This document shows, piece by piece, positions 1-64,000 of a stretch of DNA of 64,000 bases (the first letter of the stretch is position 1; each line of letters opens with the position of its first letter). The notes under the pieces were generated by a model. That model was not told the origin of the DNA. It made no database searches and saw only the letters and a list, made by a program, of their open reading frames with translations. This DNA is from Strobilurus pachycystidiatus (lineage: Eukaryota > Basidiomycota > Agaricomycetes > Agaricales > Physalacriaceae), in the NCBI GenBank assembly GCA_019915135.1, contig JAHLMK010000003.1:186001-250000 (forward strand), read 5' to 3'. Both the position numbers and the translations under genes were made by a program.

Positions 1-590
1 TTGGTAAGCATAGGGAAGTCCAGATGTGGAATTGTGATATTGTCTAGGAGTGCGTCATGGTCACAACTGACCGTGTATAGTAGAATAGAGAGGAGGTGAA
101 CCATGGTGCTTTGCGAAAGACCAGAGAAAAGTACGGTCATCAGATGCGGCGGTAAGTTTGGGCGGACTACCCCCCACTGCCCCGAGCGACTGTTTAACGC
201 TGTCAATGCGCTCGTTATCATGTGGCCCAATGGCGAGGCCTGGTTTTCGAGTCCGGAGCGCATCTCTTGACCCACAACGTAAATTGAGAATGCTATTGAA
301 TACAGTCCACTCTTCGAAAGTAGGAGGTGTATGTTGTCGACCTGACGCACGACTTGGGCAGGTGCTACCCGGCCACTGATGGTAACGACAAACGAAGATC
401 AGAGACCGGGGCAGTCCAAAGCGACTGCTATCCAAGTATGACATATGTGCGATAACACCCATGGAATGGATTCAATCGAGGCTGCGTTCTGGTACAGATC
501 CATGTCGACACACCACAACATGATCTCCGCCAGGATCTCGGGCGCGAGGTCGCCGATCGCGATCAATGTTCGTGACGTCGAAAGTGCCAA
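1..590 (-). pseudogene. F-box-like protein, broken by an in-frame stop (partial)
   Basis: The reading frame starts with ATG at 590. It begins with a short F-box-like segment (DLAPEILAEIMLWCVD, then LSHICHTWIAVALDCPGL) like those of the large F-box/leucine-rich families of mushrooms, which usually act as substrate adaptors of SCF ubiquitin ligases. A TGA at 401..399 stands where these proteins normally have the W of CPGLWSS. The same frame then stays open to the window edge (SSFVVTISG..., later IPHLDFPML, a typical repeat-region ending). This is best read as one gene with a Trp-to-stop change. A sequencing error is the alternative. The 3' end lies outside the window. Confidence 0.6.
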
Positions 591-1185
591 TGACGAGAGC
601 TCACGAGAGATCTAAGAGTGAGTCAGAGAAAGTTACATTGGACTAGCAAGGGCAAAAAAACCTGTTCGTCGGACATAAGTCAATGACAGATCGAGACTGT
701 AGACAAGAGTCGTTACCCTGGGCCAATGGCAGGAACTCCACGCTATACACGGTCACGCGGCAGTACTTGTGAGGTTGGCACGGTGATCACCAGACGTTAA
801 CAAGAGGTGAGAGCACGATGCTATCCAGCTCGAAGTACGTTTGGAGGCGGGGCGTCGTCGTCATCGACGGAACGTGGCCAATTGCAATTTAGTCGGGACC
901 CTGGCCGGAGTCCGGAGTCCGAGTCCGTAGATCGGAGTCTGAAATGCTGTCTCTTCGACGCTCCCAACATCTTCCCACTCGTAGCTATCCAGGACAAGTC
1001 TCGGTGGAGACGCACTCATGGGTGTACGCCCTCTAAACGGGTACGTCCACATTACCGCCTTCTGCTCCTGGAGGGCCGATGTTCTCGCGTGCTTATTGTT
1101 CGCCTAAAGGAGACAAGGAAAGGACCAGCCACAAATAATGTAGCAGTCCACACCGTCAAACGCAACACTCTTTCTTCTCACCCAC
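591..1185. other. Intergenic, no gene seen
   Basis: This is the head-to-head interval between the F-box-like pseudogene (minus) and the kinase gene (plus). Open frames here are short and overlap on both strands without domain-like content. It presumably holds both promoters, but I see no clear TATA element. Confidence 0.4.
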
Positions 1186-2530
1186 ATGGCACCATCTGGC
1201 TGCGATCGCAACGCGTCCCCGAAACATCACCAACGAGCATCGCCCCATTCGCGCGAATCTGCCCCGTCCCAGCGGCGAAAAGACGAACTCGTATGTCGCA
1301 TCAAAAAATACACGCTTCTCTCCTGTTCTTCATACATTTCTAGCAGAACCAATGCCGCAATCTTCGTCAAGCCCGCAGGATCACTCATTCCCAACTAAAC
1401 CTACCGGACCTGGAGATCGTCAAGACGTTAGGTTAGCGCCTCAATTCCAACAAATAATTTGACTTGACGATGATACAGGCGCTGGATCCGAAGGCTCTGT
1501 GTGTCTTGCCCGGCGGAAACGAACCCCCCACTCGGCGAAACGAACCCAGCTCTTCGCCCTCAAAATAAGCCCCCATTCCAATCAATTCGCCAGCCCAGTA
1601 AGTGCTCGTATGCGCCCCGAACAAATGGAACCTCAGACGACGAATTCACAGGCAGACGAATGGGCCATACTCGACGATCTTCCCTGGCATCCATTCGTGA
1701 ACGGACTCGTCGCTCCTCTAGTAGGAAAAGAACATGGTTATTCCGTCCTCGAATATCTACCCGCCATGAGTCTCAGTGAAGTGCTCGACATCCCGGCGTA
1801 CCAAGCGAAGCTGACTGCGGACCCAAACATCGCTCGATTCTGGTTCGCTTGCATATCGGCCGGAGTGGCGTTCTTGCATGATTACGGGATAGCGCATCTG
1901 TTCGTCATCCTGCTCTTTACCACATCACACACTCACGAACACTCCTAGTGACATCAAACCCGAGAACATCCTGATCAGCGCCAACGGTTACCCTGCTATC
2001 GTAGACTTTGGATACAGTCATCGGATCCAGCGCGGCTACACGCCAAATGGTCTTACACCGCCCTATGCTCCCCTCGAACGACTCTTGAACGAGCCCAATG
2101 CTGCCCAAGAGCCCATGGATTGGTACAGCGTCGGCTGTCTCCTCTTCGAGATGATTCACCACTACTTCGTGAGTGCAACTTCCGAGACTACACACCTGTC
2201 ACTGATCGTATCCAGATGCTTGACTGGGACACGGAAGGAGACGGCCAGGACGTCATCGAGCAAGTCATGTCAAAGCGAACGCGAGTGCCCATCGACGACC
2301 TCCCATGCAGCACAGCGGCCAAAGCCATGATACGCGGTCTCACGGAACTCGAACCGCAGAATCGCTTCCAATTTCCGGAAATCAAGAATCATCGGTATAT
2401 GCGGAATATAGACTGGGATAAACTGGTCACGATGAGATACCCGGTGAGGCTCGCTCCAATGCGTATTGCAGATTGCTGGGCTGAGACGACGGCATATAGG
2501 CGCCTATTACGTTCCCGGAGATGCTGCTAA
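1186..2530 (+). CDS. AGC-type serine/threonine protein kinase, PKA-like
   Basis: Five exons by eye: 1186-1290, 1344-1431, 1479-1899, 1949-2168 and 2216-2530, all with GT-AG introns of 47-53 bp and consistent phases, giving about 382 aa. The kinase fold reads in order. LEIVKTLGAGSEGSV is the glycine loop, completed exactly across intron 2. FALKI holds the ATP-binding lysine. HLDIKPENIL is the catalytic loop, completed across intron 3. Then come VDFG, the P+1 region TPPYAPLE and DWYSVGCLLFEM. The tail IKNHRYMRNIDWDKL resembles the end of the PKA C-lobe. Oddities are HLD in place of HRD and PLE in place of APE, so activation-loop control may differ from standard AGC kinases; the catalytic Asp, Lys and DFG are present. 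Substrate and pathway are unknown. Confidence 0.75.
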
Positions 2531-2642
2531 TCGAAGGCCAGAAGCATCGACATTGCATGCGTCGCACTGTGGTCGGGGATGTTCGTGTAGTCCCACCCCC
2601 ACCGCACCTAGCGCACCGCGAAGCTGCCAACTGAGGCGATTA

Positions 2643-3634
2643 TGATCGAACGCTCGGAGCCTCTTCCCTATTTACTAGGTCAGTCTCAGATGCGATCTTT
2701 CTGTTCTTTATGAATGCTGACCCTCCCGTTTCCAGTATCAATTGATGTCTTTACTTCGCCGAATACCTTGATGGCAGTGTGTGCGTATCCGCTTGAAAGG
2801 CCGCTAGTTTTAAGCGCTCCGAACACTGACCACATCAGTCCGGTGGTGGATCTCACGGGTATTAGCATGCCAAGCCTCTGTCTTGTCTGACCACAAATCA
2901 AGTGGACGAACTCACATCGCTCGGGACTCACACATCACCGAACGAGATCCATAGGCTGCGGACTCTCATGTTTCTCTTACTCGTCGGTGACCGACGCTCC
3001 GCTCCAGTGATCACGACATCCCCGGCCCGCTATTTTTGCGCCTTTACTCAAGCCGCAGCGGCACAACTTGGGGGAAATGTGTGCATCGCTACGGACTCCG
3101 AATCTGATCTCTTTTCGGCGCCGTTAGGGATTGCGGGTCACCTCACCAGAGGAGAGTCCACACTGCTTTGTGAGTGGATCACGGGGAGTAACAGGTACCG
3201 GCTGCCTGGTATAACAAGTTTTGAGGAGAACTGCCACCGTGGACTCGGGCATGGTGGGCGCCTATCCCCGTCTGCTCTCATGAATGGCTGATCTTTTCCG
3301 TCTAGCTGTCGGAATCCACTTCCGAGCTCGCGAAGGGACCCACTGTAAGCATCCCCTAAAAACCGTATCTGTCGACTTGCTTTGCAGCAATACATGGACA
3401 CGCTATATGTGCCCATCATGGTGACGGATTCTCGGGACAAGAGGCGCGGCGTCAGGAGCTTCGTCAAGGAGCGCGTGAGTTAGTATTTCTACTGTCACAG
3501 CTGGTAGCGATTTTGAATGACCGCAGGCAGCGAAGGATAAGTTCGAGATTGGATTGATGACCCAGAACGCGTCGAATGTTACTTCTTTCATCTCCGGGCT
3601 TGCGCTCCCGATGATGATACCGCACATAGCATGA
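2643..3634 (+). CDS. Unrecognised multi-exon protein
   Basis: Frame and splice signals support a gene starting MIERSEPLPYLL. Introns are near 2680-2735, 2859-2902, 3170-3218, 3252-3305, 3345-3387 and 3475-3526; an extra in-frame intron at about 2987-3051 is possible. The later exons join cleanly as SELAKGPTQYMDTLYVP, then VTDSRDKRRGVRSFVKER, then AAKDKFEIGLMTQ, and end in a hydrophobic stretch (FISGLALPMMIPHIA) before TGA at 3632. That tail could be a membrane anchor. I recognise no family. It starts about 110 bp after the kinase gene on the same strand. Confidence 0.4.
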
Positions 3635-4949
3635 TACTCTATCTCAGTTGGCTTCGAGGAGCTGGACCGCGCCGATATTCCGACTGCACCGAATGGGAAT
3701 TACATTACATGTTACATGTTACGCGATTGAGTCATTCAAGGCCATGTATACTCCACATATAATAAGTTGATACATGAAGGCGCATATCCAGAACATGAGC
3801 AGAGTCATTTCAGCTATCGTAGGAGCTCTTGATTCGTCGTAGTTTTTTCGCGGCCTGTGCGATGCCAAGTGTGATCGGAGATATCGCTCCATTCGACGCA
3901 GTGCCGGTTTCCGGCATATTTTCTTCTCTCTAACCCCCGTCATTGCGGCAAGCGCTTCCCCTCCATTGCAGGTGGTACACTACACACAACATCTACGCGA
4001 TTGCCTCTGCCATACCTCTCACAAGTCTCGCATACCTCTCGCTGGCAGAGGATCGACACATCACGAAACTTTCAGCTCTCCGCAAGATGCGGCATCGCTC
4101 GACGGATCAGCCTAGATTTCCGGCCATTAAATTCCTCCTGTCGTGATGTTGCTCATTCCCTGATTGTTATCAGAACATCCGGTGTTGTTACCCCTTAACG
4201 AGCGCCACGTCGCCGCCAGCACCGCATTCGCCTTGAATCGTCTCAAGGAGCCATCAATGGAAACTGCGACCCACGGAACTATTCTGAATGGTTTCTAGTC
4301 TCCCCTTCGCTTAGGCTCATTGTAGGTCGAGGCAGTTTTACTGGAATAGTCGTTATTGGCACGTCAATGAGGTCCATTCTTGGCTATACCACCGAAATCA
4401 GTGCTAGTGGCCAAAGCTGTGGTTGGATCTGTATACCACCATCATCTAAATAACTAAAACGCGATTCCCGTCGCCTCTCCACCCCAAAAACCACAGCGAC
4501 AAGGCACTTTGTTCGTATTTTATACGCTCTGTGTCTTGGTCGTCGATTTTTTACCAGCACCCGCTGTATTTCGTGGTCGCCGCTGCGTAGTCGTCCATCG
4601 GCGGGCGTATCGTAGGGTTTCGAGACCTCCCGTGGTACTCTCACCAACATCTACTTTCATAAAAACACCTGCTGCCTTTATACAATTCCTGTGTGCTGTA
4701 TCCGTCCACTGTCAATCCTCTTTTCCCGCCTCCTTGTTCTCTGAACTACCCCGCGTATTTTCCATTGGTGGCTGTGTATACCTGATCCCAGTTCGGCTTC
4801 TCTGCACTGCAGTAGGAACTGCACAGTTCTCTCGGCGTCCCCCGAGACCAGCATACCCACACACGACAACACGTTTTTTCTCTCTCTCATCCCACACATA
4901 CTCCTCATTTTCACGTTTTGTGTAAAGCCCGTGCCTCCTCGCCCCAGCA
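3635..4949. other. Non-coding stretch, likely including the 5' region of the first LINE
   Basis: No convincing gene is visible. The part from about 4,300 becomes C/T-rich just before ORF1 and is probably the LINE 5' untranslated region, but I could not place its boundary or find a matching target-site duplication. Confidence 0.35.
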
Positions 4950-6749
4950 ATGTCATCCTCCCCTGCCAAAACCGACACGCGCTTGACGCGTGCTGCCACA
5001 ATCGCCGCCGTCACTGTTGGCCCTGCTCAGACCCAGGTCCAGAACGGTCAGACCCAGGCCCAGAACGGTCCCAGCCCCGTGAGTCGATGGCAGCGACCCT
5101 TCCTTACGTATAGGAGACTCACGCGTTCTCGTCCCGTTCAGGACGCGAATAATCACGGTGGGAACGCCAATGCCGTTCTAGCCACCCTTCCTCCCATCGT
5201 CGTTCCCTCGGCCCCACCTGGTCTGCCTGCGCCAACGGCGGCAGGCGCGAACTCCGCCCCATCTGTGAATGCTGAGTCGCCTGCTCCTGATCACGGTGGC
5301 ATCCCCGCTCCCACTGCAGCTGCGCCGGCGTCCGTCCAGCCCGCGCCGTCCATCTCAGCCCCAGCCTCGCCCACTAAGACGGCCACTGCTCAGGCCAAGG
5401 GTAAAAAGAAGGCGCCTGTCGTCTCGGCGCCTCCCACCGGTGACCATCTTGTCGCTGGTGGCTCCGGTCACTCCGACCCGACTGGGTTACACGCCGTGCA
5501 CGAGGACGCGGTCGCCAAAACAAAAACCTCTACCGCAAAACTGCAGGCGGACGTCGGTACCATCTCTGCCGCCCTCATCGCTCAGAGAGATGAGGCTCGT
5601 GCATTCCGAGGTGAAGTCACCGGGAGCATGGAAGCCATTCGCTCCCAGCAGACAGGTCAGCCCAGTTGCCTCACCATGGTAGCGCTCCCCTCACAACCCC
5701 GCACAGGTCTTAACGCCGACGTTGCCGAAGGTTTTGCTCAACAGGACGCGCGTCTTCAAGGCAACGAGCAGACTCTCGATGGAGTGGTTCGGCGTCTCGT
5801 CGACCAGTCTGCGCGGAACGACGCGGTCGATAATCGTCTCGATACCGCCAACGTCCACCTGTCCGTCACCGAGGCCGAAGTCGCTGCTATTGGCCAACGC
5901 ATGATCGGCATGGAGGATTCAATCGAGCGCATGCGCCGGTTGCTGGAGGACACAATGGCGCGTCTCGCTTCCCCTCCCGTGTCTCGCCGAGCGGTGGACG
6001 CCGACTTCATCGACGTGGACGCCCACGACGACGGTCCACCTCACCCGCCTCCCCCACCGGCCCCTCGTGTTCGTGATCGCGAACCTGCTGTCATTGCCGG
6101 GGTTCGTGGGTCTACAAACGGCGTGAGCTACCCCGACGGCCGTGCCTTCCACGGCGCTTACAACTCTTCCCCCGCTGTCCCGCCAGCTCCTGCGTTCTCA
6201 ATTAGTGCGCCTCCGCCCGCCTCTTACGGTACGGCTCCTGCTCCGGCCTCATATGGATCTATCTCTTCCGGTCCGCGGGCTCCCCCTCCAATCAGGGACG
6301 CTCCCCTCCCTTCCTACGCCCCGACTGAGGACCGTCCTCGTGATCTCCCCCCCGGTGTGGCGCTCCCTCCCCCCGCCCCCTCTTCGACTTCTGGTCGTGG
6401 TGCCGCTCCCGCCGCCGCCGCGCCTCCCACTAAAAAGTCCCGTGCGGCCTTCCGCCCTCGCCCCGGTTCCATCACGATCACGATCCTTGGTATCCGCTGG
6501 GGATCAGACATCACCGGTGAGGCACGCGAGACAATTCGACGGGTCCTTGGCTCTGCTGCCGACCCTATCATCACGGCGTCGTCCTTCCGTGCCTATCGTG
6601 GAGACGCCGTCATGGGCGGACCTGTCGTCCATTTCACGGCTCCCTCTTCCGAGTGGGCGCTGTGGTTCTGCGACAGTTTCAACCACGTCGCCCCCACGAC
6701 CGATTGGGCTGCGGCTCGCGCCTCCTATGAGTCTGTCCCGTTAAACTAG
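4950..6749 (+). CDS. LINE ORF1 protein (RNA-binding/chaperone type)
   Basis: A 599-aa frame. The N-terminal third and the stretch around residues 370-500 are very rich in Pro, Ala and Ser. Residues about 190-340 are charged and heptad-like (TAKLQADVGTISAALIAQRD..., EAEVAAIGQRMIGMEDSIER), consistent with a coiled coil for trimer formation. The last ~100 residues form a compact domain (SITITILGIRWGSDITGEAR ... WALWFCDSFNH) placed like the RRM/C-terminal domain of other ORF1 proteins. No zinc knuckle is visible. Two good GT-AG intron candidates (5079-5141, 63 bp; 5656-5706, 51 bp) are multiples of three without stops, so the frame is open with or without splicing. Confidence 0.7.
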   Translation: MSSSPAKTDTRLTRAATIAAVTVGPAQTQVQNGQTQAQNGPSPVSRWQRPFLTYRRLTRSRPVQDANNHGGNANAVLATLPPIVVPSAPPGLPAPTAAGANSAPSVNAESPAPDHGGIPAPTAAAPASVQPAPSISAPASPTKTATAQAKGKKKAPVVSAPPTGDHLVAGGSGHSDPTGLHAVHEDAVAKTKTSTAKLQADVGTISAALIAQRDEARAFRGEVTGSMEAIRSQQTGQPSCLTMVALPSQPRTGLNADVAEGFAQQDARLQGNEQTLDGVVRRLVDQSARNDAVDNRLDTANVHLSVTEAEVAAIGQRMIGMEDSIERMRRLLEDTMARLASPPVSRRAVDADFIDVDAHDDGPPHPPPPPAPRVRDREPAVIAGVRGSTNGVSYPDGRAFHGAYNSSPAVPPAPAFSISAPPPASYGTAPAPASYGSISSGPRAPPPIRDAPLPSYAPTEDRPRDLPPGVALPPPAPSSTSGRGAAPAAAAPPTKKSRAAFRPRPGSITITILGIRWGSDITGEARETIRRVLGSAADPIITASSFRAYRGDAVMGGPVVHFTAPSSEWALWFCDSFNHVAPTTDWAAARASYESVPLN

Positions 6750-6772
6750 AGCGGGCGGTCTTTTCCTCCAGG

Positions 6773-9700
6773 ATGTCGTTGGTGGAGACCAGTTTGCCGA
6801 GTGCTAGAAACATTGACGATGTGCTACATTCCAGTACTACTGCCTCCACTCACAATACAACTACATTTACTTCTGGTTTCAATGCTCCTCTGTCTGAAAT
6901 ACGAGTGAGAAGTCGGAATGTGAATGGTAACTTCATCTTGAAGCTGGACTGCCTCGAGTTTGTTGAACAGATAAAAAGTTATGACATTAACTTCTTCCAG
7001 GAAACCCATCTACGACCTGGACAGCACCTTACTGCTCGTGTCCCGTCCGGCTACTCAATGTTCTCTCGTACGCGCAACCCAGGTCCCACATTTGACAGAC
7101 TCTGGGGGGGTGTTGCGGCTGTTGTAAACAGCGACATACGCGCGCGTATGAGAGAGGATCTCAGTGGCCCAGACTTCATGGTCCTCCAAGTTGACGACAT
7201 TGCTTTCTACAACGTTTACATTCTACCCGAGACTACAGCGTGGCAACCGTACCTAGACTGCGACCCGGAGGAGGCAATCGCAAAGTCTCTTGCAATTGCT
7301 ACTGCGCAAGGGCTAAAGGTTGTCTTTATCGGAGATCCCAACGCTCACACAGCTGCCCTGACTGCTGCATCGAACGACCCACCACGACTGTCCCTGGATC
7401 CTGCTTTGACCCGCAGGGGTCGGTCCATGTTGACTCTATGGGGTGACTGCAACATGCAAATCCTGAATGGTACACAGCAGTTCGCTCCAGCTAGCAGTCG
7501 TTGCACTTTCTTCCGCGGCGATGCCGCAACCGTCATTGACTATGTCGTGTGCTCAAAGATGCTCATGTCTGCAAAGCGTGTTGTCCATATGACCATCTGT
7601 GAGCGTGACGACTGGTCTGATCATGTCGCACTGGAGGTCAATGTGCTCGTCAAGATCCCCCCTGGCGGATCTGTATCCAAGCGTAAGCGCAAAGTCAGAA
7701 AACGTAAGGCGGAGGAACTAGCGCATATGCCCGACTTAAACGACCTCGATGTCTTTGCAAGGCGTATCATCGAAGAGGGTAGAGATCCTGAACGGCGCAC
7801 AAAGCGTCTCTTCGGGGTTGTCTACCATAACACCCCGCCCTTATCAATCTATGTTCACGGGTTGTGCAGGACAGATGGCAATGACGTTGCGTGTGCGGGA
7901 CTCAGCGTCTATGCGGGTCTCAACTCTAGCATCAACTTCACTGATCGCTTGTTTGGCCCTCAGGACGCAATGCGCGCTGACCTTGCTGCTGTGGTCCTTG
8001 CGCTATGGCGTGCTCCCATCAACAAAACTGCCGTCATTCACCTCCGTTCTGAGAGTGCAATACAGGCAATAGTGTATCGTTCTCGCCGACTCGCTGTATC
8101 TGGATGGAATGGAAGGGACGGGGATCTGTTACGCCGTATCAACCAGCTCATAGTGCGTCGTACAGCCCCCGTTCAATTCGTTCGACTTGAGCGTAAAGCT
8201 CTCACGAGTAATCAACATGCAAAGAAAGCTCGCGACAACGCCAGGAATGCGTGCGATTTCAGACTGCCGGAGGTGTCCCCACAATGGCTCAGCGCTGTCA
8301 TCGTTCCGTTCGCATCTTCCTCTGGTGAGGATCTGCATGAACTCCCACTGAACAAGGTCATTACCGAGGTTCGCGACCCGTCACTCCAACCCGAACCCGA
8401 AGAGCGCCCAGGTAGGAAGGAATATCCTGAGGGCCATCGCGGCAGAACTGGCCTTGATCAGAAAAGGGCCGAACATCGAGAACGCGTCGTTGACGCGCCC
8501 ACTGACGCCAAGTTCTGGAAAGAAGTTCGGCAGGTTGGCGATCCCGTCGCGGAAGAGGTTCGCGTGTCTGTGGATCAGCTTCGGGATGAATTCAGAACAA
8601 GACTGAACCCGGCCGCGGAGTTCCCACCGCAATTTGACGAGCTGGAGTACAAACTCCGCCAAATTGTCTCCTCATACTTGCCAGAAAGGACGGGTGACGG
8701 GTTGACTGACCCCGTCCTCATGCGTCCGATAAGCGTCACCGAAATCGAGGAAATGAAGGCGGATCTGTTGGAGGGTAATATGGGCAGCGCCGCGGGGGTG
8801 GACAAGGTCACGCACTCTGAGATTGTTGACGCGGACAACGAGGACATTGCTGAGTTGTTCAATCGATGTCTCGGAGATCGTGACTGTCCATCCGAGTGGC
8901 TGCTCGTGTTTCTCGTCGGTGTATTGAAGAGAGGAAAGGAGGCCACGGAACCTGGCAGTTATCGGCTCATTGGCATTGAAAGTTGCTGGTTCCGTGCGCT
9001 GTCTCTTGTCATACACCGACGGCTGACTGAATGGGCTGGGAGTCACGGTTTGATACCTGACTACCAGAACGGCTTCCGTGCGGGTTATAGAACTAACAAT
9101 AATCCTTTCATTCTTCGTTGCTGCATCGAACACGCTCGTGCTCTCAATCGTCCACTGTATGTGGCCGTCGTCGATGCTACCAACGCCTTCCCATCTACCG
9201 ATCGCGCGACACTATGGACTAAGCTCTATAGAATGGGGTTCCGCGGACCAATCTTTGATTGGCTCCGTATGGTTTATGAGCGTTGTGAATACTACGTGAA
9301 GCATGCCGGACTGTCCAGTGACCTGTTCAGTGCCTGTATCGGCTTGCTCACGGGTGACACCTCTTCACCCATGCTATGGAATCTTTTCCTTTCGGACCTC
9401 GCTATGCCGTTTCACAAGGATGATGTGAGACTCGCGGGGACTATCATCACTATCTTGGCCCATGCCGATGATATGTTGTTGATGTCCCACTCCCCCGAGG
9501 GTCTCCAGCTGCAACTCGACGCTCTGACTCAATGGGCGTCGCGCAACTTCATCCTCATTAACCAGGTTAAGACGGTTGTGATGCGATTCGGAACTGATGC
9601 GCAATTGCGGGGGCCGGTGCCAATCTTCACCCTTGCTGGGCGTGTGTTGGCATACTCGGTCCTGGAACGTTATGTTGGTGTGGTCTTCGCGGCCTCAGAA

Positions 9701-10786
9701 ACAAGTGGTGCGCTCTTTGAGCACCATTACATCAAAAAAGCGAGCACTGCCCGGTATGCGGCTCATTGCATCTGGGGCATGGAGGATCGTGTCGGACATC
9801 TACCAGTTGAGCAGTCATTGAAGTTATACATGGCAAGAGTGGACTGCCACCTGATTCATGGGGCTGAAATCATGCCCGACGTTCAGAAGAACCTGGTGTC
9901 TCACTTGCGCAGTATACAGCTGGCTTATCTCCGACGTGTTCTCATGCTTCATGGTCACTCAGCCGTGGTGCCCTTATACACCGAAACGGGAATCATGCCC
10001 ATCGAAGTCCGTCGCTTCTTGCAAGTCATGATTAGTCTCAGGTATTACCTGTCTCTTCGCAAGGGTCACTATGCACGCGCTGCCTTTGAAAGTAGCGTGT
10101 ATTGGTATCCGAAGAACAAGGTCTGCTGGTGGACTCATGTACTCAAGGCCGGTCGCCTACTTCCTTTTGAGTTGCCGCGCGAGCTCGACATCTTGACAGT
10201 GACTGTTGAAGATGTTGATGACTACATCTCGCTCATAACGGCCACCTTGGGGGAGTGGCTCCTGCGAGAAGTAAACTTCGGATCTGACAAGCTCTATCTC
10301 ATACGAGACAGGGTGGAGCCGAGGAAGAAGATGAAACCTGTGCCTAAAGCACTTGGTAGGCGTCATTACCTCGATGTAGATGTACCGGACCACAGGAGGG
10401 CCATCACCAATATCCTGTTGTCACATCATCATTTGGCCATCGAGGAATTACGGCGCGTACCAAGAGGACGAGAGAGACCCCCGAGAGATCAACGATTGTG
10501 TCGTTTCTGTCATGCAGCAGTCGAGACGCCTGAACACGCTATGATACGGTGTGGATCATCACCAGAGCTGGTGGCGTTGAGGGGAAATATGATGAACTCA
10601 ATCATGCCCTTGAACCCCGGTCTGGTACTGGCTATACGCTCTGACTGCTCGGATATCAGGATTCTACAGGAAATGGTCTACGAAAGGAAATCCATCGCTC
10701 TCGTTGCAGCATACGCGCACCGTGTTCTCAAAATCTTCTATGCCGCTCCGCTCGTTTCGCATGCGGTTGAGGTCTTGGACAGTTGA
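6773..10786 (+). CDS. LINE ORF2: endonuclease, decayed RNase H-like region, reverse transcriptase
   Basis: 1,337 aa. An AP-like endonuclease occupies roughly residues 45-295: QETHL at ~75, GDPNAHT at ~186 and SDHVALEV at ~282. Residues ~355-500 look like an RNase H fold (IYVHGLCRTDG, RADLAAVVLAL, VIHLRSESAIQAI), but the Asp of the usual TDG and the TDS aspartate are missing. The reverse transcriptase spans ~640-950: AGVDKVTHSE, NGFRAGYRTNNN, VVDATNAFPSTDR with the first catalytic Asp, and HADDMLLMS as the YxDD box at ~896. Near 1242 a CX2CX8HX4C motif (CRFCHAAVETPEHAMIRC) resembles the C-terminal zinc motif of L1-like elements. As far as I recall, HADD/QADD boxes occur in a mushroom-specific RT family. 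ORF2 probably acts in cis by target-primed reverse transcription. Confidence 0.85.
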   Translation: MSLVETSLPSARNIDDVLHSSTTASTHNTTTFTSGFNAPLSEIRVRSRNVNGNFILKLDCLEFVEQIKSYDINFFQETHLRPGQHLTARVPSGYSMFSRTRNPGPTFDRLWGGVAAVVNSDIRARMREDLSGPDFMVLQVDDIAFYNVYILPETTAWQPYLDCDPEEAIAKSLAIATAQGLKVVFIGDPNAHTAALTAASNDPPRLSLDPALTRRGRSMLTLWGDCNMQILNGTQQFAPASSRCTFFRGDAATVIDYVVCSKMLMSAKRVVHMTICERDDWSDHVALEVNVLVKIPPGGSVSKRKRKVRKRKAEELAHMPDLNDLDVFARRIIEEGRDPERRTKRLFGVVYHNTPPLSIYVHGLCRTDGNDVACAGLSVYAGLNSSINFTDRLFGPQDAMRADLAAVVLALWRAPINKTAVIHLRSESAIQAIVYRSRRLAVSGWNGRDGDLLRRINQLIVRRTAPVQFVRLERKALTSNQHAKKARDNARNACDFRLPEVSPQWLSAVIVPFASSSGEDLHELPLNKVITEVRDPSLQPEPEERPGRKEYPEGHRGRTGLDQKRAEHRERVVDAPTDAKFWKEVRQVGDPVAEEVRVSVDQLRDEFRTRLNPAAEFPPQFDELEYKLRQIVSSYLPERTGDGLTDPVLMRPISVTEIEEMKADLLEGNMGSAAGVDKVTHSEIVDADNEDIAELFNRCLGDRDCPSEWLLVFLVGVLKRGKEATEPGSYRLIGIESCWFRALSLVIHRRLTEWAGSHGLIPDYQNGFRAGYRTNNNPFILRCCIEHARALNRPLYVAVVDATNAFPSTDRATLWTKLYRMGFRGPIFDWLRMVYERCEYYVKHAGLSSDLFSACIGLLTGDTSSPMLWNLFLSDLAMPFHKDDVRLAGTIITILAHADDMLLMSHSPEGLQLQLDALTQWASRNFILINQVKTVVMRFGTDAQLRGPVPIFTLAGRVLAYSVLERYVGVVFAASETSGALFEHHYIKKASTARYAAHCIWGMEDRVGHLPVEQSLKLYMARVDCHLIHGAEIMPDVQKNLVSHLRSIQLAYLRRVLMLHGHSAVVPLYTETGIMPIEVRRFLQVMISLRYYLSLRKGHYARAAFESSVYWYPKNKVCWWTHVLKAGRLLPFELPRELDILTVTVEDVDDYISLITATLGEWLLREVNFGSDKLYLIRDRVEPRKKMKPVPKALGRRHYLDVDVPDHRRAITNILLSHHHLAIEELRRVPRGRERPPRDQRLCRFCHAAVETPEHAMIRCGSSPELVALRGNMMNSIMPLNPGLVLAIRSDCSDIRILQEMVYERKSIALVAAYAHRVLKIFYAAPLVSHAVEVLDS

Positions 10787-11365
10787 TGGGTACTGACGTT
10801 TCTCCGCTTATGGATCTGCTCAAGTTCTACAGCGCCGGCTGAGAGTGTAAGAACTCAACGTCGACCGCGAGCTCGGCTTGTTTGGAGAAGTAGGGGGTTA
10901 GTTGGAGGTGACAGTATCGTTAGTGTCTGTACTGTTCTCTAGCGTCCGGCGATCAGTAATTGGTCCGTGCCGAGTATGAATGAATGAATGAACCTCGGTG
11001 TCTCTTCTGGACGCATTGCCAATACAGGGATTACGTGTACCTGGTTTGACGCGCCTCGGATGGATCGGCGCTCAGAAAGCAATAGATTTTCATTAACAGC
11101 AGCGGAGATCTCTAACATGTACCCGTCGACATGCCTGGGTCTCCTCTCCCTGGGCCCCATCATGCACACATCTCGCTCCCGACTGCGCACAGTCACCATG
11201 ATTCCATTCCGAACCCTTTCCGTGGTGGGCGTGCTGTGTACTGATAAACACGAGTTACGACAGTGGACGGCCACCAATTCCGAATTAGGCACAAAGATGG
11301 GCGTGGCACACAGCTTTGGCCAGTCATCTCTTGGATGCGTCATGGCGACTTAGTGGGCTGCTGCG
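10787..11365. other. LINE 3' UTR and intergenic DNA
   Basis: The first ~200 bp are the untranslated end of the LINE up to its TGAA tail. The remainder has only overlapping open frames of low plausibility and presumably holds the promoter of the DUF6699 gene. Confidence 0.4.
10977..10992 (+). repeat. (TGAA)4 tail of the first LINE
   Basis: Four tandem TGAA units about 190 nt beyond the ORF2 stop; I take them as the 3' terminus of the retrotransposon. Confidence 0.55.
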
Positions 11366-11373
11366 TATTTAAG
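11366..11373 (+). promoter_or_regulatory. TATA-like box for the DUF6699 gene
   Basis: TATTTAAG lies 52 bp before the ATG at 11426, a plausible distance for a fungal core promoter with a short leader. Confidence 0.5.
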
Positions 11374-11425
11374 GAGACATCCAACGGCCAGAGGACACTT
11401 ACTCACTCTGAGACCACCCATCATC

Positions 11426-12100
11426 ATGCCCGGCAAGCACGTTCACTTTGGCAAAAGTGTCCGCTACGACATCTCTCCTGCGCCCAGCGTAGCATCACTA
11501 CCATCATCAGCGGGACCTATAACACCACCCTCGCACTCAATCGTCCTCCCACAAGGACCAGCCTACGCAGTACCACGCCGTCATGGCACGTACCCAGCTC
11601 TGAAGCCTCCCCCGGCTCAGCTCCATCCAATGCTGGTCGTCGCCCGACCTCGGGCGGTCAACTTTGATCTCACCCTCCATCCCTCGTCAATCACAACCCC
11701 ATACGCCGCCCTCTCGTCTCGTTCAGGGCTTCTCTCTGAACCCGCTGTCTCTCCTCCCGTTGCTCACATGACTCTCGACGTCCCATCCTCTTCGTGGCGC
11801 ATCAATGTCCGCCCGAAGCACAACGGCGCGTACATCACCGTCACTGACGTTCTCCATGCCTTGTATTACGGCCTACGCGAGAATGTGAGGCACGAGGAGT
11901 TCTACGGTCTGCCCAGCAAGGAGGCGATGAAGAAAGTCACTGCAGCATACGAGAAGAGATATCGGAGACTGGGCAAGTCTAGAGCGTACGACGACGAGAA
12001 GAAGGGCGGCGTGAAGAGGGTCGACTTCCTTCTGGATCATGTATGGTTTGCTGGGCTTACAAAGCTCGGCACGGGCTCCTGGTTGATTCATGTTACATGA
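11426..12100 (+). CDS. DUF6699 domain protein
   Basis: Single-exon, 224 aa. The N-terminus MPGKHVHFGKSVRYD and a Pro/Ser-rich low-complexity stretch to about residue 105 are typical leaders in this basidiomycete family. The domain (~110-220) shows SSWRINVRPKHNGAYITVTD, VLHALYYGLRENV, then the GVKRVDFLLDH and WFAGLTKLGTGSW motifs near the end. Function is unknown; these proteins are numerous in Agaricomycetes and have no known catalytic residues. The next gene to the right is more than 2 kb away. Confidence 0.8.
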   Translation: MPGKHVHFGKSVRYDISPAPSVASLPSSAGPITPPSHSIVLPQGPAYAVPRRHGTYPALKPPPAQLHPMLVVARPRAVNFDLTLHPSSITTPYAALSSRSGLLSEPAVSPPVAHMTLDVPSSSWRINVRPKHNGAYITVTDVLHALYYGLRENVRHEEFYGLPSKEAMKKVTAAYEKRYRRLGKSRAYDDEKKGGVKRVDFLLDHVWFAGLTKLGTGSWLIHVT

Positions 12101-12933
12101 GCGATCTTGGACGCTTTTCTTTCCCTTATGGACCTTGTTATCTTCGCCTCTGTAGCTATAGTTCTCTCCTCTCTTATGACCGCATACTTGTAGCATTACT
12201 GTCTCCCTTATGAATTTGCAGCGCTACGCGCTTATACCATGATGATAATGAAGTATGTACCGCGCCTGGGCGCGGGATGATGCCTGTACTCGAAGTTCAG
12301 CTATACGATTAGCGTTATGTAGTGGCAGGGACAACCAGACAGACAACGACTAACGACTCAGATGACGGCTCATGTATATACAGTACTGTTCCTACTACAT
12401 TTCGGTGGCTCAGGACTTGCGCCAAAGCTTGAAGGCAAACCAGAGAAGCTTCGCCAACGTCACGGGATGCAAAACATCTATGGATGTGCTGTCTAGCATC
12501 ATTTGACGATGCCAGACGAAGGAGCCAATCCTGTCATCCTTGTAACACCGATTTAGCCCGAGGATCGCCTGGCCCGCAAATAAACAAACTCACTTCTATG
12601 GCCAACAACTGGAGACGGTGTCCCAGCCAGCGGTCAACTGATGCGACGGACAAAGTCTCGCCCTTGATTGGTGTTGTCGTCGGTCTTCCGTAATCTATGA
12701 ACGAATCAGCGTGAATAAGGATGCTACACGGCATCGACGTACCGACAGGCTTCAGCATGTTCCTGTAGAGATACTTAGTAGCGAGCAGTGTGGTATATAG
12801 CCGGACATGACATACCACACTACGTTAAGCTTTGCCGCTTGTACTTTGAAGAAATGACGTGAAAAGTCGACCGGTACCAGAAATTTCAGTGACTTTGTGG
12901 CCACGAAGTGCCATATGAGATGGCTTTGATCGA

Positions 12934-13416
12934 ACCGTAGCCACTGTTGCGTAGCCACGGCAATATGATGATTTACATGCGATCAATGCTATCTACCGGT
13001 ATCTCTATGTCGTGGCTACGCGTACCTACGCCAGAAGACCTCGAGCTCCAGCAGCAACATAACCTCACGCACCGAGCGTGGCTACGCGTCTCTCCTTCGC
13101 GTGTCTACGCGCTGCACGTCCCAGCTCCCACCCAGTGCGCGACTACGTGGCTACGCGTAGCTCTCATCCTCAAGCCATGTGATACCTCTACAACGCGATT
13201 ATTGAAATATTTCCGGCGTGGCTACGCGTCGTTTTGCTCAAGCATAGCCCTGATCCTGTGTCTCCTCAGCGGGGCTACTCATTGCGTGGCTACGCGTAGC
13301 TGGGATCAATGCTCTCTAAAATGTAGTCAGTATGATCTTGGCGTGGCGACGCGTAGCTCGGCTGAATGTTTGCATGGCTACGCACATCTCAATCGAGTGC
13401 GTGGCTACGCGTAGCT
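12934..13416. repeat. Cluster of short palindromic repeats, core GCTACGCGTAGC
   Basis: About ten copies of a 12-18 bp unit, consensus GCGTGGCTACGCGTAGCT, start near 12949, 13011, 13076, 13098, 13145, 13216, 13284, 13341, 13373 and 13399, separated by 20-70 bp of unrelated DNA. The core is a perfect palindrome and contains ACGCGT. Some units are full (13145, 13284, 13399), others truncated or changed by a base (13341 has GGCGACGCG). This is not a tandem array, since the spacers differ. Confidence 0.75.
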
Positions 13417-13704
13417 TGAGGCATCTGGATACATTCTCGGCATCAGTGACAGTCGCGCGTGTCATCGTCGTTGAACTTGTATAATCGTGCACGTATTATA
13501 AGCCGTGACTTGTATAAACCGTGCACGTACCGGTTTACGATGTGTGTTGTGGGCTCCCGCCAGTCACTGATGTCAAGAACGGGTCTTTGTATCAGTTCTC
13601 AGCCATCTTGGAACAGTTGGCGACTCACCCGCGTCCAAAAGCTATTATCTTCCAATATATGGGGCACGGTCCACTGTGAGCTGGCTACACCGCAAGCGCC
13701 GACA

Positions 13705-13726
13705 TGGTGGTGGTGGTGGTGGTCGT
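13705..13726. repeat. GTG/TGG microsatellite
   Basis: About six tandem TGG units. No gene is apparent around it. Confidence 0.7.
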
Positions 13727-14219
13727 GAAAGAACAGGAGGCCTACCAAGAACAATGGGTGGCGCATGGACCAGTTGCTACTCGGGTTAGACATAAGCATA
13801 AGGGCGCTTTAGCCGGTCGACTTAAGAACATAAACGGTGCTCAGACCACCAACATAAGGCAGATGTCCAAATTGGTGACTTATTCGCCCTCCTAGAACCG
13901 AGATTTGTCCGTGCGCCTGACGATTGGTAGAAGGTATACTACAACCGGTCGGGCTCCGCGACAACGGGGTGCATTACCTTACCGGTAGCACACTGACTGC
14001 TCTCTCAAAGCTGACAGTGACACATCGCCACGCCACATCTCCACGAGTCCATGGAACTTTGTAAGTAGATTTACCGAGGTGGCGGGCTTCGGCGGGACAG
14101 GCCGCTCTTCTTCACTATCTCAACTAGTGACGCTTGTCATAGATTTGGAGTTCTTCACAGTATACCATTCCAGCGGTCAATCCTCGCAATATTACATCGA
14201 CCGTATCTACAATCTAAAT

Positions 14220-16705
14220 TCACTTTTTCCCGCCTCTGCGAGTGCGCGACAAGCTGGTGTCCACCTCCATATCGAACAACGCCGGCCTCACCTCTCCCGG
14301 TGCCACATACCCGTATCCTTTGCTGAAAAGGTCGGTCAGCATACAAGCAGAACCAGCTTCAACGACGTACACAGCTTTCGGAACCGCTACCTTCTTTCCT
14401 GACCCGCCCGACACGCCAGATTTCGACTTCGTTTTTGTGGCTGGGCGCGCCTTCTTCGCTTCAGGCGCCTCGTCATCGTTATCTACTCGTTTCCTCCTAT
14501 ACAGCCTGCTCAATAAAAGTCGACCTTGTTGCACATGAACGACTTACTTGTTTCCAGTGGCCTTCGAGTTGTTCATGCTATCGAAAATTAACAGAGATCT
14601 CGTGATCCTAGAGGTTAGCTCACTTAGTTTGTTGATCACTTTCCCCTACCGCTGCCTTCGATTTCCTAACGGCAAGTTTACGATGAGCTGACGTGCAGGG
14701 GTCCACAAGAAACCTAACTGACTTTGTCGCCGCGCCTGCAGCTTTTCGTCTAATCAAATTCCAGTCAGGTCTGATTCCCGTACCCTATGACACTGACACA
14801 TACCCGCGAGCTTTAGCAGCTACCTTCGGCTGTGCAATCACGACTGCCTGCTCAGGCTCGGCCTCTTCATTCTCGCTACTGTTGTCTATTTTTAGCCAGC
14901 TTCTGCGGGTATAGTTCGCGATTGGTCACGTACATGGAGGGTGTCAAACTTCCCTCGAATGGATCGTTGTCGTCGGGATCGTTGTTGTCGGTTCCCGTAG
15001 GCATTCTGTCAAGGCTTGAGGTGAGAAAAAACCGGAAGAACCCAAACTTACTGGTCTACTTGCACCATGGAGTAACCCAAGCCGTCGTCAGGTGAAGATG
15101 CACGCTTCGTTCCTTTCTTGTTCGGTGACGCCGCGTTGGGTGAGGGTTCGAACGGGGACTCTGTATCGGAGGAGGCATCATCTTTCTCCGGTTGTTCGTG
15201 GTCGATCGCCTCCTTCGTGTGCATTTTCTTCTGCTTGGACTTTGTGGGTGTCTTCGGTCCTTTCGGGGGCGGAGAAGGAGGCGTTGGCACCTTGAAAACC
15301 TCTCGAATCGGATTCGCCTGGAAATGGCGAACAAGAGCCAATGCCGTGTCGGGGAATGACTGCAAAAGAGTCGCCACCTTGGGATCGCAGTTGGGCGATA
15401 GGAGGCTCGCAGCACCCGAACATATTGTGGCCATAGCAAAAGGCTCTTCGCCACGCGATAACCCTGATGAACATGTCAGAATGAGATACGAACCGCAATC
15501 CGTTCAGCGCGTACCCCAGTGCATGCGTAGAAATTTCTCAGCAATATATCGGATTTGAATGTGAGTAGTATTGTCGAGGTCGAGGTTCGAAGGGATGACG
15601 ATCGTTCCCGAAAAGTCAACATGGACATCTGAGGTTTGTACTGTAGCTGTGCCGTTCGCTTCAATGAGTGTGAGTATGATACTATCAGAGAGAAATGCAC
15701 TGCTTACGAGGAACGTGATCAGCACAGTACTTTCGCCACGCTTCGGTCAACTCTTTCGTCACGAACTGAGGGGGGTCGGGGTCTTCGTTCAGGATGAGGA
15801 GACTATCAGATGGGGCTTTAACAAAGCTAGCGACCGTATCGAAAGCTGCACACACCTAAACGGATTCATGCGCCCAGTTTCGTCTCGGACACCGACAAGA
15901 AGGCAGAATGCGGCATTACCGACTTGCTGTTTGCCAGAGCCAGGAAGCTTGTATAGTAGACTCGAAAGCTCTTGCAACATCAAGGCTTGATTTCTGAGTC
16001 GATGTCAACTTTTCAGCGAGATTGAAGGAACCTGAAGTACATACGCGTAGATATCTGGATCGCCGTTGTTAATGGTCTCCGCCTTGCTCGTCCATTCGTC
16101 TTTGGTGGCGGGCGGAAGTGTGTCCCAGGCTTCTTTCATCCGTGTCTGCAATATTCCAGCGTGTTGTTTGCAGTCCAGATTCTGCTGCTCTCGTTCAATC
16201 AACACCTTCGCGTTCAGCTGCTGTCGTATACTGGCGAGGTAGAGCGAACGTCCGGTCACCTCCCTAGTGGCAAGCAAGGAGGACGGACTCTTCTGGTCAC
16301 TGCCTCCGCCGCTGACCATCGTGAACGCTTGTCCCGGCGCCGAAACACCTATCTTGCTATCGCGGAGCAGTGTGAGTACGCGCTTGCCGCTTTGTGTCGC
16401 CACGGTGTCTTTGCGCGAACGAAATCTTGTTAGAAAAGTCTGTGGGCCACTCGTTATTTAGTCCTCAAGCGCGAACCATCCAATATGCGCACCTCTTTGC
16501 GATCGCGGAAGTCCGTTTCCTTGGGGAACTTGACACAAAACTGCGGCCACGCAATCTCGAGGCTATAGTCCTTTGGAAGTCTCTCGGTAGGGAAAGCCTG
16601 ACCCGGCTGCCAGTTTGTCCAGTTCTCGAGGAGAGGTTCAAAGACATCCTTAAGGTAATCTTTAATCCATTGGTCTTCATCTTTGGTCCACTTGTAGGCG
16701 GGCAT
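14220..16705 (-). CDS. Multi-exon nuclear-type protein with HMG-like segment and basic C-terminus
   Basis: Start MPAYKWTKDEDQWIKDYL at 16705. A first intron is 16440-16492; at least seven more join in phase. The N-terminal ~70 residues are rich in Trp and acidic residues (WTNWQPGQAF, YSLEIAWPQF, FPKETDFRDRKE). Next comes a segment rather like an HMG box (QTRMKEAWDTLPPATKDEW), then LLYKLPGSGKQQVGNAAFCL, an EAWRKYCADHV segment and IRYIAEKFLRMHWG. The C-terminal third is Pro/Lys-rich with an AT-hook-like ARGRK, acidic runs and a basic end (RTRRGGKK). This suggests a nuclear DNA-associated protein, but I know no named family. One junction near 14890-14930 did not resolve cleanly. It is the leftmost of the minus-strand genes of the 14-28 kb block. 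Confidence 0.5.
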
Positions 16706-17240
16706 GTCGATGGGTGGGGAGGGGAAGGAAAAGTGGAAAAAGGCACACCTCGATAAGCGTTCCTCTTTATCCGCCACTCGCCACTCGGGCCATCGCACTC
16801 TCTACGCCTTGACCTGCCGATGATACCATTCTTGGACATGGACCAGCCGTTAATTGTTTCGCCACATCGAGGTAACAAAGAGAAGGCGAAATCGTGGGAA
16901 AGTACTAACGGATTGGGAAAGTAGGACGCCGAAATGCTGTTTCCGAGAAGTCCGGTCTTGCACAATTCTGCTCTGTTCAGGACGTATTCACCTCGACAGC
17001 GTTGTATATTCTACGCAGACAATGACCTGAAAGAATTCACACCGTTTTTTCTCATATCCACCAAAGATAATGCAAACGTCCCAGCAGACAGATTCAAGAC
17101 CACCCTTGAACGCGCGTTTCTACTCAGACTTTGGTATCCCTCGACCAAAGCAGACTCATCGTACTCTCTAAAATACTCATGCAAGACTAGATTGAACGGT
17201 CTTCAAATTACAACTCTCATTTACAGCGTCGTCACCACAA
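16706..17240. other. Intergenic, nothing seen
   Basis: This lies between two minus-strand genes. It should contain the promoter of the 14.2-16.7 kb gene and the 3' flank of the next; I see no distinct element. Confidence 0.4.
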
Positions 17241-18329
17241 CTATACGAGCTTCTGGCGCTTCTCAGCAGAGGGGAAACAGGGCGAACGAGAGCGCTTGAG
17301 CAGTTCCAATACCTCCATGGAGGCTTCTTCGCTCAGATCGATAGAGGGCGAACGGGAACGCTTGAGCATCGGGGAGCCTTCCTCGCGTTGTTTCCCGTTT
17401 TCGTGGTTTCTATGACCGGGAACTGAGCTAAGGCATCAGCCACCATCTGAGCATCGACGATTGTGTGAGGGTAACGTACCTCTAGCACTGCAATCCTCCT
17501 CTTCCTCCGAATCGTCTGTCCGGGATGTAGCTTCGTCACTTTCGTCTTCGCTCACAAATTCGCGATATAGCGCTCTGATACCTTTGAGAAATCAACACGA
17601 TGCACCCTATCTCTTTCAGCGATTCGCTCACTGTTGTTGACTGCCTGTAACTTCCTCTCGCAAGATTGAAGAGTCTTGAAATGTTCCGCGCGCCTACGCC
17701 CCGCATCGTGAAATTTCGCTTCATTGTCCAAAATATCGTTGGTCGACCCTAGCGTTCAATCAGTGCATGTCGCCGAAAGCATGGCGTCTTTTTGCTCTCA
17801 CCGCAAGACATACGAAGTTCGTCTCTCGCATACCCCCGACTGCGTTCGGTCTGTAGTGCACCGATCCAGGCCTGCTCTGCATTCTCCAATGCGTCGATGG
17901 TAGCCTCACGTACTTCATGTAAACTCTTCCAGTCCTGCAATGCGTCCGCTAGATTAGCGCGTTCCTGGGCATCCAAGACCGGTGGAAAGTCTACTACTGG
18001 GCACGGAGACCGGGCGCGGCACTATAACATAAATATTGAATTGATTGAAAAGCGACTGTTCAGCTTACCTTGACCATTTGGTCGCCGATCCTTCCCCCTT
18101 CGGATACAACGCCATGCACATGTTGGCGAACCCCTTGTGTGTTCTGGTGGCATACCATTGCTGCGTCGTATTCGGCCTGTGTAACCGTAGGCGGTGGGAG
18201 AATGGATATGAGGAACCGAGCGTCGAGAGATATCGACGTCGTCATCTGGAGAATGAGGTCGCCTTTCGGAAACGCATAGAGCCTGAAGGGATTGAGGGGA
18301 GGTCCGAGACATCTGGGGCGACGACTCAT
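17241..18329 (-). CDS. Coiled-coil protein, paralogue of the gene at 21.9-23.0 kb
   Basis: Starts MSRRPRCLGPPLNPFRL at 18329. Exon 1 carries a motif shared with the gene at 21851-22957: DARFLISILPPPTVTQAEYD, then CHQNTQGVRQHVHGVVSEGG and IGDQMVK, ending at a phase-0 GTAAGC donor in the same place as the paralogue. Exon 2 is helical and coiled-coil-like (LADALQDWKSLHEVREATID, ENAEQAWIGALQTERSR). Distal exons are acidic then basic and end KRSRSPCFPSAEKRQKLV, matching the paralogue's end SRKRAKV. The join near 17400-17480 leaves a frame conflict (the simple splice stops at 17333 while the conserved tail is in another frame), so this copy may be damaged. Function is unknown; the tail looks like a nuclear localisation signal. 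Confidence 0.5.
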
Positions 18330-18537
18330 TCTTGCTTGTAGAGGACGGCGCGACAAGAGATGCCCAGAGAGTAGCAGGCATTTATGGAAAAGAGCGGAGG
18401 CCCGAGCACACCAGGATCGGGGCAACAATAGCACAATCAACTTACTTTGTGTATACATATTCAGAGGACAACTACGGCAGACAAAAGAAACCAGAGGGAT
18501 AGTAATTGTATTCGAGAACAAGAGATAACGGCCGCAC

Positions 18538-18597
18538 TCAGGCTGGCATGAAGTCGTCAGAGTCCTCCAAATCACTGAAGCGACCCATATTAGCCCA
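18538..18597 (-). pseudogene. Orphan terminal exon next to MITE copy 1
   Basis: A 3' splice site with a good branch sequence (CACTAACTGTCTTGGCTAG) precedes an acidic ending, WANMGRFSDLEDSDDFMPA, then stop. The matching upstream exons are not directly adjacent, because a truncated MITE begins 38 bp further on. A related splice-site sequence occurs beyond the MITE at 19335-19378. It is probably the last exon of a gene cut by insertion and rearrangement. Confidence 0.35.
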
Positions 18598-18635
18598 CTA
18601 GCCAAGACAGTTAGTGCAGGACGCATGGAATGAAT

Positions 18636-19316
18636 TAGAGACCTTCACGAGTCTCGAGGATCCAGTGAGTACTCGAGACTCGACTCGCCTCGGGCACTCG
18701 CAGGACTCGATCCCCGAGACTCGCGGATCTTGCCGGGGCGAGTCCGAACACGAGTCGCGAGCAGGGCTTCGGTCGTGTGAGTACTCATGGCGAGTACTCA
18801 CACGGACTCGCGCAGTTCTCTGACGGTTAAAGACCTCAGACAAACTGTGAGCCGAGCGTGCAGCAAGCGTGTTGTACGCTCGTTCTTAATGAAATTTGAT
18901 CTGATCACTCCGGATCAATATCCCGGATCCCAAGCGAGCGAGCGAGATTGATCGCGATCAATCTCTTGCTCTTCTCCTGCCTCCACCACCATGGGGTTGA
19001 CGATTCGTCAACCCTGCCAGTCTGACAATTGTCATCTGGCTTTGGACGACACCCTCATGCCCCACAATAGGGCGCGGACGACTTCTGAGGTCCGTTGCTA
19101 GGGCGCCGCGGCCTTGGCAACGGGCCAACCAGGACGCGTAAGCCCCCATACATGGGCAGCAGACGCTGAACGGCGACAATAGCGGCCATCCAGAGGCCTC
19201 GGCACTTTGGAAGGACCTCTGAAGTGCTGCTCGGCAGGCCTGGGGACTGGATTGGGCGGGATGACCGGTGCGCGGTGCGTTTGCGAATGACGCGCACACC
19301 CAGGTGCGTGTCTCAA
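18636..19316. mobile_element. hAT-type MITE, copy 1 (right half missing)
   Basis: It starts with the terminal sequence TAGAGACCTTCACGAGTCT and matches the first 681 bp of the full copies at 32350 and 47114 closely, then departs after GTGTCTCAA. The right terminal inverted repeat is gone. It has no coding capacity of its own. Confidence 0.85.
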
Positions 19317-20130
19317 CATTTTCGCCAGCCGTAGCGGGCCACTAGCCAAGATAATCAGTACAGGACGCATGCCATGAATGGATGGGGCGTACGGCACACT
19401 CAGCATTCTCTCCCAGAGCCCACCTACACAAGCCAGTGTGTGCGAGGTCATGAAAAGCGACGATAGCGTACAGATGCAAATAAGAGTCTACGAGCTCAGT
19501 GACGGTCTGTGGAGCACATCATCAGAATGCTTGCAAGTCTGGCAATGCGAAACTTACCTTGCATACCGAGCCTTCTTCGGCTACTGATGCCCTGTCCCGT
19601 ATACATATGTCTTTATTGCTAGACGCCTGAAGGTGCGTTAGAGCGCCACAGTTAAATAGGAAATGCGAATACCCAGGTGTCGATAGCTCTGCGGGACTGT
19701 AGCATCCTTGTCAGAGACGTCGTTGTGGTAAACAGTCCTGATTCCTGAACACACCTTGCCACAGAAAGGCAACCCTTCAATCAAACCGACAAGATAGATG
19801 TCAAGCCTCAGCAATACGACTCGGAGAGAAGAGCGCTCCAGATGATAGTTGAAGTGACGCGATAAGAGCTACGCCGTTGCGTCAGAATGGAACTACAACG
19901 ATGCGAGGAAATGCGGACAAACCGTGATATGAATTTGAACCAGCCAGCGCTCAGAGATGCAAACTGCAAGACAATTTGCGGTCGTAGAGGCGTGCATCAG
20001 GGTGTATGTTTGGGAGCGTAACAGTTCAGTATCTTGTATACGTTCGGTTCACAATAAGTATCTAAGACATCGCTTGGAAATGGCTGGAAATCATATGGTG
20101 ACACCGTACTACCCTGCCGAGGGGTATATG

Positions 20131-20657
20131 TTAAACCCTTTCCGCCTCCTGCAGGATCGAGACGTCCTCGGGATCGTCACACTTCGCGAACCTATTCAAT
20201 GTCGCGTGTCCATCGACAGTCAGACGCAGCTCATGCTTAGTCTCGTTCAGCAAGCCACGACGAGTGCGAAAGGGAATAGCATACCAGTGCTTGACCGATT
20301 GATGAGAATATGTTGTGTTGTGTGGCGTTGGTGCCAGGCGCATCCGTTTCGTGGTCCGTGTCACAATCTTGCAAGGAAGGCATATCGCTATCACTGAGAC
20401 ATTCTTCCAAGCCCTGGAATCTTCTGAGAACATATCCTAGAGTCAGACAGGATGACGCACCTGTGTGTCTTTGGCCGCAGGCTCCCAACCGATATGGTCC
20501 CCGATCGTCTGCACGGTTTCCATCCTCAAAGCAAACGGGGCAGCGCCTTGGAGATCCACCGATTCGCTATTGAGTTTGGGAGCAAACTAAAAAGAGGGAA
20601 GTTGGAGCCTGTGCGCACAAGGGAAATTTGAGACATTCCACATACCGAAGCGCACAT
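20131..20657 (-). CDS. Unrecognised acidic protein, four exons
   Basis: ATG at 20657 (MCAS), then a GTATGT...TTTAG intron into FAPKLNSESVDLQGAAPFAL and METVQTIGDHIGWEPAAKD. A second intron leads to GLEECLSDSDMPSLQDCDTD..., and a third, with a GTATGC donor, to HELRLTVDGHATLNRFAK and a stop at 20131. All joins are phase-consistent and the exon content reads as real protein, but I recognise no domain. More exons downstream (for instance 19450-19527, VTELVDSYLHLYAIVAFHD) could belong to it. Confidence 0.4.
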
Positions 20658-21119
20658 GTTGGACAATCTTTTCACGGCGATTGAACCCCCTGTACGCGTA
20701 TATAAACCTCTGAGATAAACCCTGTCCCTACCGCCCAGACTCAGGGACGTCTCTTTTGTTCTCATTCGCGAATCTGTCCATCCAACTCCATGGGGTTCGA
20801 ACGTTGCACTCGCTAAGAAGGGGTAGGCTTATTGTTTCGACAGATTTGAGGCGTCGTTGGCGAAGGGATGGCCGGCGGTGGAGAAAGAGAAGGCGTGGGA
20901 AACGGAAAACTCTTTGGGATGTACCACCGCGAAATCTCGTCTCCGAGTTCCGCGGATGCTCCGCTGAGTTCCTGTTCGCGGTCCAAAGTGCGACAAGTAC
21001 TGTACTGTACATAAGATTCTCTCAATTCGGCATTGCTCAGAGAGATTTTGCACAAGTAAATTTTGGACGCAATGATAATTGAGTATACATGTAACATTCA
21101 GACCCGCTTCACGCAATAG

Positions 21120-21577
21120 CTACATCTCCTCCAAATGCGGATTAACATCGTCCATCCATGTGGGCGGAAGCGCCCCGTTGGTTGCTTTCAAGAAGATCGG
21201 CCGTGGCGTCATGGGGACAGCGATGTAACTTCGCCAACCAATGGTAGACCACCAACACGAACTTCCGCAAATATTGAGCAAGCCGAATGATGGGCGTTCA
21301 ATAATGCCATGGGTCCACAGAGTCAGGGAGTGATCTTTGAGTCGAATGTGTCGTCCAACATTGTGGAGCACGACCGTGACTCGCCGTCCGCCCTGGGCCA
21401 GAAGGTTATTCGAGATCAACAACCAGTCAACCATTCAACCACACTCACCGAACGATAGAATATCAAAGTCGCATCGAGAGTGCCACGCCGACGTGGACGG
21501 CGCTTGGAACGCGCCCGCATAACATGTGGCGTGATTCCTGATTGGAAGGGTTCGCGATAGGTGACGAGTTTGGCCAT
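21120..21577 (-). CDS. Small basic hypothetical protein (133 aa)
   Basis: Two exons: 21577-21449 (43 codons, MAKLVTYREPFQSGITPHVM then a run of basic residues RARSKRRPRRRG) and 21392-21120, with a GTGAGT...CCCAG intron of 56 bp. The second exon gives GGRRVTVVLHNVGRHIRLKD, LTLWTHGIIERPSFG, SCWWSTIGWRSYIAVPM and ends MDDVNPHLEEM. A TATA box sits ~35 bp upstream of the ATG. I recognise no family; the basic patch suggests nucleic-acid binding or nuclear import. Confidence 0.55.
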
Positions 21578-21612
21578 GTGCAGAGGTTGGGAGTGCGCGA
21601 GGGATATCGCAC

Positions 21613-21619
21613 CTTTATA
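21613..21619 (-). promoter_or_regulatory. TATA box of the 133-aa gene
   Basis: TATAAAG on the minus strand, about 35 bp before the ATG at 21577. Confidence 0.5.
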
Positions 21620-21850
21620 ACCATTTCGCTGGGTGGCCTCTCGCGAAGTTCTCAGCTTTGTTCACCCAAAGCGTCGTCCAAAGACGTCGTCATGGTTCCT
21701 CAATGGTAGTGGCATTGTCCTCAATAGTAGCCGATCCAGATTGCAATTGTCGTGCTCCGGTTTTGGTTCATCTTTGATAGTGTACATTGGAATGACAATT
21801 GAAGAACTTGAAATATACACGTTATTGATGTAGTTAGGTAGGTAGATAGT

Positions 21851-22957
21851 TCAGACTTTGGCACGTTTCCTACTCGCTGTAGCAGAGCGGGCAGGAGTGT
21901 AGCTGATGATTTCCACATCGGAATCCGGCTCGCTCTCGTCACGGGCTCGTTTCCGGGACTGACGTGGAGGAGACAGATCCGCAGGCGGGGACAAGACACG
22001 AGGAACGTCAGCCTTGATAGTAGCGGAACTTCCGCCGCCGGTAGTATCGCGCCCTCCGGCTTTATCTTGTAGAGAACCGTTAGTACAGACAACGAGGAAC
22101 GAACAGTGTACAGGCACCTTCTTCCTTCACGTGGTCATCGACCTCGCCACGCTCACGAACATTGACGTTCTGCTCAGATAGAAGTCTTTGTGGGGGGGGA
22201 AGAACTACATTGAGAGCTAGACACCAATGAGTTAAGACCGTGCGCAATAACACATGTGGCTTGAATTCGATTGACCTTCGAGATTCTCAGCAAGTTGTTT
22301 CTTGATGGCCAGAGCCTGCGTCTCAGCCTGTTGTTCGGACAAGGTCGCTTTCTGAAGTTTCGTGGCCGCAGCTAGCTGTTCGGACAACGAGACTGATGCA
22401 CGTCAGTTTTTGAATACACCAAAGCACGTCAGTTAGCGCGTACCAGCGGTGCTCCGGTGAACGAGCTGCAGCGACTCTTGCTCATACTTTTGGCTCGAGG
22501 CCTTGAGCGCATCTCTGGTGCATCGGGCAAGCGTGACCAGGAGAGTATCGCGTTCCTTGAGGAGAATCTGAATGGCCTCTACTTTGCGAGTAGCATCGGC
22601 GATGGTGTGCGAAGAACGGGCCGTCACAAGTCGCATTGGGGCACACGCATTGACAACGTTGGCAATCTTGCGCCAGTTATAACACTTTTCGATATCAGCG
22701 AGGCGTCCAGCGGGTGAGTTGGGACTCACTTTCAAGTATACATGGCCAATGTCTGAGCCGGATGTCACAACCTCGTGGCGGTGATAATGGTCTGGCAGGT
22801 GGCATCGCATGAAGATATCGTACGCTTCCTGCGATAGCGTCGGACCTGGGAGCAGTTTCAGGAATCGTCTTTCGTCGGGAGTGCTGGTATTCGTGACTCG
22901 AATCTGGATAGTAGATGTCTGGTAACAGAAAGTCGCTGGGGGACCGTTGGGCGCCAT
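21851..22957 (-). CDS. Coiled-coil nuclear-type protein, paralogue of the gene at 17.2-18.3 kb
   Basis: Starts MAPNGPPATFCYQTSTIQIR at 22957, 30 bp after a TATATAAT box. The N-terminal motif DERRFLKLLPGPTLSQEAYD, then MRCHLPDHYHRHEVVTSGSD and IGHVYLK, aligns with the paralogue, including the phase-0 intron right after the Lys. Exon 2 is CYNWRKIANVVNACAPM followed by a coiled coil (RKVEAIQILLKERDTLLVTL). Two or three short exons add Gln/Ala-rich coil (SEQLAAATKLQKATLSEQQA). The last exon is Ser/Pro-rich, with RKRARDESEPDSDVEIISYT (VEII is a possible SUMO-interaction motif) and the basic end ASRKRAKV. It looks intact. Role unknown. Confidence 0.6.
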
Positions 22958-23271
22958 ATCGGATAGTGGTTTATCGTCGGTGAGCACTGTGATTATATAT
23001 CGGAGCTGGCGGTCCATTGTTTCAGCAACAATTACCAGCCACGGAAACAAAGTAAAGTCACCTGCACGTTATTGTTCGACCAAAAGACCACTCATCGTCA
23101 ATGCATCCCGAGCCCGGGCCCTTCGTGAAACCGTTTCTCATTGCCATGGCGTAAAAACATCGATAAGGACTTTTCTGAAGCTCGTATCGTAGATACAAAA
23201 ACTCAATGTTCACTAGGATTTTTACGAATACATTGTAACCGGAGAGATTGGACTGTGCGTAGGTAGGTAAA

Positions 23272-24341
23272 TTAAGTAGAAAGACTATGGCGTATGCTCC
23301 TCCACATAGCTTCACCGAACCGTGAAGCGACACCTTTGTAACTGATCAAAATGAGCGGCGGCTTGACGTACAACTCCGTCTCCAGAGGGCAGTCACCCCA
23401 GTTCGATTTGAAGGCGTTGTACCGCACGAAGCCGTCTCGCTTCTCAAGGTCGAGAAGATCCAAGATCTCCTGCCCCCAGCAAAGGAAATCTGACGTCCTT
23501 TGGAGTGTAAACAGTCGGGGCGGAGCAGACTCCTAGAAATAACGTGAGAAAGTGCGAAGTGAGAGAGACTACGAGAAGTCTCACCATCTCCCAAAGTACG
23601 ACAGCGACCGTGTTGGTGATACCGGCTTGTTGAACGGTTGATGAAGATGTGTCGGCGTGGCCCTCCCGAGTCACCTCGGTTCTATCTGGGATTGGAGAAG
23701 GGGATGTGAATAGAGGAGAAGGTGGTGAGGACGGGGGTAGAGGCGATGGGCGCGTAGCAAGACGGTCCGCACGGGCAGCGCGCACATAACTTTGAGAGAA
23801 GACAAGATTCTCCTCAAGCCTTCTCCGCGAGCAGACTCTGTAATTTGTCGTCCTTGAGGAGATCATCGTCGCTCAACCCAGTTGACGCGGAGGCCATCCA
23901 GATGTTGCAGTTCTTGCACTGTTTGAAACGAAGGTCAGATTGTGGCAAGGTGTCCATTGGCGGATAGAAACGTACAAGATACGTGCAGTGCCCAAGTATT
24001 GAGAACTCGAACGTTCCCTCGGCGGGAACGACGCCTTGGCCGCCATGCCAATAAGCCTTCTTGAAGGTATGCTTGGCCGAGACACACTTGTTATACCTGT
24101 CCAGTCCAGTGTCTGGCAAAATGTCGCCCTCGCCTCGCGCGGTTTCGAATAGCTTGCAAAGATAGGTGGTGAGGGATTTGTTGACGTTTCGAAGCCAGAG
24201 AGTCTTCTCTTCGGCCGGGGTAATGTCTGGGTCCTGGGGAAGAGTGTATGGCAAGCGTGGAAGTAACAACGCGCGATTCGGGGGTTGAACGGAAGTATGG
24301 GAAGTCTCGGGGTGCTGCCTAGGAGTGCGAATGGCGGGCAT
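23272..24341 (-). CDS. Unrecognised protein of the 14-36 kb block
   Basis: Starts MPAIRTPRQHPETSHTSVQP at 24341. Exon 1 includes LPYTLPQDPDITPAEEKTLW and KAYWHGGQGVVPAEGTFEFS up to ILGHCTYL. A GTACGT...ACAG intron of 57 nt (multiple of three, no stop) may be spliced. CKNCNIWMASASTG follows with a CX2C pair, then a ~40-nt intron, a Pro/Ser-rich linker (LATRPSPLPPSSPPSPL), a GTGAG...TTCTAG intron and a final exon with LFTLQRTSDFLCWGQEILDL and FGEAMWRSIRHSLST. The layout (ordered N-terminal domain, low-complexity linker, short C-terminal domain) is clear but I know no named family. Confidence 0.5.
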
Positions 24342-24718
24342 GGTCGTCTTGTTGAGAAACTACATCAGTAAGAAACTCCTTTATCGAAGAAGACTGGGGT
24401 CAAAGCGCACCTTTTTGACCATCCAGAAGACATCTAACCGCGCGCCACCCACCCAAACATAGTCGAACAAAAGGGTCCCTGAGGACAATAAACTTGAAAT
24501 AATGTTTTGGCCGGCAGCGAAGTGGGGGAGGAAAAGGAAGAGCGAAGGCGTGAGAAAAAGCTGCCGACTCGACTAAATCGGGCTGCGAACGCCTGGTTCC
24601 GAGATGGCCGGGCTCGTAGAATTCTAAGTACAAGACATGATGAACAAGATCGATTCGATACTACTGGTTCAGGATAGGTATGAATCCATTCTAAAAGCTC
24701 CAGGTTCAAGCGTGCTCG

Positions 24719-25363
24719 TTATATGTTAGAAATTGACTGTTCATTCGTCTCCAAGGATACATGAACATGTGGTAATTTAAGGATGGGTAGGACTATATTG
24801 GGTGTAGCGATTCTGGAGACTGGGTGTGAGCCCCTACAGTGATATGAGTCAAGAAGAGTCAAGTTCTTGTAACTGAACGTACTGTAACATTCCTCAGCTC
24901 GGAGCAGGCGCCTAAGCATTCGAGCGTACCGGCGCACAATACGAAGCAGAGAACGTTGGTGGTACCGCAACTCTGAAGCTCCGCGGGCCAAGTGCTGTCG
25001 CCCTATCAGGAGCGCAATGTGGGCACACGCGGAGAGCTGGATTTGATGGATGCGTTCCGAGAAGTACTCGGCACGAAATGGACAGACTCTGTCGTAGGTG
25101 GAAAATATCTCCCTCGGATGACTCGAGAAAGCAACGGCAAGTAAGGCATCCATCCCGACACGTCGCTCGCCTCCATGATGATCGCTCGCTGGCGGTACAT
25201 CATCGGGATTGAATCTGATTCTAGGGCGTTTCGATTCAGTACCAAAGAAAGGAAAGAGGTCAATGAGGTAAGACTCACTGCTCGAAGGAAGCCATACGCA
25301 AAGGAGGTTGATATGGGGTTCTCTCGCCAGCGTCTTATGTTGGCGGACTTGAGACCGTGACAT
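24719..25363 (-). CDS. Possible hypothetical protein
   Basis: From ATG at 25363 (MSRSQVRQHKTLAREPHINL) a frame stays open to 24719, with a likely GTATGG...ATCAG intron after NLLC. The following exon is open in two frames; the longer gives GMDALLAVAFSSHPREIFST, YFSERIHQIQLSACAHIALL and an Arg-rich helix (LLRIVRRYARMLRRLLRAEE). Which frame is real cannot be decided by eye. Confidence 0.3.
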   Translation of the reverse strand: MSRSQVRQHKTLAREPHINLLCVWLPSSSESYLIDLFPFFGTESKRPRIRFNPDDVPPASDHHGGERRVGMDALLAVAFSSHPREIFSTYDRVCPFRAEYFSERIHQIQLSACAHIALLIGRQHLARGASELRYHQRSLLRIVRRYARMLRRLLRAEECYSTFSYKNLTLLDSYHCRGSHPVSRIATPNIVLPILKLPHVHVSLETNEQSISNI

Positions 25364-25614
25364 CCTTATTGTCAGAAAATGGAACAATAGAGATGATTGC
25401 CTTTTATATTTATCGCCCCGGTTGAGTGCCTCAATTCTTCCAGGCTCGTGGACGGACCTGCTAAGTTGATACATTATATGATATACAGTACGACAGGCGC
25501 CGAGGAAGTAGGTGAAGATGAGTAAAATTTGGTAGAAATTCGCGTCGTAATAAGCGATCCGATCTTATAAGTGTCCAGTAGAGTACAGTACAACACAATA
25601 GTCCGTATTCGATC

Positions 25615-28420
25615 TTACAGGTGTCCAGCAGCAGGCTCCTTCAACTGCCGCGCTTGAGCTTCGTTAAGAGCTCTGGACTCGGCAGACTCTTCAACTTCAC
25701 ATAAACAGGTCTCTGGAATCAAAAGTTCCTGATCCGTGATGAGGTCCTCTTCACCTTCCCGTATGATCACCACACGAACAGTCCATTGTTGCAGCCCTTC
25801 GTGGCGACGCCGGCGAACTGGGCGAACTAATCTGCCAGCGTATGGTCCATGGATTATTGCGAACAGTCCCCTGGAACGACCTGTCGGATGTCTTGCTTGA
25901 ACGCCCGAAATTTCTACATCCGTCCATTTTCCCCGAAACGACTTGAACACCCCCACCTTGCCATCCCCCCGTACCCGAGGTGTCAGCACAATGTCCTTGC
26001 CTTCCTTGATCATTCGCAGCTTGACTTCGTCGACGGCGAGGAAGAGGTTCAAGGCCCAGTGATCCTCGGCCCTGGTTGAAGGGACAATGGGAGTACGGGA
26101 CGAGGGGTCCCAGGCAGGGGAGGAGGGCTCTCCTTCGGCGGAAGAGGGAAGTGGTGTTTTGAGACGAGGTTGTTCTTCTTCTTCCATTGCATGGAAGAGC
26201 CTCAAGCGCGTCCCTTTGATACGCGGCGGTTCCAGACCTTCGCCGTGAATGTAACCTTTCGGCGGTTGGAATGCGAGCTGATCTACTTCGAGGGGATATT
26301 TCGAGCGTAACTCCAATCCATAACTAAGAATGCAGTGTAAGTAAACAATCCCTTCTCAAAGGGTTCAAAGACTGACTCGGCGTCGACGACGTAGTCGTAA
26401 TCTATTGTCGCAGTTCGCCGCGGTGCAGCTGGTTGATAAGTCGTGATTTCAAGAACGACCTTGAGACCACTGCGCGTGTCTTGGCGTAGAAGGACATCTC
26501 GTACGACGGCGGGGTAGTTGCGAAGAGCGTGCCCGACCTTCGTAATCGTGGCTGGTACTTCCACCCAGGGTGTTGGGCCGGTATACATGCATGGTCTGGG
26601 GCGCGCTATCCGGCCCGGAACCGCTGGAGTTTCATCTCTATCGACCAACGCGGGATCGATTAACGCGTTCCGGGCTCGATGCTTGAAGACTTATGAGCAG
26701 ATGTAGCAATGACGAACGGAGTAAATGTACCTCCAAGCATGGTTTACAATTGCACATGGGTAGAGCCCTCTTGGGATCGGACAATGTGGTTGGCAGAGTA
26801 TTGACAGACCGCTCGCGGACAAGGGTTAGCGAGTTGACGTGCACCTCAAAACGCTGGAGAGAGGGATTAGGTTGGTTGTAAAAGTGATAACAAGTAAAAC
26901 ACCTCGATTTGCACATAATCCTCGGCTCCTTCGTGTATATCTTGTTTCGTCATGAGGAGAGCCACAGTTTTCTGGACCGTCTCCACCCAAGCCTGCTTGC
27001 CAGTGTAAGGTCCGGCACACACTCTGACGCTGTCTCCCTGAAGAAAAATCTTGAGGGCGTCGTACCAAACGACTGGAAGGAGGGTGTTATCGGGGGTGCG
27101 GATGGTGAGACCGTTCGAAGTGACTGCTTCTACGACGCCCTCGACCTGGACACTTCGAGACTTAACAAATTCTCCCTCCTCGAAAGCCCATTCGGTCACC
27201 CGAGGAAGAGAGGATGGACGAATCGCTGGGTGTTCACTTTGCAGGAACAGACCTGCGGCAGTGCTGCTGATGGATGTCACATCAATTTCCAGATCGGCTG
27301 TTGGTACGAGAACAAGGAGTAGCCCATACGAATAGGTACGCGTCCGATACTGATATTTTCGAGTGGACGCGTCAATGAGCACAGCCGGGGGGTTTTGTGT
27401 CTGCACTAGTTTTGGATCGAAAAGACCAGACACGCGGGGTCGGTAGCTAGCTCTGCGACGCTTCACCCACAACGAAGGCCAGTTGTACTCCAGGTGCGGG
27501 ATGAGAAGCACGGAGCTGCAAACGGGGGTGCACGACAGGACGACGCCGACATCATGGCGGTAGCGGCCCTTCTTGATACGGACCCATGAGCCTCGGGAGA
27601 GCGGGGGATAACCGCTCATCTCGGAAAGAAGAGCTGGCCATTCTTGTAGGGGCACGTTATCGAGATTAGGATGTTTTTGGCCGGTGAGAGGTCTGACGGA
27701 GGCGGCATGGAAAAGATCTCGAATTTCGCTGTGTGTGAAGTGCTGGAGTACGGGTTCGTTTGTTTTCTTGTCTACGTAGAGGGCACGAGAGTGGCGGAGG
27801 TGAGTTCGGATGGAACAATGATTGATATCTTGAGATGTCCACCAAAAGATCTCTCGAGGGAAGCGGGGGAGGAGGAATAGATACTCTGTCGAATTTTGAG
27901 GGATGAACTTTTGCATGTCCTTCATAAGGATTTCGGCATATCCGAGCTGTGACGGCCGTCAGATTGCGCAAGAGGACTAGGGATTCATAGTTGCTCACCA
28001 GACATTTGATTGATATAATCCTTTTCGGCAGGGAGGCGACCGGTGTTCGTTGGGAGCAGTCTGGTTCATTTGAAGACGCATCGGTGACGGTGGGGGAGAA
28101 CATCCTCTGGCTACTGTGAGGTTTCGACGCGTAACGTTCGGCCAGATAGTCGGTCCATCTATCGAGTGCCGTCTCTCCTTGTACCGGGGGAGGAGGGGAC
28201 GCATGAGAGGTACCTTGCTCGCTTTCCGTGTCGTCAAAAAAATCTGCACCTGATGAGAAAACGCTACATATCTAGATGATGAATTGAACGCACCTGGCAC
28301 ACAGTCCTCGGGCACAGAGTCTTCTTCGTCCTCCGAGCCAGAAGCTTCCTCAGCTTCGAGGTCAACAAACGCCAACGGGGAAGGTTTAGCCTGGAAAGCA
28401 GTCTCAGGATCAGGAGACAT
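25615..28420 (-). CDS. Spt5-like KOW-motif protein
   Basis: Starts MSPDPETAFQAKPSPLAF at 28420 with an acidic leader (DLEAEEASGSEDEEDSVPED) typical of a large Agaricomycete family of Spt5-like proteins. A linker exon (TALDRWTDYLAERYAS) follows. The main exon (~27,950-26,905) holds a first KOW motif in RGSWVRIKKGRYRHDVGVVL and a second in GDSVRVCAGPYTGKQAWVET. More exons follow: FEVHVNSLTLVRERSVNTLP; RNALIDPALVDRDETPAVPG with PCMYTGPTPWVEVPATI; and, across a GTCAGT...TTAG intron, VDADYGLELRSKYPLEV. The C-terminus has another KOW-like piece (RSRGLFAIIHGPYAGRLVRP). True Spt5 binds RNA polymerase II to aid elongation. These expanded relatives are of unknown role and, in my recollection, are multi-copy and TE-associated. 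Exon joins near 28,020 are uncertain. Confidence 0.6.
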
Positions 28421-28960
28421 GTTGAGCAGCCAAACTTACGCGTTTCTGAGACATTATTGAATAGACATGAACTGTAGATATAGTGTCGCGTCAGTTATAC
28501 TCGTTACGTATATCTTTCACGGACAGCCTCAAGTATCGTTGGACACCGAAAAGAGAGTGAGTGTGTGTATTGAAAAGATTACACAGATTATAATTTTTAC
28601 ACCGGCCAAGAAGGACTTACCAGCATGATATGCGCGATGATGAAGTCGGGAAGCAGAGGGGGAAACCGTGGGAACCACTTGCCAGAAATACAAGTACTGG
28701 CCTGAAACGGGCTTTCCGAAGATTTCGGAAACTCGTTTTCGGCATGGGTCAAGGTACGCTGCAGCTGCTTAGTAAGCCCTTTTCCTCTTGCTTTTGGTCG
28801 TCATCATGCTTGGGCCAGTGGTGGCCATTGTTCGACACGCACGCTTTATCCGGCCAGATTCAGCAATCACGGATAATGGCCTCTCCTTGGTCAAAGCCAC
28901 AGTAAGTTCAGCGATATAAAAGAACGATTCCAAGCTCACACCAGCGCTACAGCTTTCGCC
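28421..28960. promoter_or_regulatory. Divergent promoter region between the KOW gene and the polyglycine gene
   Basis: 540 bp separate the two outward-facing genes. A TATAAAAG box at 28915-28922 serves the plus-strand gene (ATG at 28961). The minus-strand gene has only AT-rich stretches near 28,580-28,610. No coding content is convincing. Confidence 0.5.
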
Positions 28961-30379
28961 ATGGTCCGAGCCGCCTACCTGCCTCCCCGCGGTAGCAATA
29001 CTTCGGCTGGCCACACACTCCGCGCATTCTCCTCTCGTCGCTGGAAGGACTGTAAAACATACAAGAACGTTGGATTGGGTCGCCAGTTGCGGGTGATCAC
29101 GGACACCCCGGCTGAAATGGGACGCCAACAGCTGCATGTACGTGTAGATAACATACTTATGTATCAGCTCTGACCTTCAGATAGAACCTCGAAACGAGCA
29201 AGTCTCGGACTCTCTGGCGTCCTTCTCCAGAGGAACGTCAGTTACTCTGCCTGCTCATGGACGACTGGAAATACATGTATTCCAAATTCAACAATCTTCG
29301 TACCGCTATCAAGCGTCTTAACGGCCAGAAGAACAACTCGCCCAACACTCGAAAGAACGATCCATCAAGGTATTGGAACTGCAAGTGGAAGTGGTATATA
29401 GCTAAGGAAATCATCGTGAAACGATTGGCTGGTGAGGTTTTAGTCTTCCGCGATGATGTTCTATTGCTGATACTTTCGCAGCGAAACGGGCTCAAATGGA
29501 CCAACTTTTTCTCCAGACCAACGGCTGTACGTCTCTACCTTCATCGAAATGCGCTGTCTCATTACTTTGTAGTTGCCAGGAATATCTGCGACGTGGAGCT
29601 CCTGCAAAAGAGTATGTCTACAGTACCATTTCCTGGCTTGTCCTCACTCCGTTCCAGTGATTTTCGCTAACAAAAAGATCATGGATTTCAACGAGTTACT
29701 TGGTGACGAACCCGTCCGAATTGCGGCCGTACCCGCCTGGGCAGTAGCTGTCCACCATGCTACTATGGGTGCCAAAGGCTTCGCGGCTGCATATCCTCCG
29801 CCCGGAGCGAATGGTCCCCCTCCCCCGAGACCTCCCGGCGACAGGAGGGGCGATGACGATGACGATGACGGTAATGCTCCTGCTGGCGGCGCTCCTGTTG
29901 GCGGTGCCGGCGGTGGTGGTGGTGGTGGTGCTGGCGGTGGTGGTGCTGGCGGTGGTGGTGGTGGTGGCGGCGGCGGCGGCGGCGGCTTTCCACATCCTTG
30001 TGCTGGACCCAGGCCGCCAGCTCCCACAGTCACCCTTAAGAAGAACAACGTCGAAGGTGTGCATGATTGATTGATTCCTGCTTGACATTCGCAGCTGATC
30101 GAATTCATCCGTACAGCTACGAGTGCAAACTGCAGCGCGACGACGAAGAAGAGACCTCTTTTAGAGCAACTAGACGCAGCCTTTGGAAAACCTTTGAGGA
30201 AAAAGCCTCGCCTTGGCTTGCTAGGCAAGTATGAACTCACAGAAGTGTCGGAGAAGTGGTCTGATGATTCGATAGTGCAAAAACCTCAGCCCTTCCCGAT
30301 GGCTCCTCCGAACAAGCGATTTGATGTCAGTTCTTCTGGAACGTCCAAGGCGGATGCCATATATATCGCCGATGACTGA
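28961..30379 (+). CDS. Multi-exon protein with polyglycine tract and possible SUMO-interaction tail
   Basis: Exon 1 is 28961-29137 (MVRAAYLPPRGSNTSAGHTL...); the intron 29138-29184 joins to LETSKSRTLWRPSPEERQLL and MDDWKYMYSKFNNLRTAIKR. Three short exons follow, then IMDFNELLGDEPVRIAAVPA, a Pro-rich segment, an acidic run (six Asp) and about 40 residues that are almost all Gly. After a GTGCAT...GCAG intron the frame continues LIEFIRTATSANCSATTKKR, GKPLRKKPRLGLLGKYEL and ends SSSGTSKADAIYIADD, an acidic-hydrophobic tail like a SUMO-interaction motif. KKRPLL and RKKPR may be nuclear signals. No named family. It lies 146 bp before the KDZ transposase gene on the same strand. Confidence 0.55.
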
Positions 30380-32349
30380 ACTGGCGTGATTGATACTGGT
30401 TTCTTATTGTAATGACTCGCTTATTGTTAGACCCTCACTAGTGTATCGCTTATTTCATATTCATGGACGCAGCTTTAATTACCATCTAAATACCTACTTT
30501 TTCACGTTCGTCTACCTTACAATCATGGCACCTAAAAAAGCTAGCACGAAAGCACCAGCGTCCAAAGCGAAGCGTAAAAATCCACCGGTGCCGCTTCCGA
30601 TGGCGCCAATCGAGGCTGGGGAGGCTCCTCCTGGCTACGGGCAGCCGGGTTTCGAATGGGAAAGTGTTGGACTCCAAAAGCGGAGGAAGACAGAGGCGGC
30701 GGCAGGAGACAAGGGGCGGATAGCGGAAGAGGGGCGCATGGACGAAGATGAGCCCATGGGAGAGCATCAACCGATAATGGAAGGCGAAAGTACTATCGGG
30801 GAGGAACCGAGCCCCGAAACCGAGGAGAAGGCGAGATACCAAGTGCGTTCTCTGCTGGCTAGACCTGATGAGCTTCACTAACGCAACACAGGGGGCATCG
30901 GTAGAGATGAAAGAGGTGCTGGAGCACAAACCGGTCTATCTTGATTACATGCTCGGTAACGAATCCGACATCACTCTTGGCGATCCATGCAAATGCGGCA
31001 AGGCATTGCGAACATGTCTGTGCTTTGAGTGCACGCATCTGCCGCCGTATTGCTCGGCTTGTTTCTTGCAAGCACACGAGGCGAATCCATGGCATTGGGC
31101 ACATCGATGGGACGAAGAGAAGGGAAATCTCATTCAAACCGATCAGAGCGTCCTGGGGCGAGTAGTCACATTCGGACACCGACGACATCAGGAGTTGGAG
31201 TGTCGAGAGCGCCGAGCAGACGAATCACTCGCCTTCACGGTAGTCGACCTGACCGGAATCCACGACACACGGGCTTTTTTTTGCAAATGTTCCCACTCTG
31301 CCGCTTTCAGCACGCGTCATTCACGTCTCGAAATGCTGCTGGCTAGTCGTATGTGGCCGTCGACAGTGAAGCAAGCGACTGTAGGCTTCACGTGGGAGGT
31401 GATGAAGGACTTCCACCTCCATACGCTTACCTCCAAGAAATCTGCATACGACTACATGCGGGCGATACAAGCCAAAACGAACAATGCCTTTTCGGGAGAC
31501 GTCAAGGTTCGTAGTGTCAACGTTGATAGACTGCGCTCTGACTTTGGTACAGGATCTCTTTCGCCAATTCATCCGCGCGCACAGGGTGTACGCAGCCTTC
31601 ATGGCAGAGAAACGAAGCGGACAGGTACACGGCATTGATAGGTTGAAGGCTTTCGCCAATCGAGTCCCGCGATCCATCGTTGTACCATGCTTCTCCTGTC
31701 CTCTCCGTGGATTCAACATATCCGAACAGGAAATGGATGAGGTTCCGATGCGCTATGTGTAAGTAGTTCTAACGTATACACCAGCAGAATTCTGACGGTA
31801 CTGTGCAGCCACACTGTTCAGATCTCCCTCAGCGTCGATGGCCACTTTGGTCTAACCCGGCTCAAGCAAGTGGACGACCCGGACGACGTCTCTCTGTCGG
31901 AGGGCAGAGGCTTTTTCGCTCTAGAGTCAGAGTATGATGCCTACGTCAAGGAGTACGTTTTGAACGACGAAGAAGTATGCGATTGTTCCATCTTGATTGC
32001 CAACACTGCTCAACACTCTCCAGAAATCGAGTTGTTCGCGATTCAACGCCATCGAAATGCAGAACAAGTTGAAGTTCAAGGGATGTGTCGTAACTGGCGT
32101 AATCGGGGTGACTTGTGGTCGACACTTTGTTTTTCAATCGATGGCCGATCTACATAAAGGAGAAAGGTATGTGAACATGTCATCGCATTTTCTTTGCCAG
32201 TAATGTTGTTCCTTAGATTCACGAACACAGACTTTGCCATTGCTCGTGCTCTGAGGCAGGTCATGCTGTCCGCCGTTTTGTCGAAGAGTATGGAGGCCGC
32301 GAAACAGTTTCGTCGTGTTCTCCTTACATACGATGTCGCTTGTCAGTTC

Positions 32350-33512
32350 TAGAGACCTTCACGAGTCTCGAGGATCCAGTGAGTACTCGAGACTCGACTC
32401 GCCTCGGGCACTCGCAGGACTCGATCCCCGAGACTCGCGGATCTTGCCGGGGCGAGTCCGAACACGAGTCGCGAGCAGGGCTTCGGTCGTGTGAGTACTC
32501 ATGGCGAGTACTCACACGGACTCGCGCAGTTCTCTGACGGTTAAAGACCTCAGACAAACTGTGAGCCGAGCGTGCAGCAAGCGTGTTGTACGCTCGTTCT
32601 TAATGAAATTTGATCTGATCACTCCGGATCAATATCCCGGATCCCAAGCGAGCGAGCGAGATTGATCGCGATCAATCTCTTGCTCTTCTCCTGCCTCCAC
32701 CACCATGGGGTTGACGATTCGTCAACCCTGCCAGTCTGACAATTGTCATCTGGCTTTGGACGACACCCTCATGCCCCACAATAGGGCGCGGACGACTTCT
32801 GAGGTCCGTTGCTAGGGCGCCGCGGCCTTGGCAACGGGCCAACCAGGACGCGTAAGCCCCCATACATGGGCAGCAGACGCTGAACGGCGACAATAGCGGC
32901 CATCCAGAGGCCTCGGCACTTTGGAAGGACCTCTGAAGTGCTGCTCGGCAGGCCTGGGGACTGGATTGGGCGGGATGACCGGTGCGCGGTGCGTTTGCGA
33001 ATGACGCGCACACCCAGGTGCGTGTCTCAAATTTCATTCATTTGATGTCTCTGGCCATTGATCTATTTATTCATGCAGCATGCCGCATGCCGCACACACT
33101 CGCATCTCCGCCACCCAACCACACTCAACGTCACTACCGCACGGCACACACCTCCTCGTCACCTCGTTGTGGTTCTTCCTATAATGTCAACTCCCTCGCC
33201 GCCCCGCCGCCGCCCTCGCTAATCATGTACTCATGCCCGGCTGAGGCCCCCCGCGCAATTGCTCGGGGGGATTCGTCGTGCATGACAGATGAACACTGCG
33301 AGTACTGCACGAGTACTCGCCTGAGTACCCGTGAGTACTCATAACAACTCGAATCAACATGAGTACTCGCCGGACCCGTGAGTACTCGACTCGCGGGACT
33401 CGAGTCTTTACCAGTGCGAGTCTTGACACGAGTCGCGGGCACTGATTTGGCCCATGAGTACTCGTGACTGCGAGTCCGAGTCGACTCGAGTCAAGACTCG
33501 TGAAGGTCTCTA
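32350..33512. mobile_element. hAT-type MITE, copy 2 (full length, inside the KDZ gene)
   Basis: 1,163 bp, beginning TAGAGACCTTCACGAGTCT and ending with its inverse. Both ends carry dense subterminal repeats of CGAGTC and the palindrome GAGTACTC, as is common in hAT elements. The target duplication is imperfect: GTCAGTTC on the left, CTCAGTTC on the right, separated from the right end by three extra bases (GGA). It encodes no protein and must rely on a transposase from elsewhere. It has the same length as copy 3. Confidence 0.85.
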
Positions 33513-34602
33513 GGACTCAGTTCAGCATCAAGTTCAAGACCCGCTTTGGTCGTAGCTTTCCGGACTTTGAGTTCATCGTCGACCTGATCTACTTCTTGGT
33601 CGCCAAGATGCACCTTTTTGGCCACATCGACGAATGCAAGTACAAGTATAACCTGAACTATTTCTTTGGGTCCGGTCGTATCCATGGCGAAGGGATCGAG
33701 ACAACTTGGGCCGAGTCCAAGCAAGCAGGGGGGAGTACACGCCATATGAATGCGGGCCATCGCCACGATAAGGTCAACGACCTGCATAACTATTGGAATT
33801 GGATGAAGCTCATTGGGCTGCGTGAGTCGCACCTTCTTCTTCATCGTCGTCGCACTAATACATCATCCGGGCAGCCGAGTTTCTAGAAAAGCATTTGATT
33901 GCAGCTCGAGTCAAGTTGGCGAAAAAGGTACAAACCTTCGTCGAAGGTTCGCGGTTGGCCGGGCGCGAATCCGTCGAGAGATGGCAGAAGCTCAGTGACG
34001 AGCACGTATCTTGGCCCGAGCTTCTCAAGGTCCCAGGCGTGACCGACAATGACAAGGCAAAATGGAAGAGTTTATTCCAGCTACAGTTGACGAAGCGTAA
34101 GTCTTGTTCGCCATCGTGAGATCGGAACTAACGGAGGTGATAGTTCCAGGCAAAGATGACGTCTTGAAAAGCCTCGAGAAGGAAGAGGAGCGCCATACAC
34201 ACACCACTCTGAAGGGCAAGAGGATTGAGACAAAGAATCGAACGGTTCAATGGATCAGTAAAGGTCTCGAAATCCAACAGAAGCAGTAAGTGGTTTCACG
34301 TCTGCTCTGCGGAGGCAAAAGTCTTATATCGTGCGGTAGGTTCGATATCCTCAAAGCCCAGAGGAAACACGGCAACAGTGATGACATCGAACAGGCACAG
34401 CAAACTCTGGCGCGAGACATCAAAGCCTTCCGGAAGATTCAGCTACTTGATCTACCTGCTCTTGAAGGTCTCGTAGCGGCGGTCTGCGAAGAGGATAAAC
34501 CAGTGGAGAAGGAGCTTCTCTTGCTTCCGTCGGACCTACTCGCAAAGACCACCCGGAAGAAGTACGATCTCGACGCAAAGGACGATTTCTTTACCATGGT
34601 CA

Positions 34603-34875
34603 CACTGCATGAAACATATCATATTTACGCCTAAAATATGATGAAAAAATGTAAAATTTCTTTAGCATATTTTCACTTCAAAAATGATGAAAATATTATA
34701 AAAATATATGAGAATATAGTAAATATATGCTATACCTTGCTATAATCAGACGTATTCATCATATTTTTACTCAATTTCATGATAATTTTATCATTTTCAA
34801 GATGTAAATATGCTAAAGAAATTTTACATTTTTTCACCATATTTCCGGCGTAAATATGGTATGTTTCATGCAGTG
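34603..34875. mobile_element. CACTA-type MITE (273 bp) inside the KDZ gene
   Basis: AT-rich insert with long imperfect terminal inverted repeats (~90 bp) whose tips are CACTGCATGAAAC and GTTTCATGCAGTG. It is flanked by a 3-bp duplication, TCA (34600-34602 and 34876-34878). CACTG tips with a 3-bp duplication are the hallmark of the CACTA/EnSpm group. Removing it restores FFTMV-KARHCTIEFRLREG in frame. Confidence 0.8.
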
Positions 34876-35863
34876 TCAAGGCCCGCCACTGCACCATCGA
34901 GTTTCGTCTCCGGGAGGGTCAGTGTAACGAAGCGGTCCAGATGCTTTGCCTCATCATCGAGCACGGCATGCTCTTAAAAGAGACGCGAACACAACACGCT
35001 CGAGGGGTTAGCATGAATCTGCGGTCCATGAAGTACATCAATACGGTTACAGCCAAAAAGCAGAAGTATGCCAACGCTTACGCACATGCGCGTCGATGTA
35101 TCCTACGATTGAAAGGGCAGAAGGATGATCCTGATTTTCCACCTTTGGCTGCCTTCGACCTGTGGGCAAAGAACGCGGCGGAGGCTCCCGGACTCGGAGA
35201 TGGCTCAATTGAAGAGAGCTGGATCTGGACGTACGGCCACTTGAGGACCTTGAATGGTCACGAGAAGAGCGCTTTCATCGAGGAAGGTTCGTCCCTCAAT
35301 TGATCTCAAAAGTCATACAGAACCTAAGCATGATTACAGTTCGTCGCGTGCGTTGGTCTCGGGCTTACGAAGACGTGAAGCGGTGGAGAGAAGAGGTGGA
35401 GATGTTGGAAGCAGAGTTTCGCCGATTCATCTACGCATGCCAGACCATGAGCGAGTCTTGGCGGGCATTGGCGCAGGACCGAACTCCAACCTACCCACTT
35501 TCGGTGTCCATCGCGGACGATTCTTTAAAGTCAGCCAAGTGCGGCTACGTTGTCTATGCCATGGATAAGGTGGACATGTACGCTCAAATGGAGGTCAAGG
35601 CTCGTACTCTGTTTATGAAAGCTGGCGGTGGATTCCCAGGCAAAGGCGAAACACTTTGGGACTTCTTGGACAAACGAAGACCGACAATCAATTTCAACTG
35701 GGAGAATGTTGGTTCCGCTCTGGAGAACCAAGCCGAGTTGGACAAGGAACGGCAAGACATCCTGAGGAGGTTTCATGCTCCAGTCGAGAATCTCGACGGA
35801 GAGGGTCATATCGATGACGGGGATGTAGATGAGGAGGACATAGCCGTAGGTTCCGCTGTGTAA

Positions 35864-37733
35864 TGTACAAGCAGTATACAATTTTGTTTACATTCGCCCG
35901 CGGGCATCAAGACCTCCAAGACATCAATCTGTAAAAACGGTTTTCTGATCCTTCCTCGTGAGCTTCTCCGTCTGCTCCCGTTTTCTTGCTCGTAATCAAT
36001 TTTCACAGTCTTTGTTTGTACCGGGTTCCCTCTTTTCTTTTCTCTCCTATTGGAGCCGGCAAGGTTTGTCGTCTTCTTCTCATCTACGGCTTCAACTGAT
36101 TCATCTTATCTTCCAGACCAACGTCCTACTTCTTACTATCTTCAACAAGGCGGGCTACTACGGAACGAGGTCAAAAACGATTTCCTCTCTAAGATCGTTC
36201 ACGGCGCCTTCCCACCATCTTTCACTTGTCTGACTTGGTCGAGAAACCTTGACCAATTTGTCAAACGGACGGTTGACCTTGTCTGCCGTAGACTTTCCCG
36301 AGCCTTCCCAGACGATGACGCTGTTGGTCAGGAAGAGCGATGCGATGATGACCCTGTGGGTGGGATCTGAAGGACGACGAGGACGACATTGGCGGCAGCC
36401 ATGAGCTCGACGGCGGCTGCGGTGGTGAAGAGCGACCATCTTCCGGGATCAGGTTGCTCTCTCTTGACGACAGTGTGTAGACTTCCACGAAAACATCTAC
36501 ACGGAGCCACTGTTAAGCCGTTTGAGCCAAGCACGCCGCGGGCACGAAAACGTACCAATTCTTGTGACTTAGATTATGATGGGTGAGGATTTCAGACGTG
36601 TTGGCTGTTAGGAAGATATACTAATGTCGCTCAGAATCACCTTCAATAAATATTCCTCGGATTGTCGACTGGAAGCCTTGAATTTCATCCGCCTTCTCTG
36701 CCATACCTCCGTTCTAACGTTGCAGATGTTCAAATCGTATGTGCTCCACCGCACCATCTCCTTGCCATCTCACAGTTCTCCAGATGCCGCGGTCATAAAG
36801 TATCAGTCGACCTTCTGGACGACTGTTCTGAGCAAGCTGAATTGTCGTCCACGCTCTGAATGGGATCGGCAGCGTCTTCGAGCTCCACAGCCGACAACGA
36901 AGAACGATTTTCTGCCGCATGTTCATACCCGAAGGTCTTCTCGATCCATAATCCTCTGCAATGCTCAACGTCATGGCGAATCGGGGACCGACATCAACAG
37001 ACATGAAGATGAAGATTATCCGGATTCTGTTGGTGTTTTCGCAGGTATCACAGTCGGATATACACGTTCGTAATGCGCTGGGTGCGAGGAAGGTGGTAAG
37101 GAGGTTGTAGCGCGCTTGCGAGGTTCTGGAGCCGGAATGCCTTGTTCAGATGCTCAAGACCGTGAAGCATCTGTCCATGAATGCGACCTTATTGGACGTC
37201 TGCAAAACGCGAACACCATTTTTTTGGTTCGCATACTTGACGAACAATCGACAGGTCCTCATAGCGCGGTATGTGTCATCTGTAGATCTCCGATAATACG
37301 TCTGACTTTGAGTGTCGCAGGGAGTGTTTAGACCTGCGTCGCCGCTTGAACAAGTCACGGCAGGAAGAAGCAGCTCAAGCGGGACTCATACCGTGCCTGA
37401 AGCGATGGGTCGAGACGAAGCAGTTCGCTCTGCGCATATTACGCAATGCTAGTGGAGCGATATGGACTGTTAGGTGTGGTAGAGAGCGATCTGCAGGCGT
37501 GAAGCTCATCGTGAACAATTGCTGTCAATTGATGAGAATTGCAAAGATGCCGGCTTCTAAGCGCCCGCGCCACGTGCGCCATTCCCGGACCGATGCGGCT
37601 ATGTCCGATTATATCCGGAAGCTGTTGCTGTCCCATCATCGCACCCATCACCCAAGTCATTCGGTATATATGTGTTGCTTTATTCCATGCTCGGTCTCAA
37701 CGATCATAGAAACACGGATTCTCGGAACGCGCC
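35864..37733. other. No confident gene
   Basis: Open frames on both strands at 36,160-37,070 have some hydrophobic stretches on the minus strand (AANVVLVVLQIPPT; IIASLFLTNSVIVW, in a different frame) that might be a decayed membrane-protein gene, but I could not join exons. If the 14-36 kb block is one mobile unit, its right end should lie here; no obvious terminal repeat was found by eye. Confidence 0.3.
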
Positions 37734-38380
37734 ATGCCCCTGCGACTCCCAGGCCTCGCCCTTCGCGCTCGTCTACTCGAGGCTGGCGTTGACGATGACT
37801 TTCGCCGCATTTTGGACGAATACGAATCGCGCGCGCGGAACCTACAACAATCGATATGTGCGCTTGTGGGCGCGCTCGGGGCATGTCTTGGAGCCGATGC
37901 GGCGTGGGGTATCAGTCGGTTTTGTATGGCGTTGCAGACATTGGGGCTGTTGGCGGTGATCCTGGCTTTGGTCCTCTACGAGATCGCGGAAATCAAGTTC
38001 GACGCTGGCAGGGAGGGGAGAATCGAAAAGCTACGCGAGGCGCGAATGGGAAAGGATATGATGTTGCTGTTTTGCATGGATGGCATGTACGCGTTGATGA
38101 TCGCGGCTTTGAATGTGTCCGCAGGTGAGTTCGTTGCATCAACGCTATGGGTGGTAATTAACTCCGACTAGCGGGACTGGGTGTGCTCACCTGGAACCTC
38201 CTCGGATGGCTGTGTCTCATCCTTGTCGTCCCTATCATCATCCTCGTTGGAGGTTTCTTGTTAGCAGGTACGTGTCTACCCCCAATCGCTGAGCACGGTG
38301 GCGGTAACTGCTGCGCGAAGACTTCTGGCGAAATCGGGATCGGGACAACAGTTCGGAGACAGGTGAAGAAGGCTGAATGA
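37734..38380 (+). CDS. Small multi-pass membrane protein
   Basis: Starts MPLRLPGLALRARLLEAGVD. A cytosolic-looking N-terminus leads to a first membrane helix (FCMALQTLGLLAVILALVLY) and a second (LLFCMDGMYALMIAALNV). A GTGAGT...ACTAG intron (at ~38,125-38,171) joins to GLGVLTWNLLGWLCLILVVP and IIILVGGFLLAG. A further candidate intron of ~84 nt is in frame and stop-free; either way the protein ends VRRQVKKAE. Four helices with basic loops fit an inner-membrane or ER protein of unknown function. Confidence 0.5.
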
Positions 38381-39293
38381 AGGGTTTGGTACGTGTTCCG
38401 CGACTTAGACACTTCTGGAAAGCTCACCAGTACGCAAAGACTGTTAGTTTCTTGTTAAAAGCATTGGCACTTGGCCGTCTATTTGGTGCCCGGCGTGTGA
38501 AGCTTGCGCTTCGGCGTTCGTCGCGTTGTTGAGAGTGCGGTTGTTCTCCTGCACGTTATTGGTATATTATTTACAACAATATCCGAATATATATTTCTCA
38601 ATAATGCCGAATTTTGATACTATTATTTACATGTACAATAATGACAATATTAAACCGCCAACAATAGCAAACGGCAAAGACCTTTTGACTCGGAGTGGCG
38701 ACAGGCCATTGTTCACCTTCTTTCATCTCTACCTCCACGACTCCTCCCCTCCCCTCTCTTCTGCTCGTGCCATTCGTCAAGTCATGCCCAACCACCAGAT
38801 GCGCAGTGGTTCTGGCGTTTATAGCTCGGCCTGGTCGGAAAATACATCTTCTGTGGTAGGTGCGTCGAAGCTGTTTGAGTGGCGCAGTCCTGACTCTCTA
38901 TCAGCACAACGGCGCGCTGAGTTAGTGATGATTCTGTTTCACCATCGAGTCATCGTTGCCTTGAATGATACGCGTAGCTACATTTCCTGAGAGTGTGAGC
39001 TACGCGTGGCCGCGCCGTCTGTCTGTCCAACAGCAGAGACGCGATAGGCGTAGTAGTCGCTACGCGTGGCTACGGCAATGTAGTAAGTAGACAGAAACGA
39101 CCACCCGCGAGCCACGCGTGGCCGCGTTCTCCGATGGCAGAGACGCGATCGGCGTACCTCCGTTGCCGGGCCCGTACACACGCATTCCGAGAGGGGCGAC
39201 GCGTAGCTTACGATACGAAATAGCAGAGCTAGTGCCAAGAGCTGAGAGTGGCCGCGCGTGGCTACGCCCCGCGGTAGCGGTAGATAGATGTTG
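38381..39293. other. Gene-free region with second ACGCGT repeat cluster
   Basis: Holds the 3' flank of the membrane-protein gene and, from ~38,968, the second cluster of GCTACGCGTGGC-type repeats. I found no exon with convincing content. Confidence 0.45.
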
Positions 39294-39402
39294 TCAAATG
39301 TATACTGCGGTGGTTTCAATACAAGGATTCTGGTACAGCGTGGCCACGCTGACCATAGCCACGGAAGTGAGAAAGTGATCTGAGATGGCCAAACGTGGCC
39401 AC
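38968..39402. repeat. Second cluster of GCTACGCGTAGC/GCCACGCGTGGC repeats
   Basis: Units near 38970, 38997, 39056, 39109, 39195, 39247, 39336 and 39393 share the ACGCGT core with arms TAGC or GGCC (for example GAGCTACGCGTGGCCGCG, GAGCCACGCGTGGCCGCG). They are the same kind as in the 12.9-13.4 kb cluster but more often with GGCC/GGCT arms. The right end overlaps the 3' exon of the FAD monooxygenase. Confidence 0.7.
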
Positions 39403-41117
39403 ATAATCACTGCAATGTCAGCCGGTACAGCCACCTGCAATCCGGCTTTCTTTAACATCGCATCCAAGGTCATAGCGCCAAGCAAGATCTTTGCACACCC
39501 TTGCCTGAATGCCAATTGACATGAGCTGTAATCAGCTAGGAGTTGCTCAAGTACTGACCCATAGACAGGATTTACGACCATCACACTATCACCAATCGCA
39601 ATCCAGTTAGAGGGCAGGCCCGACGCGTTCTCAAAATGCGTCCAAGATGATGGTGCTGGAGTTAACACGGTGAGCACAGTAGTCGTAATAGGAGCAAGGA
39701 AGCCACGTACGAACACGAACTTGGCTACATGACATCGTATCTTCTGCCTCCGTCATCATGTCCATGAAGTCCCAGAACCAGGCAGGAAGCGGCCTTGTGA
39801 CATAAATCGACTCCACGTACTTCCGAATGCCATCAAGATCGTTCGGCAAATCACTCGCCGCCCATCCACCGCAGCACATAACAACTGGAGAGACAATTGA
39901 GCACGAAGTTCAGACCTTCGGGAGCAACATCTCACCAGTGTTTGCCTCCATTTTCAAGCAAGCGAAGTACTTTCCTTCGATGCTTATGTCGGGAAATAAG
40001 AGAAGGATTGGTTTGTTGAGTCCAGGAAAACCGCCGGGTATGGGAAGTCTGCCTGCAAGCATCGGAGTCACGTCAAAGTGGTAGGTCGAATAGTGTATCT
40101 TCGGATCGTATGTGACCTTCAGCTCGTCAGTATGGAATAGGTTCTCTGATACAGATTTATCCAATCCTGCGCGTCGAAGCGATTTGATGCCCGCCTGTGC
40201 TGGCCCGGTGCAGTCTGGTGGTCGGGATAAGTCATGATGAGTTTGTCGGCAGCTAGGTCACGCACCAATCATGATGGCTGCATCAATGTTGTCAATGTTC
40301 CCTTCGGCGGTCCGTACTTTCACCTGAGTCACATATCCCGGCCTGTCGCTGCTCACGCCAATCGCAGTCCCAACAACCTGAGTGATGTTTGGGTACCTCG
40401 TTCCGTCCAGTGTCAATCGCCGAATCAAAGTTTCCAGCGCTCGACGAGACGCATACAAAGTTTGAGGTAGTTTTCCAAGGTATCTGGAATAAGGGACACG
40501 TAGATATCCTCCCCATAGGCAGAGCGCAAAGTCGGCTGGTCCTATACTGCAAAACTAAATTCATGGAGCTGGGCGACGGGGTGAGACAGAACACACGGAA
40601 TCTCCGACTTGTTGCACTCTTCGACTAGGTTTGGGAAAAGCTTTTCAAGACCAGCATAGAAGATGGCCAAATTCCCTGAGCACGTCGATCAGTACTCGTC
40701 CAGGCTTTAGGGCCAAAGACGCTAACCTTGCAGCGATTCGTACTGAATCAGGCGAGCTCTTGCATGCTTCTGCGTTCGGGCGTCGGCTAGTCGTCCTTCC
40801 TCCGATGCCAGCCAGGCTTCCGGTTCGATGATGATAACGCGCTCAAAATGGTCATGGCACACACGGGCGGTGAGAAGTCCACCAATGCTGCAAGCCTCAT
40901 CAACACTTTGGTTCAGAGAGCGAGAGATACAAATTTCCCACCTGCCACCACAGACGACTGCAGTGCCGCAAATTTTCGATTGAAGATTGCGCGGAATACC
41001 AATGGAGCGGAGTTCAACCATCCCAGTCTCCACTTGGAGAAGGTAGCGACGCAAAGCGAGAGATGCTGCGACACAGAAGACGGAGACTCCGAGAAGGCCG
41101 AGAAGGAGGGAGGTCAT
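39294..41117 (-). CDS. FAD-dependent monooxygenase/oxidoreductase
   Basis: ATG at 41117, 42 bp after a TATAAAAG box. An N-terminal hydrophobic helix (LLLGLLGVSVFCVAASLAL) may anchor it to a membrane. The Rossmann FAD site is TAVVCGGSIGGLLTARV, completed across an intron. Then YESLQGNLAIFYAGLEKLFP, LWGGYLRVPYSRYLGKLPQT with SRRALETLIRRLTLD, and DCTGPAQAGIKSLRRAG (again across an intron). Late motifs are GRLPIPGG, then the second FAD motif WIAIGDSVMVVNPVYG joined by splicing to QGCAKILLGAMTLDAMLKK. These fit group A-like flavin monooxygenases used in fungal secondary metabolism. The last ~40 residues run into the ACGCGT repeats and may not be original. Its neighbour is a UbiA prenyltransferase on the same strand, so a role in a shared pathway is likely. 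Confidence 0.7.
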
Positions 41118-41158
41118 GGCGAGCAGCAGGATGTGTTTGTGTGGGTCGCTTCCTCTCA

Positions 41159-41166
41159 CTTTTATA
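41159..41166 (-). promoter_or_regulatory. TATA box of the FAD monooxygenase gene
   Basis: TATAAAAG on the minus strand 42 bp upstream of the ATG at 41117. Confidence 0.55.
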
Positions 41167-41239
41167 CTGCATCACGACCATCAGCTGTGTCACAGTAACA
41201 GGCAAAGGAATGAAAGAAGGAATCCAGGGTATGGTCAAG

Positions 41240-42139
41240 TTACATGAGGTAATAATTCATGTACGCACGTATCAGTCTGAGCCGCTTTTCCTCCGTCGAC
41301 TCGGCGTAGAGAACTGCCCCACAACAGACACACGTGGGGTGATCATCAAGCTATGCCGCGGTCGAAGGTATGGTGCCTACGGCCAAGTGAATACAACGCC
41401 TGGAGTACACCGGACAACCTTCTGATTCGTCTGAATCCGGTCTGATCTTCTCGGAACTTGCCATGGCCCATGATCCGTCTGGCAGGGACATCTGTCACCG
41501 TTACGTCAACACACGACCATCTCGACTCAGCCTGTGTAAGTTGTAACGGACCTTGGACATAAGAAGGGCCTTTCGCACATTCGAACGGGCCGTTTTAGAA
41601 ACATCATATCAGGGCAAAGCGAAAGTACCGGAGATCGTAACAACTTCAAGATCCTTGGTGTGATGGTCTCGGAAAGTACCACGTGTTGATTCATCCACTC
41701 ATGAGAGCATTGCAGCCGCGACGGTTCTTAGGTACGATTGTTCTTGTTCCTGTCCTCAGGTTGTACGGCGAAGCAGGCCCCCCATCTGCAAGGCTGCACA
41801 TCCCGTGTTGATGTCCCACCACGAGTGGCGCCTATCAGCGTCTGATATACAAAATCAGAACAGATGTATGTAGTAACTTCCCTACTGACGAGGTCGATCG
41901 AATAGATGTACTCACGGTGCGCGACACGAAGTGATTAGTGCACGAAGAGACTCGTCTGGAGGACATGAAGCAAAGTCACCACTGCAACTGAGTCCGAGAG
42001 TCCCAGCTACATCGGCCAGGATTGCTGCAAAGAAATCTTTGCATAATATTGCATAGTACATGAAGCCCTGACGTCTATGGTGTGGGAACGGAGATGATAC
42101 ATGTGGGGGACTGAGAGAACGGAAGACGCAAGTCAAGCC
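41240..42139. other. Interval between FAD monooxygenase and prenyltransferase genes
   Basis: Contains the upstream region of the monooxygenase and the 3' flank of the prenyltransferase. A minus-strand piece at ~41,912-42,060 (GFMYYAILCKDFFAAILADV) vaguely resembles the region after the second FAD motif of the neighbour gene and could be a remnant; this is weak. Confidence 0.3.
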
Positions 42140-43147
42140 TCAACTATTCAGGGAACCCGTTATTCGTGCAGCCGAGAGCCAAATCTAGGATGCGTTGATT
42201 TAGCTGACGAGAGCAGGTATCAAACAGACGAACGTTGTAGAGAAGGTAGGAAGTCTTGTCATTGCAAGGGGTGCGGAGGACATAGAATCGAGCGCCCACG
42301 TATGTTCCGAGGGTAAAAAGTCCAGTCCCGAGATCCATTGGGAGCCCGTACGATTTATACAGCACTAGTGGCCAGATCATCAGAGTGACGACCATGGAGA
42401 GGCGGCTGAATTCAGGCATCACAATTGGAATTGTGCGCCTTCCCCTCAATCTATCTCCCTCTTCGTCTTGGAAGTCTTGAGCATGGACAGTTGTACATAT
42501 GATAAGCGCGTTCACCAGCGGCGCGATGATTGCCTTGAGAGGATACTCGAGTTGATCTGTAGTACGTGTCAGTAATCTCACTGATTGCAAGCTATTCATC
42601 GATACCTGGAGATGCTGCAACAAGCGTAGCACCCGCGTCGAACATGGCGTATCCAAGGGCAACGAGTACATTGCGAGTTATACAATTGGATTGCCCCAAT
42701 GGTGTGTCGTCATGTAACACAGCCAGCGCAGTAAACAGTACGCTGACAGTTGTGACACCGAACAAACGGGAGACTGCGAGGCACAACGGCACAAGTGCCC
42801 ACCGCAGGATGTGGGCCTCTGTTGGGGAGATTCGGCCGGATGGAATAGGACGCCACGGCTTATTGCTTGCGTCCTCAATGGAGGAACGGCGTTGATTTGA
42901 CACGCAAAACTGTAGGAGATGGAGCCACGTCCATAAGAGAGCCCAGAATACTCCTGAGGGTGTCGTTGACGCCCCAAAGGCAACAAAAGATATCTGGCCA
43001 GGTTCGTGAGCTGTACAGTCATCAGGTTGCAAAATTGAAACGCACAACTGGGAGAACGATTGTCTTGAAGTCCGACCTCGTAAAAAGGAATGCAGTGTAG
43101 AGATGGTAGGCGAATGTACGTCTTGACAAGGAGGAATCGCAGAACAT
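42140..43147 (-). CDS. UbiA-type prenyltransferase (membrane-bound)
   Basis: Start MFCDSSLSRRTFAYHLYTAF at 43147. LFTRSDFKTIVLPV is spliced (52-nt intron) to ISFVAFGASTTPSGVFWALL and TWLHLLQFCVSNQRRSSIED. The first metal-binding motif is the basidiomycete variant SNQRRSSIEDASNKPWRPIP. The second is the classic HAQDFQDEEGDRLRGRRTIP. Helices LFGVTTVSVLFTALAVL, LSMVVTLMIWPLVLY and others match a 7-9 helix enzyme. The last exon, spliced from LLYN, is IWLSAARITGSLNS. UbiA enzymes transfer a polyprenyl chain from its diphosphate to an aromatic or similar acceptor using Mg2+. It appears intact in four exons and sits ~1 kb upstream of the monooxygenase. Confidence 0.8.
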
Positions 43148-45828
43148 AGTCGCTGTGAGCAGATTTCATGCAAAACTATGTTCGTCGAAGTCAGATCCGG
43201 GAGGGTAAGCATGTGTCCCTTATAGTCAGTTGCTGGAGATGTCACGAGTCGAATGATCAGATATCACTGGTGGTAATAGAGGAGATTGTATCAATATCTT
43301 TCTGAGCTACACGAGAAACCCCCTCTCCCACTGTAACCAATTTCCCAGGACGTATTGTGTATAGGATTCCAACACATTTCTCCGGGAACGCATTGATGTG
43401 ACACGAGGAAGAGCTCACCAAGTCCGCATTGAGATGACAGTAGTGCAATAGCAGCTTGCCATATTGCGGGCAGCCTCATACCGACCCACTACTCAGATGG
43501 TGACGACTCACAACTTGGGAGAGGGAGATATGTGGGATCACGGACGGCACTCCGCCTCTTTTGGGGACCATCGGGGTTGTCTCATCTAAACCGACAACAC
43601 CAACTCAGTATCAACTCTCTGACGACCGACTACTTGGGTCGGCGACCCTCCATATAACCTTACTTGTGGATTCGTTGCTGCCTTTGATCTGTCGTTGATC
43701 ATGGTATCGGTGCATCGCAATTAGAACATCAATGCGACTGTGTTCCGTAAAATTGTGTCACGGTGTTCAACGAAGACAAGAAAACTTCGTCCGCCGAGAA
43801 CAAACAAATTCAGCGAGAATGTCCGGAAAAGAAACAGCCTACGATTACCACCATATTACGAGTTTTCGTCGGGACTGTGCTTGAGTATGGTGGGTTTCCG
43901 CATGTGCATACGAATGTGTATAGGTTCTCATGGCAATGGAAATCAGTGATCGTCATCCCGGGTGCCAAACTTACGTACATATCTTGTTGATGTTGCAGCT
44001 AATTTACTAGTCTCATACCATCCGTCTGTAGCCACCCTAAAAGGGAACCCGGCCGGCTGTAGCCGGGTTCCCTTGGTGGCTACAGACGGAAGGTAACAGC
44101 CGGCCGGGTTCCCTTTTAGGGTGGCTACAGACGGATGGGTATGAGACTACTAATTTACATTTGATCAAGAATCGATCGGGCACTCTACGTGCATCGGCGA
44201 ACCTTTGGGTCCGTGCCGCGTATTTATATTTGTTTATTACTTCCACAGAATTGTTGTTGCTTACGCGGCACGATCCACTGGACACGCTGGTTGTGACAGG
44301 TGCGCACATACATAGGGACTACAGCGACGATTTCTTTGAAAAGAGGCGGACGTTGGACCGAGGTGGCTTATGGACTATTTGAAACCAGGCCGCACAGTTC
44401 GATCAAGTCCGCCACAGCATCACGATGAGTCGACCGCCGATTTCCAGGAAATCAATGCGATTCAGATCTTCATCATGAGGGGGGGGCAACGGGAGAAGAC
44501 CAATAGCGGGAGCGGAGGTTTCGTCATCTATGTCCAACGGTTGTGCAACCGCGGAATGGGAGAAGCGTATGTTGAGATCTTGGGGTCTTGATTCCTCAAA
44601 GAGATACTCCGATTGATTGATTGATTGTGACAGTGATTTTGTGATTGATGAGGTACGGCGTTCACGGCGACACTACCAGCGCTTCCATGCCTCGGGGGCA
44701 GAGGGACTTGGCAACCCATCGTGTTGGCGGTATACGTAGCCAACTCTCTGTCACCACTTCTTTGCCCAGGTTGTGGCCATGTACAGATGATGGGTGTGCG
44801 CACTGCGCGACTTTGATTGATGGTCCCTCCAAATTGAGAAGTCAGGCAGGCACGGTCCACCGAAGTGATCTAATTCGTGTTCGGAACCACCTGAGCACAT
44901 TCCGAGTATGCAAATACGCGTCGGATACGTTCTAGAGAGCATAAAAATGTATACAAATGTCCCCCGATGAGAAACAAAAAGAATGGTACCGACAAAGGTC
45001 GGACTCGAACCCTCGGACGGCAGTTGCCCCGGACCGGGGTGCTGTACGCAGGCGAAGGGATGTTTAGTTTCCACGGCCCTCACTGCACAATTTGCTTGCC
45101 CAGAATTCTTCCTACGCCACGGCATGTCACCTACGACGCGGACCACACTCACGAGAACGAGCTCGCACACGGCCCCATACTCAAGCACGTCTCCCCCCCA
45201 TGATCTCTGCTCTCGACACGCAGATGATCAGCACTACCGCTTTCGCTGATCTTCCGTAACTAGCTATCCTCATAGTCTTGCATCAGGTCGGGTTCTCGAG
45301 GGCGAGTGTAATTTCGCAGGCCCTCGCCGTCACTGCCGTATGCTCCTCTCTGTCTGTTCCCAAGTCCTTGAGACTGATGCCGTCTACATGGATTTGCCCC
45401 GAAACGCCAAAAACGATTTGTCACTGCCGCATGCGTCTTACCAATTGATCTGATTATTGTACCTCCCTCTGTGGACCCTGGTCTCTCTGACGCCGACGTT
45501 CTGGCGACGAGCTCGTGGGATGCTGTCCCTAACGCAAACATAGGTGGTTTTGAAACAGTCTCAGCCGCACGTTTCATATGTCGATGTGGTTCGCGCAATG
45601 CGCGGTTTTGTGCATGTCTTCAAGTCAATCTTCGTATCAGTCCCGTGTCTGTATCTATGCGTTCCTTCTGTACCAGGATCCTCTACGTCTTGTCGTTTCC
45701 CAGAATGGAACAGGGTTGTATGCAGCTTTTGATGACGTGAGAAGCAGGGGTCTCACCGTATGGCATATGGCGGGGCGATGCTATTCCTGCACATGCCTCT
45801 TCGCGATTTTTGTCGTTTGTTGGTCCAG
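43148..45828. other. Non-coding or unrecognised stretch with a Mutator-type MITE
   Basis: Apart from the 142-bp MITE at 44008 I find no gene I can support. Plausible-looking short frames occur at 45,260-45,598 (minus) and 45,544-45,760 (plus), directly next to the LINE insertion; they might be parts of a gene split by it. Confidence 0.35.
44008..44149. mobile_element. Foldback Mutator-type MITE (142 bp)
   Basis: Almost the whole element is an inverted repeat: TAGTCTCATACC at the left tip, GGTATGAGACTA at the right, and arms through ATCCGTCTGTAGCCACCC and AAAGGGAACCCGGCCGGC. Inside, a second hairpin repeats GTCTGTAGCCACC. A perfect 9-bp duplication CTAATTTAC flanks it (43999-44007 and 44150-44158), the usual size for Mutator-like elements. 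Confidence 0.85.
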
Positions 45829-45843
45829 TTCAATACGACAATG
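45829..45843. repeat. Target-site duplication, left side of the second LINE
   Basis: TTCAATACGACAATG directly abuts the poly(A) (poly-T on +). The same 15 bp follow the LINE 5' end at 56669-56683. Confidence 0.9.
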
Positions 45844-45866
45844 TTTTTTTTTTTTTTTTTTTTTTT
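45844..45866 (-). repeat. Poly(A) tail of the second LINE
   Basis: 23 T on the plus strand, immediately next to the target-site duplication. Confidence 0.9.
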
Positions 45867-47105
45867 GGACAGGCGTTTAAAGTAGGAATTGGCAGTCGAC
45901 TGGTCGACTCCGAGTCCCCGCTAAGATAGAGGCTATGAGGCCATAGGGTGTATGATAAGGACGTGGTGTAATATCGCGAAAGGGTTAGATCTGGGGTTAG
46001 TCCGTTGTCCGGGAGGAAATGCACTTTTGCACACCCTACGAGGGTAGTGTGGGGATTGAACCGGGCGCTTAAGTTACCGCGCTTTCGTAATTGGGGTCCA
46101 GACCCACTAAAACCTCCTTCTGACGAACTCTCTTGTAATCTAACCACGTTTCGCGTTGGAGCTCGTTCGCTGTCGCGCCCCGCCACGTATTCCACACCTT
46201 ATTAGGTGTGACGTACTTGCTCTTTCCTTGTTTTGCTGTGATATAGTCTACTAATAGGATCTCATTTAGTCTCTCCACCCAGCGATTCCGGATTTCTTTT
46301 TCCGTGTGGAACCTCTGCGGGTCGTCGCCCCGGGTTATTTTCCTTTCGCATCGTAGTGCCCATATGAATTGGGCTGCCGCGGGATACACCAACTGCGTTA
46401 GTCTTTCTGCTCCTTCATCTTGTTTTCCTTTGTCATCTCGGATTGTTAGTAGCCCGCATGCTGTTACCGCGCCGAGGCTCGGTCTTTCCCAGTGGGATGT
46501 TCTTCTCTTCAGCAGGGATTTTGTCAATTCCCATACTATCTCTCTCCCAGGGACTTGGCATTCCGTTAGGATATGTTCCATGGTATCCGTCGTATCGCAG
46601 TGAGAGCATCTTCCCCTAATTTCATAGTTAGGGATTTTGTCCCAGTATGACCCGACCTTGTAGGCTCCGTGTATGATGCGCCAGAGGAAGCCCTTTATCT
46701 TCCTATCGAAGTTCCTATTTCTGATGGATTTCCAGATGATTTCGTCATTTGGGAGGAAGCCCAGGTATTCTTTCGCTTTCCATCTTGTCACGTCCATATT
46801 CATTAGGGTATCCCGGCGGTTAGGTCCCTTTTGAGATTCTCTAATCATCGCGTACGCTCGGCTCTGTGTCATTTCGCTTAGTAGCGCGCCTCGCAGTTCG
46901 AAGTTCAAGGGTGTTCTTAGGTCTAGCGCGTCTTGTTTCCTTCCTTCCGTTGGGGCCTTCATTGCCCTTGTCACCACACTATTCCATGTCCTCCACTCCT
47001 CTACCGTTTTCGGGTTCGGATTTCGAAAGGTCGTCTTGGCTGACCGTGCGCGCAGGTTCCCGACTAACGCCTTGTATATATCTGCTGCTTGTATGCCGTG
47101 CCACC

Positions 47106-47113
47106 CTTCGTCC
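47106..47113. repeat. 8-bp target duplication of hAT MITE copy 3 (left)
   Basis: CTTCGTCC, repeated exactly at 48277-48284. Eight-bp duplications are characteristic of hAT transposition. Confidence 0.9.
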
Positions 47114-48276
47114 TAGAGACCTTCACGAGTCTCGAGGATCCAGTGAGTACTCGAGACTCGACTCGCCTCGGGCACTCGCAGGACTCGATCCCCGAGACTC
47201 GCGGATCTTGCCGGGGCGAGTCCGAACACGAGTCGCGAGCAGGGCTTCGGTCGTGTGAGTACTCATGGCGAGTACTCACACGGACTCGCGCAGTTCTCTG
47301 ACGGTTAAAGACCTCAGACAAACTGTGAGCCGAGCGTGCAGCAAGCGTGTTGTACGCTCGTTCTTAATGAAATTTGATCTGATCACTCCGGATCAATATC
47401 CCGGATCCCAAGCGAGCGAGCGAGATTGATCGCGATCAATCTCTTGCTCTTCTCCTGCCTCCACCACCATGGGGTTGACGATTCGTCAACCCTGCCAGTC
47501 TGACAATTGTCATCTGGCTTTGGACGACACCCTCATGCCCCACAATAGGGCGCGGACGACTTCTGAGGTCCGTTGCTAGGGCGCCGCGGCCTTGGCAACG
47601 GGCCAACCAGGACGCGTAAGCCCCCATACATGGGCAGCAGACGCTGAACGGCGACAATAGCGGCCATCCAGAGGCCTCGGCACTTTGGAAGGACCTCTGA
47701 AGTGCTGCTCGGCAGGCCTGGGGACTGGATTGGGCGGGATGACCGGTGCGCGGTGCGTTTGCGAATGACGCGCACACCCAGGTGCGTGTCTCAAATTTCA
47801 TTCATTTGATGTCTCTGGCCATTGATCTATTTATTCATGCAGCATGCCGCATGCCGCACACACTCGCATCTCCGCCACCCAACCACACTCAACGTCACTA
47901 CCGCACGGCACACACCTCCTCGTCACCTCGTTGTGGTTCTTCCTATAATGTCAACTCCCTCGCCGCCCCGCCGCCGCCCTCGCTAATCATGTACTCATGC
48001 CCGGCTGAGGCCCCCCGCGCAATTGCTCGGGGGGATTCGTCGTGCATGACAGATGAACACTGCGAGTACTGCACGAGTACTCGCCTGAGTACCCGTGAGT
48101 ACTCATAACAACTCGAATCAACATGAGTACTCGCCGGACCCGTGAGTACTCGACTCGCGGGACTCGAGTCTTTACCAGTGCGAGTCTTGACACGAGTCGC
48201 GGGCACTGATTTGGCCCATGAGTACTCGTGACTGCGAGTCCGAGTCGACTCGAGTCAAGACTCGTGAAGGTCTCTA
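47114..48276. mobile_element. hAT-type MITE, copy 3 (full length, inside LINE ORF2)
   Basis: 1,163 bp with the same terminal inverted repeats (TAGAGACCTTCACGAGTCT...) and subterminal GAGTACTC and CGAGTC arrays as copy 2. It is flanked by a perfect 8-bp duplication. As it lies inside the LINE, it is the younger of the two insertions. Confidence 0.92.
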
Positions 48277-51200
48277 CTTCGTCCTCTCTCTGCTTCAGGT
48301 CCTTGGTAATATTTCTGATTACTCTTGAGCGTTCCGGTTTCCTAATCCATATCTCGAGATCGTAGTTGTTTGGTGTTGACTTGATTAATTTCAGGAGTGT
48401 TGCCGCCATAGCTCCCTCCCGGCTTTTCACTTTTTCGGGGAAGGACCACTCCTTGTTGGTCACCGCCCCGCTGCTATCGTGGAGTGTCCAGGCTCCTCCC
48501 GTGATTGGTTCGTCCGAATTCTCCCCCAAACAGTATGCTTCAATCCATGCTTCCGCTCGAGGGTTCTCTCCTTCCCGGCTTCTCGGTTGTGCGACTCCGT
48601 TCGCCTGTGGTATCTTCCCGGTGAAGACTCGGAACAAGTCTGTCATGGTGGTGCCCGTCTTCGTTAGTTGGGGGTCGAAGGTGATTCCGCCTTCACTTTC
48701 TTGTTCAGTGGGTTCTTTATCCTGGATATTTTGGTCCCACCTTACCTCTCGGGCGGGGTTCCAGCGAGATTGGATGTTCATGACTATTTTCGCCGCTTGA
48801 ATTGCGCATTTCTCTGGGTGTTCGCATTCGTGTATCTCCCTGTCGTGTTGGCAGTACTCACACCTGCATTTGCCTTCGTCGTCGTGGCCTATTTCTGGAT
48901 CGAGGAATCTTGTTACCGAGGTGATCAGGTCTTTAACTTTCTCAATTTTGTGTACTGTCCGGAGGCATCTACTGAACTTCATATTGTCCACTCGCCTTTC
49001 TCCGTCTTGCATCCCGAAGTGATGCCATGCGGGCATGTCCTCCGTGACGCTTCTTGCCGGGGCAATCCATTCCGGTCGTGCGCCATATTTTTCGCCAATC
49101 TTCAGCATGCTGATAAGTTCCTTTGGTAGTTTCGAGTTCTTGTTTTTGAGAACCGACCAGGTCTGGAAAGCAGGGTTGCACCTCGCTTCCTTGTCCACCT
49201 TTTTCGCGTCTGATTGAGTGATACTATACTTCATCAGTTCTAGGGCTACGAAAGCCCATGCTGGTCTGTCCTTCCCGTACTTGTGGAAGTCCTTTAGTCT
49301 CATTATTTCTATGGCTTCGTTACGAGTTTTGATGTCGACCAGACCTACGCCACCTTTGTCTCTTTTGCTGTACATTACATGAGCATTTACGGTTGGGGTC
49401 GCCGTGGACCCCCATGCAAAGTCTCTCACGATCTTTGATAGCTGTCGTTCTATCAGGTCTGGCATACCTTGTGCAGCCGTCAGGAATTGGGAGCAGCCTG
49501 CGATCAATGGCTGTGCGAGTTTTGCCCGTCCGTCTATCGTGAGGGTCATCGATTCCCATGGTGCGAGTTTCATCCTTACTCGGTCTATCACCGTTGACCA
49601 TGTTGCTTCCTGATCTAGACGGTTCCCTATCTTGTCTCCTAGCGATCGTGTCGCCTCTCCGTCCCTTGCTATCTCGATGTTCCTACTTATCTGATCGTGT
49701 TCTGGGTTGAGCTTCCTGGTCTCAATCACCTGTCTCCTGTATTCCGCTGTTCCCACAGGAATTATCACTGTTTTCTCGATGTTAAATTTTGCCTTTGAGG
49801 CTATGCACCACTCCTCCAATATCGCCTGTAAGTCTTCAAACTTGTCTGTTTCCGAGAGGTACACGGTTGTGTCATCTGCGAATAGCGAGAGCTTCAGTTT
49901 CTCAAGCATGCCTGGGATTTTGTATCCTTCCAACGGGGATTGCCTTATTGACTCTGCAAGCGGTTCAATCGCTAGGTCGAATAGTAGACATGACAATGGG
50001 TCTCCCTGCCTAACGCCCCTTGTTACTTTATATCGTGTGCTTGTTACTCCGTTTACTATCACCGCGGTGTACGCGTCTTCATACAGTGCTTTAACAGTGT
50101 TGGTGAAGTGTTCGGGGAAACCTAGTGCCTCCAGTGTTCGCCACAGGTAGTCGTGAGCTACCTTGTCATATGCTTTTTCTTGGTCGAGGGCGACGATTGC
50201 CCCGTTTTGCTCTGTGGCTTCTGCGTAGTTTATCATCAGTCTCGTGAGTCTGATAGGGTCGAATATACTTCTTCCCTTAATGAATCCTGTTTGATCCTTG
50301 TTAATTACAGTTGGTGCCGCCTCCGCTAGTTTAATCGACAGGGCTTTTGTAAATATCTTGTAGTCTGAGTTCAGGAGGGTAATTGGTCGATAGTTCCCTA
50401 CTTCTCGTATGTCCTTTTTCTTATATATGGGGCAGAGCCACCCTTCTGCGAAGCCGGTCGTTTTTACTATGCCGTGTTTCTCTATGTCGTTAAAAACTAC
50501 TGTGAGCATCTCTACTATACTGAAACTATCCTCTCCTTTGGCTTGGCGTGCCTCATGTCTCTTATTCAGACTTTTCCACAGTTCGTATGGTAGACCCAGC
50601 GTTCCTGTGGCCGACCCATTTTTCGCTGTCTTCAGGGCTTGTAGTACTTCGTGTTCCGTTAACTTCGTTGCTAGTGTCTGCCTCATTTCGGGAGGGAGCC
50701 GTTCTCGCATTTGGCTTAGAACTTTCTCGATTATATTCTCTCGTTCCTGTGGTGATGCCTCCGGTTCCTGGGCTTGTAGTTCATCGTTATGCTTTCGGAA
50801 CTCCTCCGCTATTTCATCCGACCTTTTAACATACGCGGGTGGGTTTGAGCCCACCTTCCTGACTTCGAAAATAACGTCTCGCGGTTTGGTTCTCCTGCTT
50901 GTGGCGAACCATTCTTTGCTGTTTGTCTCTGCGTATCGCGCGTAGTTTACTTTCGTCATGATTTGTCTGTCTTCAAGGGCTGCCCTTTTTATCTTATCTA
51001 ATTCTCTTCTGATTGCCGTCGCTTCCTTGTTCCGGGTTTCCGGATCTTTATACGTGTCCACTTCATTCACTACTTCTTCGAGCCTTGATTCCAGGCTTCT
51101 TTCGTGCTGTTCTTGCTTTCGTTTGATCAACCTGCTTGCTTTTTGGGCCTTGTCTCTAATTCCTCTACTAGTTTCAGCCCAGATTGTTTGCGGGTTGGTT

Positions 51201-52818
51201 TCTTCGGTGCGCGTCTCGTCCGAGGTGTACTTTTTGATCTCGGCCATTTTCTCCTTCAGGTACTCCTCAATCTGGCCTAGGAACTTCTGATTCGACGTTA
51301 GATGTAACGGCATTGTCCACCTTCCATTGCCTATGAACGGCATCTTTGGGTCTGTGAGCTCGACGGAGACTTCTAGATGGTCGGATTTTATCCCGCTCGG
51401 TTGTATGCTCCAGGCCCGACATTTTCGATACAGATCTTGTCTGATGTAGATTCTGTCTATCCGTGACCAGATGGCTCTTTTCTTTGTTGGGTGGTGATAT
51501 GTGTATGCTTTTGTGTTCGGGTTTGTCTTTCGCCATCCATCTGTCAGGTTCAGGATTCTTTTAAGGTCCAGTAAGGCTTCAATCGCCTTCTCGTCATCCG
51601 CCGCGCCCGACTCTCTGTCTAGAGGGTCTTCTGTGATGTTTGCGTCTGTGGTTAGGATGTTAGGCTTTCTCAGTCTATGTGAGTCTATCTCCTCGATTAT
51701 ATCCTTCCAAAATTTCTCGTTTTCCCTTTCGTTATTCGGGGCGTAAGCCGCGAGGATGTTAATGGGGGCCCCTTCTCTCCACGGGATCTCTACTTGGATC
51801 GCTCTTCCGGCTATCAGGGCTGTGGCCTTTGCTTCTTTTGCGTTTCTAATCAGTTCCTTGTTCACTAGGACCGTGACTCCTCCTTTTCCGGCTTCATGAT
51901 TAGGAAATTTCGTGTGGAATGCTTTCACTCTCTCGCTGTATCGTTCTTCTATCATTGTTTCCAGTTCGTCCGTCATGTGGGTCTCATATAGCGCCAGGAC
52001 CCCGATTTTGTCTTGTCTCATATGTCGGATTAGAAGCGGCCACTTGTCGATGCTTTTTCTCTTCTCTTTCTTTGCGAATCTGCCGTTCATGTTTAGTGAC
52101 ACGATTTTGGTGTGAGCTTTGGTTGTTCGGACGTGGGTTCTGAAGTTTTCTTCTTCTCCCTCATCTTCTTCTGTTGGTTGACTGTTTTGGTTTTCCGTTT
52201 CTCTTTCTTCTGTGTTGTCCCAGTTCAGGTCAGGTGGTTCCCGCTCCTCTTCGGAAGATTCGTCGCCTGATTGGCTTCCCTCTTCGACGTTGGTCGGTTG
52301 TTCCCCGTGGGCGAGTTCCTCTCCTGCGGCGTGCTCGCCCGTACTATGTCTCCTACTCGTGTGATTTCCTCGCTTGTTTCTAATTCTTGCTTGTTTCCTC
52401 CTTATAGTCTCCTGTCGTCCTCTGTCTGCTGATTTTTGTTTTTTTCGAGAGTCATCGTTCGGGTCGCCGTCCCCATCATTGGATTCAGCATTACCTCCGG
52501 CTTTGGTCGACTCGTTCTCATCTCCGCGTTGCTGGATTGCAGACGCTTTCCCGTTTTGGGTCATTCTTCCCGTTCTGTCTTCAAGCTGGGCGCTTTCGGG
52601 AGGGTTTGCCCGCTGTCTAGCCCGAGAAGAGCAAAGTGCAGGAACCTCGAGGGGGTTCTCTGACTGGAAGAAGGTGGATGTACTCATGACAGTCCAGTTA
52701 GGTAGGGGGATCGAGTCGAGTTGCCGTGCCGGTTGCTTGTCTACCGTCTACTCCTTGTCCTATCTAGGGCAAGCACTAGCTAGGGGATTGCTCTCATTAC
52801 TGTCTCTCTCCCGTTCCT

Positions 52819-53331
52819 TCACTTCTTATTCCACTTCTTCCCGCCGCTTCTTTGCGGCTTCCATCTGGGTGGGGCTTGTTTCTCTTCCCTCTCGATCTGG
52901 TCTGAGTCCTTCTCTCTTCTGCTCTCGCTGCGGTACGTGTTTGCTTTGTTCGGGGTGTTGTTCCAGCGCGCAAAAGCTTTGTCGGCTTCCATCAGAGTCC
53001 TTGACTTCTGTCCGACGTCTTGCTTCCTGATCCTTTCCCCTTCTTCCTTCCCTCTCTTCTCCTTTTCGATTTCTTCCCATTTCTTCTTCCACCCCACCGG
53101 TTGCGCTTTCGCGCTGCTCTCATCTCTCCTTTTGTCCACTCGGCGTATCACATTCGGGTGGTGTTTTCCTCTGTGACCGACTCGCTTTTCCCTCTGTTTC
53201 GGGGTGTAGGTGTTGAGGCCGATTGGACTACACAGAGTTGAGTACACAAATAGGTGCTTCCTGCGCGCCGATTCGTTATTGGGTTTCATCATTTTGAGCG
53301 GCGAGTGGCGTTGTGTTTGGTGTTGTTCCAA
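52819..53331 (-). CDS. Small basic ORF between LINE ORF1 and ORF2
   Basis: 170 aa starting MEQHQTQRHSPLKMMKPNNE, very rich in Lys, Arg and Glu with long charged helices (KKKWEEIEKEKRGKEEGERI) and a basic end. It is in a different frame from ORF2 and ends 131 nt before the ORF2 ATG. It may be a third LINE protein, or translated leader; I recognise no domain. Confidence 0.4.
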   Translation of the reverse strand: MEQHQTQRHSPLKMMKPNNESARRKHLFVYSTLCSPIGLNTYTPKQREKRVGHRGKHHPNVIRRVDKRRDESSAKAQPVGWKKKWEEIEKEKRGKEEGERIRKQDVGQKSRTLMEADKAFARWNNTPNKANTYRSESRREKDSDQIEREEKQAPPRWKPQRSGGKKWNKK

Positions 53332-53580
53332 GTGTCTCAGGCCTCGTGTTTTTTCTTTGAACTCATCATCTGTCTTATCATTTTTGTATCAGACCTAAAT
53401 TCATAAAGAACCCATAAATATATTGATGTGTAGGTTTTGTAACAGTTCTAATGGGCTTCATTTATAGTAGTACAGTAAGGGAAGGAGTGTGCGGCGCTCT
53501 TCCTATCGACGAGAGAGTAAAGTGAGTGTAAGACGATGCGGCGGTGCCATAATTTTATCGCTCTTGTCGGTTCCCGGTGT

Positions 53581-56148
53581 CTAAAAACCTCCCCGTCCGC
53601 GCCCGCGACCTCTTCCTCTATACGAGGGCTGTCCTCGGTCGGGGGTGGTGTTGCTCCTCAGGAAGAGACTAAGCATCTCGTTATCTCCTCCGGCGCCTCC
53701 GAAAGCTCCGTTGTTACTTCCGCTTCCGAAACCAGCGCTTCCGCTCTCGACGTGACTGTTCGGGACGCGCGGCCAGCCATCTATGTCCAAAAATGGGCAG
53801 TCTCTAGCGAGGTGGTCGGATGCATAACACGCCTCGCACGCTTCTAGAATGATCCTCCCTTCTCCTCCAAAATTCCCAGGGCTTTGTAGGATCGATTGGC
53901 TGAGCGTCATCAAGACATTGCTGTGGAGATCGCTATTTCCTATAAGGCTCGGTCCCATCATATGCCAGATAAGCCTGTCTTCTCCTCCCGGGGACGCAGA
54001 TGGAAAGAAGGCTTTGACCGCGCGTATCGAGTTAATGAGGGCGGCTCCTGCTTCGGCCAGTGTTCTGCCTCCCGACCACTCCGTTGCCCTGCTATGTAAG
54101 AGCCGGACGGTGTAGGTGTTGCTCGTGAACATGCCCTGCATCAGCCTGGTGACCTCGGCCTCGTCGGTGAGTTCCAGGCCGTAGAATGATAGCCAGAGAC
54201 CTTGTTCGCTGTCTCTGGCCGATCTAATGATTGCGACCGCCTTTCCCGCGATCCCAAAGAATTTGGTGGACGTGAGTTGGTTGAAATCGTTCTGGGGAGG
54301 GCCTCGCGCGTAGAGGATGATGGGGTAGTTCTTTGTCCTATTTTGTCGCTGCGCTTGGGCGAAGGTGATTGCTTCCGCATTGAAGCCATGGGACGACAGA
54401 ACGTTCTTTGCGGCAGATACGACCTCGCGCCTATTCCCGTTGATGTCCACACCGCAAAGGACGATCTTGATCATCGACGCGTCGTTGATTTTGATAAGGT
54501 CGGCGTAGTTCTGCTTGTTGTAGTTGAGGTGAAGGACGGCCTCGTTGTTGAACCATTCTGGCATAGGGGAAGGGAGATCCATCAGCTCATCGACCGTTCC
54601 CGACGGTTGAGGGGTGGGAGTGGGGGCGAAGCTTGCCCCAGCGAAAGGGTTTACGACAACTGTTGTTGCGTTCGCGCCTTCGCCTCCTTGTGGGCCGGAA
54701 GCACCCAGTTGGGAAATCGTGGTTGAGGTTGCGAAGGGGTTCGGCGTGTTCGTTTGAGGGTGCGTGTCCACCGTCTATTCTCTGTTAGTTCTCTTTAGTA
54801 TTTATTTTGGATGAAGGCTGACCTTGGGCTCTGGGCTACTCTTCGTTTCCTTCTCTTTCTTGATCGTCGGGTCCGTCTTCCCAATGGCTGCCTTGGAGGG
54901 CTTCGTCGTGTCCGTCTGGCTTTGAGTTTCGCCATTTCCTCGTCCAATGTCTCCTGTTACACGATAAGCGGAGGAGACTTGGCGTGGACGACGGAAGAAC
55001 TTGCCGTATTCGTTCTGGACTCGGCTTTGCCTGCGTACTTGCGAGGCGATGGCTTCGAACGTAGATTTGTCCAGGAGATTCTTCCTGAGGGCTTTCTCAA
55101 GAGAAGCTAGGATCTCCTTCCCTTCGTCTGCTAGCGAGGCTGCGTCTTCCTCTCTCGGGCGTTTCGGGGAGGGAGGTGGGAGAGGGGAGTTCTGTGCGAT
55201 GGTCGGCTTGTTCGGGGGGAGTGGTGGCTTGCCGTCCTTTGTCTGCGTCGGTAAGGTCTGCTCCTGAGCTTTCAGGTTGTCGGGCTTCGCTCTTTCAGGT
55301 GGGCCTCGAACGCCGTTGTCCGTACCGGGTTGGGTTGTGGTGGTCTGGGGCTGACGGAAGGCTGGGTGGATCGTCTGAACGTCACGAATCTCCCTGGGGT
55401 CTACTCCATGAATCTTGGTGGAGGAAGCTTTGGCTAGCTCTCCCTGGGTGACCGGGAACGGTTGTGCGCGTACGCTGGTGGTGGAGGGGGGCGAAGCCAC
55501 GTTCATCTTCGCTTTGAGGTCTGCCATAGCCATGCTCGCTTCGGAGAGGCTTAGCTTCAGTGCTTGGCGACGTTGCTCTCGGACGGGACTGTCAAAGGGG
55601 AGGTGCAAGTTCTGCTCTTCCTTCTTCGAGGCCCTTGGTGCTTCCGCCGTGTTCTGATGGGGGTTGTAAGCTGTTGTTCTACTTGCTAGCCGTTTTTCAC
55701 CGCTTACCTCTTTGAGAGCTTCTTCGACATCTTCCATTGATGTTACGGAGTCTCTGTGAGGAGGCGGGGGGATGCTTGACCTCTCCTCTTCCTGAAGTTC
55801 TGGGCTGAAGATCCCGTCGTGTTCGATCTCCTGGTCGGACTCTGCAGGATGGCTGTCCTCTCTGCCAGTGTTGGTGTTGTCGACGTATTCAAGTTCCTCG
55901 TCATCTTCTTCTTCCGTCGGCATGACAAACTTGATTTCTTTTAGTGTCTTTTACACGGGTGTCTCTGCTGGGTAACTTACCTCTCCGCTACCTCGGCGGG
56001 GAGCTTGTCCCGTATTGGCGGTCGCGTCTTGCGACTCCGATTCCTCTTGGACAGGGTTGAGGTGTCTCGACTCGTCTTCTCGACCTCTCACAGCTCTACG
56101 TGTGGCTGGCGGGGTCGCTGACCTGGGACGGCTCTTTGAGCGTGCCAT
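53581..56148 (-). CDS. LINE ORF1 protein with zinc knuckle and RGG tail (three exons)
   Basis: Exon 1 is from 56148 (MARSKSRPRSATPPATRRAV) to ~55981. A GTAAGT...CAAG intron (55930-55980, 51 nt) joins SGE to FVMPTEEEDDEELEY. A GTCAGC...AATAG intron (54775-54822, 48 nt) joins SSPEPK to TVDTHPQTNTPNPF. The third segment has no ATG of its own at its start, which supports splicing. It includes a folded region (IKIVLCGVDINGNRREVVSA ... VAIIRSARDSEQGLWLSFYG), a CX2CX4HX4C zinc knuckle (CEACYASDHLARDC) and an RGRGRGRGRGG tail. It should bind the LINE RNA. Middle parts are acidic then Pro-rich, with SPKRPREED. Confidence 0.7.
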
Positions 56149-56668
56149 CTTTCGAAGTATCGGTAGGGTATTGAGGTTAGGATTGTGATGGGGTTGTGGA
56201 TGGTGGGTGTGTTGGATGAAAGGAAATCCAGGGATCCGGGTTACTCCTCGTCCGTACCATGTCCTCGTTTTCTTTCATGAGCATAGCGGAGGGGAACGCG
56301 TCTCATTTTCGACGTAAGGGGAAAGTGTGAACGGGTTGTTTGCTGATGTTATGCTCTTGACTGTTCCACGCCAGCGGTCACGAGCTTTTAGGACGGTACT
56401 TCCCTTTTACGCGTCGTCTTCATAAAGGTTTCTTTATCGTCGAGGGGCTCTTTTCCGTTGTAGTGTGCAGGTACAGGTGCCTCTCTTGCCACTCTATTTT
56501 GTGTCTTCGCATTCTCTCTCTTCCTCTGAGTTGCGAGAGACTCAGTGTGATTAATAAGAACTACGTTGTATATCTCGTTATCGTTTGTTTTCGGGGGGAG
56601 GGTTACCCTTTAGTGTCTGAACGACGCTTTAAATCGACCATGGTGGTGGTACGAGATCAAGGGGCCCC

Positions 56669-56683
56669 TTCAATACGACAATG
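56669..56683. repeat. Target-site duplication, right side of the second LINE
   Basis: TTCAATACGACAATG right after the LINE 5' end. A third copy at 57916-57930 belongs to the tandem duplication. Confidence 0.9.
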
Positions 56684-56795
56684 GCAATAGCTTAAAATCC
56701 ATGCGCGAAGATACATTCTCTGAGATACCTGAACCATTTGTAGATAATCATCTTTGTGGTGAAACGGGTGACCTGTTGCTTTGTACCATTACCGA

Positions 56796-57395
56796 TTATT
56801 CGTTCATTTCCGGCCTTCCGCCCGGAAAACCAGACTTCAGGGAGTCCCCATCCGCAACTTGCTCCACCTTTCGAGAGACAACAACGTCCATTGCCGTGTT
56901 CTGATGGGGGTTGTAAGCTGTTGTTCTACTTGCTAGCCGTTTTTCACCGCTTACCTCTTTGAGAGCTTCTTCGACATCTTCCATTGATGTTACGGAGTCT
57001 CTGTGAGGAGGCGGGGGGATGCTTGACCTCTCCTCTTCCTGAAGTTCTGGGCTGAAGATCCCGTCGTGTTCGATCTCCTGGTCGGACTCTGCAGGATGGC
57101 TGTCCTCTCTGCCAGTGTTGGTGTTGTCGACGTATTCAAGTTCCTCGTCATCTTCTTCTTCCGTCGGCATGACAAACTTGATTTCTTTTAGTGTCTTTTA
57201 CACGGGTGTCTCTGCTGGGTAACTTACCTCTCCGCTACCTCGGCGGGGAGCTTGTCCCGTATTGGCGGTCGCGTCTTGCGACTCCGATTCCTCTTGGACA
57301 GGGTTGAGGTGTCTCGACTCGTCTTCTCGACCTCTCACAGCTCTACGTGTGGCTGGCGGGGTCGCTGACCTGGGACGGCTCTTTGAGCGTGCCAT
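56796..57395 (-). pseudogene. Duplicated 5' fragment of LINE ORF1
   Basis: Repeats exon 1 (MARSKSRPRSATPPATRRAV), the first intron and the first ~90 residues of exon 2 (MPTEEEDDEELEY... to SRTTAYNPHQNTA), then runs into host DNA (MDVVVSRKVEQVADGDS). It is a by-product of the tandem duplication. Confidence 0.8.
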
Positions 57396-58346
57396 CTTTC
57401 GAAGTATCGGTAGGGTATTGAGGTTAGGATTGTGATGGGGTTGTGGATGGTGGGTGTGTTGGATGAAAGGAAATCCAGGGATCCGGGTTACTCCTCGTCC
57501 GTACCATGTCCTCGTTTTCTTTCATGAGCATAGCGGAGGGGAACGCGTCTCATTTTCGACGTAAGGGGAAAGTGTGAACGGGTTGTTTGCTGATGTTATG
57601 CTCTTGACTGTTCCACGCCAGCGGTCACGAGCTTTTAGGACGGTACTTCCCTTTTACGCGTCGTCTTCATAAAGGTTTCTTTATCGTCGAGGGGCTCTTT
57701 TCCGTTGTAGTGTGCAGGTACAGGTGCCTCTCTTGCCACTCTATTTTGTGTCTTCGCATTCTCTCTCTTCCTCTGAGTTGCGAGAGACTCAGTGTGATTA
57801 ATAAGAACTACGTTGTATATCTCGTTATCGTTTGTTTTCGGGGGGAGGGTTACCCTTTAGTGTCTGAACGACGCTTTAAATCGACCATGGTGGTGGTACG
57901 AGATCAAGGGGCCCCTTCAATACGACAATGGCAATAGCTTAAAATCCATGCGCGAAGATACATTCTCTGAGATACCTGAACCATTTGTAGATAATCATCT
58001 TTGTGGTGAAACGGGTGACCTGTTGCTTTGTACCATTACCGATTATTCGTTCATTTCCGGCCTTCCGCCCGGAAAACCAGACTTCAGGGAGTCCCCATCC
58101 GCAACTTGCTCCACCTTTCGAGAGACAACAACGTCCATGGGGCTACTACTGCCATGCTGGATAGGAAGGTCAATGCAATGTTTTGGCACTGGATTGAGTG
58201 GAAACTCGCCATAAACTTGCCCGGGGCCGGGAAAGGAAAGGAAGGCGGCACATTGACCCTCGTACTTCCGGTGGACGCGCCAAGATTTGAAAGCGAGTAC
58301 TGGCCCACACTTCCATTGCTCAATTCCTGGATAGTAGTGCGAAAGT

Positions 58347-60080
58347 TCAATCTTTGAGAGTCATAAGGAGGTGGCACATCACACAAAGAACAGCAACATA
58401 CGACGCCAAGACCGAGTTGATGTATACTGAGTATAACCATTATTGATGATGAAACTTTGCATATGAGGAACTGCTCACACTTAGATAGAACCTGATGAAC
58501 AGGAAGCCAGTAGGCGTGGTCATGAAATGCTGTGAACTATAATGGCGCTACTAAGCAGAGAACACTATATATGAGGATCAACTCACTAGTGCAAAATAAA
58601 GGATCTGGGCTGATCTAGCACACATAGTGTTAAGCTGAGACATACACCACAATGAACAGAGTTGTGTACTTACGTTGCGAGGCAGGCCCTGCAGATAGCA
58701 TATGTGATGATTTTATCCAGCATTGTCTCTGTTCTACAAAGACCAATGATCATGCATGATAAATTGGGGACAAACAAGTTGCAGCACCACTTACCGTCTG
58801 ATTCCGGTACGATTTGAGCGAAGATAGATAATCAGGCATCCAGCAATCAAAACATCATCTAATGCAGTGATTCCTTTGATGACTCCACGAATGACCTGTT
58901 GATTGGTTGCCTCATCTGAATCTCTAGTCACAAAAAGCACTAACATTCTCTTTTGGAATGGCCAAAGTATCAAGGTGAGGATGCGCAAAACTGAAGGATG
59001 TTCAGATAAGTGAGGTTATTCAGATCAAAGGCACTCACATCTTGTGCGTATCAACTGGTAGATGCATCAGTGACTATTTCAAAGATATTCACACCTAAAT
59101 TGACTGACTCAATCCCAGTACTTAGATGAGGAAGTTGAGTGTCTGTGATGAGGAAGACAGTAAAGCGACAGTACCTAGAGCCACTACGGAGATTACAATC
59201 TAAGAATCAATCAGTACCACTTGCAGTGACCTCTGAGAGAGAAATGAACAAACTATTGGCGCTACGACTATATTCCTTTGTGAAACTATGAATGCAAGGT
59301 TAGTATGGGCTTGATAGAAGACTGTACATACCTCGCCGGATCTGGTATGTATAGAACCTGATAAGAGTGAGGCATGGACGCAGTATGTTATGATTGCCTT
59401 ACATTTGAGCTAGGAAAATTACCACGGTCTACAACTTACTGGGTGAGAAACTGAAAGGATCAAGGTTTGAATGGAAAGCGCACCGTCACCCCATTTTCAG
59501 TCTGAATATCAATTACGCCATGAATATATACTCTGCCTGAAGTTGGTGCTCACTGCAAAGGTTCTGGGACAGAGGTCAACAATCAGCCTGAGAAATAGCA
59601 GAAAGAAACATACAAGGGAATGACATTGATATCCAGGAGGTTCTTTCCAAAGTTGGACACAAGATAGATATGAATCGACGCCGCAACCAGTGTGGTGGCA
59701 AGTGCATCTAAGATCCTAGATCAACGTCTCAGCATGAGGACGCTTACACAGGCAGGATGGAGTAACCAGAATACCACAACCTAGGTCACCTTTTGGTGAG
59801 TCCTGTTTATGACACCATCAGGTGCACCACATACCGACAGTTTCACATATAGGCTGTCCTTTCTCGAGAACGAGCGAAAGTAGAGGAATGTTTGGAGACA
59901 CGTAATTCCGAAAAGCCTGCAAAAAAGGAGCTATAAGTGCGAGCGGGCATTGACTGAGAAGGGTAGCTTACGTAGTTGCAAGAGTGAAACCAATGATTGT
60001 GTTGCTGTAGACGTCTTCAATAGCTGCAACAAGTTTCTGTACAGCAGCAGCTTGATTGGCTTCTGTTGGGGGCGTCGACA
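58347..60080 (-). CDS. DUF6534-type multi-pass membrane protein
   Basis: Start MSTPPTEANQAAAVQKLVAA at 60080. Many short exons and introns give in order YSNTIIGFTLATT, LFGITCLQTFLYFRSFSRKD, LYVKLS, VVVFWLL, LDALATTLVAASIHIYLVSN and FGKNLLDINVIP. After several exons I did not resolve between ~59,600 and 59,000, it continues DDVLIAGCLIIYLRSNRTGI, RR|TETMLDKIITYAICRACLA and DHAYWLPVHQVLSKLYINSV, then stops at 58347. The order, including the RTG(I/F)RR-T and KLYxNS(V/L)LAS signatures, is that of the seven-helix DUF6534 proteins abundant in Agaricomycetes. Function unknown; some lie in secondary-metabolite clusters. Confidence 0.6.
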
Positions 60081-61309
60081 TGTCTTATGATTGAGAGTCG
60101 AGACTATAACCCACTTTCCACCGTGCTTAAATGGACTTTGCAGAAGCTGCCTGCCACTTTGGGCCGGCGGCAGCATCTGAAAAGCCCGTGTTGATCAATC
60201 AAACAATAAGCACACGGCACGGACCCAAAGGATCACCGGACGCAGCGTAGAGATCTGAAGAAACCTTGTATCGCTTGGTGCCGGCACACAGGTCAGTAGT
60301 GCAAGGTTTCGCGTGGCGGTCTTTCGAAGCAATGTCGTGTCTGAATTACTTGATGATCATTCACCAACGCGTGATATCTGATTCTAGATGGACTAAGTGG
60401 ACGGCATTACTACACTGATGTCAACGTCGGACTCGTCACTCAAGGAAGTACTTCTTTCAATTGACTTTGACTTTTCGCCGAGCAGAAATAGTACTCTGTG
60501 ATGGCTATCGCCATCCGAGTATATCTTTGAGACGGTGCTCGCGGGGATGGTGGGAGCGTAACCTCCATTGAACAGATCTTATGCGGGAAACAGACATCTT
60601 GAAGGAGTGCCTGATTCAGACTCCTGTTGTTGAGCTGCCAGTGGGGAGGAACGGAGTGTCCGAAATGGGAAACTATTTTCGGGAGATCACTTTGATTGAG
60701 CCCGTGCCCCTTGAATGTTGCGAGTCGGAAGGACAGCCGGCCACGTGTTATGACTGGATCGTTCTGCGAGACGCCGTCCCAAGAAACACAGAAGCGCAAA
60801 TTCATGGGTCTCGCACATATGAGCTCACGAGAGGCGCCAGTTCCCTCAATGGTATCTCAGAAAGCATTAGGACGCACGATACTCTGATGCTCTTGTGTCA
60901 CACACGACGCTCTGATCATGATGTTCTTCGACCACTAGGACACGAGCTATGTTAGCGTGTGTTTGAGTTATGTCATCAGCTTTGACCTGGAGAAACACTA
61001 TCCCCACCAGTCCAGCTCGCCTCGGGCCCACTCGCGGAAGTGATCAATTACAATTGTGCGGCATGTGGCGTACACACACAAATAGTTCGCGCGCGTCGAA
61101 GTTATATGATTGCCCTATCATAGAGGCACTCACGATTCACTTAGAGCCTAGACGAGACCGACGAATCTGAACGAATCACTGACTTGGAGAGATGCAATCA
61201 GCATGGGGGGACGCTGACAGAGCGTACGGGACCATTTCTTCTACGTACAAGTAGGTGATGATATACCCCACAACGAACTGAGTTGAGAATGTAACCACAA
61301 GAAATAGAC

Positions 61310-61400
61310 TCAATTGTAACACTCGGCAGCCCTGGCTAGGGCCATCTTTGCCTTGATATCTGAACGAGGTTTGATCAAGCATTCAAACGGCTTGGGATAG
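61310..61400 (-). pseudogene. P450 terminal exon, remnant
   Basis: [20 protein letters not shown] then LARAAECYN and stop, preceded by a splice acceptor. It is nearly the same as the last exon of the P450 at 62,781 (…[18 protein letters not shown]). Upstream P450 exons are absent; GCGCAAC repeats begin ~60 bp further. Confidence 0.75.
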
Positions 61401-61460
61401 CTGAAGCAAGGTGTAAGGTCGACGCTGTATCGTTCAAAGCCGCCAGGACAAAGTGTGACA

Positions 61461-61554
61461 AGCGCGACTAGCGCGACCCGGGTGCACCGGTCGCGCAACC
61501 ACTCGCGCAACCGCCCATCGACCTCGCGCAACTACTCGCGCAACTAGGCGCAAC
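61461..61554. repeat. TCGCGCAAC short-repeat cluster, first
   Basis: Several units of (AC)TCGCGCAAC(C), such as at ~61,491, 61,502, 61,523 and 61,535, in direct orientation and closely spaced. Confidence 0.65.
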
Positions 61555-62161
61555 CCTCTACAGCATGTCGAAACGCAATTACCGTTGCTGAGAATCTGGC
61601 AGTGATAATCTGAATCTAGAACTGATCAAGAGCATGTGATAGTAGCAGCATAAGACTTGTACCTATTCAGAAAGTATATAGACGTCCTGAATCCGTCAAA
61701 TTAAGATACCACGGAGGTAAACAGGAGTGTGTAGTATGGGTGAGAGCTTTAATCGGATGGATGGTCAAGGGAGGGAATCCGCCCGAGTGAAAGCGAGTGT
61801 CCATGCGCGGGTAAGTATGTGTCCAAATCAAGAAGTCGTCGCCAATCGGCGGCGCGCTGCGTCAATTTTTCAGATCGGACGCGTCAACCTTGGTTAGAAA
61901 TCAAAGTTCAATGCATCTTCGTAGGGCTATGATGCTTGAACGAGCTTTGAGCTGAAAAGAACGAACGAGGATGATAGTGATGGGGGTCGATGAGCAAGGA
62001 ACCTCCTTCCAAATGCGGAAGACCGTTCATTCCGAGGCTTTTCTCCCTCCCCCCTGAACGATAATGCCTTGATTTCATTTCCTAAACACTACTCGTATGT
62101 TGACGCGACATCTGTCGTATGATTTACACAGAAATAAGGTATGTTATACTACGTTGCATTG

Positions 62162-62236
62162 GGTTGCGCTTACCCTGGTCATCACTCGCGCAACCCTGAT
62201 CGGCGCTAGCGCAACCAGTGCGCGAGTGGTTGCGCA
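62162..62236. repeat. TCGCGCAAC short-repeat cluster, second
   Basis: The same unit in both orientations, including a near-palindrome with arms GCGCAACCA and TGGTTGCGC at ~62,210-62,236. Confidence 0.65.
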
Positions 62237-62780
62237 AAATTCTCTTGGCCCCCAAGAAGAGGAAATTTGCGATTTCATGGGTGTCGAGTGTACGAAGGTC
62301 GTACACGTCCTCAAAAATATTGCAGCAGAAGACATCAGGATGCATGATGCTCTGATGCTCGTGGCTCCCAGTGCACACACGACGCTCTGGTGAGCGTGTG
62401 TTTGAATCTCGTCATTCTCATCCGCGTCCACTGTAAGAAAGAATATCCCCGCCAATCTTGCTCGTTTTGACGTACAGTCACGTACTCGCGAGGGGTCTTC
62501 TCTACCGTTCTTACGATGGTGCGGCATGCGGACCCAACACACGTCATGCGTCGGAGTTTCATGGATGCGATAGATGCACTTGGCACAGTCTACCAACAGT
62601 CTAGATGTTGTCCTTACTTGTCCATTTTCAAGCCAGTTCTCGACAAATCACTTCTCAGAGTGATGAAAGGGGGGGCTCAGCGGAACGTACATTACTAATT
62701 CTCCAGCACACAGATACACGCAACACGTACACTAAGTGTAGATTCCACAGAAACCGAATCGAGATACAAGGAAAATTGAA

Positions 62781-64000
62781 CTAATGGTAACACTCGGTAG
62801 CCCTGGTTTGGGCCATCTTTGCCTTTGTATCTGAACGGGGTTTGATCAAGCATTCAAATGGTTTAGGGTAGCTGAAGGGAAACATGCCAAGTCGATGAGC
62901 AAGCAGAGACACAAGCATTGAAGCATACCTGATCAAATGCTCCTGATACTCTGGGACAAGTGTTTTCCCAGGCAGGGCCGAGATATTGAACATGGACAGA
63001 ATGGAAGCAATGCTGATGAACAACCCATTTTCAGCGAGATATCTCCCTGGACAGATTCTTATGGACTGTAAGAACAATGTGTATGGTGCTCGAGTTGTAT
63101 CACCTTCGACCAAAGCCATAGACCCAGAGGGATGGGTGAACCAGTTTCTGGTTGGGATCTAGCCAACGCTCCGGTATGAATGCCTGAGGGTCATACTCGT
63201 CATTTGGCTCGAATGCGATGGCCCTGTATGATGGAGGTTGTCAGTCTGGGTGTATGGGTCAGACGGGCAGTCAGACGGAAAGCACATACCACACGTTTGG
63301 GATCACCATGGTTCCCTTTGGTATGAAGAAGCCACCGTAGACGTCGTCCTCTGCTGTACAACGAGCGAGCGCTACTCAATGATTAGTGTGACAAAACAGC
63401 TGCATCTCATAAACCCAACTGAGAGGAAGAAGTGGGTGCCACCGCATGGTTTCCAAGATAATTGCATTTGTGTAGCTGGAGGAGACATTAGTGTCTATCT
63501 TATGGAATGCAGTGCACAGACATACGGCAGATCGGCTTTGTCTGAAATCAACGGCAAACGCCCGACGCCAACCACATTGTCAATCTCACGCTGTGCAGTG
63601 GATAACTTCTCGGGATGAAGCGCCATTGCCATGATGAATGACAGTGTGGTTGCGTACATCTACTGACATCAATTATTGGTCTGTAACTCGGGCACAAGTG
63701 CAACACACCGCTTCACCCCCAGCTACGCATATTGTCAAAACTGATGTGTGTGAGCGCGGAAGGTTGAGCCGTACCTCCCAGAAGTGAAGCTGCCAGCCAT
63801 TTCTTTCTCTGTTCCGACTGCTCCAGCGTCCATATATCGTGGCAGAGAGATGATCCTGTGATGCCTGCAGCCTAGAGAAAATCAGAAACAGAGATTTGAG
63901 GATAAGTAAAAAATGAACCATATCTCCTTTGAAGTGCTCGTAGGGGAGATTGACCAAGCGGTCAAGGAGATTCTTCCCAAAGGCCACATCCTTCTTGAAG
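62781..64000 (-). CDS. Cytochrome P450 (C-terminal part, continues past the window)
   Basis: The visible part starts in the middle of the protein ([20 protein letters not shown]). It then reads [30 protein letters not shown] spliced to AGGE (I-helix), [51 protein letters not shown] (ExxR), [40 protein letters not shown] (PERF region) and [15 protein letters not shown], the heme-binding Cys motif completed across an intron. The last exon is [20 protein letters not shown]. At least seven introns. All key motifs are intact. Such CYPs oxidise small molecules; with the FAD monooxygenase and prenyltransferase to the left it may tailor a prenylated metabolite. Confidence 0.8.

Follow-up and report, generated by a model that had tools for sequence, protein, structure and literature searches.

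A structurally complete KDZ-superfamily transposon with an Spt5-like gene in the agaricomycete Strobilurus pachycystidiatus

Does the group of genes around a KDZ transposase gene in Strobilurus pachycystidiatus move as one unit, and do any of these genes accompany such transposases elsewhere in the genome? The window (the whole stretch of DNA analysed, 64,000 nucleotides) had previously been read, from sequence only, as containing one large transposed KDZ unit with extra genes at 14220-35863, with the KDZ gene as its right edge and no terminal repeats detected by eye. A single transposed unit was borne out by four copies whose termini agree, by four different 7-bp duplications and by an uninterrupted paralogous site, and its boundaries were relocated: positions 12878-39421 of the window (26,544 bp) are one structurally complete KDZ-superfamily DNA transposon, the transposase gene of which is now broken. 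The main new point is that an Spt5-like protein recurs beside CxC2-KDZ genes. The transposon, the Spt5 homology and the pairing with CxC2-KDZ genes, taken jointly, are proposed with high confidence, which does not extend to the role of the Spt5-like protein.

Extent and copies of the element

The element begins and ends with 28-nt terminal sequences, located at 12878..12905 (plus strand) and 39394..39421 (minus strand), which give CAG..CAG termini and are imperfect inverted repeats of each other (23/28). It is flanked by an identical 7-bp target site duplication, CCGGTAC, at 12871..12877 and 39422..39428, and 3.6 kb of element follow the KDZ gene. Of the 16 GTRGCCAC/GTGGCYAC 8-mers in the window, nine are in a left subterminal array (12897..13408) and four in right subterminal repeats (39066..39402); arrays resembling the left one were also found at the ends of the three other full copies described below. 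A cluster of the motif at 44028-44121 was rejected as a further element end, as it is a separate hairpin.

A search of the genome (51.8 Mb) with the terminal pattern gave 15 matches, compared to 1 for a control pattern; the genome searches scored the best candidates only, so that all match counts given here are lower bounds. Three other full copies were identified on contigs C3 (1411336-1436008), C9 (1754815-1779177) and C18 (561877-610272), which have the same ends as the window copy and different flanks. Each of the four has a different target duplication (CCGGTAC in the window; CAATATG, CCTTTTG and AGATGTG in the others), which argues against the copies being assembly errors. Full copies are 24.4-26.5 kb in size, the C18 copy being larger through inserts, and the length of the unit without the nested insertions of the window is 24,673 bp, as seen in another copy. 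A 5.0-kb unit on contig C4 (2652119-2657099) shares the ends of the full copies and is flanked by a 7-bp duplication of its own, TGCAGCT; the window interior (searched as 14001-38000) was not found in this unit among the best-scoring candidates. The duplication was 7 bp in length and perfect in all five insertions (4/4 full copies and the C4 unit). Judged from its KDZ domain, discrete ends and constant short duplication, the element belongs to the KDZ superfamily. A pair of ends on contig C20 (510083/539829) was rejected as a 29.7-kb element because its 7-bp flanks differ and there is no duplication, and single ends on C6 and C40 were rejected as independent insertions because they have a flank in common and were duplicated together with it.

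Excluding insertions, the C3 copy is 98.8-99.9% identical to the window over 12878-36154 and 71% identical in the right arm (37504-39422), so that the parts are not all equally shared between copies. The C18 copy, in which further inserts are present, is 99.2-99.6% identical over 25094-39421 and 87-95% identical in its left portion (16073-25096), while identity to the C9 copy varies by segment from 69 to 92%. The C18 copy interrupts a gene with a Pfam Oxidored_FMN match (3.7e-24); an uninterrupted paralogue of this gene lies 1.7 kb beyond the element and aligns across the insertion junction (67% over 599 bp, E 8e-44). The C9 copy sits inside a retrotransposon frame, with RT_RNaseH (7.5e-22) on one side and Integrase_H2C2 (7.5e-16) on the other. 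Since the ends, target duplications and an empty site are known, this KDZ element of about 24.7 kb is delimited on both sides and makes multi-gene transposition in basidiomycetes directly testable.

Genes of the element and their conservation

Besides its CxC2-KDZ transposase gene, the element carries six or more others, and the two-arm divergent layout described in the sequence-only reading was observed around 28.42-28.96 kb. The transposase gene (30525..35863, plus strand, about 1,145 codons, dN/dS 0.07-0.09) gave Pfam matches to KDZ (PF18758, E=4.7e-49) and CxC2 (PF18803, E=4.3e-21), and a database search gave 37 relatives, the best at 45% over 100% of the query. It is broken by two insertions, a 1,164-bp inverted-repeat element (32350..33513) and a 273-bp palindromic element (34603..34875), neither of which occurs at these positions in the three other copies. 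A further nested insertion of 685 bp (18637..19321, plus strand) is a truncated copy of the 1,164-bp repeat.

Of the gene set first proposed, the KDZ and polyglycine genes on the plus strand, the KOW protein and the two paralogues there called coiled-coil were retained, while the models contain five minus-strand genes and not seven or more. The first of these is predicted to encode a protein of 460 aa (15048..16705; 6 exons in the model; dN/dS 0.21 versus the C9 copy); its 3' part is uncertain, as modelling without a comparison gives 647 aa instead. It had been called HMG-like or AT-hook-like, a label rejected after searches of Pfam and the PDB (both at E<=1) found no such family, and it has been assigned to no family. 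It is followed by a pair of paralogues, 28-34% identical, of 289 aa (17241..18329; dN/dS 0.34) and 334 aa (21851..23017; dN/dS 0.29), by a gene of 337 aa for which no family was found (23272..24422) and by the Spt5/NusG-family (KOW) gene of 844 aa (25615..28420; 6 exons in the model; dN/dS 0.26). Alignment of the 337-aa gene to the C3 copy revealed a stop and 8 gapped codons in the window copy. The plus strand carries the 407-aa gene with a polyglycine run (28961..30379; dN/dS 0.43) and a possible right-arm gene for a hydrophobic protein of 160-200 aa (37734..38301; 3' end uncertain). For the latter, dN/dS was 0.31 between the C3 and C9 copies and 0.25 between the C3 copy and the window, where it has one stop, and it was dropped from the prediction when C9 was the sole comparison. 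A 281-aa open reading frame at 24719-25561 was rejected as a gene because it had no coding signal (4 synonymous versus 16 non-synonymous codon changes).

Between-copy dN/dS ranged from 0.07 to 0.43 across genes, i.e. silent changes were more frequent per site than amino-acid changes (Fisher p <= 3.3e-4 in 8/8 genes, with two transposase pieces pooled; p=3e-11 for the Spt5-like gene), values which lean low on these models as the gene finder favours synonymous changes. When the comparison was repeated with models picked without it, pN/pS was 0.12-0.56 (p <= 0.029) in 10/11 models, and the remaining model, which is antisense, gave 1.14 (p=0.74). Frame-shifting gaps relative to C9 were present in 4/10 of the comparison-free gene models, and exon borders also differed.

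An alternative is that the block consists of ordinary host genes, with a KDZ gene among them by chance, which spread by segmental duplication; in favour of this, contig C3 holds two of the full copies, and the single ends on C6 and C40 were duplicated along with their flank. Such an origin is extremely improbable given that 4/4 copies have the same termini in different flanks with different perfect 7-bp duplications, and that one is inserted into a gene whose paralogue is intact. Furthermore, the cargo genes had been expected to accompany the KDZ gene, and among the genome matches listed for the three proteins searched (460, 334 and 337 aa) none was outside the four copies, the lone extra match in the search with the 337-aa protein being at chance level (E=0.16). 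It is also conceivable, though unlikely, that the original transposon was the right part (the Spt5-like, polyglycine and KDZ genes) and was joined by the left arm, either a separate element or a captured block, which now travels with it. Two older relatives, at 2.82 Mb and 2.63 Mb on contig C3, both lose similarity at window position 25621, beside the stop of the Spt5-like gene, and the three proteins confined to the four full copies, among the matches listed, are left-arm proteins. However, the left end is equivalent to position 12878 in 4/4 full copies, with a duplication matched at the right end, so the unit now transposes as a whole; such a history bears on the origin of the transposon and leaves its present structure untouched. 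The transposase and Spt5-like genes may form an older core, to which the left arm with its four other cargo genes would be a family-specific addition.

An Spt5-like gene beside CxC2-KDZ genes

The KOW protein, described from the outset as Spt5-like, is on its profile matches a divergent Spt5/NusG-family protein. A profile of its main exon matched PDB SPT5 chains at E=7e-9, and the whole 844-aa protein did so at E=9.7e-8, aligned to 443-679 of chain 8qsz_Y; a profile of the second KOW-region exons matched nothing in the PDB below E=0.3. Pfam identified KOW and no NGN at E<=1, and residues 18-137 gave a negative alignment score with the Spt5 region ahead of the KOW match. The match to plant RDM3/SPT5L was weak (E=0.003 for the exon profile and 0.18 for the whole protein). 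No sequence-database relatives were found at E<=0.001 among 7,997 and 7,049 candidates, in two runs of a search which requires shared 5-residue words and which distant Spt5-like relatives would escape.

Genes of the Spt5/NusG family are found repeatedly next to CxC2-KDZ genes in this genome, mostly in head-to-head orientation, in agreement with the suggestion that genes of the block co-occur with KDZ genes. A CxC2 match was located within 10 kb at 9/13 further Spt5-like loci listed, all nine head-to-head, and the nearest was at 14, 49, 424 and 897 kb from the other four. In a second list, drawn from the window protein's own search (one match per locus out of 47, excluding C27:223880 and C5:2710655, which are already among the 13), the figure was 9/12 (8 head-to-head and 1 tandem), with the nearest CxC2 match at 31, 189 and 751 kb from the remaining three. 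The pair is established as lying inside one transposon for the window family, and elsewhere the pairing is one of proximity. No report of Spt5 on a KDZ element was found in the literature searched, of which parts were available, though the founding KDZ paper (Iyer 2014) may list one. Regions that have a CxC2 match no more than 10 kb away make up 4.7% of the genome, and 0/4 other KOW matches fell within this distance. The binomial p for the pairing is 7e-10 with the 13 loci treated as independent, a value which overstates their independence as they form about five sequence groups (our grouping, by identity); the paired groups have about 30% identity in common.

Related elements and the possible role of the Spt5-like protein

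Zisupton elements have a target duplication of 8 bp. The same length is given for Dileera in the available part of the KDZ account of Kojima 2025 (PMC12730594), and membership of either group was rejected on duplication length, which is 7 bp in the five insertions found here. Kyakuja, of the same superfamily, is described in that part as having 5'-CA..TG-3' termini, no TIRs and a 7-bp target duplication, and the families described there carry TET/JBP, which acts on DNA methylation (PMC12730594). The window element resembles Kyakuja in its KDZ transposase, agaricomycete host, 7-bp duplications and additional gene content, and differs from it in its CAG..CAG termini with 23/28 TIRs and in that no TET/JBP was found by Pfam in its gene models; the available text on Kyakuja makes no mention of an Spt5-like gene (PMC12730594). 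As far as the available part of their description goes, KDZ1-KDZ3 of Cryptococcus likewise are mobile and combine a KDZ transposase and CxC cluster with TIRs, but are 9-11 kb in size with CxC1, TIRs of 139-241 bp and 4-8 bp duplications (PMC12810828), whereas the window family is 24.4-26.5 kb with CxC2, 28-nt imperfect TIRs, 7-bp duplications and at least six more genes. The parallel that had been drawn with captain-led giant elements holds loosely: Starships of the Pezizomycotina are also large fungal elements with many non-transposase genes, but the available text classes them by a tyrosine recombinase (PMC12134995), while the window element has a KDZ transposase and TIRs, and no captain tyrosine recombinase was found by Pfam on the 8 gene models.

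The CxC2-KDZ protein would bind the subterminal repeat arrays of roughly 500 bp and the 28-nt ends, the element would be cut and pasted, and units without a working transposase would be moved in trans. The Spt5-like protein may bind RNA polymerase II during elongation and thereby aid transcription of a long, silencing-prone element. RfaH-like NusG paralogues act in this way on long plasmid or xenogeneic operons in bacteria, and an analogous role is proposed here. In the available parts of the sources on the specialised paralogues RfaH and ActX, which adjoin long operons, antitermination by RfaH is established and the function of ActX is unknown (PMC7593976, PMC7819879); they are comparable in that mobile elements can carry the gene for a NusG/Spt5-family protein, and differ in that the present protein is an 844-aa Spt5-type protein of a eukaryote with a putative role. 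From homology and position, the Spt5-like protein is tentatively considered an element-borne elongation or anti-silencing factor; on this view, elements of this kind may supply a helper for their own transcription. More tentatively still, there may be a KDZ lineage in which a conserved core Spt5 paralogue forces Pol II through a long silenced element and would be a eukaryotic equivalent to the NusG paralogues found on conjugative plasmids. The recurrent partner points to a general hypothesis in which eukaryotic transposons would escape silencing by means of elongation factors that they encode themselves; if true, this would be a second route, different from TET/JBP cargo acting on DNA methylation as far as that is described.

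The protein could instead be a decoy or antagonist which competes with host Spt5 or blocks transcription-coupled silencing, an unlikely role but one to be taken seriously, as the protein is divergent and has a weak match to plant RDM3/SPT5L, and as TET/JBP on other KDZ elements is proposed, in the available text, to counter methylation (PMC12730594). Plant SPT5L/KTF1 (RDM3), in the available accounts, is likewise a specialised Spt5 paralogue tied to transposon control, but is a host-encoded silencing factor, and the match of the window protein to true SPT5 is far stronger than its weak match to RDM3/SPT5L. That the gene is a passenger without function for the element is improbable: gene capture by transposons does occur, and 4/13 loci lack a CxC2 match within 10 kb, but the Spt5-like gene has a dN/dS of 0.26, and its head-to-head pairing with CxC2-KDZ genes recurs across groups with about 30% identity.

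Extent, ends and insertion sites of the element

Copies of the element were located by a DNA search of the genome (51.8 Mb in 61 contigs, designated here by C-numbers, with the window at C3:186001-250000) with window positions 14001-38000, and were then fetched and aligned. KDZ proteins are transposases, and the whole unit was found at four places: in the window (12878-39421; 26,544 bp), elsewhere on the same contig (C3:1411336-1436008; 24,673 bp), on C9 (C9:1754815-1779177) and on C18 (C18:561877-610272, enlarged by nested insertions). Each copy is flanked by a perfect 7-bp duplication, which differs from copy to copy (CCGGTAC, CAATATG, CCTTTTG and AGATGTG, respectively). The proposal from the sequence-only reading of one large transposed KDZ unit with extra genes is thus borne out. 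Its edges, drawn at 14220 and 35863 with the KDZ gene on the right, have to be moved outwards, as similarity ends on the left at 12878 (alignment to the C3 and C9 copies) and on the right at 39421-39423 (alignment to the C3, C9 and C18 copies).

The inverted repeats and target duplication which that reading had suggested looking for are present at 12878 and 39421: the left end (CAGAAATTTCAGTGACTTTGTGGCCACG) and the reverse-complemented right end (CTGACATTGCAGTGATTATGTGGCCACG) are identical at 23 of 28 positions, and the two 600-bp ends, when aligned locally, scored 134 against a maximum of 89 among 185 random pairs. The 64-kb window contains 16 GTRGCCAC-type 8-mers, 13 of them in the element ends (9 left, 4 right). 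Arrays of this kind are the usual binding regions of transposases, and those at the element ends are putative binding regions by analogy. The remaining three motifs sit in a small imperfect hairpin element (44008-44149) unrelated to the KDZ ends.

When the flanks of the C18 copy were joined, they gave an unbroken alignment to a neighbouring paralogue (C18:611925-612520; 67% over 599 bp, E 8e-44) which has a single AAGATGTG at the position of the element; the gene split by this copy matches Pfam Oxidored_FMN. The C9 copy separates the RT_RNaseH half of a retrotransposon frame from its Integrase_H2C2 half. The window copy is flanked by host-type genes, encoding a DUF6699 protein (11354-12097, left) and a UbiA prenyltransferase fragment (42592-43260, right), and LINE-type elements with long frames and reverse transcriptase and endonuclease domains lie on either side (6731-10786 and 46069-52747).

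A terminal pattern (up to 3 mismatches) gave 15 matches in the genome, eight of them accounted for by the four copies, compared to 1 in the control. Both ends are also present in a 5.0-kb unit (C4:2652119-2657099) with a perfect duplication, TGCAGCT. Neither window 14001-38000 nor the transposase, used as genome queries, brought up this unit among the best-scored candidates, so that it probably represents a non-autonomous derivative. Two ends on C20 were rejected as a single insertion because their flanks differ, ends on C6 and C40 have a common flank, and C28 has one end.

Cargo genes, selection and divergence of the copies

Genes were predicted with a gene finder made for this analysis, which drew on codon use, splice signals and the differences between the C3:1.41 Mb and C9 copies. 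Between these copies the ratio of amino-acid to silent change was 0.09 for the transposase (0.07 for its last 91 codons), 0.21, 0.29, 0.31 and 0.34 for the left-arm genes of 460, 334, 337 and 289 aa, 0.26 for the Spt5-like gene (844 aa), 0.31 for a possible right-arm gene and 0.43 for the polyglycine gene (407 aa), with a Fisher P ≤3.3e-4 for each. As the finder favours silent changes, models were rebuilt without the comparison as a control; 10 of the 11 had ratios of 0.12-0.56 (P ≤0.029), four of these ten containing frame-shifting gaps, and the other was an antisense artefact (1.14).

The transposase gene of the window copy is broken by two insertions, which makes self-mobilization of this copy unlikely. 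Both insertions are absent from the C3:1.41 Mb gene, whose frame, however, stops 92 codons before that of the window. A 1.16-kb inverted-repeat element (32350-33513) has 12 further full-length matches in the genome at 98-100%, one at window 47110-48276, and a truncated copy at 18637-19321; this small element has multiplied in a burst very recently. A 273-bp palindromic element (34603-34875) has relatives at 18 places (84-97%), matching on both strands.

Nested insertions excepted, the window and C3:1.41 Mb copies are 98.8-99.9% identical over 12878-36154, with no match across 36155-37503 and 71% identity over 37504-39422. Identity of the window to C9 is 69-92%, depending on the segment, and to C18 is 84-95% in the left half and 99.2-99.6% from 25094 rightwards, C18 also containing large inserts (approximately 24 kb of nested insertions). 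The C18 copy is a mosaic, its left part closer to C9 and its right part closer to the window. C3 and C9, moreover, show silent divergence that varies strongly along the element, from about 0.09 for the Spt5-like gene to 0.46 for the transposase. Both observations make recombination between copies probable.

The Spt5-like gene and its pairing with CxC2-KDZ genes

The Spt5-like protein contains a Pfam KOW motif (E 1.2e-7), while no NGN domain was found with Pfam. Alignment of four loci gave a main-exon profile that matched SPT5 (E=7e-9) and plant RDM3/SPT5L (E 0.003) among solved structures, and the whole protein matched SPT5 over region 214-448 (E 9.7e-8). TPAWN repeats are a feature of fungal Spt5 C-termini; the single SPAWD-SSRTP stretch of the cargo protein resembles them weakly, with a negative alignment score. 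KOW matches at C1:3.30 Mb, presumably the host Spt5, did not feature in the genome hits obtained for the cargo protein (E ≤0.001).

Three KOW matches lie near CxC2 matches (C1:6.05, C1:6.39 and C13:1.46 Mb). Translated 400-bp pieces of these loci match the cargo protein inside residues 512-612 at 29-37% identity (28% in alignment), with tblastn E values of 6e-6 to 3e-5 from a tiny database. A genome search with one of the pieces yielded 13 Spt5-like loci, nine of which have a CxC2 match no more than 10 kb away, head-to-head in every case; for the other four the distance was 14, 49, 424 and 897 kb. With the window protein as query, 9 of 12 loci were within 10 kb (eight head-to-head and one, on C10, in tandem) and three were farther away (31, 189 and 751 kb). 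None of the four other KOW matches, two of which are only 1.3 kb apart, was within 115 kb of a CxC2 match. Stretches no more than 10 kb from a CxC2 match make up 4.7% of the genome. The binomial P is 7e-10, yet the 13 loci sort into just five or so groups by sequence. Because the pairing spans groups with approximately 30% mutual protein identity, it speaks for an old association. Location of both genes within one transposon is established for the window's family; elsewhere, the pairing is one of proximity.

Three further cargo proteins gave matches confined to the four full copies, and in two older relatives similarity ends beside the stop of the Spt5-like gene; the transposase and Spt5-like gene therefore look like a core, to which the left arm would be an addition.

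The Spt5-like protein would aid transcription of a long, silencing-prone element, a role which we put forward tentatively, as a possibility short of probable. That it is instead an anti-silencing decoy is only slightly less likely. In bacteria, according to two papers (PMC7593976, PMC7819879), silencing of foreign genes is helped by NusG, RfaH switches on a few of those genes, and NusG paralogues are present in long transfer operons of some plasmids. Cryptococcus KDZ elements have been described as jumping in the laboratory (PMC12810828).

Classification and relatives

Database relatives of the transposase comprised 37 proteins, all with a KDZ domain and most with CxC2; the best was from Paramarasmius palmivorus (45% identity across the full length), followed by Marasmius, Gymnopilus, Hymenopellis, Armillaria and others, a range which makes a mushroom-forming basidiomycete the most likely host. 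The element is a member of the KDZ superfamily, which was reportedly defined by Iyer in 2014. A Starship was rejected, the enzyme being a KDZ transposase. The 7-bp target duplication is shared with Kyakuja, but the element was not placed there as it does not fit the CA..TG termini and lack of TIRs given in the description of that group (PMC12730594). It stands out as a new variant by its size, by at least six additional genes and, most of all, by the Spt5-like partner; no report of such a partner on KDZ elements was found among the titles and abstract openings compared, a set outside which Iyer 2014 falls.

The genome holds at least 174 KDZ-domain matches and 145 CxC2 matches. Degenerate relatives of the window's family cluster at C3:2.44-2.83 Mb (2.44, 2.50, 2.53, 2.63, 2.67 and 2.82 Mb), possibly a graveyard of repeats, for instance a centromere; those at 2.50 and 2.53 Mb have 3,781 bp in common at 99.6%.
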